From NCBI GenBank assembly GCA_026874595.1, contig CM049315.1, forward strand, positions 66,409,916-66,473,915: DNA of 64,000 nucleotides, given 5' to 3'. Each line of letters begins with the position of its first letter. Positions within the stretch are counted from its first letter, which is position 1. The position numbers were made by a program, and so were the translations under genes. The DNA is from Sipunculus nudus. Its lineage: Eukaryota; Annelida; Sipuncula; Golfingiida; Sipunculidae. The notes below the pieces were generated by a model. That model searched no databases and was not told where the DNA came from. It saw nothing but the letters and a program-made list of their open reading frames with translations. This document shows, in pieces, positions 1 to 64,000 of the stretch.

Positions 1-300
1 TCACTGTTAATGTTTATTTAAATTTTTCAGAGATCGCATAATAAAACGTAGTTAGAGTGACAAAGAAATCCCTTTACATTTAATTTCATATATTATTCGA
101 GTACCCTGTAACTGTGCCTTTTTAACCACATGCATGTGAGTGTATGGTGAACTCACAGTGACATCACAGTGTCGTCACAATATGATATATCACAATATGA
201 ACTCACAGTGAGATCATCAGCAACTCACTGTTGTGAGCTCACCATGTGAGTTTTGTGTGACTTCACAGTGATATCACCGTTAGCTCACACCTTGACTGGG
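1..300. repeat. Intronic sequence with TCACAGTGA-type short repeats
   Basis: Bases about 140-300 hold many imperfect copies of CTCACAGTGA / ATCACAGTG and its inverse. Nothing is recognised in bases 1-130. Confidence 0.4.
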
Positions 301-349
301 TAACATACCAGAATGATTCCAGCCCTGGCCTTTGCATACATATTTGTAT
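301..349 (-). pseudogene. Degraded duplicate of ACSF2-like exon 3 end, with splice donor
   Basis: On the - strand it contains GGCCAGGGCTGGAATCATTC, then TGGTATGTTA, identical to the exon 3 end and donor. The preceding bases differ by small changes (ATACAAATATGTATGCAAA against ATACAAATGCAATACGCAAC). It lies downstream of exon 3 beyond HLE-C1, so it is not part of the gene model. Confidence 0.75.
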
Positions 350-366
350 AGTATCACATACAAGAA

Positions 367-1340
367 CTAGACATTTCTTCTGTGCCATAGTTTCACCAGA
401 CAATTAATCCTTCCCCCCCCCCCCCTTCAAGAATAGGCCCCATTTTTAAAACCATATGCTGACACCATGGTTTCTTTCATCTGTCAACTTGAAACAATAT
501 TTTTTTACCAAATATGGGTATATTCAAGGTCGAGGCAACTATATACCTTATCCCATAACCTATATCTATGTATATGCATAATATGAAAGAAATTTGTCCA
601 TTAGTTTTTGACATATAATGCTAACAGCTCTGTCAAGTGGAACTGATGGGGGTTTTAAAAGGCGCTAAAACAAGAAAAGAATAATAGGTGGCGCCACAAG
701 TTTCCAGTATATGACAACATTATTCAAGATCTTTAGTCAACTTGATTTTTGGATCAATCCATACATGAATTCTTGAGATATTTAAGTATCTGTGTGATTT
801 TCACCAAATACGGAAATATTCAAGGTCAAGGCCACTCTCATAGGATAGGTCATGACCCTAATTAATATACCTCATCCCATAACCCATATCTATTTATATA
901 TGTATAATATGAAAGAAATCTGTCCATTAGATTTTGAGTTATAATGCTAACAGTACTATCAAGTGGAATTGATGGGGGGTATTAAAAGGCGCTTAAACAA
1001 GAAAAAGATAATAGGTTGCGCCACCAATTTCCGGCACATGACAATATTATTTAAGATCTTCAGTCAACTTGATTTTGGATCAATCCATGCAAGATTCCAT
1101 GAGATACATAAGAAATTTCCCAAAAAATCGACCTATTCAAGGTCAAGGTCACTCTCCTAGTAAAGGTCATGACCACATTTTAAATAGGATATGTCCTCTT
1201 ACCAATATCTATGCAAATATCAAGTTTGGTAAAGATCTTTGAAACCTTTTTTGAGTTATCGCGCAGACAAGATTTATCTATGGTGGGGGCTGGACTGAAA
1301 TAAAACCACAGTATCCCCCCGACTTTGTCTGGGGATACAA
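367..1340 (-). mobile_element. HLE-C1, non-autonomous Helitron-like element
   Basis: On the - strand the 5' end is GTATCCCCAGACAA followed by a hairpin partner GGGGGGATAC. The 3' end is TATGGCACAGAAGAAATGT then CTAG|TT (CTAG at 367-370 on +). An inverted copy of the 5' end lies inside the 3' end, clearest in HLE-C2. The core is about 320-bp tandem units, each with a (G)GTGGCGCCAC-like palindrome and TCAAGGTCAAGG. No coding capacity. Confidence 0.7.
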
Positions 1341-1342
1341 TT

Positions 1343-1376
1343 ATTCCAGCCCTGGCTGTGGCATACATATGTGTAT
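1343..1376 (-). pseudogene. Second degraded duplicate of exon 3, cut off at HLE-C1
   Basis: On the - strand it reads ATACACATATGTATGCCACA then GCCAGGGCTGGAAT and stops exactly where the HLE-C1 5' terminus begins. It shares ATATGTATGC with the copy at 301-349, so these two are closer to each other than to exon 3. Confidence 0.7.
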
Positions 1377-1388
1377 AAATTAACATAC

Positions 1389-1517
1389 CAGAATGATTCC
1401 AGCCCTGGCCGTTGCGTATTGCATTTGTATCCATTCCCAGCAGTTGGGGCTCCATATCCCGACACGATCACCTTTTTGTAAGCCGAGTGCCAACATACCT
1501 GCAGCCAAACGGTCACT
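1389..1517 (-). CDS. ACSF2: ACSF2-like exon 3
   Basis: 43 codons, phase 0 on both sides. The acceptor is TATTTTTTGACAG and the donor GTATGT. It encodes [20 protein letters not shown] and [20 protein letters not shown] then IIL, the stretch that directly follows exon 2 sequence in this family. Two degraded copies of its 3' end lie just downstream in the same orientation (1343-1376 and 301-349). Confidence 0.9.
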
Positions 1518-4500
1518 CTGTCAAAAAATATTAAAAAACATGTGAAATCATAATTATTTTGAGAGAATGTACAAAACCTGTTTTCATATAGTAATATTAA
1601 GCATTTGTGCCAAGCATGGACTTATTGCCTAATGCAATATTTAAATAAGAACTTGAAATTTTTCTGAACAATTGTAGAGAAATATTTAAATAACTAGATG
1701 TGTCGGAACGACACGAATGCCCCCGCCTTGGGCAAATTAGAAACATTTGTAAAATTTGGAAAATTTTTTAAGTTCAGGAGATGTCGTATGGTCAAAAGTA
1801 GGTCAACAAGAGCAAAATGCAAACTCGATTTGTAACGGGTCATTATCAAGCAACAGACCAAAAATCATGCCAGTATATGCAGGCATTGTGAAAAAAAGTC
1901 CATACATGTGCATTTTCCATAAAAATTTCTGTCTTTCATGAAATTTTCTATGTTTAGGATCCGTAAAACAATCAAAAGTAGGTCAACCAGGATGAAACGC
2001 AAACTCGATCTGTAACTGTCATTATCTGCCCACACAAAAAAAATCAGGGTGGTATCTGCAGGCATTGAGGAAAAAAAGTCAGTACATATGCATTTGTTAT
2101 GAAAATTTATATTTTTCATGAAACTTTCTATGTTCAGGAGCAGTCAAATGGTCAAAAGTAGGTCAACTGAGACAAAACAGGAACTCAATCTGTAACTGGT
2201 CATTATCTGCATACACACCAAAAATCAGGCCCATATCTGCAGGCACTGCGAAAAAAAGTCCATACATGTGCACCTTTTTTATGAAATTTTCTATGTTAGA
2301 GCACCGTCAAACGGTCAAAAATAGGTCAACTGGGACAAAACGTGAACTCGATCTGTAACTGGTCAATATCTGCCGACACACCAAAATTGAGGCCAATATC
2401 TGCAGGCATTGCGAAAAAACGTCTGTACATGTGTATTTATCATGAAATTTCATATTTTTCATGAAATTTTCTATGTTCAGGAGCCGTAAAACGGTCAAAA
2501 GTAAGTCAACCGGGACGAAACGCGAACTCGATCTGTAACTGGTCTAAATCTGCCCACACACCAAAAATTAGGCCAATATCTGCAGGCATTGCGAAAAAAA
2601 GTCCGTACATGTGTATCTGTCATGAATATTTCTATTTTTCATGAAAATTTCTAAGTTTAGGAGCCGTAAAATGGTCAAAAGTAGGTCAACCAGGACGAAA
2701 CGCGAACTCGATCTGTAACTGGTCTATATCTGTCCACACACCAAAAATCAGGCCAATATCTGCAGGCACTGAGAAAAAAAAAACGTACATGTGTATTTGT
2801 CATGAAATTTCATATTTTTCATGAAATTTTCTATGTTCAGGAGCCATAAACCGTCAAAAGTAGGTCAACCAGGACGAAACGCGAACTCGATCTGTAACTG
2901 GTCTATATCTGCTCACACACCAAAAATCAGGCCAATATCTGCAGGCATTGCGAAAAAAAGTCCTTACAACTGTTTCATTTCGGAATGACGGAAGGACGGA
3001 ATGACAGAATGACGGACATGGGTAAAACTATATGCCCCGGCCACTTTGTGCCGGGGGCATAAAAATTTCCTATTTCCTTGTATCTGTCACTTCTGATGGT
3101 GGTGGTGAATATATGAGACAAATCACTCTAGGTTTTTTTAGAGCCATTCTCTCTGAATAGGTCAAATACAATGTCTTCCCAATGGATGAAGATATTTATT
3201 GCTTTTTATTAGAAATTAAAATGATAATTTATTCTTGGTTATTACACCCTGAAATGTCTCAAGTCTCAAAGGCTGCATGTCAACTATAATTTTTTCTGAT
3301 TTATTGTATCCGCCAAAACAGAGTTTTGCGGATACTATGTTTTCAGCTGCACGCCGCCGCCGCTGCCGCCGCCGCCGCCGCGTAGGTGTCCGGAGAACTC
3401 CTCCGTAACCCCTGGGCAGAATTTTACGAAACCCGGGATTATGTTCGGGTCACATGTGAACTGCTGCGCCCCGATTGTTTTGACCTCTGACCTTTCCTCT
3501 GCGCTCTGCGTCCATTTGTGCGTCTGTTTCCACACATAAACCCACATATCTCGGGAACCGTTTGACGGATCAGGAAAATTTTTTGCACAAATGTAGCCCT
3601 TGGAGAGCTATATAACATACACAAAAATGGTGGCGCCACCTGCAACCATAATTGCCTAGTGTCCATCTGTTCGTCTGCCTTGGGTTAAAATCACTCATAT
3701 CTCTGCAGTGATTTGACTAATTCACCTGAAATTCGGCATGCATATACATCCTGGATAGCTTTTCTGATTTTATGACAGGTGGCGCCACCTACATTCACGT
3801 TTATGCTGCAGACATCCAAGCTCATATCTCGGGAACCGTTTGACGGATTGGGCCAAAATTTTGCATGTGTATAGATCTCACATAGCTCTTTATCATACGC
3901 AAAACTGGTGGCGCTACCTGCAGCCATTTTTGCACAGCTCCCGTCTGTTTGTCTGCCATGGGATAAAATCACTCATATCTCTGCAGTGATTTGACTAATT
4001 CACCTGAAATTCGGCATGCGTATACATCCTGGATAGCTTTTCTGATTTTATGACAGATAGCGCCACCTACATTCACGTTTATGCTGCAAACATCCAAGCT
4101 CATATCTCGGGAACCGTTTGACCGATTGGGCCAAAATTTTGCATGTGCATAGATCTCACATAGCTCTTTATCATACGCAAAACTGGTGGTGCCACCTGCA
4201 GCCATTTTTGCACAGCTCCTGTCTGTTTGTCTGCCATGGGATGAAATCACTCATATCTCGGCAGTGGTTTGACATATCTGCCTAAAATTTTGCAGGTTTA
4301 TACATCCCCGACAGCTATCTTGATTTTATGACAGGTGGCGCCACCTGCATTCTAGTTTATGCAGCAGACATCCAAGCTCATATCTTGGGAACAGTTTGAC
4401 CGATTGGGCCAAAGTTTTGCACGTTTATAGTTCTCACATAGCTCTTTATCATACACAAAACTTGTGGCGCCACCTTCAACCATTTCTGCACAGCGTCCAT

Positions 4501-7500
4501 CTGTTTGTCTGCCACGGGCTAAAATCACTCATAAACATATAGTGGTTTGACTTATCTGCCTCAAATTTTGCATATGTATACAACTTGGATGGCTTTCTGG
4601 ATTTTGTGGCGCAACCTACATACACCATTTGGCTGCAGACATCCATGCTAATATGCAACACTTCACTCTATTTCCCCTTGCCACTCAATCCATGCCTCAC
4701 TTCACCCGTTCCACTCTGATTTAGGCAGATACACGTAGTGGCTTGTCGACTACCCGTATTCTAGTTTAGTTTTTAGCTTAGCTGACTGTACGTTATCTGA
4801 GCTATAGCAATCACCCTTTGTCCCTCTGGCCGTCCAGTTGTCTGGCAGTCAGTCTGTTAATAGGGCACAAATTTAACCGTTAGATCTAGAAACTTCTAAC
4901 TCTAGGTCCAAGGCAAATCTCCCTGGAAACCGTGGAATCCTGAAAATTGGTCACTGTGACCTATAATCTGTGAGCTATAAGAAAAAGACATTATCTGAGC
5001 ACCTTGAATGTCAGATGGGCACAAATCATATCTGTTAGGCCTAGAATCTCCTATAGCAACATCCAGGGAGGTTCTAAGCAAATCTCTTTAAAATACTGAA
5101 ATCAGGTCATAGTGACCTATATTCTGCAACCTATAAGAAAACGATGTCTTGTAAGCACCCTGAATGTCAGATTGGCACAAAGCTTATATGTAAGGCATAG
5201 AATATTCTAATGCATTATCCAGGTAGGTTCTGGGCAAATCTCTTAGAAAACCTGAATTTAGGTCATGTTGACCTAATTCTGCAACATATGGTTCAGAAAC
5301 ATAATTTTGAGCACCCAGACAGTCAGGGCACAAATTGATTATGTTTAAGGCCTAGAATCTTCCATTGTACTTAACATTCAGGGAGGTCCCCGGCAAAGGT
5401 ATGTGGAAACCTGAAATTAGGTCACTGTGATCAACTATCATTGATAAAAAACTACAGACTTTTGATGTGGTACATGTCTGGGATTGCGCACACTATCTAT
5501 TCCTGCTGGTGTGCAACCACAGTCCAAACTTCAATATTTAGTAATTTGTACATTGTAAGGCCTTGAGAAAAAAATTATTTTAAATATTTCTTTAAGTTAC
5601 GCTAATAAGAAGGTATACTCTTAAATCTCTCATATTTCCTGTCGGAATACACTGATTTGCATAGACTTTTACGTTGTTGATACATTATACTCAACATGAT
5701 AATGAGTTATTAACATGGGACATGTGACCGCTCAGCTGAAATTGATTCTGAGGATATTTTTATAAAAGTGGTTGTGTTGACTGTGCACTTTTATAAACTA
5801 AATGAAAGATGCAGGAGCCTCTCATGATCACAAACTTACGATCTTAAATTTCATCTAAGTGACTGTAATATGCATGTAAATATATCCACTGGGAACATAA
5901 GAAACCATGCAAACTAGAGAATAATGTGCAAGAACTGAAGCATGATAATACCCATTTGATTTATAAACTGAAATTAAATGCTGTAAAATATTATAATTTT
6001 CCCCTTTTTGAATGAGCATACCGGGTAAACTAAATTTGATAAGCAAGTTAAAACAAGCCAATTCGGTATACATTGCATCTGCACTGTGTAATATATGAAA
6101 CTTGGAAGCCTGAAACCATTTCATTCATTGAAGAAAATTGTTTTTATTCTATTAGCATATCCATTTTTGCGTGAATAGTTTTTACCATATTCATTTTTTT
6201 ACAAATTTTATATATTTGCATTAAAAAAAATTTTGAAAATATAAAATAATTGACAATTGTTAGCTGCATCATTATGTATCCTGAGTCTGGCTCACATCAA
6301 ATCAAATTATGCATACATATGTTTCATTTTTTTTATCACATATTAAAATCACTAAATATTACCTAAAAAACATAATGCCACAACATAGCATCTTCAAGAT
6401 AATTCTTTGAATCATTATTCAGAAAAAAAGTTTTGTTCATTTGGAGTTTTCAGTACATGCTTAATTTTATTAACTTAATACATAATTAAGTGAATTTGAT
6501 CAAACCTAAATTCCTTTTTTTTTCAAATCAGGTATATACACTGATGGTTGAGGGAGAAACAATATCATTATGCTAACTAGAATACGGGTAGTCGACAAGC
6601 GACTACGTGTATCCGCCTAAATCAGAGTGGAACGGGTGAAGTGAGGCATGGATTGAGTGGCAAGGGGAAATAGAGTGAAGTGTTGCATATTAGCATGGAA
6701 GTCTGCAGCCAAAGGGTGTATGTAGGTTGCGGCACCTACCACAAAATCCAGAAAGCCATCCAAGTTGTATACATATGCAAAATTTGAGGCAGATAAGTCA
6801 AACCACTATATGTTTATGAGTGATTTTAGCCCGTGGCAGACAAACAGATGGACGCTGTGCAAAAATGGTTGAAGGTGGTGCCACAAGTTTTGCGTATGAT
6901 AAAGAGCTATGTAAGAACTATACACATGCAAAACTTTGGCCCAATCGGTCAAACGGTTCCCAAGATATGAGCTTGGATGTCTGCTGCATAAACTAGAATG
7001 CAGGTGGCGCCACCTGTCATAAAATCAGAAGAGCTGTCGGGGATGTATAAACCTGCAAAATTTTAGGCAGATATGTCAAACCACTGCCGAGATATGAGTG
7101 ATTTTATCCCATGGCAGACAAACAGACGGGAGCTGTGCAAAAATGGCTGCAGGTGGCGCCACCAGTTTTGCGTATGATAAAGAGCTATGTGAGATCTATG
7201 CACATGCAAAATTTTGGCCCAATCGGTCAAACGGTTCCCGAGATATGAGCTTGGATGTCTGCAGCGTAAACGTGAACGTAGGTGGCGCCAGCTGTCATAA
7301 AATCAGAAAAGCTATCCAGGATGTATACGCATGCCGAATTTCAGGTGAATTAGTCAAATCACTGCAGAGATATGAGTGAATTTAACCCAAGGCAGACGAA
7401 CAGATGGACACTGTGCAAACATGGTTGCAGGTGGCGCCACCATTTTTTGTGTATGTTATAAAGCTCTCCAAAGGCTACATTTGTGCAAAAAAAATTTCCT

Positions 7501-10500
7501 GATCCATGAAACGGTTCCCGAGATATGTGGGTTTATGTGTGGAAACAGACGCACAAACGGACACAGAGCACTGAGGAAAGGTCAGAGGTCAATACAAAAT
7601 CAGGCAGCAGCAGTTCACATGTGACCCGAACATAATCCCGGGTTTCGTAAAATTCCGCCCAGCGGTTACGGAGGAGTTCTCCGGACACCTACGCAGCGGC
7701 GGCGTGCAGCTGAAAACATAGTATCCGCAAAACTCTGTTTTGGCGGATACAATTACTATCTCAAACATAATCTAATACTGAAATAGTTGTTCAATAACCT
7801 TGAATTCTTGACCACTTGAAGCACTTCATGTTATTATATTTCAGGATGTTCAATATCATTCCCCCTCCCCCCAAGCTCACAGAATATAGGCCAACATATG
7901 ACTTAATATCAGTGTTCAGAAAAATTTCCCAAGGATGTCAGGTTAGATGTTTCTCTATCAGATGAGCACAATTTATACCATGCAGGGTTGGCAATTTCTT
8001 CCAAGAGGCGGTTTCTTCCTTGGAAACTTCTGGAAATTTCCAGCTCGGAAGAAATAGTTTCCGCCGTTTCTTCCAGAAGAAACTTTCAAATTTCATGTGA
8101 TAATATATATAAAACTAATAAATTTTTAGCTTTATTTCTGCTTAAACATAATCTGTTCCTTCTTATAACTTAGGTTAATATTAATATATAGTGTTATCTT
8201 AGAATGTATGACTATTAGTTTAATTTAGTTAGACAAATATGCCTCATGTTGTTTCGAGTTATTCAGTTCAGGTGACACAATTTAAAATAAATTGCCACAG
8301 GTTTTGTCCAGTGAATCACGCAATGATTACCAGGTGATTACCGAAAAAAGTGCAGCTTCACTCCAGTTACCCCTGACTAAACAGAGAGACAGGGTATGGA
8401 TAAAGCCATGTCACAATTAACAGGGTTTCATCCACTATACTAATCAAACGGTCAAACTGCTCCTTGTTATATAACAGACTAGTTGATAAACCCAGTATAC
8501 CGGGCTTATTACCAGGGTTGGGGAGATATATTAACTGAGATGTGGAATGTTGGCCCATTTTTTATTCTAAAAGTTAACAGAAAATATAGGTTTTTAGTGG
8601 GGAAACTGTCTTAATAAGATATGTATAAATATATTTTACATTTATTTTGTGGGGCTGTCCTCGTGGCAAGAAAATTATACTCCAGTATGTTTACCTTGAA
8701 CACCTGGTCAGTGAAGATGTTTACATTGCGAATGAGATGTGGGGGCATTCAGGTTTTCGATGATTTTTATACTGGATTCTATCGTTGGATGTAAAGATTA
8801 GGTTGATGTGAGGAACACTTGACAGATTAATTAAATGTTCGTTTGCAAGAAAACTGTTCCTGAAGAAAGAAACAGAAATATGCATACCTCGTAAGTAGCA
8901 AAAGCGGACCTCACAGGACTCCATGCAGAGGGTCATCGCATTTTCAGCCACCACAACCTTTTTTTTATCATATCAGACAAATTTTGAGGCCTTAATACCC
9001 TGAAACATGCACTCCACCCCACCCCATATCTGTTCCTGAAATTAGGACCTTGAATTAGGTTTTGTCATTAATCCTCCTGGGTTGAACTCTCCATTTCATA
9101 AAGCAAGAAACATGTGTTTTTATCTTTTATTGACCACGCGCGTGGGTGAGAGCCTCGTGTAAATGTAAGGTCCGACAGGCTCAGATCCTCACTAAAAGCA
9201 AGCGTTATTCATATGAACAATAACTAGTAGTGTTTGAGGTTGAGTGACCAATATGCATTACGGTCATTGCCGAAGGCAGTTTGGCTGTGCTCAGTTTAAC
9301 CTCCGTGCCAGTCAGTAAAAATGGAAAAATCACTCAAATTATATGTCCATTAAAAATTATTTATTCTCATATCGCCTATGTCACTGCGGGGATAATAACC
9401 TTTAAAATTATCTATGGCATAGTATTGTACACAACGCGGTTTAAGAGAACATTGCGAACAGACATGTACCTAATTCCTTTTATAAGTATTAGATTTTTAA
9501 CCAGCAAATACTCTTGTACAGAGATAGGGTTTCTCATATTTTTTTAGGTATTTCCTAGTTTTTGCATAATCCACAACAAGCTCAGAAATAGACTTGGTGT
9601 TTGCAGGGCTGAGAAAATTGGTGTTCTGTTATCACATGCTTCATGGTAACTTAGATATAGATTACTGGCAGGTACTGATGGTACTCCACTGTGATTAACA
9701 ATAGACCTTACAATAATTATTGGTGAGATGAGTAAATTTAAATGAGGGATATTTATAAGTGATCACTAATTAGTCATAGTGTAATATCACACAGGATATT
9801 TATATTGTAAAGTCATACACAAGCAAGCTATTAATTGTGTTATATTTTGTAGGAAGTGCAGTTTGCATACTATTTAGATTCTACCCTAGTCATTGAATGA
9901 GTATGCAGCACTGCATGCACCTTGGCAGCTTTGCACTTGACTGTTATGATACAAGATGAGAAAATTGTAGTATATCAATTTATAATTCTCTATCAAACAA
10001 AAGTTACATTGCTGAGTGACACAAATTTGGTAAGGACTAATTGCAAATACAGAAAACTTCCTCTAACCAACATGTGAATACAAGTAGACAAGAATCTTTT
10101 GTTAATTAACATGTCAACACATACTATGCATCACTACATACTTAAATAGTTGAAATACCTCAATCAGCTGCAATTTCGGCAATACTTTTAGAATAAAACT
10201 AACAGAATTATATTAAGATTAACCAGAGCAATGACCTGTATACTGATTAAAAGTCATATTGTTTTATTTAATTCAAAAGAAATAGTTCAAATATTTGTTT
10301 TGTTTTTTTGTAAATCACACTATAATTCTTACTGTCCACTAAATTCCACTTTCATCCAATACTTCCCGGAAGAAAGTGGAGGAAACCCCATTTCCTCCAA
10401 TTTCTTCCAAGTCTCTGAAATGTATTTCTTCCAGAAGAAAACCAACCCTGATACCATGCTAACCAGAGTGGACTGCTGGACAAACAGTCAGCTGGACATT

Positions 10501-10571
10501 AAGACCCATATCTATAACAAGCTAAACCTAATTTTCATTCGGGGGGGGGGGGGGGGCCCAATAGTAGACCA

Positions 10572-10608
<37 letters not shown>

Positions 10609-13600
10609 TATATATATATACCCATACATATATATATATACATACATACATATATGTATATGGGCCGTAGCCTGACACTTTTGGCTGGGGGGGGGGGGGG
10701 GCAGTAAGCAGAAACAAGTATAAAGGGGAAATCCCCGACAGGGGAGGAAAATTTTGAAAAACTATATGTAGACTACTGCATTCTGGTGCATTTTTGCTGT
10801 TATTTATTGGTCAATGCTTACTTAGTGAAACAGTACTTCCTTGTAAAGAGATTATTATTTGTCTCGCAATGGATGCATTTTATTACAGAATATCAACTTT
10901 GCAATATTTTTTTTTGCACCTAAATCACGGAGGCTGCCGCCCTGTTTATATGGTAATCCAAGTACTGAGGGCGCCAAGCGCCCAAGCGTAGGAGGATATA
11001 TATATATGTGACAGTGCAAATACTCAATAATAAAATAGTGTTTGTTTTTATACCCATGATTTTGATGGGGGGGGGCTCAGCTTCCCAAACAATTTTATTA
11101 GGGGGGCCCGGCCGCCCCCCCTGCCCCCTCAGTTTCACCGCCTATGGACACAATAAAAACTACCTGCTAAGTCAGTGGTGAACATCTGCATAACAATCCC
11201 TTTTAAAGTAAACCCATCCACTTAAAGAGAAGATTCAAATAGAAGTGACTGCAATATTTAATGTCTAAAACCAAGAAATGAGCCATGGTGTGCACAGCCA
11301 CTCATACAAACCAAAAAAACTTTACCATTGCCACTTGTTCTGTTAAAGAAAAATATACAGAGAGCACAGAGATGTTTTATTTTGGTAGTAAATTCTGGTG
11401 TAGATATATTTCTCAAGAAGGAAACATTCTAAAAGGTTTTCATCTACCTCTTCCAGCAGATCAGCGAATGTTTTGCGGATGCCTTGATGACAGACGACCA
11501 CGGCTTCTTTGTCCGGATGTTTCTGTGTCGTCTGTTCCAGCATCTGACCGATTGTCCTCCCTACTAGCGTATAAGTTGACTCTCCTTGAGAGTAGCTCCA
11601 TTGTAGTTTGTTCTTCAGGTAATAATTTTGACTGAAAGTGAATGAAAGGTTTTGGTAAGATTTTGAACATGGGTCAGTGATGGGTTGAATGAAGTAGAGG
11701 TTACCATATTTATGTATGTATAAGACGACCCCTCAATATTGAGCCTAAATTTTATTTTTCAGCATCTCAAGTTGGAGCTACCAGCTACTGAGGATCACTA
11801 TGTCAGCATAATGATCACTTTAACACTGATGATTGAAATGGGATTTTATAATTTTTAATTCTTAAAATGGTCAGTGGTATATTTTTTTATGATGCTACAA
11901 GTGAAAACAGGAAAGCAATATAGAAAGGTATGGAGCAGACCAAAACAGAATTAATTAAACATATCAAAGAATGTGTATTATACAACAATTCAAATTAATA
12001 TCTTAAGAGATGTAAATTATCCTTGGCGGCCCTGAGGATGCTGAACAAGGGACCTATGGGTCACGACGCTCAGCTGTTATATATGATAAAAAAATATTAT
12101 TTAGAAATGAGGCACATGCTGGTTTTGTGTGGTAATAAATATTCGCTGTAATATGAGTTGTTGTTGTTTAGCTTATGTATGATTTTGATAGTACCTTTGG
12201 AGACAGGGAAGAGGATTGATTTCATTTATTTTATTAACAAATGGAGTACTATTGTCACACAGATTTTGACTTGGCAATATAACTTATAAGCAGAATATAT
12301 AATATAAGGGTTTAACTATTAATTAAAAAAAATTACAAATACTGTCCCAAATATAATTTTTATTAAAAATAATAAGAGAATCATATGATTTTTTAAAATG
12401 AAATATAAATGAAATGATTATTAAAATAATATTAAAGAATATATTCATGAATGCATTCATGAATACATTTTGAAAGTATTTGCACTGGTATTCATATACT
12501 TTCATTTTTACCTGAATTCCCATTCTTTATGCAAGAAATTTTATAATGGAGTACATAATCATATTCGTATTTAAATACAATTACAAAGTATTCGCACCAT
12601 GTCTGGTATTTATTCAGTTTTCACCAAACAATGATGTTGAGAATCCAGAATATACAAAATTCACACATTTAAATAATGATCATAAGTACCTGGTTTTATG
12701 GCTTTTATTTATATTAAAAAATAACTATAATAAATTCATTTTGGACTAATTTCACATCAATGTACACACTAAACACAGTAGGAATCTAGATTAATATTAT
12801 CAACTGCATCTTTGTCTATCATTAATTTCCATCATATGATCCCTAATGATTAGTAATGAATGATATGATTTACTTCTTTATCATTAAAATTGAACTGAAA
12901 AATACCATAGGTGACTGCATGGTGTTATTTGGAATACGTGACATTCTATCCATTGATACCAGATTCTTATATCATCAGTAACTGCAAGTTAATTTCCTGT
13001 TATTATAAACTAACAAATACCTTTTCTATTTTTCATTAATTTTTTATTAAAAACCAATAAAAATTTATCAATTTATTGTTTATTGTATGTAGTTGGTTAA
13101 AACTACTAGATGAGTTGGGTTGGACACCTGGATCAACTGTGGCTGGCCATAAGCTGCCTGGATTCCCTGTATGCCTCGCCTCAAGCATGCATAATTTGCT
13201 GAAAGTTCAACAAGGTCAACATACAGGTGACTCAAGAGGGTCTGAAGAGAGCCAAAGTCTGACAGGGTCTCATAAAAACATTAATAAAAGCTACAATTTT
13301 TGGCCAATTTCTTTCAGCTTTCTAAACTTTAAAGCTGAAATCCTTATGTGTGCATGATATGAAAATTATATCAACAGCGCTCACAGGAAACAAACGTGCC
13401 ATGGTCAAAGTTGGGCAAAATTTAAGTTACTAATTTTACATTTATACTAATAACTTATAAAATTTGAAAAATTCATAACTAATTTTGGGTATTCAATTGA
13501 ATCTTGATTAAATAATGTTACATCCCTGACAAAAAATCTCTAGCTTCAGCAATCCCCTTGTTAAGGGAGTAAATATATTTCTTGATTTTTTACAAAGCGC

Positions 13601-16600
13601 ATTATGTTTTGGCCCATAACTTAAAACAATTAAGCAATACTGACATCATTCTGGCATGTGCATAGAGAATGAAAAATATGTATATTATTTATGATTAAAG
13701 TCAGATCAGTGGTTTTGATATTAGGCAGTCTTGAAGTGTAACAATGGGTTTTTAATGGAAAAATGAGGTTTTTCATTAATATCTTGAAGGTATTAAGTCC
13801 TAGTGACCAAATTCTTGGCATGGTAGGGGATTTTGGAGACATCTAGCTGTATGCCGAATTTAAGGAACTAAGAGCTGAAGCTGGGGAGCTGAGCTCTTGC
13901 AAACTGCATAACACTAGCTTGATGTATACAATATGTTACATGGTGCTTGAAAACTTGAATAAAATCTACAGTTTTTGATCAACTGGTTTCAAATTTTTGG
14001 TGTTAACAGTTGAAAAGGTAACAAAAACATGCTGTGAAAATTAAATCCATAGTACTTACAGGAAAAAAACGTGCCATGGTCAAAGTTGGGCAAAATATAA
14101 GGTACCAATTTTTTATTTTTATTAATATTTTTAAAAATTTTAAAAATTTTCATCTAATTTTGGGTATACAATTTAATTTTGATTAATTAAAGTTATATTA
14201 CTGGAAAAAAGGTCCATAGCTTTAACAAGTTTTGTGTTAAGTGATCAAATATCTTTCTTGATTTTTTACAAAATGCATTATGTTTGGGTCCATAACTTTT
14301 TTAAATTATATAATACAGACATATTTTCTTGAATGTACATAGGAACTATATAGAGGAATATTTATGGTAAATATGAGGAAAAACAGATGAGTGGTTTTGA
14401 TATTAGGCAGTCCTGAAGTGTGAAAATAGGTTTTTAATAAAAAATTGAGGTTTTTCCTTAATTTCTCAAAGGAACGAAGTTGAAAAGACCCAGTTTTCGG
14501 CTTGGTAGGAGATCTTGGGGACATCTAACATTATGCCAAATTTTGGATTCCTAGGTCTTACGGTTTCAAAACGTGCCACATCTACGGACGGACGGACGGA
14601 CAGACGGACGGACGACGGACAATGGACCACGACTATAGCTCAGATGACTTATAGTCAGCTAAGCTAAAAATTGGTACCCGTGTATAAGACAGCCCACCTT
14701 TGCCAAATATTTTTAGGATAAAAATTGTCGTCCTGTACACGAACAAATACGGTAAGTACTTCTTCAAGGATGGCTTGTCAAAACAATCCTTGGTTTTAAC
14801 CACTGGTTCAGCTTCCTGTAACTTGGCCAAAAATCACTGAACTGGAATCATTCAAACAAAACTGAGAGATTGTTTCTGGGATTATTTCTTTAAAATATTA
14901 AACAATTTGGCTAGACAGTTTAAGAGAAGAAAATTTTTTTAGCTTCTCCCCTATAAAATCAAAGTCAATGTAGATAATAAAACAAGGGATCCATGGGTCA
15001 CTGTGCTCAGCTGAAGTTGACCTTGAAGGTAAAAATCTAAAATAATATCAAATGGAGATAAAATTCTACGAGGAACAGGTAATATAGGCCATGGCTTGTT
15101 GATATGATTGGTTCGTATTGTTGAGTAAGACATTTTTGCAAATAATATTTTGTGACCAACCCATGCATTTCCTAACATTAAAATTGAAGCATGTGAGCAG
15201 TTTGTGACCATAAGATGTATATTATTACAATGATCATTGGTTGGCTTTTTGAAAAATTGTTGACATTTCAGTAGTTTAAACATTTGTCCATGTTTTTTTT
15301 TTAAATGTATACAGTTGAAATATTACTAATGTCCCAAGTCCACAGATGCAAGGGCCTGGTTGGTGGTGTGGGGGGGGGGGGGGGGGGAGTGGGGGCAGGT
15401 AGAATGATGAGATTAAAGTTTAACATCGCAATATTACACAACTGAATGTTTAAGTTGCTTTCATATTTCAGATTTTAATAGCTTAAATCCATACACATAC
15501 AGCATTTGAAAGTTATTTCAACAGTGCTTATAAGACAAATTTCATAATTAATATATATTTAACTAGATATTTCTTGGCACCGCAGGTGCCATAGTATCCC
15601 CAGACAATTAATCCCCCCCTTTAAGTATAGGCCCCCCCCATCTTCATCAACAATTAATATCAGACCACACTCATAGAAAAGGTCACTCTCATAAAACAAG
15701 GGACCTATGGGTCACGGCGCTCAGCTGTTATATATGATTAAAAAATATGATTTAGAAATGAGGCACATGCTGGTTTTATGTGGTAAAAAAATAAGCTGTA
15801 TTATGAGTTGTTGTTGTTTAGCTTATGTATGATTTTGATAGTACCTTTGGAGACAGGGAAGAGGATTGATTTCATTTATTTTATTAACAAATGGAGTGCC
15901 ATTGTCACACAGATTTTGACTTGGCCATATAACTTATAAGCAGAACATATAATATGAGTTTAACTATTTATTAAAAAAAATTACAAATATTGTCCCAAAT
16001 ATAATTTTTATTAAATATACCGTTTCCCCCCGTGGATAATCCGCACTTTTTCTCCATGAAATTGAAATAAAAAACATTGGTGCGTATTATACATGGAAAC
16101 ATAATTCCAAACTATTTTCCCCATCACATCGGACATCGTATTGTGGGCTGACGGTGAGTGATAATAAAGGATTTTATGCAAACGAAGTGTATACACACTG
16201 AACTTTATCAAATTAGGCATAAGAAAACGTAATAGGTTTTATTTACTGTCATAATTTCACAAACTTAAAATATACCTTTAATGTGGCTTACAGCCGAAGA
16301 ACATTGATGATTTGTGAACTGAAATATGCATGACTGTGCATGGTTTGGCCGACTTCATTTAATGTCATTGTCAGTTGGTAGATGGCGCTGTGCGCACCAG
16401 CACTGGGGTTGTTATACCGGATCATTAATTCTCTTAGGAAATGATCCGTGATACAATTAAATACTTCCTAAACAAATTGAGCCAAGGGAGGAATAATTGC
16501 CTAGTGGTTCCTTTAGTTAATTAATTACCTTATCTTGTACATCGTCATGGTCAGATTGATCAGTTGTACAAATTAATGTTATCACGGCCATGGTGTTATA

Positions 16601-19600
16601 ACTTGATAACCACAGGCGCTTGAATCGCTATTTGTGTTGATCTTGGTTTAAATAGTGTTCAATTTACCTTAACAACAATCCCCCACCGTTTAATGAGCTT
16701 TAAACCATGTTATATCGTTTGCCCGTACTTGTTTATATAATAGATACACAAGGCCGGCTTCCAAGTCTGCGGACGAGTCTGTATCCATTAAGTGACGAAC
16801 AGACAGATTTATCCCAGATTACTATTTCCATCATTATCAACCAATCAGGTGTTAGGTTCCAGGGGGGAATCCTTACTGCTGACCAAGATACATGGGGATT
16901 TCCTTGTTTGGGGTAACAGCTGCTTAATGGATGCAGACTAGTTACAAATAAGAGCTCATTACACGTGGTACACTGTGTGTATTGGAATTGTTGATGCTTT
17001 TATTGAAAGAAGAACTGGCCATTTAACCACTGTAAGTTTCTTCCCTCGAAAATCTTTGAAATATTTGGGAATTTCCATTGATTTCTTGTATCATCACCTA
17101 CCCGTCGATGAAGTTTTTCATTAGTATCTTGAAGGTATTAAGTCCTAGTGACCAAATTCTTGGCATGGTAGGGGATTTTTGAGACATCTAATTGTATGCC
17201 AAATTTTAGGAACTGAGGGGTGAAGCTGGGGATCTGAGCTCTTGGAAACTGCATGACACCAGCTTGATGTAAACAATATGTTACATGGTGCTTGAAATCT
17301 TAAATGAAATCTACAGTTTTTGATCAACTGGTTTCAAATTTTTGGTGTTAACAGGCAAAATGCTAACAAAAACATGATGTGTAAATTAAATCCACAGTAC
17401 TTACAGGCAAAAAAACGTGCCATGGTCAAAGTTGGGCAAAATTTAAGGTACCAATTTTTCATTTTTGTTAATATTTTAAAAAATTTAAAAGATTTTGATC
17501 TAATTTTGGGTATACAATTTAATTTTGATTAATTAAAGTTATATTACTGGCAAAAAAGTTTATAGCTTTAAGATATTTTGTGTTAAGTGATCAAATATCT
17601 TTCCTGATTTTTTACACAATGCATTATGTTTGGGCCCATAACTTTTTGAATTTACATAATACAGACATAATTTCTGGCATGTACATAGGAACCATATAGA
17701 GGAACAATTATGGTAAATATGAGGAAAAAACAGATGAGTGGTTTTGATATTAGGCAGTCCTGAAGTGTAACTAGAATATCAGCAGAAGCTGACAAAAGCC
17801 CTCAGCCAAAAGAACAGTGTTTAGAGGTGGTAACAGTAACAAGTACCAAATATCTGTTCTCACATGGATGTATATCTGTACATGTCTCAGTTATAAATTT
17901 AAAATGGAGAGGTATGTACCATGATTCATAACAATCCACCAAATGCTTCCTGAAAAATAAGCTTCTAAGTTTTATTCTATAACAAGCTCTGTGACCTTGA
18001 AAAGTAGGTCAAGGTCACCCATCTTTTAACTTGACCGAGATTTTGTTGATATACATCTTCACCAAAGAAATAAAATTCCTATTGTGAATCCTTTTAGAGA
18101 TATCCTGCTCACAAGGCCAAAGTTGAAAAATATAAGAAAAATTCATTAAAAATCAGAAATTGTAGGTGGCGCCCCCAAACTTGTGCAGCAGTTACAGACC
18201 ATCAGTCCCTATGATCATAGTAAGTATTGTGAACATCTACCCAATGGTTCCTGAGAAATAAGCTTCTAAATGTTTTTTCTATAATCAGCTCTAAAACGTA
18301 GAAAAATAGGTCAAGGTCACCCATCTTCAAACTTGACCCAGATTTTGTCAATATACATCTTCACCAAAAAAATACAATTCCTACATTGAATCCTTTTAGA
18401 GTTATCCCGCTCACAAGCCCAAAGTTGAAAAATCTGATAAAAATTCATTAAAAATCAGAAATTGTTGGTGGCGCCACCAAACTTGTGAAGCAGGTACAGA
18501 ATATCATTCCCAATAATCATAGTAAGTTTTGTGAAAATCCACCAAATGGTTCCTGAGTAATAAGCATCTAAGTGTTTTACTATAATCAGCTCTAAAATGT
18601 AGAAAAATAGGTTAAGGTCACCTATCTTCGAACTTGACCGAGATTTTGTCGATATACATCTTTACCGAGGAAATAAAATTCTGACGGTGAATCCTTTTCA
18701 AGATATCCCGCTCACAAGGTAAAAGTTAACAGACGCCGGACGGACAGACGGACGGATGGACCGCTTGGGTGACGACAATAGCCCATCAGCCTTAGGGCTG
18801 AGGGCAAAAAAGGTTTTTAATAAAAAATTGAGGTTTTCCTTAATTTCTAAAAGGTACGAAGTCCCAAAGACCCAGTTTTCGGCTTGGTAGGAGATCTTGG
18901 GGACATCTAATATTATGCCGAATTTTGGATTCCTAGGTCTTACGGTTTCAAAACGTGCCACATCTACTGACGGACGGACGGAGAGACGGTCGGATGACGG
19001 ACAATGGACCACGACTGTAGCTCAGATGACTTATAGTCAGTTGAGCTAAACAAGGGACCCATGGGTCACGGCGCTCAGCTGATCATGATGAGACTATAAA
19101 TTGGACTCCACTGTGATACTATATCGAGTCGATAAAGCTTATGAATATCATGGACATGTTGGGCTATTATAAAGGAATGTAATGTAATATGTGAGTAAAT
19201 GATAAATGAAATTACCTGACTGATGGATTAATAGAGTAAAAATTTATAGTGGTTTATTTTTTATTTATTTAGGAGGGGTTGAAAATTGTGATATATTTGA
19301 GCAAATATGAATGCAATGACAGCAGTAATAAGCAGTAGTAGAATGATGATAAGGCTATTTGTTGAAGGATCTAAAGTGTATGGTAGTCTGCAAGCTTTCA
19401 ATTTGACAGATATGATGCTATGATTAACTATGCTGATGAAGTGATTTATGAATTTGTGACTGTATGACACAATATCTCTTTAGTCTTGACAAGGTACATT
19501 ATTGTGATGCCCACTATGTCTACATATTACACAATATTGACATAACTTCTGGCATGTAAATATTCATCTTGTTCTTGCTTATTAAGGCTGACTTTGGGAT

Positions 19601-22600
19601 GGGGTTCGGAGAAGGGAAAAGTGAGGGCAGCACGAAGGTGGATGTAGAAATATTCTGTTGTAATGTTTTTCATTTATATAAGAATATGAAAAGCTAATAG
19701 GAAAGGGGCCCTCCTACTTAGTTATAGTAAAGTTCTAAATATATGATTTCAAACTAATACTCTGACAAGACCGTCATGAAGAAAAACAGTAAAAGTTTTG
19801 AGATACTGTGATGCATGTGAAAATTTACAGATGGATTGTTTGGGCCCATAACTTTTTTAAATTATATAATACAGACATAATTTCTGGCATGTACATAGGA
19901 ACTATATAGAGGAAAATTTATGGTAAATATGAGAAAAAACAGATGAGTGGTTTTGATATTAGGCAGTCCTGAAGTGTGAAAATAGGTTTTAATAAAAAAT
20001 TGAGGTTTCTCCTTAATTTCTCGAAGGAAAGAAGTCGCAAAGACCCAGTTTTCGGCTTGGTAGGAGATCTTGGGGACATCTAACATTATGCGGATTTTGG
20101 ATTCCTAGGTCTTACGGTTTCAAAACGTGCCACATCTACGGACGGTCGGACGGAAGGACGGACAATGGACCACGACTATAGCTCAGATGACTTATAGTCA
20201 GCTGAGCTAAAAAGGTCATGACCCCAATTTTCAATATACATCATCCCCTAACCCATGTCTATGCATAATATGAAAGAAATCTGTCCATAATATCACTTAT
20301 GTCTGCATCATCTAGGAGCTTTTTTTCTTTAATAAACTGAGATACAATTTTTTTGCAATCTTCGCCTTTTTGTTCTTTAATGCCAATCAACCTAATGTTG
20401 TATTCCCTGCTATTTCTTTCCAAATTCAACAATTTTTCTTTCATCCTAGAGATCTGTGCATCTTTTTCTTGATTCTCTTCTTTCAGTATTTGTATTTCAT
20501 TTCTCAGTGATTTTTTCTCAGTCTCAATATTATCTAATCTTTCTGTCATTTTGTCGACATTAGACTGAGTAAATTCAAGGCTTTGTACAATAGTGTCCAT
20601 TTGGCATTTCAATTCTGAATATTTGTATTATCTGTTTTTTTACAGTCATTTTTGATTGATTCAATATCTTTACGCAGCGAGTCTGTGAAATCTTTTATTG
20701 CAGCTTGTAAAACTTGTTCTAAGTTAGAGCATCTGGCTTCAACAATACTTGTAATGTCACTCGCCTGTAACGTTTCTTGTTGTTGTTCTTGTCCTTGCAT
20801 GACTCTCTGTGTGGGTTCTCCTGGGGATTTTTTTTGTCCAATTTCCAAATATTTTTCCATACTTGTTTGTTCTCTGACTGTTAAGTCCCCTTTGCTCCTA
20901 GATCTAGTTATAATGTTGAGCTGGTCAGCCATAATCACTGTGAACAACAATGTTTTTGGAGAGTGCACTGACGGGACGTGTGTTTCCCAAGCCATATTGA
21001 ACCGTGATTTTCATCATATATGGCAATATTCAAGGTCAAGGCCACTCTCATAGGAAAGGTCATGACTCCAATTTAAATAAACATCATCCCATAATCCATA
21101 TCTATGTATATGCATAATATAAAAGAAATCTGTCCATTAGTTTTTGACTTATAATGCTCACAGTACTGTTAAGTGGCAATGATGGGGTATTAAACGGCAC
21201 GAAAAACAAGTAAAAGAATAACAGGTGCGCCACCTGTTTCCGGAACATGACAATACTATCCATGATCTTTGATCAAGTTGATTTTTGGACGAATCCATGC
21301 ATCCTTTATTGAGATATTAATGATTTTGTGTAATTTTCACCATATATGGCAATATTTAAGGTCAAGGCCACTCTAATAGGAAAGGTCATGACCCCAATTT
21401 ATATATACATCATCACATAACCCATTTCTATGTATATGCATAATATGAAAGAAATCTGTCCATTAGTTTTTTACTTATAATGCTCACAGTACTGTTAAGT
21501 GGCAATGATGGGGTATTAAACGGCACAAAAAGAAGCAGAAGAATAACAGGTGGTGCCACCTGTTTCTGGTACATGACATTACTATCCGAGATCTTAGGTC
21601 AAGTTGATTTTCGGACAAATCCATGCATCCTTTATTGAGATATTAATGATTTTGTGTGATTTTCCCCATATATGGCAATATTCAAGGTCAAGGCCACTCT
21701 CATAGGAAAGGTCATGAACAAAATTTAAATAAACATCATCCCATAACCTATATCTATGCTTATGCATAATATAAAAGAAATCTGTCCATTGGTTTTTGCC
21801 TTATAATGCTCCCACTCTCAAGTAGCAAATTTGGGGGTATTAAACGGCACAAAAGCAAGTAAAGAATAATAGGTGGCGCCACCAGTTTCTGGAACATGAC
21901 AACCCTATCCATGATCTTCCATCAACTTGATTTTGGGATCAATCCATGCAAGATTTCTTGAGATATTTAAGAATTTGTGTGATTTTCCCCAAAATTGGAC
22001 CTATTCAAGGTCAAGGACACTCTCCTAGTCAAGGTCGTGACCTCATTTTACATAGGCGTCGTCCTCTCACCCATATCTATACATATACTAAGTATCATAA
22101 AGATCTGTGAAATATTTTTTGAGTTATCTCACCAACAATATTTATATGCGGCGGCGGGACCGGTATGAAAACATATTAAACTAGAATACGGGTAGTCGAC
22201 AAGCGACTACTTGTATCCGCCTAAATCAGAGTGGAACGGGTGAAGTGTTGCATATAAGCATGGATGTCTGCAGCCAAATTGTGTATGTAGGTTGCGCTAC
22301 CTACGAAACAAGTGACCCATGGGTCATGACGCTCAGCTGCCATGCATGACCTGTGACATCGTGGACTGAGATTCACAACTTCCAGTCAAATTTTGAAGAA
22401 CCAATTTGCCAATTTGTTGAAAATTTTCTATGACAACAGAAATATATATCACCTATGTCTGGTTAAAACACAGTGAATTGATGGTCTGAGGAAAATGCAT
22501 GATTGTTAAGCTATCAGGAACTATTCCAACAGCTTGCTTGAAACCTGTCAGTCTCATAAGGAACTTCACAAAGGGCAAATATAAGATCAAAATATATAGC

Positions 22601-25600
22601 AAAAATCAAGGAAATACATGCCAGAACTAGAATACGGGTAGTCGACAAGCGACCACGTGTATCCGCCTAAATCAGAGTGGAACTGGTGAAGTGAGGCATG
22701 GATTGAGTGGCAAGGGGAAATAGAGTGAAGTGTTGCATATTAGCATGGATGTCTGCAGCCCCATTGTGTATGTAGGTTGCGCCACCTACCACAAAATCCA
22801 GAAAGCTGTCCAAGTTGTATACATATGCAAAATTTAAGGCAGATAAGTCAAACCACTACATGTATATGAGTGATTTTTGCCCTTGGCAGACAAACAGATG
22901 GACGCTGTGCAAAAATGGCTGCAGGTGGTGCCACCAGTTTTGCGTATGATAAAGAGCTATGTAAGAACTATACACATGCAAAACTTTGGCCCAATCGGTC
23001 AAACGGTTCCCAAGATATGAGCTTGGATATCTGCTGCATAAATGTAGAATGTAGGTGGCGCCACCTGTCATAAAATCAAGAGAGCTGTCGGGGATGTATA
23101 AACCTGCAAAATTTTAGGCAGATATGTCAAACCACTGCAGAGATATGAGTGATTTTATCCCATGGCAGACAAATAGACGGGAGCTGTGCAAAAATGGCTG
23201 CAGGTGGCGCCACAAGTTTTGCGTATGATACAGAGCTATGTGAGATCTATACACATGCAAAATTTTGGCTCAATCGGTCAAACGGTTCCCGAGATATGAG
23301 CTTGGATGTCTGCAGCGTAAATGTTAATGTAGGTGGCGCCACCTGTCATAAAATCAGAAAAGCTGTCTAGGATGTATACGCATGCCGAATTTTAGGTGAA
23401 TTAGTCAAACCACTGCAGAGATATGAGTGATTTTAACCCCAGGCAGATGAACAAATGGACACTGTGCAAACATGGTTGCAGGTGGCGCCACCTTTTGTTG
23501 TATACGTTATAAAGCTATCCCAGGGCTATATTTGTATACGCATGCTGAATTTCAGGTGAATTAGTCAAACCACTGCGGAGATAGGAGTGATTTTAACCCA
23601 AGGCATACAAACAGATGGACACTGTGCAAACATGGTTGCAGGTGGCGCCACCATTTTTTGTATGTTAAACAGCTCTCCAAGGGCTACATTTGTGCAAAAC
23701 AATTTCCTGATCGGTCAAACTGTTCCCGAGATATGTTGGTTTATGTGTGGAAACAGACACACAAACTGACGCAGAGTGCAGAAGAAAGGTCAGAGGTCAA
23801 AACAAAATTGGGGTGCAGCAGTTCACATGTGAACTGAACATAATCCCGGGTTTCGTAAAATTCTGACCAGCCTTTATGGAGGAGTTCTCCGGACACCTAC
23901 GCGGCGGCAGCGGCGTGCAGCTGAAAACCTAGTATCCGCAAAACTCTGTTTTGGCGGATACAATTATTGAGAAACAGGTGCTTCTGTATGAATTTTTATT
24001 CAATACAAGCCAACTGTATTTCACTTTTATAAATGATGGTAATATTTATTCAGAAATATTTGTCCCAATCCTTTACAAGATTAATTAAATATACATCCAA
24101 CTGCATTCACTTTAACTGTTCTTGAGATAATATGATCAAAAGGAATTAAAAGATGGTTGCCTGGTGGCCATATTGGACTTTTGACAAGTCTGAAATCAGA
24201 CAACAAACATTCTCTAAATCGGACCAAACATTAAAAAAAATTACTGAAACTGCACTGAAGAAATAATTTCTAAGGTGGCTAACTGGCAGACATAATGGAT
24301 TTCTGACAAGTATGACATTTGATATCCCACATTCTCCAATAAGAGACCAAACTTGGGGCAAATTATCCAGTAATGAATGCCAAAAATAATTCAAAAGGCA
24401 TGTCCAGGCGCTCATATCAGATTTATAGATATGCAACTGTGAAAAGTGTAAGTCCAATATTTTTTATTATCACTCTGCTTTTCAATGGGGTCAGCAGGGT
24501 AGGTAACCTGCCAAACCTGAAAGAAAAGAAATGCAGAAAGCATGACTAAGGGTCTTGAAATAAAACAAAAAGCCATCCTAAATCAAGGTACACATCCACA
24601 TATTATGAGAACAAACACTTGCTTTTATATGTGGTGATATATATTAAAATATTCAGATATCTAGGAAACTATGTTTATTGCTAGGATTCCATAAAATAAA
24701 CTGCAAAATGTTCCCATCATCTTATAAATCAGTAGCTTAACCTTAATACTATACTCTCATAGTCTTAATGCCTGGCTGAAGCATTCAGACAACAGTGTTT
24801 TTGTTATGAAGTAACGAGGTACTTATCACTGATCCTTATCACTTAATAGGCTGAAACAAAAGGGAGTCATATGTCACCAGTGTCACTCACAATTACAGCC
24901 ACACAGGGAGATTACCAGCTGGGATGGGATGGTTATATATACAAGAAAAATAGAGATGGTCTATAAAATAAGTAATTGTGAACATCACTGACCTATAAAA
25001 TAAGTAATTGTGAACATCACTGACCTATGACCTTGGCCTTTTGCCCACATATCAACTGGATTTTTTCTAAATGATGGGTAACTACTAACTACTTAAATCT
25101 GGTGTAATTACTTGGCAACCAATGGGTGAATAACTTTGACCTGCAACCTTTAACCTGCTGACCAGCTGACCCCAAAATCAATAAGTTATTTATTCAAGCA
25201 AAAAGACCCATAAATATGAAGTTTGAGTCAAACTGAGTGATGCATAGATGTGGCATATGTGAAAGACTGAAGGTTTGGGTTGAACAGTTACACTTGAAAT
25301 ATGCTAACAAGCATTTAGAACAATTTAATATTGTGACCTTGACCTTTGACTTTTTGACCTCAACATCAATAGCCTTCTTCCCTTATTGGTAGGTAAGCCA
25401 TATATGACAGATGGAAGGTACAGATTGAAAAGTTTGCCTGAAAATTACTCCATGCAAGAAGTGGGTGCTGTGAACTTGACCTTTGACCTCAAAATCAACA
25501 GGTCTATTCCCCTGTTGGCAGAGAAGCCATATCAGTGCTGAAAGGTTTGGAATGAAAAGTCTAGCTTGAAATGTGTCCACAACCTTTTCAAATAAGTGGA

Positions 25601-28600
25601 TCCTGTGACCCTGACCTTTGACCTTGTGACCTCAAAATCTATAGGATTCTTCACCAACTTAGTAGGTGAGCTATATGTGAAAGATCAAAGAATTGGGATG
25701 AAAGGGTTGGCTTAAAATGCATCCACAGGCTTTTCAAAGAAGAGGCTCCTGTGACCTTGACCTTTGACCTTTTGACCTAAAAAAAATTATGGTTCTTTCC
25801 CTGTTGGTAGGTGAGCTGTATGTGAAAGATGGAAGGTTTGGGATGAAAATTTTGTCTCAAAGAGTTATTTCTGGGGGGTGCAAACACACCCCATAACTTC
25901 GAGAATATAGGTCACAGTGACCTAATTTCAGGTTTGCAAGGAGATCTTTTTATAACCTCTAAGACTGCATAGGGTTCATGGCCCTAGCCCCTACGGTTAC
26001 GATTTGTGCCCTGCTAACGGACGGCAGGCCGGACGGCCAGCCGGACGGACAGACGGAAGGACGACGGACAAAGACCCATCGCTATAGCCCAGCATGACTG
26101 AAAGTCAGCTGAGCTAAAAATCCAGAAAGCTCTATACACATGCAAAATTTTGGCCCAATCGGTCAAACGGTTCCCTAGATATGAGCTTGGATGTCTGCAG
26201 CATAAATTTGATTGTAGGTGGCGCCACCTGTCATAAAATCAGAAAAGCTATCCAGGATGTATACGCATGCCCAATTTCAGGTGAATTAGTCAAGTCACTG
26301 CAGAGATATGAGTGATTTTAACCCAAGGCAGACGAACAGATGGACACTGTGCAAACATGGTTGCAGGTGGCGCCACCATTTTTGGTGTATGTTATAAAGC
26401 TCTCCAAGGGCTACATTTGTGCAAAAGAATTTTCCTGATCGGTCAAACGGTTCCCGAGATATGAGCTTGGTTGTCTGCAGCGTAAACGTGAATGTTGGTG
26501 GCGCCACCTGTCATAAAATTAGAAAAGCTATCAAGGATGTTTACGCATGCCCAATTTTAGGTGAATTAGTCAAGTCACTGCAGAGATATGAGTGATTTTA
26601 ACCCAAGGCAGACGAACAGATGGACACTGTGCAAACATGGTTGCAGGTGGCGCCACCATTTTTGGTGTATGTTATAAAGCTCTCCGAGGGCTACATTTGT
26701 GCAAAAAAAATTTCCTGATCGGTCAAATGGTTCCCGAGATATGTGGGTTTATGTGTGGAAACAGACGCACAAACGGACGCAGAGCGCAAAGGAAAGGTCA
26801 GAGGTCAAAACAAAATCGGGGCGCAGCAGTTCACATGTGACCCGAACATAATCCTGGGTTTCGGAAAATTCCGCCCAGCGGTTACGGAGGAGTTCTCTGG
26901 ACACCTACGCGGCCGCGGCGGCGGCGGCGTGCAGCTGAAAACATAGTATCCGCAAAACTCTGTTTTGGCGGATACAATAAATTTTACACATTTGCAATAA
27001 AAACTAATGTCCCAGTGCAATCATTGGTGGGGAGGGGGGGGAATGGTTGGATTAACAACACTTCTGCATATACATACAGGGCAAACAAAGCCTGATCTCT
27101 AATTCTGCTGAGGCAGGAAAATAATGATCAAATGTTTGTATTAGATCCTCATTTTTTATCACATCAATTTTTTTTATTGTAAGTTTAAATTTCTATACAT
27201 TTCCAATATAACATATGTATCTGAATATGAAAGTTGATTCATAATTCTACACTGCATCATTATAAATTTCAATCAGATAACACCACTTCATGCATACAAA
27301 TGTATATATATATATATTTTTTACCACAAAAATATATCTTTTTAATTTGCAAAACAATAAATATCTTTAAATAATACTTGATTCAGATTTCACAATTTTT
27401 AACTGTGCCTTTATTTATCCATTATTTGCTTAATTTTTTTTTATAAATTTATGCATACTGATGAGTTAATTATATTTTAATTTGTTAAAATCATTTAAAA
27501 GAAAATTGATTTCTTTGAAACTGCTACATTAACACAACATTGGAATTTTTTGGATTGCTCCTTGAATTACTTTCAAGGAAAGTTTTGTACATTGGAGTGG
27601 AAACAGCATTACAATTAAAGAAATACAGTGCGAACAATTACAGTTATATAAAGAAAATATTATGGTCATTCATAAGGAAAGGTCAAATAAAAGGAAAAGT
27701 AAAAAGAGAAATTTTAGTGAAACCAGTGAAGAGTGGAGGTCTGAACATGCTACACATAGATAGTTATATTAAAGGGCAACAAATTATGTGGATCAAGAGA
27801 TACTTGGATAATACAGATAAAGATTGGAAATTTTTCATTGATAATTTTAGTGCCAGGTATGGAAGCTTAAAATTTTTGCTACACTGTAACTACACCATAG
27901 ATTATCTAAAAGGGACTATTCCCAATTTTTATCTTGATGTACTTAGGAGTTGGAAAGATATGAGTTCAAGATGAATCTGTATCTATTTGGAATAATAAAT
28001 CTATAACAATTGAAGGAAGACCTATATTCTGTAAATCTTTATATAAAAGCGGATTGGTCCACGTAAATCAGATATTTAAAGATGACGTTACCATAAGAAA
28101 GTTTGATTACTGGCTAGCCAATGGTGCAAAACAAAGAGACTATTTAGTATATAGATCCGTGGTTAAACAGGTCAGCTTATTGTACAGTCATACTATAAGA
28201 GAGATCTGTAATGATTTGGGCACAGATATAATTGATATGGATATATGTAAAACAGTACAGGGTTCTGCTGTTATGGAGAATATTACTTCAAAAAAGGTTT
28301 ATGACTATTTTGTTAGTCAGCTAAGACCAACTTCTGAAACAAAATTAAAATATAGCCTTAAATATAATATTTTGGAAGAAGAGTGGGGTACTCTCTATTC
28401 AAATTGTTTTAGCCTGTGTAGGGAAAACAAAATTTGTGAATTCCAGTATAAAATATTGTATAATTTTTTTTTTCTTAAAGGAAAGCTACATAAGTTTGGA
28501 ATCACTGATAATCCAAAGTGTGGATTATGCAATCTAGAAATAGAAGATATTAAACAACTATTTTTTAATTGTGACATTGTAAAGAGATTTTGGCAAGACG

Positions 28601-31600
28601 TCTGCATTGCATATAAAATATCACCAGATGTTATTACAGAAAAACATATAATCCTGGGGATACCAGAGGAAAGTAAACAGAAGGAAAATAAAATCTTTAT
28701 TCATGGTAAGGCCTATATCTATAAAACTATATCTATAGAAAACTTTAAAAAGTATCTAAATTATCAGAAGAAAATAGAATGTGCAGCTGAATACAAGGGG
28801 GGAAACGAATGGAAATTATTATGGGAAAAAATAGGATAAAAAATTAGGATATCTGAAACAAGGGAATTAAGTACATATATTCATTATGTCTTATTTGAAT
28901 GTGAAGTATACATTGGTTACTGTATTGTCTTTATTGTCTTATTTTTGTGTGCATTATATTTACTACTTGATGTGTTTGTATTATTTTGTATTATGTAATT
29001 TGTAACGTGATGTGTTTTGCAATGAAAAACAAGGGACCTATGGGTCACTGTGCTCAGCTGACGTTAACCTTGAAGGTAAAAATCTAAAATAATATCAAAT
29101 GGAGATAAAGTGTAAGAGGAAGAGGTAATAAAGGCCATGGTTGGTTTATATGATTGGTTTGTATTGATGAGCAAGAAATTGTTGCAAAAAATATTTTGTG
29201 ACCTGACCATGTGTATCCTAATGTTGAAACTAAGCATGTGAGCAGTTTGTGAAAAAATGATCTGTACTATTACCATGATCATTAGTTGTTTTTTCGATTA
29301 ACTGTTGACATTTCAGTAGTTTACACATTTGTTCAATTAAATCTATTTTTTGTAAAATATATATTATTAAATATATATGTATTTTTTTATGAAATGTATA
29401 CAGTTGAAATATAGCTAATTAACAACATAAAACAGGGCAAACAAAGCCTGATCTCAAATTCTGCTGAGGCAGGAAAATAATGAACAAATCTTTGTATTAA
29501 ATCCTCATTTTTTTATCACATCAATTATTTTCTAGTTTAAGTTTATATTTCCAAACATTTCCAATTTAACATATATATCTGAATATAAAAGTTGATTCAT
29601 AATTCTCAATTGCATCATCATAAATCTCAATCTTGTCAGATAACACCACATCATGCATACAAATGTTTATTTATTTTTTACCACAAAAATATATCTTTTA
29701 AATCTGCAAAACAATAAATATCTAAAAATAATACTTGATTTAGATTTCACAATTTTTAATTGTGTCTTTATTTATCCATAATGTGCTTCATATTTTATAA
29801 TAATTTAAGCATACTGATGGGTTCAATTATATTTGTTAAAATCATTTAAAAGAAAATTGATTTCTTTAAAAATGCTACATTACACATCATTGCATCTTCT
29901 GGATTACACCTTGAATTATTTTTTCAAGGAAAGTTTTTGCATATCGGAGTGGAAACAGCATTACAATTAAGGAGATACAGTGAAAACAATAACAATTACT
30001 GCAAAACACTTGGTGGGTTGGGTTTGGGGGGGGGGGGGGGATTGGGGTGGTGATATGAGAATAACTGTACACCTGTCACAGCAGGGGATCTCCCCCAGTG
30101 ACTGTAACAAATCAGAAACCCTGGCATAGCTGACTTCCAGTGACCTGGAGTGGGACCCTGCATCTGTAATCAAAGCAAGTGACTACAGAAACCATTTGAA
30201 AAGCTAAGAGAAAATGGCCCAGCTTAAATGAACCTCTGTAAATTATAGAATAATGGACATGAGCTAAAGCATATGGACTGTGTAATAAATGAAACCTTTG
30301 GCCTGAAACCATTTAGTGATGCACCATGGGAAAAAATGGGCCTACGGTAAGTGTCATATAAAAGTTCCATTTCATAAACAAATAATGTGTGAAGGTAATT
30401 AAGTTTTCAAAAGTTAAATATATGGCCATATGAGTTAAAAATTAATCCCACAATGTTTGACCAATATTCCTAATTTTAAAAACTAGGATTAACAGTGTTA
30501 TTCACACCTAGGCCCCGCCAATTTTAAGAGATATGAATGAAATGCTACCAAGTATTTATATCTTCTTAAATCTTGTCAGTTAGCACTTACAGAATGGGGG
30601 GGGGGGGGGGGAGGGGTGAGAGAAAGGCTCCCTGTGGTATTTATGCTGGCAGCCTCATCAAGCTCAACAAGAGAGAGGGCTTGCTTGAGTGATGGGATTA
30701 CATAATAGCCTATGGAGCATTGAGAGTTGCACTGAATGACCTACAGTGACCTCAGTGGACTGCTTGACAATGTAAGGGAATACAACAAGAGCCTCCAAAC
30801 AAATTAAATCACCAGCCTAATTTTGCAGCTTTTATTTTCAAATTTCAGATTTTAACAGATTAAATCCTTATGTGTACATGCTGTGAAAGTAACATCCACA
30901 GTACTTACAGGAAAAAATTGTGCCGTGGCCAAAGTTGGGCAAAATTTAAGGTACTGATTTTATATTTATGCTTATAACTTAAAAAAAAATGCATTTTTCA
31001 GATCTAATTTTCGGTATACAATTGAATCTTGATTAAATGATGTTATATTCCTGAAAAAAAGTCTCAGCCATTCTTATTTTAAGTGAGTAAATATATATCC
31101 TGATTTTTTACAAGGTGCATTATGTTTGGGCCTGTAACTTCAACAAATTATGCAATACTGACCGAAATTTTGGTATGTACATAGGAAATGTATGGAAGAA
31201 TATGAATATTTACAATTACATCTACCAGGTAAACAAAAGTAGGGTCATGATGCTAGAAAATACAAATACATAAAGGCTTCTAAAAAACTTCAATAGCTAG
31301 ACTAATTTTTAAGCTTATACTTTCAAATTCAAAATTCATCAGATTAAATCCACATGTAAACTGGCTGTGAAAATTAAATCAAGTGTATTTGTAAGAAAAA
31401 AACGTGACATGGTCAATTTAGGCAATTTTAAGGTACCTATTTTTTATTTTTGCTAATATTTTAAAAAATTTAACAGATTTTGATCTAATTTTGGTTTACA
31501 ATTTAATTTTGATTAATTAAAGATATATTACTGGAAAAAAGTCCAAAGCTTTCAAATGTTTTGTTTTAAGTGATCAAATATCTTTCCTGATTTTTTACAA

Positions 31601-34319
31601 AATGCATTGTTTGAGCCCATAACTTTTTTTAAATCATATAATACAGACCTAATTTCTGACATGTACATAGGAACTATATAGAGGAATATTTATGGTAAAT
31701 ATGAGGAAAAACAGGTGAGTGGTTTCGTTGTTAGGGTGTCCTGAAATGAGAAAATAGGTTTTTAATAAAAAAATTGAGGTTTTTCCTTAATTTCTCAAAG
31801 GAACAAAGTCGCAAAGACCCCGTTTTCAGCTTGGTAGGAGATCTTGGGGACATCTAACATTATGCCAACAACCTTGGGAGCATAGAGAGCTGCACTGAAT
31901 GACCAACAGTGACCACAGTGGACTGCTTGACAATGTAAGGGAATACAACAAGAGCCTCCAAAAAAATTCAATAACTAGCCTAATTTTGCAGCTTTTATTT
32001 TCAAATTTCAGATTTTAACAGATTAAATCCTTATTTGTACATGCTGTGAAAATTAGATCCACAGAACTTACAGGAAAAAAACGTGCCATGGTCAAAGTTG
32101 GGCAAAATTTAAGGTACCAATTTTTTATTTTTGTTAATATTTTAAAAAATTTAAAAGATTTTGATCTTATTTTGGGTATACAATTTAATTTATATAAAAT
32201 AAAGTTATATTACTGGAAAAAAAGTCCATAGCTTTAAAGTGTTTTGTGTTAAGTGATCAAATATCTTTCCTGATTTTTTCCAAAATGCATTATGTTTGGG
32301 TCCATAACTTTTTTAAATTATATAATACAAACCTAATTTCTGGCAATGTACATAGGAACTATATAGAGGAATATATATGATAAATATGAGGAAAAACAGA
32401 TGAGTGGTTTCACTATTAGGCAGTCCTGAAGTGTGAAAATAGGTTTTTAATAAAAAATTGAGGTTTTTCCTTAATTTCTCAAAGGAACAAAGTCGCAAAG
32501 ACCCAGTTTTCGGCTTGGTAGGAGATCTTGGGGACATGTAACATTATGCTGAATTTTGGATTCCTAGGTCTTACGGTTTCAAAACGTGCTACATCTACGG
32601 ACGGACGGACAGACGGACAGACAATGGACCACGACTATAGCTCAGATGACTTATAGTCAGCTGAGCTAAAAAAGAAGAAAAAAAATGTATATATATATAT
32701 ATATTTTTACCACAAAAATATATCTTTTTAATTTGCAAAACAATAAATATCTTTAAATAATACTTGATTCAGATTTCACAATTTTTAACTGTGCCTTTAT
32801 TTATCCATTATTAGGCTTCATTTTTTTTATAAATTTATTCATACTGATGAGTTAATTATATTTTAATTTGTTAAAATCATTTAAAAGAAAATTGTTTTCT
32901 TTAAAACTGCTACATTAACACAACATTGGAATCTTTTGGATTGCTCCTTGAATTACTTTTCAAGGGAAGTTTTGTACATTGGAGTGGAAACAGCATTACA
33001 ATTAAGGAAATACAGTGCGAACAATTACAGTTACTGCATAACACTTGGTGGGGGGGGGGGGGGGGTGATAAGAGAATAACTGTACACCTGTCACAGCAGG
33101 GGATCTCCCCCAGTGACTGTACAGCTACAGTACCTAGGTACTTACTAAGTACCTGTACCTAGGTACTCTGTGAAAATCAAGTACCTGTACCTGGCCAATT
33201 CACAAGTACCTGTACCTTTACCTAGGTACTTTCACTTATACCTGGCCCCAACCCTGGGTACCACTAATTGAGCAAATCATTCTCGCTGTCCACTTAATGG
33301 ACTTTCAGTACACTTGAATATCATGTTTGTGAATGGATGGTGTTGTATTCTACTTGCTGCACTTAAGTACACAAATATCATGTTTGTGAAGTATGGTGTC
33401 ATACTGTACTTGGTGTACTTAATGGAATTTCGGTAGACTTGAAAATCATGTTTGTGAATGTATGGTGGCATACTCTACTTGATGCACTTAATGGACTTTT
33501 AACAGACTTGCAGATCATGTTTGTGAATGTATGGTGCCATACAGATAATAAGTTCTAATAAAATTTACTCAAGCAAATGACTTAAATATTGTTTGATAGA
33601 AAAAAGGCATGTTCACTTGCATTTATGTGAATTTATGCCACTATAATTATCCGTAAAAATGTCTTTGAATTGATCCTAAATTAAATGTACCTGTTCCTTT
33701 ACCTAGGTACTTTCTAAAGTACATGTACCTGTACCTAGGTACTTTCACTTGTACCTGGCCCCAACCCTGCTAGTGAGATTGATACATCACTAATTAGCTC
33801 CAGCCAGGTGTACAAAGTCCATGCTGCCCTCATCACTCCCCTTGCCTGAGTCCTGTATTGAAGCCTTGTAATGACAAACATTCTGGTGTGAACCATAATT
33901 TCACTTAACTAGCTGTTGAAATACTCAACTGCTTTCCGCAACTGTCTCTTCAGCTTTTATTGAAAGGATATTCAGCAACTTTAATTACCGGTACATTCAC
34001 TCTAAATTAAGAAACAGATTTGAAGTACAGAAGGCCTCCAAGCTTGTTTTCTGTTACAGAATGTTAAGAGGCACTGTTGACTTTGATTATTAAGTATAAG
34101 AGATTTAACTGCCTACTTGGACTGTGAGTGACTGAAACTGAACTGAAAACAGTACTTTTAAAAAAGCCATTTGTTTCATGTAATGAGAAACAACATTTTT
34201 TCCACAAAGAGTGCTTATATATTAAGGAAGAACTGGTTTAAGTCTGATTTAAAGATCAGTGAGTGTTGATACTTTGATGCATTTTTGACTCCAGATGAAC
34301 TTTAATGCATACAAAATAT

Positions 34320-34388
<69 letters not shown>

Positions 34389-35751
34389 TTAGCATTTTCT
34401 ATCTTGTCTAACTGCCATTTCTGCTGGGCAGAAAACCAACTTTGCCCAGGGTTTACAAAAACATCCAAGCTTTATTTTGGTAGAAACAATTCATGTATCA
34501 AATTTCACCAAAAAAGTTGAGTGGTTCAAAAGTTATGTTATTCACCAAAAAAAATTATATTCTAGCCGATTTGATCTTGAAGATAATGGTCAAGGTCACC
34601 ATCTTGCAAACATTAATGAATTTTTTGTTTAAACATTTCACATAACAGTTTTCATGACAATATGTTGAGTGGTTCAAAAGTTAAAGGGTTCACAATATAT
34701 TTCATTTTCAGCTGATTTGACCTTGAACATGGTCAACTGGTCACCTGCAGTTTTACATCCTGCTTGAGAACTTGGTTGTAACATGTGTATCAAATTTGAG
34801 GGAAAATATGTAATACTTCAAAAGTCGCATACATGTATGGTAAAAATATCAAAGTTCACAAAACATTTCTGTTTCAGCTTATTTGACCTTGAAGGTAAAG
34901 ATCAAGGTCATACATTTTTCAAAACTCATCCAAGATTTTGGTTAAGAAACATTCAAATTTCAAGAGAAATATTGAGTGGTTCAAAGTCGCGTTCACTAGA
35001 ATTTCTGTGACACAGACGGCGACTACAAACGATGACAGGCACAAAACCTCTTCTTTATATGTTTCCCTCCATGGAAGTTGAGACATAATATTTTGTCTCT
35101 TGAGTTGTTGGATAATTTTTTTTCATTAAGCAACACTGAATTAATGGCTAGATTTTTCTAACCCACAGGAACAACTTATGGGTATGAAAAAAATTATAAT
35201 TGAATTATTATATATATTATTTTTAATCACTAGTTGCTACAAACTTGTACAGCAATTATGTAAATGACTCAAAATAGTCACACATTAGGAATAATAAATC
35301 TAAAAAAAAAACAGAAAAAAAATGTTTTCATTTAAGGCAAAGCAGAAATTTATAATTATGCAATTTTGCTTTTATTTTTATACATGAAAAGAAAAGAAAA
35401 AGAAATTTCTTAATGTTAAAATTGTTTTTAGACAACTTAGATACATATAACCAATGTGCATGTGACTTCCTTCTTAGTTATATAATATTTTTTTATCTAT
35501 ATTTAAAGCTATTTGATTTGCTAGACTCTAGCAATTCATTCAATTTATGGTCCCTGTTAAGTGTTATAAAAATCATGAATATGTAAATATGAAGACATCC
35601 AAGTTAGCAAAGTTGTAATATCAAATCATATTAACCTTGTTGTTGACAGTTTCCTTCTAGAACGCCCATTTGCTGAGAGAGCTCTGCTGGCCCGAGATGT
35701 CACACGAAACCAGCAGTCGAAGCGGTGTAGGCTTTTGCTCATGCGAAACAT
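1389..35751 (-). CDS. ACSF2: ACSF2-like mitochondrial acyl-CoA synthetase, exons 1-3 (5' part of gene)
   Basis: ACSF2 is an AMP-forming acyl-CoA ligase of the ANL superfamily that activates mainly medium-chain fatty acids in mitochondria. Three exons join in consistent phase: exon 1 ends with two bases of a codon, exon 2 supplies the third and ends in phase 0, and exon 3 starts and ends in phase 0. The joined product is about 143 residues: an Arg/Ser-rich N-terminus, then the family N-domain stretches [36 protein letters not shown] and [18 protein letters not shown] followed by [10 protein letters not shown]. The AMP-binding and C-terminal domains (ACSF2 is about 600 residues) are not in the window and must lie to the left of base 1. 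Introns of 24.0 and 9.9 kb are filled with transposons. No frame damage is seen, so it is probably a functional gene. The ACSF2 assignment is from remembered family similarity. Confidence 0.85.
1694..3061 (-). mobile_element. HLE-D1, Helitron-like element with ~185-bp tandem core
   Basis: On the - strand the 5' end is the hairpin TATGCCCCCGGC...GCCGGGGCATA. The 3' end has the inverted motif GCGGGGGCATT, then the hairpin TGTCGTTCCGACA and ATCTAG|TT. The core is about six units of roughly 185 bp (key words AACTCGATCTGTAACTGGTC and AATATCTGCAGGCA). An ACGG-like microsatellite (GACGGAAGGACGG) sits next to the 5' hairpin. Confidence 0.75.
3305..4764 (+). mobile_element. HLE-A1, Helitron-like element with 278-bp tandem core
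   Basis: The 5' end TGTATCCGCC forms a hairpin with GCGGATAC, followed by a CCG-rich tract. Near the 3' end the 5' motif recurs inverted (here degraded to AGGCAGATACA), then the hairpin (G)TAGTGGCTTGTCGACTAC and CCCGTATTCTAG|TT. The core is a 278-bp repeat made of two half-units (about 128 and 150 bp), each centred on GGTGGCGCCACC or a close variant. Confidence 0.8.
4765..6576. repeat. Degraded HLE-B-like 5' end and AT-rich intron
   Basis: From 4771 the sequence TTAGCTTAGCTGAC with partner CTGAGCTA resembles the HLE-B 5' hairpin. It is followed by about 125-150-bp degenerate repeats (GGGCACAAAT, CCAGGGAGGTTC, TAGGTCATAGTGACCTA) to about 5470. Beyond that the DNA is AT-rich with no gene seen; 6040-6130 resembles part of HLE-B6. 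Confidence 0.5.
6577..7751 (-). mobile_element. HLE-A2, Helitron-like element
   Basis: Inverted relative to HLE-A1. On +: CTAGAATACGGGTAGTCGAC, the hairpin GTAGTCGACAAGCGACTAC, and GTATCCGCC (asymmetric TIR) start it. It ends with a CGGCGGC tract and the hairpin GTATCCGC...GGCGGATACA. Contains one full 278-bp core unit plus partial ones. Confidence 0.8.
7983..10450. mobile_element. hAT-type DNA transposon, non-autonomous, 2.47 kb
   Basis: Termini are CAGGGTTGG and CCAACCCTG, flanked by a perfect 8-bp target duplication ATACCATG (7975-7982 and 10451-10458). Both subterminal regions are rich in TTTCTTCC / GGAAGAAA words. No transposase frame is seen; the longest open stretches are short and unlike hAT transposases. 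It sits in intron 2 of the ACSF2-like gene. Confidence 0.85.
10459..11447. repeat. Low-complexity intron: G tracts and (TA)n
   Basis: Poly-G runs at about 10541-10556 and 10686-10701 bracket a (TA)n microsatellite (about 10572-10655). A G/C-tract segment at 11065-11130 ends with CACCGCCTATGG, reminiscent of a DNA transposon end. No gene other than the downstream exon is seen. Confidence 0.5.
11448..11631 (-). CDS. ACSF2: ACSF2-like exon 2
   Basis: One base plus 61 codons. The acceptor is CATTCACTTTCAG with a good pyrimidine tract; the donor is GAG|GTAGAT. Recognisable ACSF2 N-domain sequence: [20 protein letters not shown], then [19 protein letters not shown] and [11 protein letters not shown]. 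Conceptual translation past the donor loses all similarity, which supports the splice site. Confidence 0.88.
11632..12043. other. Intron 1 sequence next to exon 2
   Basis: Holds a possible transposon terminus ACCATATTTATGTATGTATA then AGACGACC (about 11703), similar to the inverted end near 14735-14753. Otherwise nothing recognised. Confidence 0.3.
12044..14668 (-). mobile_element. HLE-B1, Helitron-like element
   Basis: On + it runs from AACAAGGGACC, a decayed form of the palindrome GACCCATGGGTC, and GCTCAGCTG to the (GACG)n microsatellite and CTATAGCTCAG...CTAAGCTAAA. Read on -, the 5' end is the TAGCTCAG/CTGAGCTA hairpin and the 3' end CCCTTG|TT. The interior is AT-rich with two related segments of about 0.45 kb (GTGCCATGGTCAAAGTTGGG). 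No conserved ORF. It contains a 22-bp perfect palindrome centred near 12450. Confidence 0.75.
14669..14980. other. Probable small MITE and unassigned sequence
   Basis: 14677-14753 starts ACCCGTGTATAAGACAGCCC and ends GTCGTCCTGTACACG then AACAAATACGGT, resembling paired inverted ends of a short DNA transposon. The remaining bases show nothing certain. Confidence 0.35.
14981..15560 (-). mobile_element. HLE-B2, 3' part only
   Basis: Begins AACAAGGGATCCATGGGTCA with CAGCTGAAG and follows the same interior as HLE-B6 and HLE-B7 (CCTTGAAGGTAAAAATCTAA). It is lost after a 16-base G run near 15370. The opposite terminus is missing. Confidence 0.6.
16015..17113. other. Foreign 1.1-kb block within HLE-B3
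   Basis: Not found in the other HLE-B copies. It begins with an 80-bp MITE-like piece (CCCGTGGATAATCCGCAC ... GTGCGTATTATACATGGAAA) and contains a hairpin GGATCATT...AATGATCC near 16420-16450. A 69-codon open frame at 16707 is unlike anything known to me. The end near 17113 has no clear terminal repeat. Confidence 0.4.
17771..18807 (-). mobile_element. HLE-E1, Helitron-like element inside HLE-B3
   Basis: On + it starts CTAGAATATCAGCAGAAGCT (hairpin ATCAGC/GCTGAC-type) and CAAAAGCCCTCAGCC. It ends with a (GACG)n tract, TAGCCCATCAGCCTTAGGGC and TGAGGGCAAAA. The core is about 300-bp units with GGTGGCGCCACC and TCAAGGTCACC. The HLE-B text GAAGTGT...AGGTTTTTAA continues on either side. Confidence 0.75.
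19049..20213 (-). mobile_element. HLE-B4, second member of the pair
   Basis: Starts (AA)CAAGGGACCCATGGGTCAC directly after HLE-B3 and ends CAGCTGAGCTAAA at about 20213, where HLE-C2 resumes. Shorter interior than HLE-B3. Confidence 0.75.
20283..20995 (-). pseudogene. L1-like LINE ORF1 fragment
   Basis: The probable start is the ATG at 20932-20930 ([20 protein letters not shown]), with an upstream open extension to 20995. The frame breaks by one base near 20610 and continues with a heptad-rich coiled coil ([20 protein letters not shown]). It then enters an RRM-like start, [20 protein letters not shown], typical of L1-type ORF1 RNA-binding proteins. The C-terminal half is missing; HLE-C sequence flanks both sides. 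About 220 codons remain of an expected 300 or more. Confidence 0.7.
22627..23962 (-). mobile_element. HLE-A4, inserted in HLE-B5
   Basis: CTAGAATACGGGTAGTCGAC at the left, several GGTGGCGCCACC core units, and the GTATCCGC...GGCGGATACA hairpin at the right. Close relative of HLE-A2. It is the innermost layer of three. Confidence 0.8.
25010..25870. repeat. ~150-bp tandem repeats with TGACCTTGACCTTTGACCT
   Basis: Units near 25332, 25448, 25602 and 25749 each carry two to four TGACCT half-sites, some spaced by one base. They also share AGATGGAAGGTTTGGGATGA. Weaker copies start at about 25010. Confidence 0.7.
26977..27646. repeat. Orphan HLE-B interior segment
   Basis: From 27078 (CAGGGCAAACAAAGCCTGAT) to 27646 it matches the interior of HLE-B6 and HLE-B7 but lacks both termini. 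It is cut by LINE sequence at the right. Confidence 0.6.
27647..28839 (+). pseudogene. L1-superfamily LINE ORF2 C-terminal fragment
   Basis: Encodes the region after the RT domain of a LINE polymerase: [13 protein letters not shown], then [20 protein letters not shown] and IKRYL, the conserved post-RT block. The frame shifts near 27970. It resumes with [19 protein letters not shown] and ends in the C-terminal Cys motif [20 protein letters not shown] (CX2C...C), then FWQD. The stop is at 28837-28839. Endonuclease and RT domains are absent (5' truncation). The strand is opposite to the ORF1 fragment at 20.3-21.0 kb; whether both come from one family is unknown. Confidence 0.8.
28840..29027 (+). 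other. LINE 3' UTR
   Basis: AT-rich tail after the ORF2 stop, ending ...TTTTGCAATGAAA, where HLE-B6 begins. No long poly(A). Confidence 0.5.
29028..32670 (-). mobile_element. HLE-B6, 3.6-kb Helitron-like element
   Basis: Starts AACAAGGGACCTATGGGTCA and ends (GACG)n, CTATAGCTCAG...CTGAGCTAAA. To about 30190 it matches HLE-B7. It then has an extra segment (about 30190-30780, with a 16-base G run near 30600) and two related copies of the TGGTCAAAGTTGGGCAAAAT block (30790-31870, 31880-32600). Confidence 0.75.
32671..33120. repeat. Orphan HLE-B interior segment
   Basis: Matches 27300-27640 and 29690-30110 (TACTTGATTCAGATTTCACA; CACAGCAGGGGATCTCCCCC) with a poly-G run at 33049-33065. No termini. 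Confidence 0.55.
33121..33778. mobile_element. Two partial hAT-like ends rich in TACCTAGGTAC
   Basis: Both 33121-33257 and 33690-33778 consist of TACCTAGGTACTTT words and end CCTGGCCCCAACCCTG, a hAT-like right terminus. No matching left terminus or target duplication was found. A separate minisatellite lies between them. Confidence 0.45.
33293..33541. repeat. ~69-bp minisatellite
   Basis: Four units sharing CTTAATGGA, ATCATGTTTGTGAATG and ATGGTG; the second unit is 13 bp shorter. Confidence 0.7.
34322..34390. repeat. (AT)n microsatellite
   Basis: Nearly uninterrupted AT dinucleotides over about 68 bp. Confidence 0.95.
34440..35035. repeat. ~155-bp tandem repeats with AAGGTCA words
   Basis: Units share GAGTGGTTCAAAAGTTA and GATTTGACCTTGAA. 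They carry AAGGTCA/TGACCTT half-sites. The array lies in intron 1 of the ACSF2-like gene and ends at CACAGACGGCGACTAC. Confidence 0.6.
35636..35751 (-). CDS. ACSF2: ACSF2-like exon 1: mitochondrial transit peptide
   Basis: Begins [16 protein letters not shown] and continues rich in Arg and Ser with one acidic residue in 38, as expected of a matrix-targeting peptide. An in-frame TAG lies just upstream of the ATG, supporting this start, and A is at -3. The exon ends ACA AG before GTTAAT, a GT donor with weak +3/+5 positions. The two leftover bases join the first base of exon 2 to make AGT, keeping the frame. The link to exons 2-3 rests on phase, strand and the targeting peptide rather than sequence homology, so it is less certain than the other exons. 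Confidence 0.65.
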
Positions 35752-36137
35752 TTTTGCGATCTAGGCTGGTTCCCTGCCCTCTTATTATCAACTGGTGAGA
35801 GGGTGGTCTGCGAGTCTCGGCAGTGAATGCTATAGATTTCCCGCTACCTCTCATTGGACAAAATTTTTCATAGGTATTTTAGGTAAACGTAAATTGTTAA
35901 ACTAAATACTAATACCTAAATCAATCATTTATTTATTATATGTGAAAACAACATTAAAAGTTTTAATTTCTGGAATAATGAGTTTGTTATTACGCTGACA
36001 ATAAATTTTGACCAATCAGCGCATAGTAATTTCGCGCTAATTTTGCACTCATTCATCCTTTGTGCGCCATATCTTTTGAGAAGCTTGTGAGGAGCAAAAC
36101 GTGTTGAAAGCTCACTAGTCAAAACAACAAATCGAAA
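35752..36137. promoter_or_regulatory. Shared divergent promoter region of ACSF2-like and SUMO genes
   Basis: 386 bp separate the two divergent start codons. A CCAAT box reading toward SUMO is at 36012-36016 in the context CCAATCAGC, about 120 bp before its ATG. A CCAAT box reading toward the ACSF2-like gene is at 35853-35857 (ATTGG on +), about 100 bp before that ATG. No convincing TATA box is seen at a fixed distance. Paired NF-Y-type sites are common in bidirectional promoters. Transcription starts are not known. Confidence 0.6.
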
Positions 36138-36155
36138 ATGTCTGAAGAAAAGAAG
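36138..36155 (+). CDS. SUMO2/3: SUMO exon 1 (coding part)
   Basis: Six codons (MSEEKK) followed by the donor GTGAGC. The ATG has A at -3. The exon lies 386 bp from the divergent ACSF2-like start codon. Confidence 0.9.
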
Positions 36156-39100
36156 GTGAGCTATGTGGAATTAAATGGTTTATATAATTCTGTATCACTT
36201 CTCCGGACCCTTCAGTAAATCTGGTATATCTTTCAGGAACGCATCAGCCCTCGGTGTTCTCTTTTTCCTGGATCACGTTGGTCAGTGGTTGGCCGGTGTT
36301 GGGATACCGGTAATACTAATATTTTTGAATGACTGCACAGTGACCCAGTATTACCATATCATGCATAGTTTAGCACGACTAAAGAATAACTCACGCACTT
36401 CCCTGATGCAAGACACTTGTGAGATCAGAAAAATTCAAAATGTTTTTATATCTGTAATCCGTCCCAAAAACCCTTGTCTGCATATGTTTTCGCGATAATT
36501 ATTTTAAGAATATTCTATATAAATGCCCTTTGGCCTGAAGAAGATGTGCAGATATCCCGCAAATTTTTGTATAGTATTAATATATCATGAAAAAAGTATT
36601 TACCTGCGATGCTTTAGCGTAATTTATGCAGATGGACTGTGGATGGTGTCTTCCCGGTACAGCTGAATAGCATATTCCCCCATGGTACACTATCCATGTC
36701 CATGGCTGAATCAGCCTGAATGTGGTGTTTGTTAGACAACAGTCACATCACAAAGATGCTACAATGATTGATCGCGCATCACCTTCAATTTACTTACATC
36801 AGCAGTTTGCCTGGTTTATGTAATATCAGTTCTTTGGTGATGAAAAATATGTAAACCCTGTAACCTGTTTTGTCAAATTTTGGATTATTTGTTCCCCTAC
36901 GAAATCAAAGCAAGGTAAAGCATTAGTTTTTCCAAAGATGCTACAATAATTGGTCGCGCATCACATTCAGTTTACTGACATCAGCAGTTTGCCTGGTTTG
37001 TTTATGTAATATCAGTTCTCTGGTGATGAAAAATATGTAAACCCTGTAACCTGTTTTATCAAATTTTGGAGTATTTGTCCCATACAAAATCAAAGCAAGG
37101 TAAAGCATTAGTTTTTACGCAGTCAGTGGACAGAATAGCTCCTGCAACCACTGGGCCAGATTTTTTGTATGTCCCACATGTATGAAAAAATATCCTGGTA
37201 AAACATGCTGACGCGGGTCCTGGGACAGACTATATAATAGTATATAGTCTTGGTCCACAGCCCCTGTCCCTGTGATTATCTTTACACAAGACAAACTTGC
37301 CAAACAAATGTGGCACTTGTGGCATAAAGAGGCAAAAGTGTAATTTTTGGTACCTTACCTACTTACAATATAAATATTTTTACTATACGGCCTGGTTAAC
37401 ATGTCTCATATATCCATGGTTCATGGCTTCCCTAATAAGTGGCCATTGTTTATCCTCCTTGGATATAGATATAAAGAAATGTGACTTGACAGTGAAGCTT
37501 GAGCATGTGGAGAATACAAGTCTCCCTGTAAACAGGGTCTGCAGCTCTTTGTTTATTGGTCCCATGACTGTTGGTGCCTCGTTTAGTATGGCATGTCTAT
37601 TATGATGTCATGACTATTTCCTGATATGCCCATTTCACAAATTAGTGGCAAGATGTCGCCAGATGAGTTTGAGGGGTCCCAAGGGGAGATCATCTGTGTC
37701 CAATTGGGAATGTTCATGTGAAACTGAATCTTTGAGTATTTTCATTTTGTGTCATAATTGCATTATTTTATGTTTAGAAACTATGTCATTAGGATTATTT
37801 AATAATAATGAAATGTAATAATCAGTTGTCAGTCCAGTGTTTACACAACTGACTGGTTAGTGAGGACAGCTGGCAATGGTCACTGACTAAGACAAGGATA
37901 AACTATAGTCCCCTTGGTCATACAGCCAGCATTTCACACATCTTATGGGACACTACATTCTCAATAACTGAGAATCCAAAACAGATTTTGACTGTCACAG
38001 ATGCTTAACACCTGAAAGCCCTGCTGATAATTATTCGAGAAGTATAGGTGTTCTGTGGCATAAGTGTTCAGGGGGGTAAAAGCTATCAAAACCATTGAAT
38101 ATTACATTGACAGAGTATATAGGCTAGCAGGGGCAGGCAATTACATTTGCCAGCTCAAGTGAGTCACAGACAGGCACTGACTCAATAACTGTATCCGCCA
38201 AAACGTTTTGTGGATACTATGTTTTTGACCGGGTTCGCTGCCGCCGTATTCGTTTCTGAAGAACTCCTCTGAGACTACTGGACTGATTTTTCCGAAACTT
38301 ACACCAATTATCAGGTCACATGTGAACTGGTGCCTAACCAATTGGCGTTGACCACTGACCTTTACTCTACCCAGCTCCATTTGTGCGTCTGTTTCCACAC
38401 ATAAACCCACATATCTCGGGAACCGTTTGACCGATTAGGAAAAAAAATTGCACAAATGTAGCCCTTGGATAGCTTTGTAACTTACACAAACAATGGTGGT
38501 GCCACCTGCAACCATGTGTGCACAGTGTCCATCTGTTTGTCTGCCTTGGGTTAAAATCACTCATAGCTCTGCAGTGGTTTGACTAATTCACCTGAAATTG
38601 GGCATGTGTATACATCCTGGATAGCTTTCTTGATTTTTTGACAGGTGGCGCCACCTGCATTTAGTTCACGCTGCAGACATCCATGCTTATATCTCCGGAC
38701 TGGTTTGATGTATCTTCCTGAAAATTTGCATGTATATAGATCTCGCGTGGCTCTTTATAATACGCAAAACTGGTGGCGTCACCTAAATTATTATGCATAG
38801 TGTTCATCTGTTTATCTGCCATGGGACAAAATCGCTCATATCTCTGCAGTGATTTGACATATCTGCCTAAAATTTTGCAGGTTCATACATCCTGGACAGC
38901 TTTCTTGATTTTATGACAGGTGGCGCCACCTACATTCTAGTTTGCTGCAGACATCCAAGCTCATATCTTTGGAACCGTTTGAATGATTGGACCAAAATTT
39001 TGCTTGTGTATAGATCTCACATAGCTCTTAATCATACACAAAATTGGTGGTGCCACCTGCCACCATTTTGCACTAGTCCTTCTGTTTGTCTGCTGTGGGA

Positions 39101-42100
39101 TAAAATCACTCATATACATGTAGTGGATAGACTTATCTGCCTAAAATTTTGCATATGTATACAACTTGGACAGCTTTCTGGATTTTGTGGTACGTGGCGC
39201 AACCTACCTACACATTTCGGGCTTTTTTGGCTGCAGACATCCACGCTAATATGCAACACACCTCACTTTTTTTCCCCTTGCCACTCAATCCATGCCTCAC
39301 TTCAACTGTTCCACTCTGATTTTGGCAGATACACAGTCGCTTGTCGACTACCGTTTTCTAGTTTAATATATATCTATAGGTAAACATAGAATCTATGTTT
39401 ACCTATAGATATATATTAAACTAGAAAATCTATGTCATAGATTTAAACCATATCAGCCAAATATGAGCTATTTTCACATATATTTTAGACACCACCTCAT
39501 ACTTACCCAAACTCAGCCTCAAATAGAAGCAAATATATAAATTACACTTTATTTTGTTTAGAAGCAAATATATAAATTACACTTTATAATTAACAAAATA
39601 ATTGATATTCAAACAGTTACATGTGCATGTTCTTAAATTCAAACAAGTTTGTTTTCTGCAATATTATGTAAATCCTTTATAACACATGGTGGAAGCGTTG
39701 CACCTAACATCTTTCTTCCTCGAAAGAATAATAATTTGGCAATTTTGAAAAGATAGGTACAAAACTGTTACATTTTAATTCTTTAAATTACAAAAATTTT
39801 ATAACGGGCACAATGTTAATTTAAACATAGATAAACAGTTATCCATAGGCCTAAATAATGGTGCACAATCCAAGACAGATGTAAGTACAGCATTGTTATA
39901 GTCACTATCATTCTACCAAGAGCCAACATTTATGAGATGTATTTCCGATGTTACTATAACAACATGATGAAAAGTTGCAGACATGTAAGTCACTAAAACG
40001 ATGACAAAGAATGTTTCATCTCATGTTCAAATCATTTAATTAAACCACATTGGTCTCACTGGTATAACAACTAATAATATCTGTTATTTACCTCAAGGCT
40101 CTCTGCTCCCATTTCCGCTCCTCGTCTGGAATTTTTTTACACTCAAAAGTTTCCTGCAGTGATGTAAGAGTAAGACACGAGTCCTTTAATCAGGCTGAGT
40201 CTTTTATTTACTGGGACTTGGACTCGAGGCTTCTGGACTCAGACTTGTATTCAGACTCGGAGGCAAGGACTCGAGAAATCAGGCATGTTTCACTTAAAAT
40301 GTACGTGATAATTTTGAAATTTTTATTTTAAATGGCTTTTTAAGGATATTTGTGTTATACTCTGACTTTGACTGAAGTTCCAAATGACTGACTAGAAGGT
40401 TTACTTGGAGTCAGACCTCTTGGACTCACTATAGTGGCCTGGATCCGGACTCACTATAGTGGCCTGGATCTGGACTCACTATAGTGGCCTGGATCCGGAC
40501 TCACTATAGTGGCCTGGATCCGGACTCACTATAGTGGCCTGGATCCGGACTTGCATTGGACTCAGATGGTGTGGACTCCACTACATCACTGGATTTTAGT
40601 GTGAATTCAGCTAAAATAAAATCTAGACAAAATGCTAAGGAAATGTACCAAGAGGGTAATGGTTCATAGAGAGGACTTCAATTTTGTTGGATCCAGCTAT
40701 GAGTTTTATTTTATTTTCCTAATTTCAGGACGTCAAAGCAGAAGGCAGCACAGAACACATCAACCTGAAAGTCACGGGTCAAGATGGCAGCGTCGTCCAT
40801 TTTAAAATCAAGAGGAATACACCCCTAAGAAAACTTATGTCAGCATACTGTGACAGGACGGTGAGTGGTCATGCATTTAGCCATTAAATGAATACACTTC
40901 TTAATAGGCAAATGTGTTGGACTGATCAGGCCTAGTTGTTACCCAAGTTGTATGGCAAACGGCACTGCTGAAGGGTTCCCACGTCCTGTAAAAAGTCATG
41001 AATTTTGGAATTTTAAGAATCAGTACTTAAATAAATTAATAAATGATTTAGCCAGCTGATAAGTCATCTGAGCTACAGTGATTGTCCTTAGTCCTCATGG
41101 CGGGCCATCCATTAACAGGGCATGTTTGGAAACCGCTGGACCTACCAGTCCAAAAATATACTTTGATGTCCCTAAGTTCTCCTACCCCACCAGAAACTGG
41201 GTCACTGTGATTTTGTTCCTTTGAGAAATTACAGAAAGCCCTCAGTTTTCTCAATTTACAAAACTGTCAGGATTTAATATTTTTCTGTCATATGCAAAAA
41301 AGTCATTAAAACTTAGAAATTTAAAACTGTCATCCATGCTCCTTTCTGTAGGTAAACTAGTTATTTATTCAGTGAAACATGACAATCTTCTGACACGTTG
41401 AAAGTCGAAATCGTGAGGAAGAAAATCACAAATTTGTTTCATGGTATGAAAAAAAAAAAACAACCTAAGCACAGTATTAAAAGTTCCTCAAAAGGCAAAG
41501 GATGTGAATATACTTGTAAAATCAAAATGCAAAATCTAGGAGATATATATATATATATATATTTATGTGGTTAGAAAGGCAACACACACACAGTGGGGAG
41601 ATTAACCAATACTGTTCCCACAGAGTGGGTGTTGGTAGAAAGTTCACAGGTTATCATGTTAAACAATTTGTGGGTTATTTAAAGTGACGCATACTTGTAG
41701 GCTCTGATGCATTTTCAAAAAGGGATAAAAATGTTTGTTTCCTCATTCAGATTTCCCTGTGATTTAAGATTTGACCAGTCCATTCACTCTGACATCTCAG
41801 CTGACTCTTTCTTGTCAGGTTGCGGAGCTTTCCTTAATATTCTTTTAAACATTCTTTGCTGACCACCCATTAAGCCTTCAGGCGGCTCACCATGGGTAGG
41901 GCCATCCTTGAGAAATCTCACTAGTTACAATTGATTACATTTTAAATTGTATTTGCAATCGGTTGGATTTTATGTAAGAGTAGAGTTGTTGTTATTGTTA
42001 TCAGGTTCACTGAAAAAAAAAGTAATCTTTTCATTGAAGAATACTGTGATTACTTTTCATTTTGTTTCAAAGTAATTGTTTCTTTATATATAAAACTTAA

Positions 42101-45100
42101 AGTAGCTTTGATGCAACAAATCAGAGTTCATGTTATGCCAAAGTTGTATCCGAATTTAATTTAGTTAAGCATATATAGAAAATCTGGTAATAAATGTTGG
42201 TGTATCGATACATCTGTTGACATATTTTAAGTCGCTAACTAAGGTTGACATTTATATGCAGACAAATGTGTGTTAAGGTGCATTATTAGGGCCCAGCTTT
42301 ACAAGCGGTGCCTTATAGTGATCACCGTGTGAGTCCGTACTTCCGTCCTTCCGTCAGTGACACTTTCTTTTGCGCATGATAGCTTAACAACAACATACTG
42401 CACCTTTCCCAAATTCACAGGGATGATTGGTACCTATGAGGGCTCCAGACCTGTCGAATTACAGATCTGTCGGAATTCCAATATGGCCACCACAGCCCAA
42501 TCGCTGATTTTCTTTCGTATGCAAAAACTCAACAACAACATACTACAGCTTTCCCAAATTCACAGGGATGATTGGTACCTTTGATTAGGGTTGGGACGGT
42601 TACCGGTATACGGTATAATCACGATATCTGACAGCTACGGTTATCATACCGTCAACTTTCCTATTATCGCGATACCAGGATATCAATTTTTGTTCACGAT
42701 TTTGGTTCACAAGCAAGCCCTTGAAGTACAAAATAAATTTATTTCAAAGAATCATTTATTTATTTTTATAAACCACATGTATTTGAATACACGCGTGTGG
42801 GTGGAACCATGTGCTTACAGACTTCGGGATTAGTCGGAAATGTCCGGAAGTAGCAGGATGAATCAGATAGGACAAAAGCTTGAGAATTCCAGGAGAAAAT
42901 AACATTTTAATGAAAGAGCAATAAATACACATATTTATGCTTTTATTGCATGGAACGAAAATGTCAACATAAAAGTGTCACCACTGAATCGAACTTTCCA
43001 TACGGGTTGCATATTTTGCCATATAAAATTGAGATGGTATATTTAGCCATGATTGGTATGACACGCTCTCCGAAAATTCGCCGGGATTCTTCGGCTTTTA
43101 TGTAGCTATAGGAAACTGATGGAAAGTTCTAACAAGGGTAATTCGACGATGGGGGCAGGACTTCCCGCACCTCAAGCTTGCACACCTGCAGGACCTTCAT
43201 GCAACTTACATCACTTCATGAGTCATTCTGTGGTACTGGCACAATTGGTATAAATGATATTAATACTTAACCCCTTGTATAAAGTCAAGACTTTAAAGGT
43301 GGTTGTTATAAATACCATTATTGATGGCTTATTAATGCCTTTATATATAATTAAAAATATCGCGATATCACGGAAAATCGCGATAAAATTTGAATAATCA
43401 TCATGATATCAAAAACCCATATCGTCCCAACACTACCTTTGATGGCTCCAGACCTATCGAATTACAGACTTCGGAATTCCAATATGGCCACCACAGCCTA
43501 AACCCTGATTTTCTTTTGCACGCGATAACTCAACAACAACATACTGCAGCTTTTCCAAATTTACAGGGATGGTTGTTACCTATGAAGGCTCCAGACCTAT
43601 TGAATTACAGACCTGTCGGAATTCCAATATGGCCACCATAGCCTGATCGCTGATTTTCTTTTGCATGCGATACTCAACAACAACCTAATGCAGCTTTCCC
43701 AAATTCACAGGGATGATTTGTACCTATGAGGGCTCCAGACCTATTGAATTACAGACCTGTCGGAATTCCAGTATGGCCACCAGAGCCCAATCACTGATTT
43801 TCTTTCGCATGCAATAACTCAACAACAACCCTACTGCAGCTTTCCCAATTTCACAGGGATCATTGGTGCCTATGAGGGCTCCAGACCTATTGAATAACAG
43901 ACTTGCATTCGGTGATTTTTTATTGCATACTTTTTTCAGACATATCTTCTTTAATATCATTTGATCCATTAGGATTTTTTCCCTCGTGAATATTGATAAA
44001 TACCTGTTTCTGTTTGTCATATTTTTCAAAATTAACTTAATTTTTCACCGATATGTAAACTAGTCCAGCACTAGTGGAACCCATATGTAAACTAGTCCAG
44101 CACTAGTGGAAACGCGGGGTCCTTGGACCTTTGTCAGACCACATCTAGTTCATAACTAATTTGATATCCTGATGCAGAGAATAATGCATATGAGTTATGT
44201 TATGGGGAATTATTAATAACTTAATTTTGCATTGTGTCGCAAGGTGAAAAGAATTTATTAAGTCTCATCCAGCAGCTGTAGCAAATGAATCTTCCCTTTA
44301 TATGATGCCAGTCACAGTTATCTTTGGAGGAAGCCAACCTGGAAATGTTTGCTTGTGTGTCCTATTAGACTTCTTGCAAAGCTGTTGGTCCTTTAAGTCC
44401 TGTTTTCTTGTATGTATTGAAATTTTGTCCTGCTGTTAGAACCTTGTGATATATTTGCAAGACTGTGTTGCTTTGTTTAATATCAACATCTAACAACTCA
44501 AATATTCTTGCAGATGGTGCCTTGAGTGCTTTGTTGTTGTTTCAAATTCAGGCTTTGCTGGATTTGGATCTCTACATTTTGAAAACAGAAATGATTTGAA
44601 TGCAACTTCTGAATTCATTTTGGGTTGTACATTTTCCACCCATTCCAATGCTTGTTCTAATACTACATGTATCTTCTTTTTCAGGGAGTAAAAGTGGATT
44701 CGATGAGATTCAGATTTGACGGACAGCCCATAAATGAAACAGACACCCCATCCATGGTGAGTAGATTTCTGCCAATGTTGTAATTCTTAGATGAAGAATC
44801 AGATTTAATGGATTTTATTTTTTTAAATCATTATTTATTCTCCCAGTGAGAATATTCTCTGGCACAACTGATGAGTATGCTGAAAATGAAATCTTCAGTG
44901 AAAATTCTTGAACTTTTAGCTTAGCTGGCAGTAAGTCAACTGACGTATAGATTTTCTCTTTGATAAAAAAAACCCTTAGAAATCTGAGCGTCGCGACCCC
45001 TTGGTCCCTAGTTATTGTATCACCAGAGGTATCCATCACCACCTGACTTGTTTAAATCATTAAACGTATCCTGAAAATTTCTCTCTTTGATTAAAAGAAA

Positions 45101-47567
45101 CCTCAGAAATCTGTTGCTACATTCAACGTATAAATTTGGACTGAAATATCCCACATCTCAGAATCTTGTAAATAGCTGAGAAAAATGCTCAGAAATAGTT
45201 GTATACAAGAAGCCAGTGATTGATATGGTTTCTCTCTCTCTCTCTTATAAATCCTTACCAAATGTCCAAAGTTGGTCCTTTTGAAAGTTTATGTGAATAG
45301 TTATTAGTATTTTACAGTGTGAATAATTAAATATTCCAGAAAAAAACTATGACCAGCATTGTAAATACCTGCAAAAGGGTTCATAAGACCTGGATGAAAA
45401 GATAAAAATGCCTTTGCTTTAAGGTACATGATAGATCCATCCTGAAACAGTAACATTGTACATAGTGCCTAAGGACCAATTTGAATTTTAAAAAGTTTTA
45501 GTCCTCTTGTGTATTTTTATGTTCATATTGCATTCAGCGATGTTAGGTGTTATATCAGTATCAATGTGTGTTTTTTTTATTAGCTCAGCTGACTATAAGT
45601 CATCTGAGCTATAGTCGTGGTCCATTGTCCGTCGTCCGTCTGTCCGTCCGTCCGTCCGTCCGTCCGTAGATGTGGCACGTTTTGAAACCGTTAGACCTAG
45701 GAATCCAAAATTCAGCATAATGTTAGATGTCCCCAAGATCTCCTACCAAGCCGAAAACTGGGTCTTTGCGACTTCATTCCTTTGAGAAATTAAGGAAAAA
45801 CCTCAATTTTTTATTAAAATCCTATTTTCACACTTCAGGACTGCCTAATATCAAAACCACTCATCTGTTTTTCTTCATATTTACCATAAATATTCCTCTA
45901 TATAGTTCCTATGTACATGCCAGAAATTAAGTCTGTAAAATATAAATTCTTTAAGTTATGGGCCCAAACATAATGGACTTTGTAAAAAATCAGGAAAAAT
46001 AATAACTCACTTAACATGAAAAATTTTGAAACTAGAGTCTATTTTCTCAAGTATATAACTATGTTTAATTAAGATTCAATTGTTTACCCAAAATTAGATC
46101 TGAATTTTGTAATTTTTTTAAGTTATTAGCATAAAAAAAAAATCAGCACCTTAAATTTTGCCCAACTTTGACCATGGCACATTTTTTTCCTGTAAGCACC
46201 ATTGATTTAATTTTCACAGCATGTAAACATGAATATTTAGTTTGTCTAAATCTGAAATTTGAAAATAAAAGCTTGAAAATTAAGCTAGTTATTAATTTTT
46301 TTTCTGTAGTCACTTGCTTTGATTACAGATGCAGGGTCCCACTCCAGGTCACTGGAAGTCAGCTATGCCAGGGTTTCTGATTTGTTACAGTCACTGGGGG
46401 AGATCCCCTGCTGTGACAGGTGTACAGTTATTCTCATATCACCACCCCAATCCCCCCCCAAACCCAACCCACCAAGTGTTATGCAGTAATTGTTATTGTT
46501 TTCACTGTATCTCCTTAATTGTAATGCTGTTTTCACTCCGATATGCAAAAACTTTCTTTGAAAAAATAATTCAAGGTGTAATGCAGAAGATGCAATGTTG
46601 TGTAATGTAGCATTTTTAAAGAAATCAATTTTCTTTTAAATGATTTTAACAAATATTATTGAACCCATCAGTATGCTTAAATTATTATAAAATATGAAGC
46701 ACATTATGGATAAATAAAGACACAATTAAAAATTGTGAAATCTAAATAAAGTATTATTTTTAGATATTTATTGTTTTGCAGATTTAAAAGATATATTTTT
46801 GTGGTAAAAAATAAATAAACATTTGTATGCATGATGTGGTGTTATCTGACAAGATTGAGATTTATGATGATGCAATTGAGAATTATGAATAAACTTTTAT
46901 ATTCAGATATATATGTTAAATTGGAAATGTATAGAAATATAAACTTAAATTAGAAAATAATTGATGTGATAAAAAAATGAGGATTTAATACAAACATTTG
47001 TTCATTATTTTTCTGCCTCAGCAGAATTTGAGATCAGGCTTTGTTTGCCCTGTTTTATGTTGTTAATTAGCTATATTTCAAATGTATACATTTCATTAAA
47101 AAATATACATATATATTTAATAATATATATTATACACAAAAATAGATTCCATTGAACAAATGTGTAAATTACTGAAATGTCAACAGTTAATCGAAAAACC
47201 AACTAATGATCATGGTAATAGTACAGATCATTTGTTCACAAACTGCTCACATGCTTTAGTTTCAACATTAGGAAACACATGGTCAGGTCACAAAATATTT
47301 TTTGCAACAATTTCTTGCTCATCAATACAAACCAATCATATAAACCAACCATGGCCTTTATTACCTCTTCCTCTTACATTTTATCTCCATTTGATATTAT
47401 TTTAGATTTTTACCTTCAAGGTTAACGTCAGCTGAGCACAGTGACCCATAGGTCCCTTGTTTTATTGCATTTGGATAGATATTAAGAATACATTTTTTTT
47501 TCAGCTGGAGATGGAAGACGGAGATAGCATTGATGTATTCCAGCAACAGACGGGAGGATATGTATAA
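36138..47567 (+). CDS. SUMO2/3: SUMO2/3-like small ubiquitin-like modifier, complete four-exon gene
   Basis: Encodes a 94-residue ubiquitin-like protein that is conjugated to lysines of nuclear and other proteins by the E1-E2-E3 SUMO pathway. Exons are 36138-36155, 40729-40860, 44685-44756 and 47505-47567; all junctions are phase 0 with GTGAG donors and pyrimidine-rich AG acceptors. Residues 16-90 form the beta-grasp fold, with the family-typical stretches [33 protein letters not shown] and [18 protein letters not shown]. Processing should occur after Gly92, releasing a Tyr-Val tail (the vertebrate SUMO2 tail is Val-Tyr). Val8-Lys9-Ala10-Glu11 fits the psi-K-x-E motif that lets SUMO2/3, but not SUMO1, form chains. 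The start MSEEK resembles SUMO3. Length is close to human SUMO2 (95). The introns (4.6, 3.8 and 2.7 kb) are largely transposons. Confidence 0.96.
36751..37116. repeat. ~182-bp tandem duplication in SUMO intron 1
   Basis: Two copies running from CAAAGATGCTACAAT to AAAGCATTAGTTTTT, about 90% alike by eye. The rest of intron 1 to 38189 shows no gene. Confidence 0.8.
38190..39361 (+). mobile_element. HLE-A5 in SUMO intron 1
   Basis: Starts TGTATCCGCCAAAACG with partner TGGATAC and ends GCTTGTCGACTACCGTTTT then CTAG. Core units carry GGTGGCGCCACC. The 3' end runs into a perfect palindrome. Confidence 0.75.
39354..39428. repeat. Perfect 37-bp inverted repeat with 1-base spacer
   Basis: Left arm 39354-39390, centre A at 39391, right arm 39392-39428; every arm base pairs. 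The left arm starts with the last eight bases of HLE-A5 (TTTTCTAG), so the element end is mirrored at 39421-39428 (CTAGAAAA). Confidence 0.95.
39429..40421. other. SUMO intron 1, unassigned
   Basis: AT-rich. Contains a 27-bp direct duplication (GAAGCAAATATATAAATTAC) near 39530-39590 and, from 40180, GGACTCGAG/GACTCAGACT words that lead into the 25-bp minisatellite. Confidence 0.5.
40422..40555. repeat. 25-bp minisatellite, five units
   Basis: Units start at 40422, 40447, 40472, 40497 and 40522, each GGACTCACTATAGTGGCCTG then GATCC, almost identical. It lies about 175 bp before SUMO exon 2. Confidence 0.95.
40729..40860 (+). CDS. SUMO2/3: SUMO exon 2
   Basis: 44 codons from Asp7 to Thr50. 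The acceptor is TTTCAG and the donor GTGAGT. It carries the chain-forming Lys9 motif and the first beta strands of the ubiquitin fold ([20 protein letters not shown]). Confidence 0.95.
41048..41280 (+). repeat. Degraded HLE-B-like 5' end in SUMO intron 2
   Basis: TTAGCCAGCTGATAAGTCAT then CTGAGCTACAGTGATTGTCC and AACCGCTGGACCTA resemble the HLE-B 5' hairpin and following sequence. The rest of intron 2 to 42285 has a short (TA)n at about 41540 and no gene. Confidence 0.5.
42286..44148 (+). mobile_element. HLE-F1 in SUMO intron 2, ~185-bp tandem core
   Basis: Starts TTAGGGCCCAGC, then a CCGTCCTTCCGTC microsatellite. The core has roughly five units of about 185 bp (GGGCTCCAGACCTATTGAAT; GAATTCCAATATGGCCACCA; ACTCAACAACAACATACTGC). 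The end is the hairpin GGTCCTTGGACC and ACATCTAG|TT. It is split by a hAT MITE. The 5' hairpin and asymmetric TIR are weaker than in the other families. Confidence 0.6.
42586..43435. mobile_element. hAT MITE, 850 bp, with 8-bp target duplication
   Basis: Ends TAGGGTTGGGACG and CGTCCCAACACTA (12 of 13 match as inverted repeats). Perfect target duplication CCTTTGAT at 42578-42585 and 43436-43443. Rich in TATCGCGATA-like words; no coding potential seen. It interrupts an HLE-F1 core unit. Confidence 0.9.
44149..44684. other. SUMO intron 2 end, unique sequence
   Basis: No repeat or gene recognised; the pyrimidine tract of the exon 3 acceptor is at the right end. Confidence 0.5.
44685..44756 (+). 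CDS. SUMO2/3: SUMO exon 3
   Basis: 24 codons, Gly51 to Met74, including [15 protein letters not shown]. The acceptor is TTTTTCAG and the donor GTGAGT. Confidence 0.95.
45579..47463 (+). mobile_element. HLE-B7 in SUMO intron 3
   Basis: Starts TTAGCTCAGCTGACTATAAG with partner CTGAGCTATAGTC and a (CCGT)n run. It ends CAGCTGAGCACAGTGACCCA then TAGGTCCCTTG|TT. It is the reverse of HLE-B6 over most of its length. It stops about 42 bp before SUMO exon 4. Confidence 0.8.
47505..47567 (+). CDS. SUMO2/3: SUMO exon 4 with stop
   Basis: 20 codons and TAA. It encodes [18 protein letters not shown] plus a Tyr-Val tail. The acceptor is a run of T then CAG. An HLE-B copy ends about 42 bp upstream, so the branch point must lie in that short gap or within the transposon. 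Confidence 0.95.
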   Translation: MEMEDGDSIDVFQQQTGGYV

Positions 47568-48285
47568 AAGACCAGAGATTTAACAGCTTTTGGCACACAA
47601 AGACTCATTGAACTAATAATTATTAGGGAGGGTGGGGCTACATGGACATTCAAGGGGAACATGTGATGATGTGGTACTTTAACCAAGTAGGTGTACTGCC
47701 AAGTGTATAAATATTGTGTTGGTTCCCCACTGTGGACAGACTGCTTGTTTGGTCCCAGAGACATTGCAGTTCGTTTATTCATTCATACAAAAATATATTT
47801 GTTCACACATGAATCCAGGTTAGCTTTTTATAGGGACCTAAAGTAGAAATTTTAGCAGTTTATTTGTGTTATTAAAAAAAAATTGTTCTGCAGTCAGTCT
47901 GAAACTCACAAGGCTCGAGCAGTAATTCTCTTTGCATGCTTGCAAATCATCCAAACAAATCTCTCGCACCATAGTTCTCATTTTAATTTCTTGTGTCACA
48001 TGTATGTATAGTTTTGTAAGTATGTATTTGATGTACAGACATAATGGGTTGACCTATTTGTAAAGTGATCCTAGGAGATGTGGACAGGAGGTGGGGACAT
48101 TTTTAGTTAAATGTTTGGAGGATGATTATAAACAAGGTGCTTGTTTGGTACCTGGCTGTCCTTGTAATATCAGTGGCGGTGAACTCTTGCATTCTGACTC
48201 CTTGAAGGGCTTGCTCTCTCTGACATGAAATAAAACAAAGCTGGCCCAGGACCATTTACTCTGGCAGACACAAAATAAAGCATCT
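47568..48285 (+). other. SUMO 3' untranslated region with poly(A) signals
   Basis: Non-coding sequence after the SUMO stop. The first AATAAA signals are at 48229-48234 and 48274-48279, which would give a 3' UTR of about 0.7 kb. Transcript end is inferred. Confidence 0.6.
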
Positions 48286-49056
48286 TCGATGTGGGTTGTT
48301 AAAGGTTTCAGTCTCCCTCTGATTATAGGTTTAATCCTGGCAGCAAGGAGAGCCCAGAATTTTAGAAATCTGTGTGAAGTCTCAGTCCAACTGGTCTTGT
48401 CTCTTCAGCCAAGCTTTGATCGAGAAGCACCTGATTATGGCTACTGTTATCAGTATTTTCAGCTTTTGGTCCTTTTGGTGTTGTCACAGTTAGGTCAACT
48501 CTATAGTACACAGGGAAATTTTACCTTTTTTATATCTGTCAATCATAAAAAATGTAAATGGACGTTCATCCATCTTTGAAGTAAGCATTTGGTTTATTCA
48601 AGGAAATTAGGTGCTTTGACGACCAGTTGTATTGTGGAACCTTTCATTCCTCAGTTTTACTTTTATTCACTGCATATAATTTTATTTCTAATTTTCACAT
48701 AAGAATAAACAACCCTCATTTCGTTATACAAGGTGTTTATCACAAGTCTAGGCATCCAGAAGTATGGAAAACTTATTCTGAAAAAACACGAAATGTACAT
48801 TGTATACATGCCAAATATGAATCATAAACTCAGTGGTAATGTAAGTGTTCTTTGTTTTGTTTTTGATGAGTGCTTTGTGGTCGCTGTTGAAATTGCTTGA
48901 GTGGTAATATGAGGTAGACAACAACCATTCACATGTAAAGAACAGGCTAATCTATTTTTCCAGAACCGACAGTCGAGGAGTGCAAAGATTTTGTGGTTGC
49001 GGTACCCTGGGAAAAGGATCATTTGAAGGAAGCCTTTAAAAGAAAATATACATTTT
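48286..49056. other. Intergenic, nothing recognised
   Basis: No exon-like open frame with splice sites, repeat termini or RNA gene was recognised downstream of SUMO. Confidence 0.4.
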
Positions 49057-50049
49057 TTAGCCCTTAAGCTGATGGGCTATTGCCGTCACCCAAGCTGTCT
49101 GTCCGGCGTCCTTTAACTTTTACCTTGTGAGCAGGATATCTCGAAAAGGATTCACTGTCAGAATTATATTTCTGTGGTAAAGATGTATATCGACAAAATC
49201 TAGGTCAGGTTCGAAGATGGGGTGACCTTGACCTATTTTTCTACGTTTTAGAGCTGATTATAGAAAAACACTTAGAAGCTTATATCTAAGGAACCATTTG
49301 GTGGATTTTTACAAAACTTTCTATGGTCATTTGGACTGAAAGTTTGTACCTGCTCCACAAGTTTGGTGGCTCCACCTACAATTTCTGATTTTTTACGAAT
49401 TTTTATCAGATTTTTCAAATTTGGCCCTGTGAGCAGGATATATCTAAAAGGATTCACCACAGGAATTTTCATTCTTTGGTGATGATGTATATCAGCAAAA
49501 TCTTGGTCAAGTTCAAAGATGGGTGACCTTGACCTAATATTGGACATTTTAGAGCTGATTACAGACAAATACTTAGAAGCTAATTTTTCAGGAACCATTG
49601 GATCTTACTATGATCATTGAGACTGATGGTCTGTACCTGCTGCACAAGTTTGGGGGCACCACCTACTGTTTCTGATTTTTTTTAATGGATTTTTATCGGA
49701 TTTTAAACTTTGGCCTTTTGTGTGGGATATCTCCAAAGGTATTCCACACAGGAACTTCATTTTTCAGTGCTATTGCATATTTACAATATTTTGGTAAAAT
49801 TTATATATGCGTGTTCTTGACTGTCTTATCGATGTCACAGAGCTTAGAATTGAAAAATAACTTAGGAGCTTATTTCTCAGGAAGCATTTGATGGTTAAGA
49901 AACATGGTATATACCTCTCCAATTTAAATTTATAACATGTACAGATATATGTCCGAATGACAACAAATATTTTGTACTTGTTACTGTAACCACCTATAAA
50001 CACTGTTCTTGTGGCTGAGGGCTTTTATCAGCTTTTGCTGATATTCTAG
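49057..50049 (+). mobile_element. HLE-E2, Helitron-like element
   Basis: 5' hairpin TTAGCCCTTAAGCTGATGGG (TAGCCC/GGGCTA). 3' end GGCTGAGGGC (inverted 5' motif), hairpin ATCAGCTTTTGCTGAT, ATTCTAG|TT. Two core units of about 300 bp with decayed GGTGGCGCCACC (GGTGGCTCCACC, GGGGGCACCACC). Confidence 0.75.
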
Positions 50050-52746
50050 TTAATAGCAGAAGTGTCTAATGATTGTAATCTTGAGAACTGACCCAATATT
50101 TTATTTTAAAATGTGATCTGTATGATTGCTTTTCAGGATGTGTACCAGGAAAAATTAATATATTTACAAAATATTAAATGTCAGAATAAAAACATAAGAA
50201 GCCACAACTGAATATGGACACAATTAAGCCATACTTGTATATCTTTGTGATATTACCTATCGTAGTATTTGCAAAATGAAGGATATATGACAACATCTTG
50301 AGAAATTATGACAACAGTAAAACCTGTGGTGAAGAATAAGATAAAAATACCAAAGATCCCAGCGAGTCATGAGGACCCGTAGCAGAAAGTCTGTCAAAAT
50401 GTGCGATACCACGCGTAGATCAGTGTATATGGCTCTAAGAACCAGGTCCGCAGACTATCTTTCGAGTGAATCTTTCGATGTTATGGATTTGGTTCTATGT
50501 GCATGTAAAGCCTATTTGATGGACATTTTTTTGCCAGAAGTAATTCCGTCACCGATCCTCGTGTTATGTAAACCTGTATAACAACTGCCTCGTACAGTGT
50601 AAAGCCTATGGTGTATTTGCCTGCATCCCAATTAATCTCCACTATATTTGTATCCTTAAGAATAAAGTCCTGGGAGGGGGGGGGGGGAGGGACTTGTTTG
50701 AGCACAGTCCCGCCGCTATTGCGAAACTCGAAATATTTCATGGCTCATTATCAAACTTACACGCATATGAGAGAATGAAGCTTATTTAAAATGAGGTCAT
50801 GACCTTGTTTTTTAGCTTGGCTGTCTGAGTCTTCTGAGCTATAGTAATCACTCCGTTGTCTGGCTGTCCGGCCATTAACAAGGCACAAATTGTAACCGTT
50901 AGACGCAGAAACTTCTAACTGTACATCCAGGGAGGTCAATAAAAATACCATTCGAAACCTTAAATTAGGTCATAGTTTACCATACCTTTGAGCTATGAGA
51001 ATCGTGAGTACCCGTCTAAATAATTAAAAATTTGATTAAAAAAACTTGAGTATCTGAATAACTTATGCACTGATGGCCATGATTCTTTGCATGCATATTG
51101 ATTATTGACTGTTTCATCAATTCCAGCAGGCGCCACCTGTATCTCTTCTAGTTTTAAGAGAACCTGTGAGCTTATGCGATGGTGTGGCGTCGTCTGTACG
51201 TTCACCCATACTTTTTCGAAAACGGCAGGAGCTAGCATCACCAAACTTTGTGCAAAAAAAATCAGTCATCTAAAAAAAACTATCCAGTTTATGTATTTTG
51301 GGGGGGGGGGCTATCTTCTTTTTCTTAAATTATTAGGGAAAAGCTAAACAAAAATTTTAATCTTCTGCGAAACTGTCCACCCAAACCATTCAATATTTAT
51401 GGCATCCCCAAATTTTATGCAAAAATCTGTCACATATCAAATGTTTAGGGATTGAGCGTTTTGTGGCGCCATCTGTACGAACTTATATTTTTCAGGAAAA
51501 GGTAAAAGAAATCTTTAAATCTTCTCTAAAATCATCCAGCCAAATGGTTCAATATTTCACAGAAATGATCGCAGAGACTAGTTTTCTCAAATAGTTTTTG
51601 TTTGTTGAATTTTGGCAGAGTTACACGAATTTGAAATTAGTCATTTGTCTAGTAAGTATACTTACATAACAGTCTCAGAAACAAGAGCTAGGATCGCCAT
51701 TTTTTTTTTTTTTTGCAAATGTTTGACTCGTATTTGAAATGGTAGTTTTTTTGTGATGCCACCTACATCGACCTGTTTTTTAAAGACAAAAAACATTATT
51801 TAACCCCTTTTCATTTTAAAAATGATTCGTGATGAAACTGTCAAGCTGAATCGTTAAATTGTTCACAAGTATTATCCTAGGGTATGGTTCTCTGAATTGA
51901 TTAAGAATGGATTGGGTTTGTTGATTTTTGGTAGAGTCATAGAAAGGTGAAGTTTGTCTTGTGATATTCAACAATGAAAGGACTACATCTTTTATTATTT
52001 AAAAATTTTTTTTTGATTATAAAAATCTTATGGATATGTCAGCTTGAAAAAAAAAATTGTAGCCAAAATCATCCAGTATGTGTAAACAGATTTACCAACA
52101 GGCCACGATTGAGTCTGAATCTATAAATAGCTTTGCAGACTGCCAACTATTTCAGATTTGGCATCAGACCAAACGTCAGTCTAGATCTATTTATAGCTTT
52201 GGCAGACTGCTAACTTATCAGATTATGCAACAGGTAAAGGGTTCACTCAGTGCAGCCAGCTGCAGGTCAAGTGATCTCTCCGTGAAGAAGCTGGAGCAAG
52301 TAATTCGTTCCGTTTCACTCGAGGCAACTGCCTTTTTCACCTACGCCTGGTTAGCCCAGTGCACTTTTCTCAAGACAAGTTTGATGTATAAATATTGTAC
52401 TGGCCTGATACTTTGACCTGTCCATGCATCTTTGGTGGCTCTCTCGTTCACAAGACTGGTGCTGCCATCTTCAATTACTTTAGTTCAGTGTGTGTGCTTG
52501 CTTATTTCTCAGGAGGGATTTGATATATCAGCCTGAAATTGTGTATATTTATACTTGCTTTGTCGTATACAACCACTGGTGGCGCCACCAACAATAATTT
52601 TGACACAGTGTTTGTCCCTGCTTATTTCTTAGAAGGGGTTTAATATATCAGCCTGAAATTGGGCATATGTATACATTTTGTTGTATACAAAAACTGGTTG
52701 TGCCACCTACAATAATTTTGTGTTGTGAACTCCTATTCCATTATTA
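50050..52746. repeat. Decayed repeat-rich intergenic sequence
   Basis: An HLE-B-like 5' end near 50811 (TTAGCTTGGCTGTCTGAG). Scattered GGCGCCACC boxes occur at about 51130, 51475, 52575 and 52705 in degenerate units. Poly-G runs are near 50678 and 51300. Open frames here (for example 50369-50581 and 52078-52416) lack family features or splice context. No gene called. Confidence 0.4.
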
Positions 52747-53326
52747 TGTAGCGACCCTGAGTCTTAAATCAGCGCTACGTAGGTTCGTCGCCCCGTTTTT
52801 AAGGGGGGGGGGGGGGGGAGAAGGACACTCGTCTCGCTAGCTTCCAAATTATGTAAACAGTCACAAGGCATGCAGGCAGCAACACAGATCACAAAAAAAA
52901 AAACAAGAAAGTCAGCTGGCAGTTCATAGACTTGTTTTAAAAAAGACGATTACAAATAAGTTCAGGTTCCCGTCGAACAACTTAACAGAGAGGGAGTTAG
53001 GTCTCTAGACTAGGCGTAGACTGCGCCTCCACGATGGTTACGGATCCAATGTTCACGGCTGATCTTGGGAGGTCTCAGTTGATCGTTCGACCCGTCCGGG
53101 CCACTTTTACCTCACCTCTGGAGCAATCCCCCTGCGGTTTCTGCCCTGCGGTTCTACGCTTCTGATCTCTGGTGTAAACACTTTTATCTCCCTTGCCCGA
53201 CCCTGCGTTCTGGATTTTTCAGAAAAAAACCCGTCTCTTCGGCCTTCCCGACTCAACCCGGCGCGCCACTATCGGACGACTCCGGAATCACATAGAGCAA
53301 ACTCAAGTGAGGGTGATATCGCCACA
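52747..53326 (-). mobile_element. 3' LTR of the Ty3/gypsy element
   Basis: On the - strand it starts TGTGGCGATATCACC and ends GGTCGCTACA, with TG...CA ends in an inverted TGT(G)GCGA/TCGC(T)ACA. A polypurine tract adjoins it. A poly-G run is at about 52804-52818. The 5' LTR is not in the window. Confidence 0.75.
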
Positions 53327-53341
53327 TTCCTCCCCTCTTAG
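53327..53341 (-). other. Polypurine tract of the gypsy element
   Basis: On the - strand TAAGAGGGGAGGAA lies directly before the LTR start, the usual plus-strand primer position. Bases 53342-53969 form the untranslated region between it and pol. Confidence 0.7.
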
Positions 53342-53969
53342 ACCAAGACCGCTTGCGGTTTGGTCCAAAACAAACACACTAAATCAAACTCTAAATAGAC
53401 TTAAATATAAAATTAGAACACCCACAATTTAGGTGACATCTTACGAACGATAATCAGGGTTCCTGTAAGAAAACAGTTTTTAAATATTAATAATAGCGCA
53501 GTCTTAAGGATCTCCTATATAATCACGCGCTCTCCTGCTAATTCTAATGCGAAACTTCTTAACCGGTCTGTAGCTACTAAGCAATCAAGCCAGTACTAAC
53601 AATTATCTGAGATAAAAGCTACATGTGTTCACCATACTTGCCCAAGGAACATTTCCGGCTAACCCTTTATATCTCTGCTAATCTGGTGATTCGGTAACGG
53701 CACATGACTTTACTCAAGGGTATACTTTCTTAACAAGATTTTACCCTTGCCAGTTCCGCCATACTAACTATTCACCAAATTTACGGCAGCCTCAACCCTT
53801 GCCTTGGTGCAAGGCTGAGAATTACACACCAGGTCTTATTTCAGTTATGAACCCATAACAACCTCAACCCTAAGTTCCTGGTCTCGTTAGAGTCTGTTTG
53901 CCTTTTAGCCACGTAGTACTTTAGCTCCATACAAGTTAAGTCTGTCAACTGGTTTCTTAATACCCCGGC

Positions 53970-54583
53970 CTAACTGAACATCATCGGCCGCCGAGCGCAC
54001 TGTATCATCGCCCATATTTCCATCATCTGTGTCCTCGCCATCGTACAAGAAGGGCTATGGAGGTGTTTCAACATCCCGATCTTCCGGGTTACTCCCGGCT
54101 CGGGGCTCCCCTTCCTCCAAATCATCCCCTCTACAAGGCTCACTCTGATGGTCGTCACCAACCCCTGGCTCATCTTGACCCACCAACGCATCCTCGTCGC
54201 TCTCCTGGTCAGTTCCTCCGTCCGGATCCAGCTTTCACGGGGTTGATCTCCTACGTAAGACTTCAATTGATCCATATGGACAACCTTACTAGGTTTATCT
54301 GGGGCCTCTTGAATACGAAGATTGACATCAGTCACCTCATCGGTAATAAGATACGGGCCCGTCTAAATCTATAGGCATTGTCTTTTCTCTGCCCAGAAAT
54401 ATCAGGTCTGGCGAGCACTTGGTACTGTCATGAGCGGTCGCTTGATACGCGGACATGACGTAGGGTAACAAATCATCCCAGTTGTCCTGGTAGTCATTTA
54501 CGAAACAGAACAACATCTGCAGTAAAGTCTATTTCACGCTCCACGATCGCATCGCTCTGCGGACGATGGGTACTACTCCGGTT
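53970..54583 (-). pseudogene. Ty3/gypsy integrase C-terminal part
   Basis: Carries THRPQSDAIVERE, the integrase motif with the third catalytic acid (Glu). After a frameshift come NDYQDNWDDLLPYVMSAYQA and CSPDLIFLGRE, and after another shift the tail RIQEAPDKPSKVVHMDQLKS. These are typical of gypsy integrase ends. At least two frameshifts. It joins the fragment at 58520 across HLE-B8. Confidence 0.8.
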
Positions 54584-57500
54584 TATAGCTCAGCTGACTA
54601 TAAGTCAACTGGGCGATAGTCGCGGTCCTTTGTCCGTGGGCTGTCTTGCCGTCCGTGCGTCCGTTAAACTAGTGTTACAGAACCTAATATCAACAGATTA
54701 CGTATGCTTGATGAACATATATTTTGTCAAGGGGATGAAAAAATCAGATTCTGTAACACTAGGCAGCGTGAAATGTCTAGGGGAATGAATGAAGAAGTCA
54801 GTGGTTTTTTGTTAACAAATAACTAAAATTTATTCTTAAAACAACCCTAACATTACAATACACTAAATCAATACAATTACACAGAGTAACAGCGGTATAA
54901 CAACAAATCAATACAATCACAATAAAATAAACAAAGTGCACAGTACCTGGATACCACCATTGTCACAATGATAAGTCCTTTTAAATGTATATACGGGATG
55001 AAAAGTCTACACAAACTCTCCCAGAGAATAACAGTCCAATGTAAAGCTCTTGTTACAATCCAGAAAGTAAACTTGAGGCAGGCAGCACCAAATTATATAG
55101 AGTTAGTAATAGTAGAATCCCTGAAATTACTGGATAATCGGACAGGTCCTACACGTCTGTGCCCGCTTGAATATTCTCTCACCTCCCTCTCGACTCTAAA
55201 ACACAGTCCCCTATTTATAACTTTTCACCTCCAGCCGAGAACCTTCCATTGCTCAAACATTCTAATGTATCTAACAAAGCACACACGTTAAAAGAACATA
55301 CCAGAACAAAGAACGCTGTGCATCCAGGGTTCAACCAATGCGGATTAAACCGAGCCTGTAATATCCGGCCAGGCGAGGCCGCTACAACACGAGCCACGTG
55401 TGGCACACAAACCAAACGCCAACAACACATGGAACATCCGTGTGCACAATAAAACAATCATCTGTAAGACCGCCGCACACAATAAAAAGGGGCACCTTTA
55501 ACACTAGCACGTTTTGAAACCGTTGGATTTACGAATCTGAAATTCGGCATACCATTAGATGTCCCCAAAATCTCCTTCTATACCGAAAATTGGGTCACCA
55601 GGACTTCGTTCCTTCAAGACAATTAGGAAAAACCTCCGTTTTCCATTAAAAACCCGTTGTTACACTTCAAAACACCCTAATATCAAAACCACTGACCTGA
55701 TATTGATCATTTTTTATATATTAATTTCTCTGTATATTTCCTATGTGCATTCCAGAAATTAGTTCAAGATTTATTAAATTCTTGAAGAAATGGGCACGAA
55801 CATAATGCACTTTGTAAAAATTCAGGAAATATATTTACTCCCTTAACTTGAGAATAGCTGAAGCTAGAGACTTTCTTTCAGGTATATAACTATATTTAAT
55901 CAAGATTCAATTGTATACCCAAAATTAGATATAATTTTTTTTAGCATCAATATAAAATCAGTACCTTAAATTTTGCCTAGATTCAACCATGCCACATTTT
56001 TGTTCTGTAACTGCTGTGGATTTAATTTTCATAGCATGTTTCCATAAGCATTTCATCTGTTAACATCTGAAATTTGAAACCATTTGATCAAAAACTGTAG
56101 ATTTTATTCAAGTTTTCAAGCACCATGTAAAGCATTGTTTACATCAAGCTAGTGTTATGCAGTTTGCTAGAGCTCAGCTCCCCAGCTTCCCAGGCCAGCT
56201 CTCGGCTGCAAAAATTTGGCATACAGTTAGATGCCCCCAAAATCCCCTACCATACGAAACGTTTGGTCACTAGAACTTCGTTCCTTCGAGATATTAAGAA
56301 AAAAAACTTTCCATTAAAAACCCATTGTTACACCCCAAGACTGCCTAATGTCAAAACCACTGATCTGACTTTAATCATATGTAATATACATGTTCGTCCA
56401 TTCATTCTGTTTGCACATGCCAGAAATGATGAGAGTATTGCGTAAATGTTTTAAGTTATGGGCCCGAATATAATGCACTTTGTAAAAAATCAAGAAATAT
56501 ATTTGCTCCCTTAACATGAGAACTGTTGAAGCTAGAGATTTTTTTGTCAGGGATATAACATTATTTTATCAAGATTCATTTGTATACCCAAAATTATTTC
56601 TGAATTTTTCAACATTTATAAGCTATTAGCATAAAGATAAAATAAGTACCTTAAATTTTGCCTTCATTTGACCAGAGGACGTTTGTTTCCTGTAAGCACT
56701 GTTAATATAATTTTTATATCATGCAGAAATAAGTATTTCAGCTTGTTAATTTTGAAAGTTGAAAGGAATTGGCCAAAAACTGTAATTTTTATTAAAGTTT
56801 TTATGAGACCATGTCAGACCCAGGCTCTACCCAGCCCCTCTTCAGTCACCTGTATGTCCTCTGCTTGACCTTTCAGGCCAGTTATGCACGCTTGAGGCGG
56901 GGCATAATACTGGTCAGCCAGGAAGCCTGGCCACAGTTGATTCAGGTGTTCAACCCAACTCATCTATAAGTTGTTTTGACCAACAAAATACAATGAATAA
57001 ACAATAAATAAAAAAAAACTTTTTATAGGTCTATAATAACAACTTTAAGAAAAATCAATAGAAAAGGAATTTGATAGTTGATGAATAACAGGGAATTACC
57101 TTGCAATTATTAATGTTTATCGGATTTGTATGGATGGATTAAAATGTATTCCAAATACCACCAATGAGTCACCTATAGTATTTTTCTTTTCGATTTTGAT
57201 AATGAAAAAAAAATTATATTATATTGTTCTTTACTATTAGGGATTATATGAAGGAAATTAATGATAGACAAAGATGCAGTTGATGATATTAATCTAAATT
57301 TCCAGGTCTTTTCCAAGTGTTCCGGCTTGTTAATTTATATTCATTTCAAAATTTAAAAAAATTAAAATATGTCAAAATTTAAAAAATTTACTCAGACAAG
57401 TACTGATTAAAGATGTCAATATATTTCACTAAATACATTAAGATCGTGGCTGTATCAGCTGCAAAAAGACTATGTAAATTATCAAAATGTATATAACTGG

Positions 57501-58519
57501 TTCCTTTATTTCAGTTAATAAAATTAATCTTGCTCATCTCTTGTTTTCTCCGTGCATGATTTATAGGGTGTTCTTATCTTTGGGATATTTTTTTTAAACA
57601 TATAATGGTTTCATAACTGAGATTACTTATATTTTTCTTATATATATTTTTTAAAATAAAATTATTTGAATATGATAAAAAATCAGACCTTAGACAAGTT
57701 CTCATTATGATTTCTCATTATGTTAATATTTGTCATAAGACTCTTGCTGTACTTATGATCATTATTTAAATTTGTAAAATTTGTAAAATCTGGATTCTCA
57801 AACACTTTATTTGGCTGAAACTGATAAATACCAGACGTGGTGCAGTACTTTGCAAATGTTTTTGAATGCGAATATGAATATGATCTCCATAATTTCATGC
57901 ATAAGAATCGGAATACAGGTAAAAATGAAAGTATTTGAATACAAATGCATTATAAATATATTCTATAATATTATTTTAATAATCATTTACTTTGATAATA
58001 TTATTAAAAAGTCTTTTCAGATGATATTGTTAATTTATTTAAATTAAATTTTTTAAAATTAAAATCATATTTGACAAAATTTTTGTAATAAATTTTTAAT
58101 AGATATATTTTTCATAAAAATATTTTTTAAACTTATATTATTTGTGCTAGAGCTACTCTTGGGTAGGGATAACCTGTAATTATTAAATAACAGTTAACTC
58201 ATTTGTAAAAAGCATAACTAACATGACTGAAGAGGGACAGTTTTTTTTTTCAAATAATTCTACTGCAATGTAGATAAAGTTATATGGCCAAGGCAAAATT
58301 TGTGACAATAACATACCATTTCCAACTGTACGTAATATAAATGACGTCAGTCCCCTGTCTCCAAGGACATTATCAAAACCTTACATAACTTGAGTTAAAC
58401 ACTATCAACTCATAATACAGCTTATATTACCACACAAAACCAGCATTTAACTCCCCTTCCAAATCATATTTTGTGATCATACATAACAGCTGGGCGCCGT
58501 GACCCATGGGTCCCTTGTT
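54584..58519 (+). mobile_element. HLE-B8 inserted in gypsy integrase
   Basis: Starts TATAGCTCAGCTGACTATAA with a (CCGT)-like tract and ends CGCCGTGACCCATGGGTCCC then TTG|TT. The interior resembles HLE-B1 and carries a solo LTR near its left end. Integrase text stops at one edge and resumes at the other. Confidence 0.8.
54673..55503 (-). mobile_element. Solo LTR, 831 bp
   Basis: On + it is TGTTACAGAACC...CACCTTTAACA with a 4-bp flanking duplication CTAG (54669-54672, 55504-55507). On the - strand it has a TATA box (TTATAAATAGGGG, near 55213-55226) and later AATAAA near 54830, in the order expected for U3-R-U5. No internal region remains. It differs from the gypsy LTR at 52.7 kb. Confidence 0.75.
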
Positions 58520-59404
58520 ATCTACCTCCAACAGTTTACACAGTTGATTCATCAACTTTGACTGGAAATCGGGTCCCTGATCACTGTGCAGAACGCGTGG
58601 GATCCCGTACTTCAAAATGAACTCTTGCATTAACTGTTCAGCGATGGATGGAGCGATGTGGTCCGGCATTGCATAGGCCTCCGCCCACTTTGTGAAGTAA
58701 TCAGATAGGACACAAATGTACTGATTTCCATTTTCCGTGGTCCTGAGCGGCCCTTAAATGTCCATGGCCACACGCTCCATCCGGTCTCCAACAGGGCTTT
58801 GATGAAGTGATGCCTTACGGGGTCCCATGCGTGGTTTTCGGCTCGCACACACGTTACATCTTTGGCACCATCGAATCACATTCCGCTTATGACCGGGCCA
58901 GTAAAAGCGTTGTTGTATATTGTGAAGAGTCTTCGTCACACTCAAGTGTCCAGCTAGTCTCTTGTTATGGACAAACTTCATGATTTGCTTTCTGAATGGC
59001 CACGGTGTCACAAGTTTTGGCATGTTTTCAGTGGGAGCCCACCCTCTATTATCAAATTACCCATGAGATCACTAGTTCCACTGGATCCATAATGCCTTTA
59101 AGTCTCATGATTCCGTTGCTATCACGGCCCATGATTTCTTTTGTTTATCTCTGGTTAGGAGGATCTTTATTTTCGATATTGCAGGATCCTCTTGTAGTTT
59201 TTTGGAGCGCAACTGTGTCATCGGTGCAGCGACTTCCGAGATTCTGTTGAGGTGTCTACGGAAGTAGGCCGCTAAACTGAGAAAACTGCGAATATCAGTA
59301 AGCCTGCTGGGTACTGGCCACTCTTTAGTTTTAAGTTGGCTTCCCGAAACTTCTGCCACACATTCATCAAGTTTTATAGCACATGGTCATGATTCTATGG
59401 CTCT
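58520..59404 (-). pseudogene. Ty3/gypsy RT end and integrase N-terminal part
   Basis: From the right: KEWPVPSRLTDIRSFLSLAA then YFRRHL (end of RT), joined upstream to FREANLKLK by an internal deletion. Then comes the integrase HHCC zinc region (HNKRLAGHLSVTKTLHNIQQ ... CQRCNVCASRKP). A frameshift follows near 58750, then the core with MPDHIAPSIAEQLMQEFILK and HSDQGPDF, the second catalytic Asp. RNase H is not recognised. Broken by several frameshifts and by HLE-B8 at 58519. Confidence 0.8.
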
Positions 59405-60088
59405 GACTAATCTAAACGTACGATCAGTCGCCAGATACGGTTGCTAATGTAACACGATGCCTGATTCCCAACATACAAGAGCTTAATCTAGCGGTGTGGC
59501 GAATCAAGGAGAACGCGATTCTTTTACGTAGACACGCAGTACTCAAACAGCTTAAGTCAGCTCAGCCGCGCTTACTTCCATCGGAGCTACAAGAGCTCTA
59601 CGCCCAACCGTTTACGGGCATGACCCTCTTCTGTGGAAAGTTAAAGGAAGTTTATCAAAGAGCCTTATCTCGAATAGAACAGTCCTCAAAGACGGCTCGC
59701 TTACGGTCAGGCAAGTAACGTATCTCAGAAAGATTTCCGGATCAGCGTCCGTTCATTAAGGGTCCTCATGAACAACCGTTACACGGGTCGCTAAAGAGAC
59801 CTAGGTCCGTGCTACCTCCGGAGTCTCACAGATCGGAGAACCAGCCCTTTCGGCCCTGCGGCGCTAGATCTGCTTGTTCCCACTGGCCCTCCTCCAGAGG
59901 CCACAGTTTGCGTGAACTAAGGAATGATGCCAGCCCAGTGGGTGGTCGTCTCAGCTCTTTTCATGCAGGGTGGGCCGACATCTCGTGCAACCGCTTCATT
60001 TTACGCACAAAGCACAAGGATTTCTAGAAATACCTACCCACTCTTGTCTCCGTGATTCATCCGCACCCCCGGCTCTCCCGATAAACGC
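59405..60088 (+). pseudogene. DIRS-like element, Gag-like remnant
   Basis: Open pieces 59494-59718 (VWRIKENAILLRRHAVLKQL) and 59809-60027 (PVGGRLSSFHAGWADISCNR) resemble sequence before the RT in DIRS elements. No start or left terminal repeat is seen, so the element is probably truncated at about 59405 against gypsy sequence. Confidence 0.55.
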
Positions 60089-60790
60089 ACTGCACTGGCA
60101 CAAGAAATCTTTAAAATGTTCAAAAAGGAGGCCATTCAGAAAATAGAACCCAAGACCCCGGGGTTCTACTCGCACCTGTTCCTCGTAAAGAAATCAAACG
60201 GAAAATGGCGGCCAATTATAGATCTGAAAGCCCTAAACAAGAAGGTTATCACTCCTTCTTTCTGCAGGCATAATGTACAATCGGTACTCTGAACTGTTCA
60301 ACATCAGGATAGGGCGTTTACCTCGAGGGCACCCACTTCCACATAGAGTTCCACCCAGCCAGTCAATCTTATCTCCACTTTACGTATCAGGGCCGAGTGT
60401 ATCAGTTCCGGGCCCTCCCTTTTGGTCTAAGTTTGGCCCCATGGATCTTTACAAAGATCGTAGATTCTGTAGCGATACACCTACGCTCGCTAGGTATTTC
60501 AGTAATACCATATCTGGACGAGTGGCTGATTCACCACCAGCAACAGACTGCGTACTATGGTCCTGGAGACAGTCCAGGCTTTCGGCTTCAAGGTCAACAT
60601 AGAGAAGTCTCATCTTTCGCGAAGTCAAAAAGTTCAGTACTTAGGGGTAAGTCTCAACCTTGCGACGGGTCGAGCGTCCTTACCGCTAGAGATGGCTGAC
60701 AAAATCTTAGGCGCACTATCTTGGTGCATTCGGTGTCCTACGGTAACGACCAGCTTGGCTTCCAAAGTTCAAGGCAATCTCAACTAGGCG
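60089..60790 (+). pseudogene. DIRS-like reverse transcriptase, broken
   Basis: Opens with GFYSHLFLVKKSNGKWRPII then DLKALNK (RT blocks 1-2). After shifts near 60290 it continues with YQFRALPFGLSLAPWIFTKI and the active-site region ISVIPYLDEWLI, then KVQYLGVSLNL. The catalytic box reads YLDE where YLDD is usual, so the second Asp is lost. Two or three frame changes. DIRS elements copy by RT and insert by tyrosine recombinase. Confidence 0.85.
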
Positions 60791-60835
60791 TCGACCTTTG
60801 TACCTTACGGACGTCTGCACCTCCGTCCAGTCCAG

Positions 60836-61612
60836 ATGTTGTTCAGAAACCACCGTCTACATCTTGCGTCGTGCCCCTCCTTGGCCCACGTTCCCAGGAG
60901 GGATCTCACGCGAGTCCTTCAGCCTTGGAGATCGACCAAATTTCTGGCGCATGGGGTATCGTTTATACAGGTCCCTCCCGTGGAAATATACACGGACGCG
61001 TTGCTCTCCTGCTGGGGAGCTTACCGCGGACAATCATGTCTGTCCGGCCTATGGTTGCCTCCAGAATCTCGCCTCCATATCAATCTACTGGAGATGAGGG
61101 CCATCACACTATGGAGATCGGAATTACATGATCGTCATGTCCTTGTACATTGCGACAACATTACCATTGTCGCATACATAAATCGACATTGGGGAACTCA
61201 CTCCTGCTCTCTCCTCAAGGCCTCAGCCCTCCTTCATTTGTGTCAGGAGCTCGGCATTTCACTCTGAGCGACCAACATAGCAGGCGTCTGCAACACCTTA
61301 GCGGACTCACTATCACGCCAATCAGCCCCCCTTCCAACGGAATGGCAGCTACATCCCGAAGTCATCCGGGAGTTCTTTCAGTTATGGGGAACCCCGGAGA
61401 TAGATCTCTTCATGTCAGAAGAGAACCATCAACTGCCCCGCTTCGCGTATCTGGCGCCTCATCTCGCGCGATCACGAAGGATGCCTTCCATTTCCACTGG
61501 AACGATCGATTCCTCTATGCGTTCCCCACCGCACATCTAGTTCCTCGGCTCCTCACACGCCTGGAGAACTCCGCGCGCATCGAGCCCTCTGGAGTCCTCT
61601 CCTACTCGACTT
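60836..61612 (+). pseudogene. DIRS-like RNase H region
   Basis: Contains EIYTDALLSCWGA, then HINLLEMRAITLW, and HDRHVLVHCDNITIVAYINR, matching the DIRS RNase H order D...E...D. It continues as LADSLSRQSAPLPTEWQLHP and TPEIDLF in a shifted frame, the usual segment between RNase H and recombinase. Confidence 0.8.
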
Positions 61613-61880
61613 AGTAGCCGATTGGGCCCCGTCTACTTCTGGATTGGCCCGACGTCCTACAGCAGGGTCCGTTTCATCAGTCCCAGGCCCAGTCTCATCT
61701 GGTGGGATGCTTGTTATCATAGATCACATTCGTCAGGCGGGATGTTAAGAAGCAGGGGCTCTCGTCGTCGCACCGAGAAGAGGCTCGTCTAACTGTGCTT
61801 ACGACTCCCGCTGGGATGTTTTCATTTCTTGGACGTCCAGTCGGGACATCAGTATAACTTCCCCATCAGCTCAAGAACTC

Positions 61881-62790
61881 ATGGAATTTTTCATTATTCT
61901 TTACCGTACTGAGAAACTATCTCCGTCGTCCTGGAAAGGGTACTGGGCGGCCTTTCTGTCTATTCTGAAACCCCTCGGCACTCATAGGGATCTTCAAAGG
62001 TCCATTTTCTCAGACTTCTTTTGGTCGGTAGCCTTATGCTTCACTCCGACTAGGTCCTTTACTCCGTCTTGGCATCTGGGCCTCGTTCTACACCATCTCC
62101 AATGTCAGCCTAACGAACCGCTCTCCCAGGTTTCCTTAATTCATGTGTCTCGTAAGACCGCCTTCTTACTTGCTAGGCTTCCGCGGGTCGCCGCGGTGAG
62201 CTCAACGGGCTCTTGGCAGACTCGGCACACACCGTCATCACTGCGTACTCGTCCCAGACGCTTCACCTGGTTCTAGGTTTCCTACGAAAGAACCAGCGCT
62301 TAAGAGTCGGTTTGTCCCTGGACTTTTCCCGCTCTGCCCAACTGGCGCCACAAATTTTGTTGCAGTTAATTGCCCGGTGCATTTGCTCCGTTACTATCTG
62401 CGAGCGACGGCTCCCATGCGGGGTTCCTCTTCTCGTCTCTTCATTCAGACTACTCCCCTCGCTACGTCAGCTCTGACCTGTGACATATCCCCCATCACCA
62501 TCTCCAGATGGATTAAGGATGTAATCGTACAGACCCATCGCCTGCATAGCTCCTGCACAGCTTTCCTATCTTCGCGTCAAGGCCCACGAGGTCCGTGCCA
62601 TCGCCGTGTCTCTCACCATTGCATCTCTGTCCGACCTTCTGGACCGCGGGGTTTGGAAATCATCTAACACCTTCGCTTCGTTTTATCTTCGCGATCTCGC
62701 ACCTCAGCTTCAGTCCCTCTCTTCTTCCGGGGGCATTGTTGCCACTGGTCGCGTTGTCCAGGGCTATGCTGCCAGTTCTTCCACGCAGTA
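61881..62790 (+). pseudogene. DIRS-like tyrosine recombinase, frameshifted
   Basis: Starts near SPSSWKGYWAAFLSIL; VSRKTAFLLARLPR is the first Arg box. In other frames follow VHLLRYYLRATAPMRGSSSR and ISPITISRWIKDVI. The C-terminal motifs are HEVRAIAVSL (HxxR, near 62587) and WKSSNTFASFYLRDL with the nucleophile Tyr near 62685. All catalytic boxes are recognisable but spread over at least three frames. Confidence 0.8.
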
Positions 62791-62819
62791 GTCCCCCTCT
62801 GTTTTTGTTAAGTCTGTGC

Positions 62820-63147
62820 TTAAGCACAATGCATTCCTGGAACAATGTAAGTCCACGTATTGAAACTTACCTTTTTCTCCGAAAAGTAGTTTCGTTAGTG
62901 TGCGTCATGTTCCAGGAATGCATTCAGCATCTTCCCTTCCCCTGTTGGCTGCGTGGGATTTCTTTATGGGCTCTCCCCGTGTAAAGTGAATATGGCGGAT
63001 TGTCCCAGAGGGTAGCTAGCGTCAGGGGTCGCCCTGGCAAGGACCTTTTTTACTGTCTGAGAAAACCAAGAGGTAGAAGGTTAAGCACCATGCATTCCTG
63101 GAACAAGACGTCAAATACAGAAACCACTTTTCGGAGGAAAAGGTAAG
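62820..63147. repeat. DIRS-like terminal and internal complementary repeats
   Basis: GCATTCCTGGAACA occurs at about 62830 and 63091 (direct) and inverted at about 62909. Longer arms 62867-62925 and 63088-63147 are inverted copies of each other (CTTACCTTTTTCTCCGAAAA...). This fits a right terminal repeat plus an internal complementary region of a DIRS element. Gypsy protease sequence starts directly beyond. Confidence 0.6.
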
Positions 63148-64000
63148 TTCCCCTCTGCCAAGATGGGGTGCGGCATCGAAAAGCGTCATCAAGTCAACGC
63201 CTATCAGTCCGGGATCCTCAGCTGGCACAACCACAAATGGAAAGCTCAAGCGTTCCCCAGCTACCTCCAGATCGAATGTTCCATAGCCTTTGGTGGCCAT
63301 AGGCTGTCCAGTTACGGTAATAAATGTCTTGTCTACCGGGTACAGTACAGGTCGTGTATGTACTGGCATTTAAGCATACAACTCTTTACTGATTATACTG
63401 TGAGTTGACCCTGTATCAACTAAAAAGTTCACTTCAATTCCATTTATGCGTCGGAGCAGGTGCCATCCGGAAGCATCTTTTAGTCCGCTAGACCATCCAG
63501 GTTTTGAGGTGGTAGCTGCTCTAGGCATAGCAGGTGCACTAGATGTCAGTGTTGTAGGTGCGGAAACACGTATACCGCCTCCCAGTCTGGCTCTAGGTGC
63601 CGGGAGGCCTAGGTGCCCAATGGGTGTGGACACCTGCTGGAATGATGAACCCTGTGCAATAGTTGCTGATATGTAACTTTTTGGCATCCCAATTGGATTA
63701 CCAATATTCAATCGCACAGGCTGTGGCATATATCCAGGGTAAGTAGGTGTCTCTGGCGGCAACTGCGCAATGGGGTTATTTGCTTCTGACATATATCTCT
63801 GGCGCCTGCGATGGGGACAATTACTTCTGAAATGTCCAAATTCCACACAATAGAAGCAGGTACCAGGCTCGAATTTGTGCCTTCTCTCATTTATTGTCCT
63901 TTGACCTTGGCCTGGGGTCACCATCGGAGGGGTCACTATTGGAGTATTTGTTGGCAGTGACTGGTTATATTCCTCCAAGCTGGCTGGCGACTGACTCGAT
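63148..64000 (-). pseudogene. Ty3/gypsy nucleocapsid zinc knuckle and protease
   Basis: Reads from the window edge: CFYCVEFGHFRSNC is a CX2CX4HX4C zinc knuckle. A linker of about 100 residues rich in Pro and Ala follows, then the retropepsin site FLVDTGSTHSIIS, and after an in-frame TAA (63372-63370) the protease flap and end (GLIGVDLMTLF). The reading frame ends in DIRS terminal sequence at about 63147. The N-terminal Gag lies beyond base 64000. Probably the same element as the RT/integrase pieces at 54-59 kb. Confidence 0.8.

Follow-up and report, generated by a model that had tools for sequence, protein, structure and literature searches.

The repeats of families A–E in the window (the whole analysed stretch of 64,000 nucleotides from Sipunculus nudus) are of a known kind, HINE/Helentron, with new members. 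We consider it very probable (about 0.9) that they are HINEs, the non-autonomous kind of Helentron, here with a tandem array at the centre, and that each end class has its own RepHel clade. The Helentron/Helitron2 identity, already proposed in a sequence-only reading of this DNA, is supported by the ends, by insertion at TT with no target duplication of several bases, and by Rep-PIF1-endonuclease elements lying within the same ends.

Terminal design of the repeats

The sequence-only reading described six families with one terminal design. Five of them, A–E, share a layout that begins with a 5' hairpin, runs through a stretch rich in GTCC or CCG and a tandem core, and has an inverted copy of the 5' end inset from the 3' terminus (by 32 nt in A, 22 in B, 31 in C, 23 in D and 27 in E), with a second hairpin on the 3' side and then CTAG or CTTG ahead of TT. 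No member of the sixth, HLE-F, for which that reading gave no coordinates, was identifiable in the window; a tandem array at 42.3–43.9 kb, examined as a candidate, has a GTCC-like stretch without a convincing hairpin. The end scan showed asymmetric TIRs of 8–15 bp with hairpins at both ends, as in Helitron2; the subterminal inverted repeats of A–E consist of a terminal 5' copy with its own hairpin and an inset 3' copy, and the end sequences include the 3' palindrome or hairpin of Helentron/HINE elements. Elements and fragments in the window (strand in parentheses) are:

367–1338 (−): family C element; 5' hairpin 1311–1338, ~326-bp tandem core, degraded 3' end, CTAG at 367
1694–3065 (−): family D element; 5' hairpin 3032–3060, 180-bp tandem core, 3' end 1694–1727 (ATCTAG before TT)
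3303–4764 (+): family A element; 5' hairpin 3306–3335, 278-bp tandem core, 3' end 4724–4764
4774–5424 (+): B-type 5' end (4774–4807) and the repeat after it; right boundary approximate
6577–7753 (−): family A element with two ends; 3' 6577–6617, 5' 7721–7750
12046–14670 (−): family B element; 3' end 12046–12076 (CCTTG before TT), 5' end 14633–14666, ACGG-rich stretch, probable end pairing; near 14422 it carries a paralogous, uninterrupted version of the site into which E inserted
14983–19048 (−): family B element; 3' end 14983–15013, 5' end 19015–19048, probable end pairing; broken up by the E element and by fragments of C and B
15563–15607 (−): family C 3' end, then TT (end-pattern scan)
15697–15727 (−): further family B 3' end fragment (end-pattern scan)
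17771–18803 (−): family E element within a B copy; 3' end 17771–17807, 302-bp tandem core, 5' end near 18799–18803
19051–20213 (−): family B element; 3' end 19051–19081, 5' end 20176–20209; head-to-tail with the adjoining B 5' end (19048/19051), TT alone between
21004–22157 (−): family C core, ends missing; 326-bp tandem repeats
22181–22304 (−): family A 3' fragment (end-pattern scan)
22309–26120 (−): B-type element; CACTTG 3' end at 22309, degraded 5' end at 26120, probable pairing, A copy nested
22627–23964 (−): family A element with two ends, nested in the preceding B-type element (end-pattern scan)
26128–26978 (−): family A 5' part; hairpin 26946–26975, truncated next to a B-type 5' end
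29030–32672 (−): family B element; 3' end 29030–29060, 5' end 32635–32668, probable pairing; a 178-nt stretch has 76% identity to L003, matching close to the 3' end of the coding element of clade B there
38188–39369 (+): family A element, degraded 3' end
44917–45011 (+): 95-nt sequence whose 5' and 3' ends are B-like but degraded (CCCTAG ahead of TT), possibly a mini-element
45577–47459 (+): family B element; 5' end 45581–45614, 3' end 47429–47459
49055–50049 (+): family E element; 5' end 49059–49087, 3' end 50013–50049
50805–51159 (+): B-type 5' end and core, ~75% identical to the autonomous B 5' region (L027, L028)
54582–58517 (+): family B element; 5' end 54586–54619, 3' end 58487–58517, probable pairing

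Since the first C element lies on the minus strand, the coordinate previously given as its start is its 3' end. The 3' side is damaged in this copy and in the A copies at 26128–26978 and 38188–39369.

A mismatch-tolerant scan of both strands with ten patterns recovered the 5' and 3' ends of all five families, against 0 matches when the window was shuffled three times (order-2 Markov); because the patterns were drawn from the window itself, this shows recurrence of the ends and not prediction. Exact string matches in the window numbered five for GTATCCGCC, three for GGCGGATAC and one each for GTATCCCCAGACAA and TTGTCTGGGGATAC, with two exact matches and one reverse complement for GGCTGAGGGC. 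A pattern-free scan for hairpin-forming 9-mers with an inverted recurrence 400–6,000 nt distant gave 13 matches per strand versus 0–2 per shuffle (ten shuffles, one strand); many of these join ends of different copies or fall in core repeats, so they are support and not a count of elements. Blind scanning for a hairpin plus CTWG recovered A, B, C and E ends, along with false ones inside the cores. The hairpin listing by itself gave no informative signal for ends, and an 8-mer scan for asymmetric TIRs in the first extended RepHel loci gave no matches.

Genome-wide ends and insertion sites

Exact 3' ends were found genome-wide at 4,613 places for family A, 7,388 for B, 1,117 for C, 2,219 for D and 1,156 for E, while reversed-pattern controls gave 0 matches for each of the five; a failure of ends across the genome to match these hairpins, which the sequence-only reading had named as fatal to it, did not occur. 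Among the matches listed, TT stood next in 97 of 100 for A, 97 of 100 for B, 99 of 100 for C, 91 of 100 for D and 89 of 100 for E. Some flanks recur (among the matches listed, one A 3' flank was present three times and the A 5' flank was TATTTTT in 15 of 100), so the 100 listed places per family are not 100 independent insertions. Head-to-tail B ends made up 2 of 100 among the matches listed, and group I ends followed by TTGCTTGC made up 21 of 100 among the matches listed; such copies give only a hint of rolling-circle transposition.

To look for empty sites, the two flanks of each of 11 window elements were joined and compared with the window and the fetched loci. One of the 11, the E element at 17771, yielded usable empty sites; the joined flanks of B at 20209 matched their own neighbourhood only, and those of the other nine gave no empty site in the window or fetched loci. 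Two further cases lay outside the window (D in L051, E in L053). No target duplication of several bases, the other observation named in advance as damaging, was seen at these three nested insertions, and T-rich/TT insertion of this kind is characteristic of Helentrons and HINEs. The exact number of Ts at the three empty sites is ambiguous.

Canonical Helitrons (Helitron1) have 5' TC, 3' CTRR and A-T insertion, without a 5' hairpin; they are ruled out here by the TT insertion and the 5' hairpins.

Coding elements and RepHel clades

Rep-helicase-endonuclease elements were found between family ends for B at C5 and C10, for A at C6, and for a relative of C at C3. The larger elements with A-, B- or C-like ends encode a HUH-motif Rep and a PIF1 helicase, intact or broken; an Exo_endo_phos-like endonuclease is C-terminal in those coding copies scanned for it, with the clade B match scoring under the Pfam cut-off. 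The autonomous Rep/helicase element that the sequence-only reading had proposed to look for exists for A (Rep, PIF1 helicase, C-terminal endonuclease and same ends, with broken ORFs) and B (the same, with a weak endonuclease), and for C only through a relative with slightly different inverted repeats; no enclosing coding element was found for D or E, whose copies seen in RepHel genes were all nested ones. In none of the fetched loci did both ends and an intact ORF occur together.

The B coding elements at C5 and C10 are ~16 kb, with both ends read and the middle known from search matches only. Their 5' ends (L027, L028) share AGCTCAGCTGAC with family B, and upstream of the T run their flanks differ; the 3' ends, across from these at each place, are in L030 and L029, and the one at C10 has another B 3' end within 45 nt after it. 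Open frames around Rep are 1,124 aa at C5 and 676 aa at C10. A B-clade copy at C17 has a 2,342-aa ORF, with only the 3' end in the sequence read. In L003 a B 3' end downstream of the RepHel ORF is identical over 37 nt to window 19082–19046; in the fetched stretch of L005 (clade B) no B 3' end was found by exact motif. In several loci a B-clade element has an A copy at one shared position; two of these elements, followed outwards, end at the same B terminus, beyond which their flanks differ, so the host element moved as a unit.

The autonomous A element at C6 (L067+L060+L056+L052; 19,658 nt, 19.7 kb) matches family A at 27/27 of the 3' end and 27/28 of the 5' hairpin, with broken ORFs of 491, 364, 443 and 382 aa. 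The relative of C at C3 (L053+L058; 8,897 nt, 8.9 kb) has a 3' end matching at 41/45, a C core and a 5' hairpin; its inverted repeats (K5, in L053) differ from those of C by 2 mismatches in the 5' 14-mer, and of 12 bases compared at the 5' end one differs. By the family rule of Thomas et al. 2014, as excerpted, a Helentron partner and its HINE share at least 11 identical bp of subTIR (PMC4067079); the inverted repeat in A is ~9–10 bp, though identical between the partner and family A. An A 3' end lay upstream of Rep in one (L067) of six K-type loci read, and was not found in the extensions of L049 (~13 kb upstream of the Rep ORF) and L054 (~8 kb); no ends of their own were found for L050 and L051.

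In a FastTree tree of 18 rows, RepHel with B ends and RepHel with A or C-like ends formed separate clades with local support of 1.000 each, a split that rests on few elements, with both ends read at four RepHel places. Gene orientation relative to the ends is opposite: the RepHel gene points away from the 5' end in clade B and towards it in clade K. At least two enzyme lineages lie between matching ends in the same genome, and the one shared rolling-circle machinery that the sequence-only reading had supposed for all families is not supported, since the two clades, with their opposite gene orientations, go with different ends. Group I is a third RepHel lineage, which goes with another set of ends, one not found in the window; no group I 3' end was recognised within ~6 kb upstream of its RepHel.

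Might one RepHel lineage nonetheless move all families in trans, reading shared shape instead of sequence? The layout is alike in all five families, each inserts at TT, and both ends were read at only four RepHel places; yet A/C-like ends enclose clade K genes and B ends enclose clade B genes, and we consider such action in trans improbable. We give similarly little credence to the RepHel genes at C6 and C3 being unrelated elements flanked by chance by separate A or C copies. Chance neighbours do exist, as A, D and E copies are nested in RepHel elements and the A ends in L054 are those of a complete nested A copy. At C6, however, likeness to the window A copies inside the 3' end stops after 56 nt (reaching 82 nt at 78% against one copy), so that the sequence past this end is unlike the A core; in L049, too, RepHel is followed by the A core and then the A 5' end, and L049 and L052 share that 5' terminus but not their outer flanks; and at C3 the ends and core are all of one C-like type. 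An identity of the repeats as cut-and-paste DNA transposons of the MITE type, or as satellites whose hairpins arose by chance, is barely credible: inverted repeats and tandem arrays are present, and pearl elements were initially classed as MITEs (PMC7492417, in excerpt), but the inverted repeats are asymmetric and no several-base target duplication was seen at the three empty sites, which disfavours MITEs, and the TT target and head-to-tail junctions also argue against this explanation.

If A–E are HINEs served by separate clades, then by analogy with the Helitron2/Helentron literature the RepHel-endonuclease would nick within the T run, one strand would be copied from the 5' hairpin, and copying would stop on reaching the 3' inverted copy and hairpin, skipped stops giving head-to-tail copies. 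The short families would be internal-deletion derivatives that kept the 5' end, the tandem array and a short 3' end. CTTG-ended B would use clade B and CTAG-ended A and C clade K, as presumably would CTAG-ended D and E.

Tandem cores and relation to known Helentrons

TRF gave core units of 180 bp (D), 278 bp (A), 302 bp (E) and 326 bp (C). The cores of A, C and E, and that of the autonomous B element, contain a regularly spaced 12-bp palindrome, GGTGGCGCCACC, and the palindrome-bearing families with known RepHel (A, B, C relative) span two clades. Mismatch within families was compared between palindrome and flanks in five sets: A type 2 (0.047 vs 0.152) was the only set with clear excess conservation, the difference was slight in A type 1 (0.071 vs 0.112) and C (0.177 vs 0.211), and its direction was opposite in E (0.208 vs 0.128) and autonomous B (0.241 vs 0.197). 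As the palindrome clearly beats its flanks in one set of five, no claim of selection is made. The autonomous B core matched the C core at 68% over 134 nt and the E core at 81% over 58 A-rich nt, matches which vanish at E 0.01 once exact palindromes are masked; the A core matched the autonomous B core over 18 nt only, at the palindrome. This weak similarity beyond the palindrome favours common descent over a shared site, and the core monomers of autonomous B, C and E may, from their sequences, be so related. It is rather unlikely that GGTGGCGCCACC is a shared cis-acting site which explains why tandem cores were retained, making them other than passive filler; its candidate roles would be a site for a dimeric host protein, or restart of rolling-circle synthesis.

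Pearl elements carry an ACGG-type microsatellite. Pearl elements of bivalves also have central repeats (cited in PMC7492417, in excerpt), and their likeness to A–E is one of description. The excerpted text of Thomas et al. 2014 (PMC4067079) gives HINEs and Helentrons subterminal inverted repeats at both ends, a 3' palindrome, central repeats in some, a TT/T-rich target and a Rep-helicase with a C-terminal endonuclease; A–E share these features with different sequences. It mentions one Helentron with its gene in opposite orientation, whereas here there are two opposite-orientation clades with family ends of one genome. Helitron2, in the part of Bao and Jurka 2013 drawn upon (PMC3627910), has a hairpin at each end, asymmetric TIRs whose 3' copy is inset by ~20–30 bp, and RepHel genes in opposite orientation in some elements, all as found with A–E; its definition there is without tandem cores, which A–E have. 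Also close in description are the eleven Cg_HINE elements of Crassostrea gigas (Vojvoda Zeljko et al. 2020, PMC7492417, in excerpt), which like A–E have satellite-like central repeats, a GTCC-type microsatellite (in the left flank of several), subTIRs, a 3' palindrome and TT sites with no TSD. Their consensus units are 138–181 bp, against 180–326 bp here, and the study was unable to connect 10 autonomous Repbase elements with any of them, whereas coding elements with matching ends were found here.

Within one genome, tandem-core HINEs are thereby tied to coding Helentrons, a connection left unresolved in the excerpted oyster study (PMC7492417). Our data suggest an association between end class, RepHel clade and gene orientation, from which a simple prediction follows for transposition assays and for annotating similar genomes. 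Should the palindrome prove functional, it would also account for the tandem arrays, which Helentrons spread as satellite-like DNA.

Repeat families and their terminal layout

By self-comparison and a tandem repeat search, a few repeat families, mostly tandem-cored, make up roughly half of the window: 31.5 kb of its 64 kb, counted over intervals with some inferred boundaries and pairings. Five families, A–E, several of them nested in each other, were recovered by reading the ends and by scanning with ten mismatch-tolerant end patterns, which gave 0 matches in three shuffled windows. The sequence-only reading had claimed one Helentron-like terminal design, and this layout was seen in families A–E: in transposon orientation each opens with a 5' hairpin and continues through a stretch that is GTCC-like or rich in CCG to the core; on the 3' side an inverted copy of the 5' end is followed by a second hairpin, a terminal CTAG (A, C, D, E) or CTTG (B), and TT. 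The inverted copy is inset 22–32 nt from the terminus, near the ~20–30 bp given for Helitron2 in the portion of PMC3627910 consulted.

Start of the 5' hairpin in each family
Family A: GTATCCGCC...
Family B: TAGCTCAGCTG...
Family C: GTATCCCCAGACAA...
Family D: ATGCCCCCGGC...
Family E: AGCCC...

Two B elements lie head-to-tail at 19048–19051, where TT alone separates one 3' end from the next 5' end. At 39354–39428 a near-perfect inverted repeat (75 nt, 98.7%) takes in the terminal TTTCTAG of an A element together with the adjoining 3' flank, as though a fold-back of the 3' junction had been copied. A 144-bp tandem array at 42300–43905 has a GTCC-like stretch on its left side, clear hairpin ends were not seen on it, and it is possibly the sixth family of the earlier reading. 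Another array, of the 25-bp unit GGACTCACTATAGTGGCCTGGATCC (40422–40594; 98% matches over 40422–40551), showed no connection to Helentron ends. A stretch encoding 24 aa of SUMO (44685–44756) matched a 168-aa SUMO-2 chain at E 2e-16 (two matches) and single SUMO-2/3 chains at about 6e-7; about 160 nt further on lies a degraded B-like mini-element of 95 nt (44917–45011).

Genome-wide ends and the TT target

Exact 3' ends occurred genome-wide 4,613 (A), 7,388 (B), 1,117 (C), 2,219 (D) and 1,156 (E) times; the reversed patterns of all five families gave 0 matches. Insertion at TT, taken by the sequence-only reading as a Helentron mark, was borne out: TT followed 89–99 of the first 100 listed 3' ends per family (A 97, B 97, C 99, D 91, E 89), and the remaining places were mostly TC. 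The A 5' hairpin occurred 5,056 times, with TT before 95 of the first 100 listed; the flank TATTTTT stood at 15 of 100 listed A 5' ends, and because some flanks recur, the list overstates the number of independent insertions. A 14-mer of family C occurred 6,092 times versus 2 for its reversed form, a figure that is not a copy count since the 14-mer matches both C ends.

Target duplications of several bases, which would have spoken against this kind of element, were seen at none of three insertions: the E copy at 17771–18803, a D copy in locus L051 and an E copy in locus L053. The first lies inside a B copy; once joined, its flanks align with window paralogues that lack the insertion (including near 14422, 19978, 31750, 32435 and 45828), the empty site falling within a T run; it alone of the 11 window elements tested gave a usable joined-flank match. 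The other two copies split Rep-helicase (RepHel) genes. When each copy was cut out and its flanks fused, the sequence aligned with the L001 protein across the junction: one choice of trim within the T run gave no gap there (L051, 71 aa at 41% identity; L053, 208 aa at 32% identity), and trimming three bases further left one residue missing. The T run at the site makes it ambiguous how many Ts belong to the element.

Coding elements between matching ends

The Pfam Helitron_like_N search gave at least 143 matches. Eight loci were fetched first, then short stretches of 18 others for sorting lineages, and then 9–10 kb around six, which represent a third lineage or its neighbours. The 3' end of L003 equals window 19082–19046 of family B over 37/37 nt, with a close variant in L004 and L007. 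The sequence-only reading had suggested looking for an autonomous Rep/helicase element with the same ends, and coding elements bounded in this way were found for B, for A and, with C-like ends, for C.

Coding elements bounded by family-type ends (C numbers are genomic places)
C5: 42907358–42923484, 16,127 nt, B-ended, both ends read
C10: 71595574–71611301, 15,728 nt, B-ended, both ends read (3' position computed by hand)
C6: 50110116–50129773, 19,658 nt, A-ended, both ends read
C3: 82023666–82014770, 8,897 nt, C-like, with a nested E copy inside

C10 has two B 3' ends within 45 nt of each other. The C6 element matches the A 3' end exactly (27/27) and the A 5' hairpin at 27 of 28 positions; inward from the 3' end it resembles the window A copies for 56 nt, or 82 nt in the case of one copy, and no further. 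In the C3 element a C-like 3' end (41/45) and a C-like 5' hairpin enclose a C core (82% over 773 nt). An A copy lies at one fixed place inside B-clade elements in several loci, L015/L016 among them, with examples at C17, C5, C8, C1 (two places) and C10; the C17 copy and one C1 copy of this host share the same B terminus with different flanks, so that the nested copy can travel along with its host element.

Three RepHel lineages were distinguished. The clade B ORF of L004 (2,342 aa) has Helitron_like_N, PIF1 and a weak Exo_endo_phos match (E 0.0004, below the Pfam cut-off); the group I ORF of L001 (2,250 aa) has Helitron_like_N, PIF1, a strong endonuclease match and OTU; clade K ORF fragments in L052 have Helitron_like_N, PIF1 and Exo_endo_phos (E 6e-13). 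L003, L004, L049 and L053 contain the HUH motif (QQRG.PH.H). An unrooted FastTree built on Rep regions (18 rows) gave support of 1.000 to clade B and likewise to clade K (L049, L052, L053, L054), the two adjoining with support of 0.948; the L049 Rep region is 38–41% identical to most group I loci and 31–34% to most clade B loci.

The clade B gene reads away from the 5' end, which lies upstream (L027/L028) with the 3' end downstream; the clade K elements C6 and C3 have the 5' hairpin on the downstream side of the gene. These four elements suggest that gene orientation is linked with RepHel clade. Only this link is put forward here, since opposite orientation was itself noted earlier in single Helitron2 and single Helentron elements (in the parts consulted of PMC3627910 and PMC4067079, respectively). 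Group I, for which one end was found, probably shares the clade K arrangement. The 3' end of its non-autonomous family was counted 434 times; TT came after 96 of the first 100 listed, and 21 of 100 run on into TTGCTTGC, the start of that family's 5' end.

A palindrome in the cores and a proposed origin of the non-autonomous families

The window has 19 occurrences of the 12-bp palindrome GGTGGCGCCACC, and the 324,520 bases of window plus loci have 40; these 40 are not a random sample, as the loci were chosen for Helentrons. Another 29 palindromes of equal half composition gave 0 occurrences.

Places of the palindrome
Window 3629–4463
Window 7003–7430
Window 18165–18467
Window 21549–21872
Window 52578
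Loci L027, L028, L052 and L053

Allowing two mismatches, all 44 window matches fell in A, C or E copies or in a repeat at 50.8–53 kb. The palindrome was absent from D and from the non-autonomous B copies scanned, and, at up to one mismatch, from the scanned group I loci. It is spaced alternately 149/129 nt in A, ~325 in C, ~300 in E and mostly 337 in autonomous B. Around it, autonomous B is weakly similar to C (68% over 134 nt) and to E (81% over 58 nt, A-rich), and the family A core has only the palindrome and a few bases in common with autonomous B. The palindrome may have been left over from ancestral monomers that the cores had in common, or it may be a functional site, and comparison of copies within families did not decide between the two. 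Within PMC, the full string turned up in a single paper, on a bacterial chitinase, and a 10-letter part of it with "tandem repeat" gave no match.

The repeat kind is already known as HINEs/Helentrons (PMC4067079, in the part consulted). The closest known kin are the Cg_HINEs of the Pacific oyster, which have tandem cores as here; according to the sections of PMC7492417 consulted, no autonomous elements could be related to them. No title found in the open-licence literature announced a link from HINEs to autonomous elements for molluscs, and one may be in print.

We infer that each non-autonomous family would depend in trans on the RepHel-endonuclease of the clade with matching ends, which would move it by rolling-circle copying into TT. 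A HINE would arise when the coding region is lost between the 5' part with the core and the short 3' end; L049, in which RepHel runs directly into an A core, looks like an intermediate between coding element and HINE.
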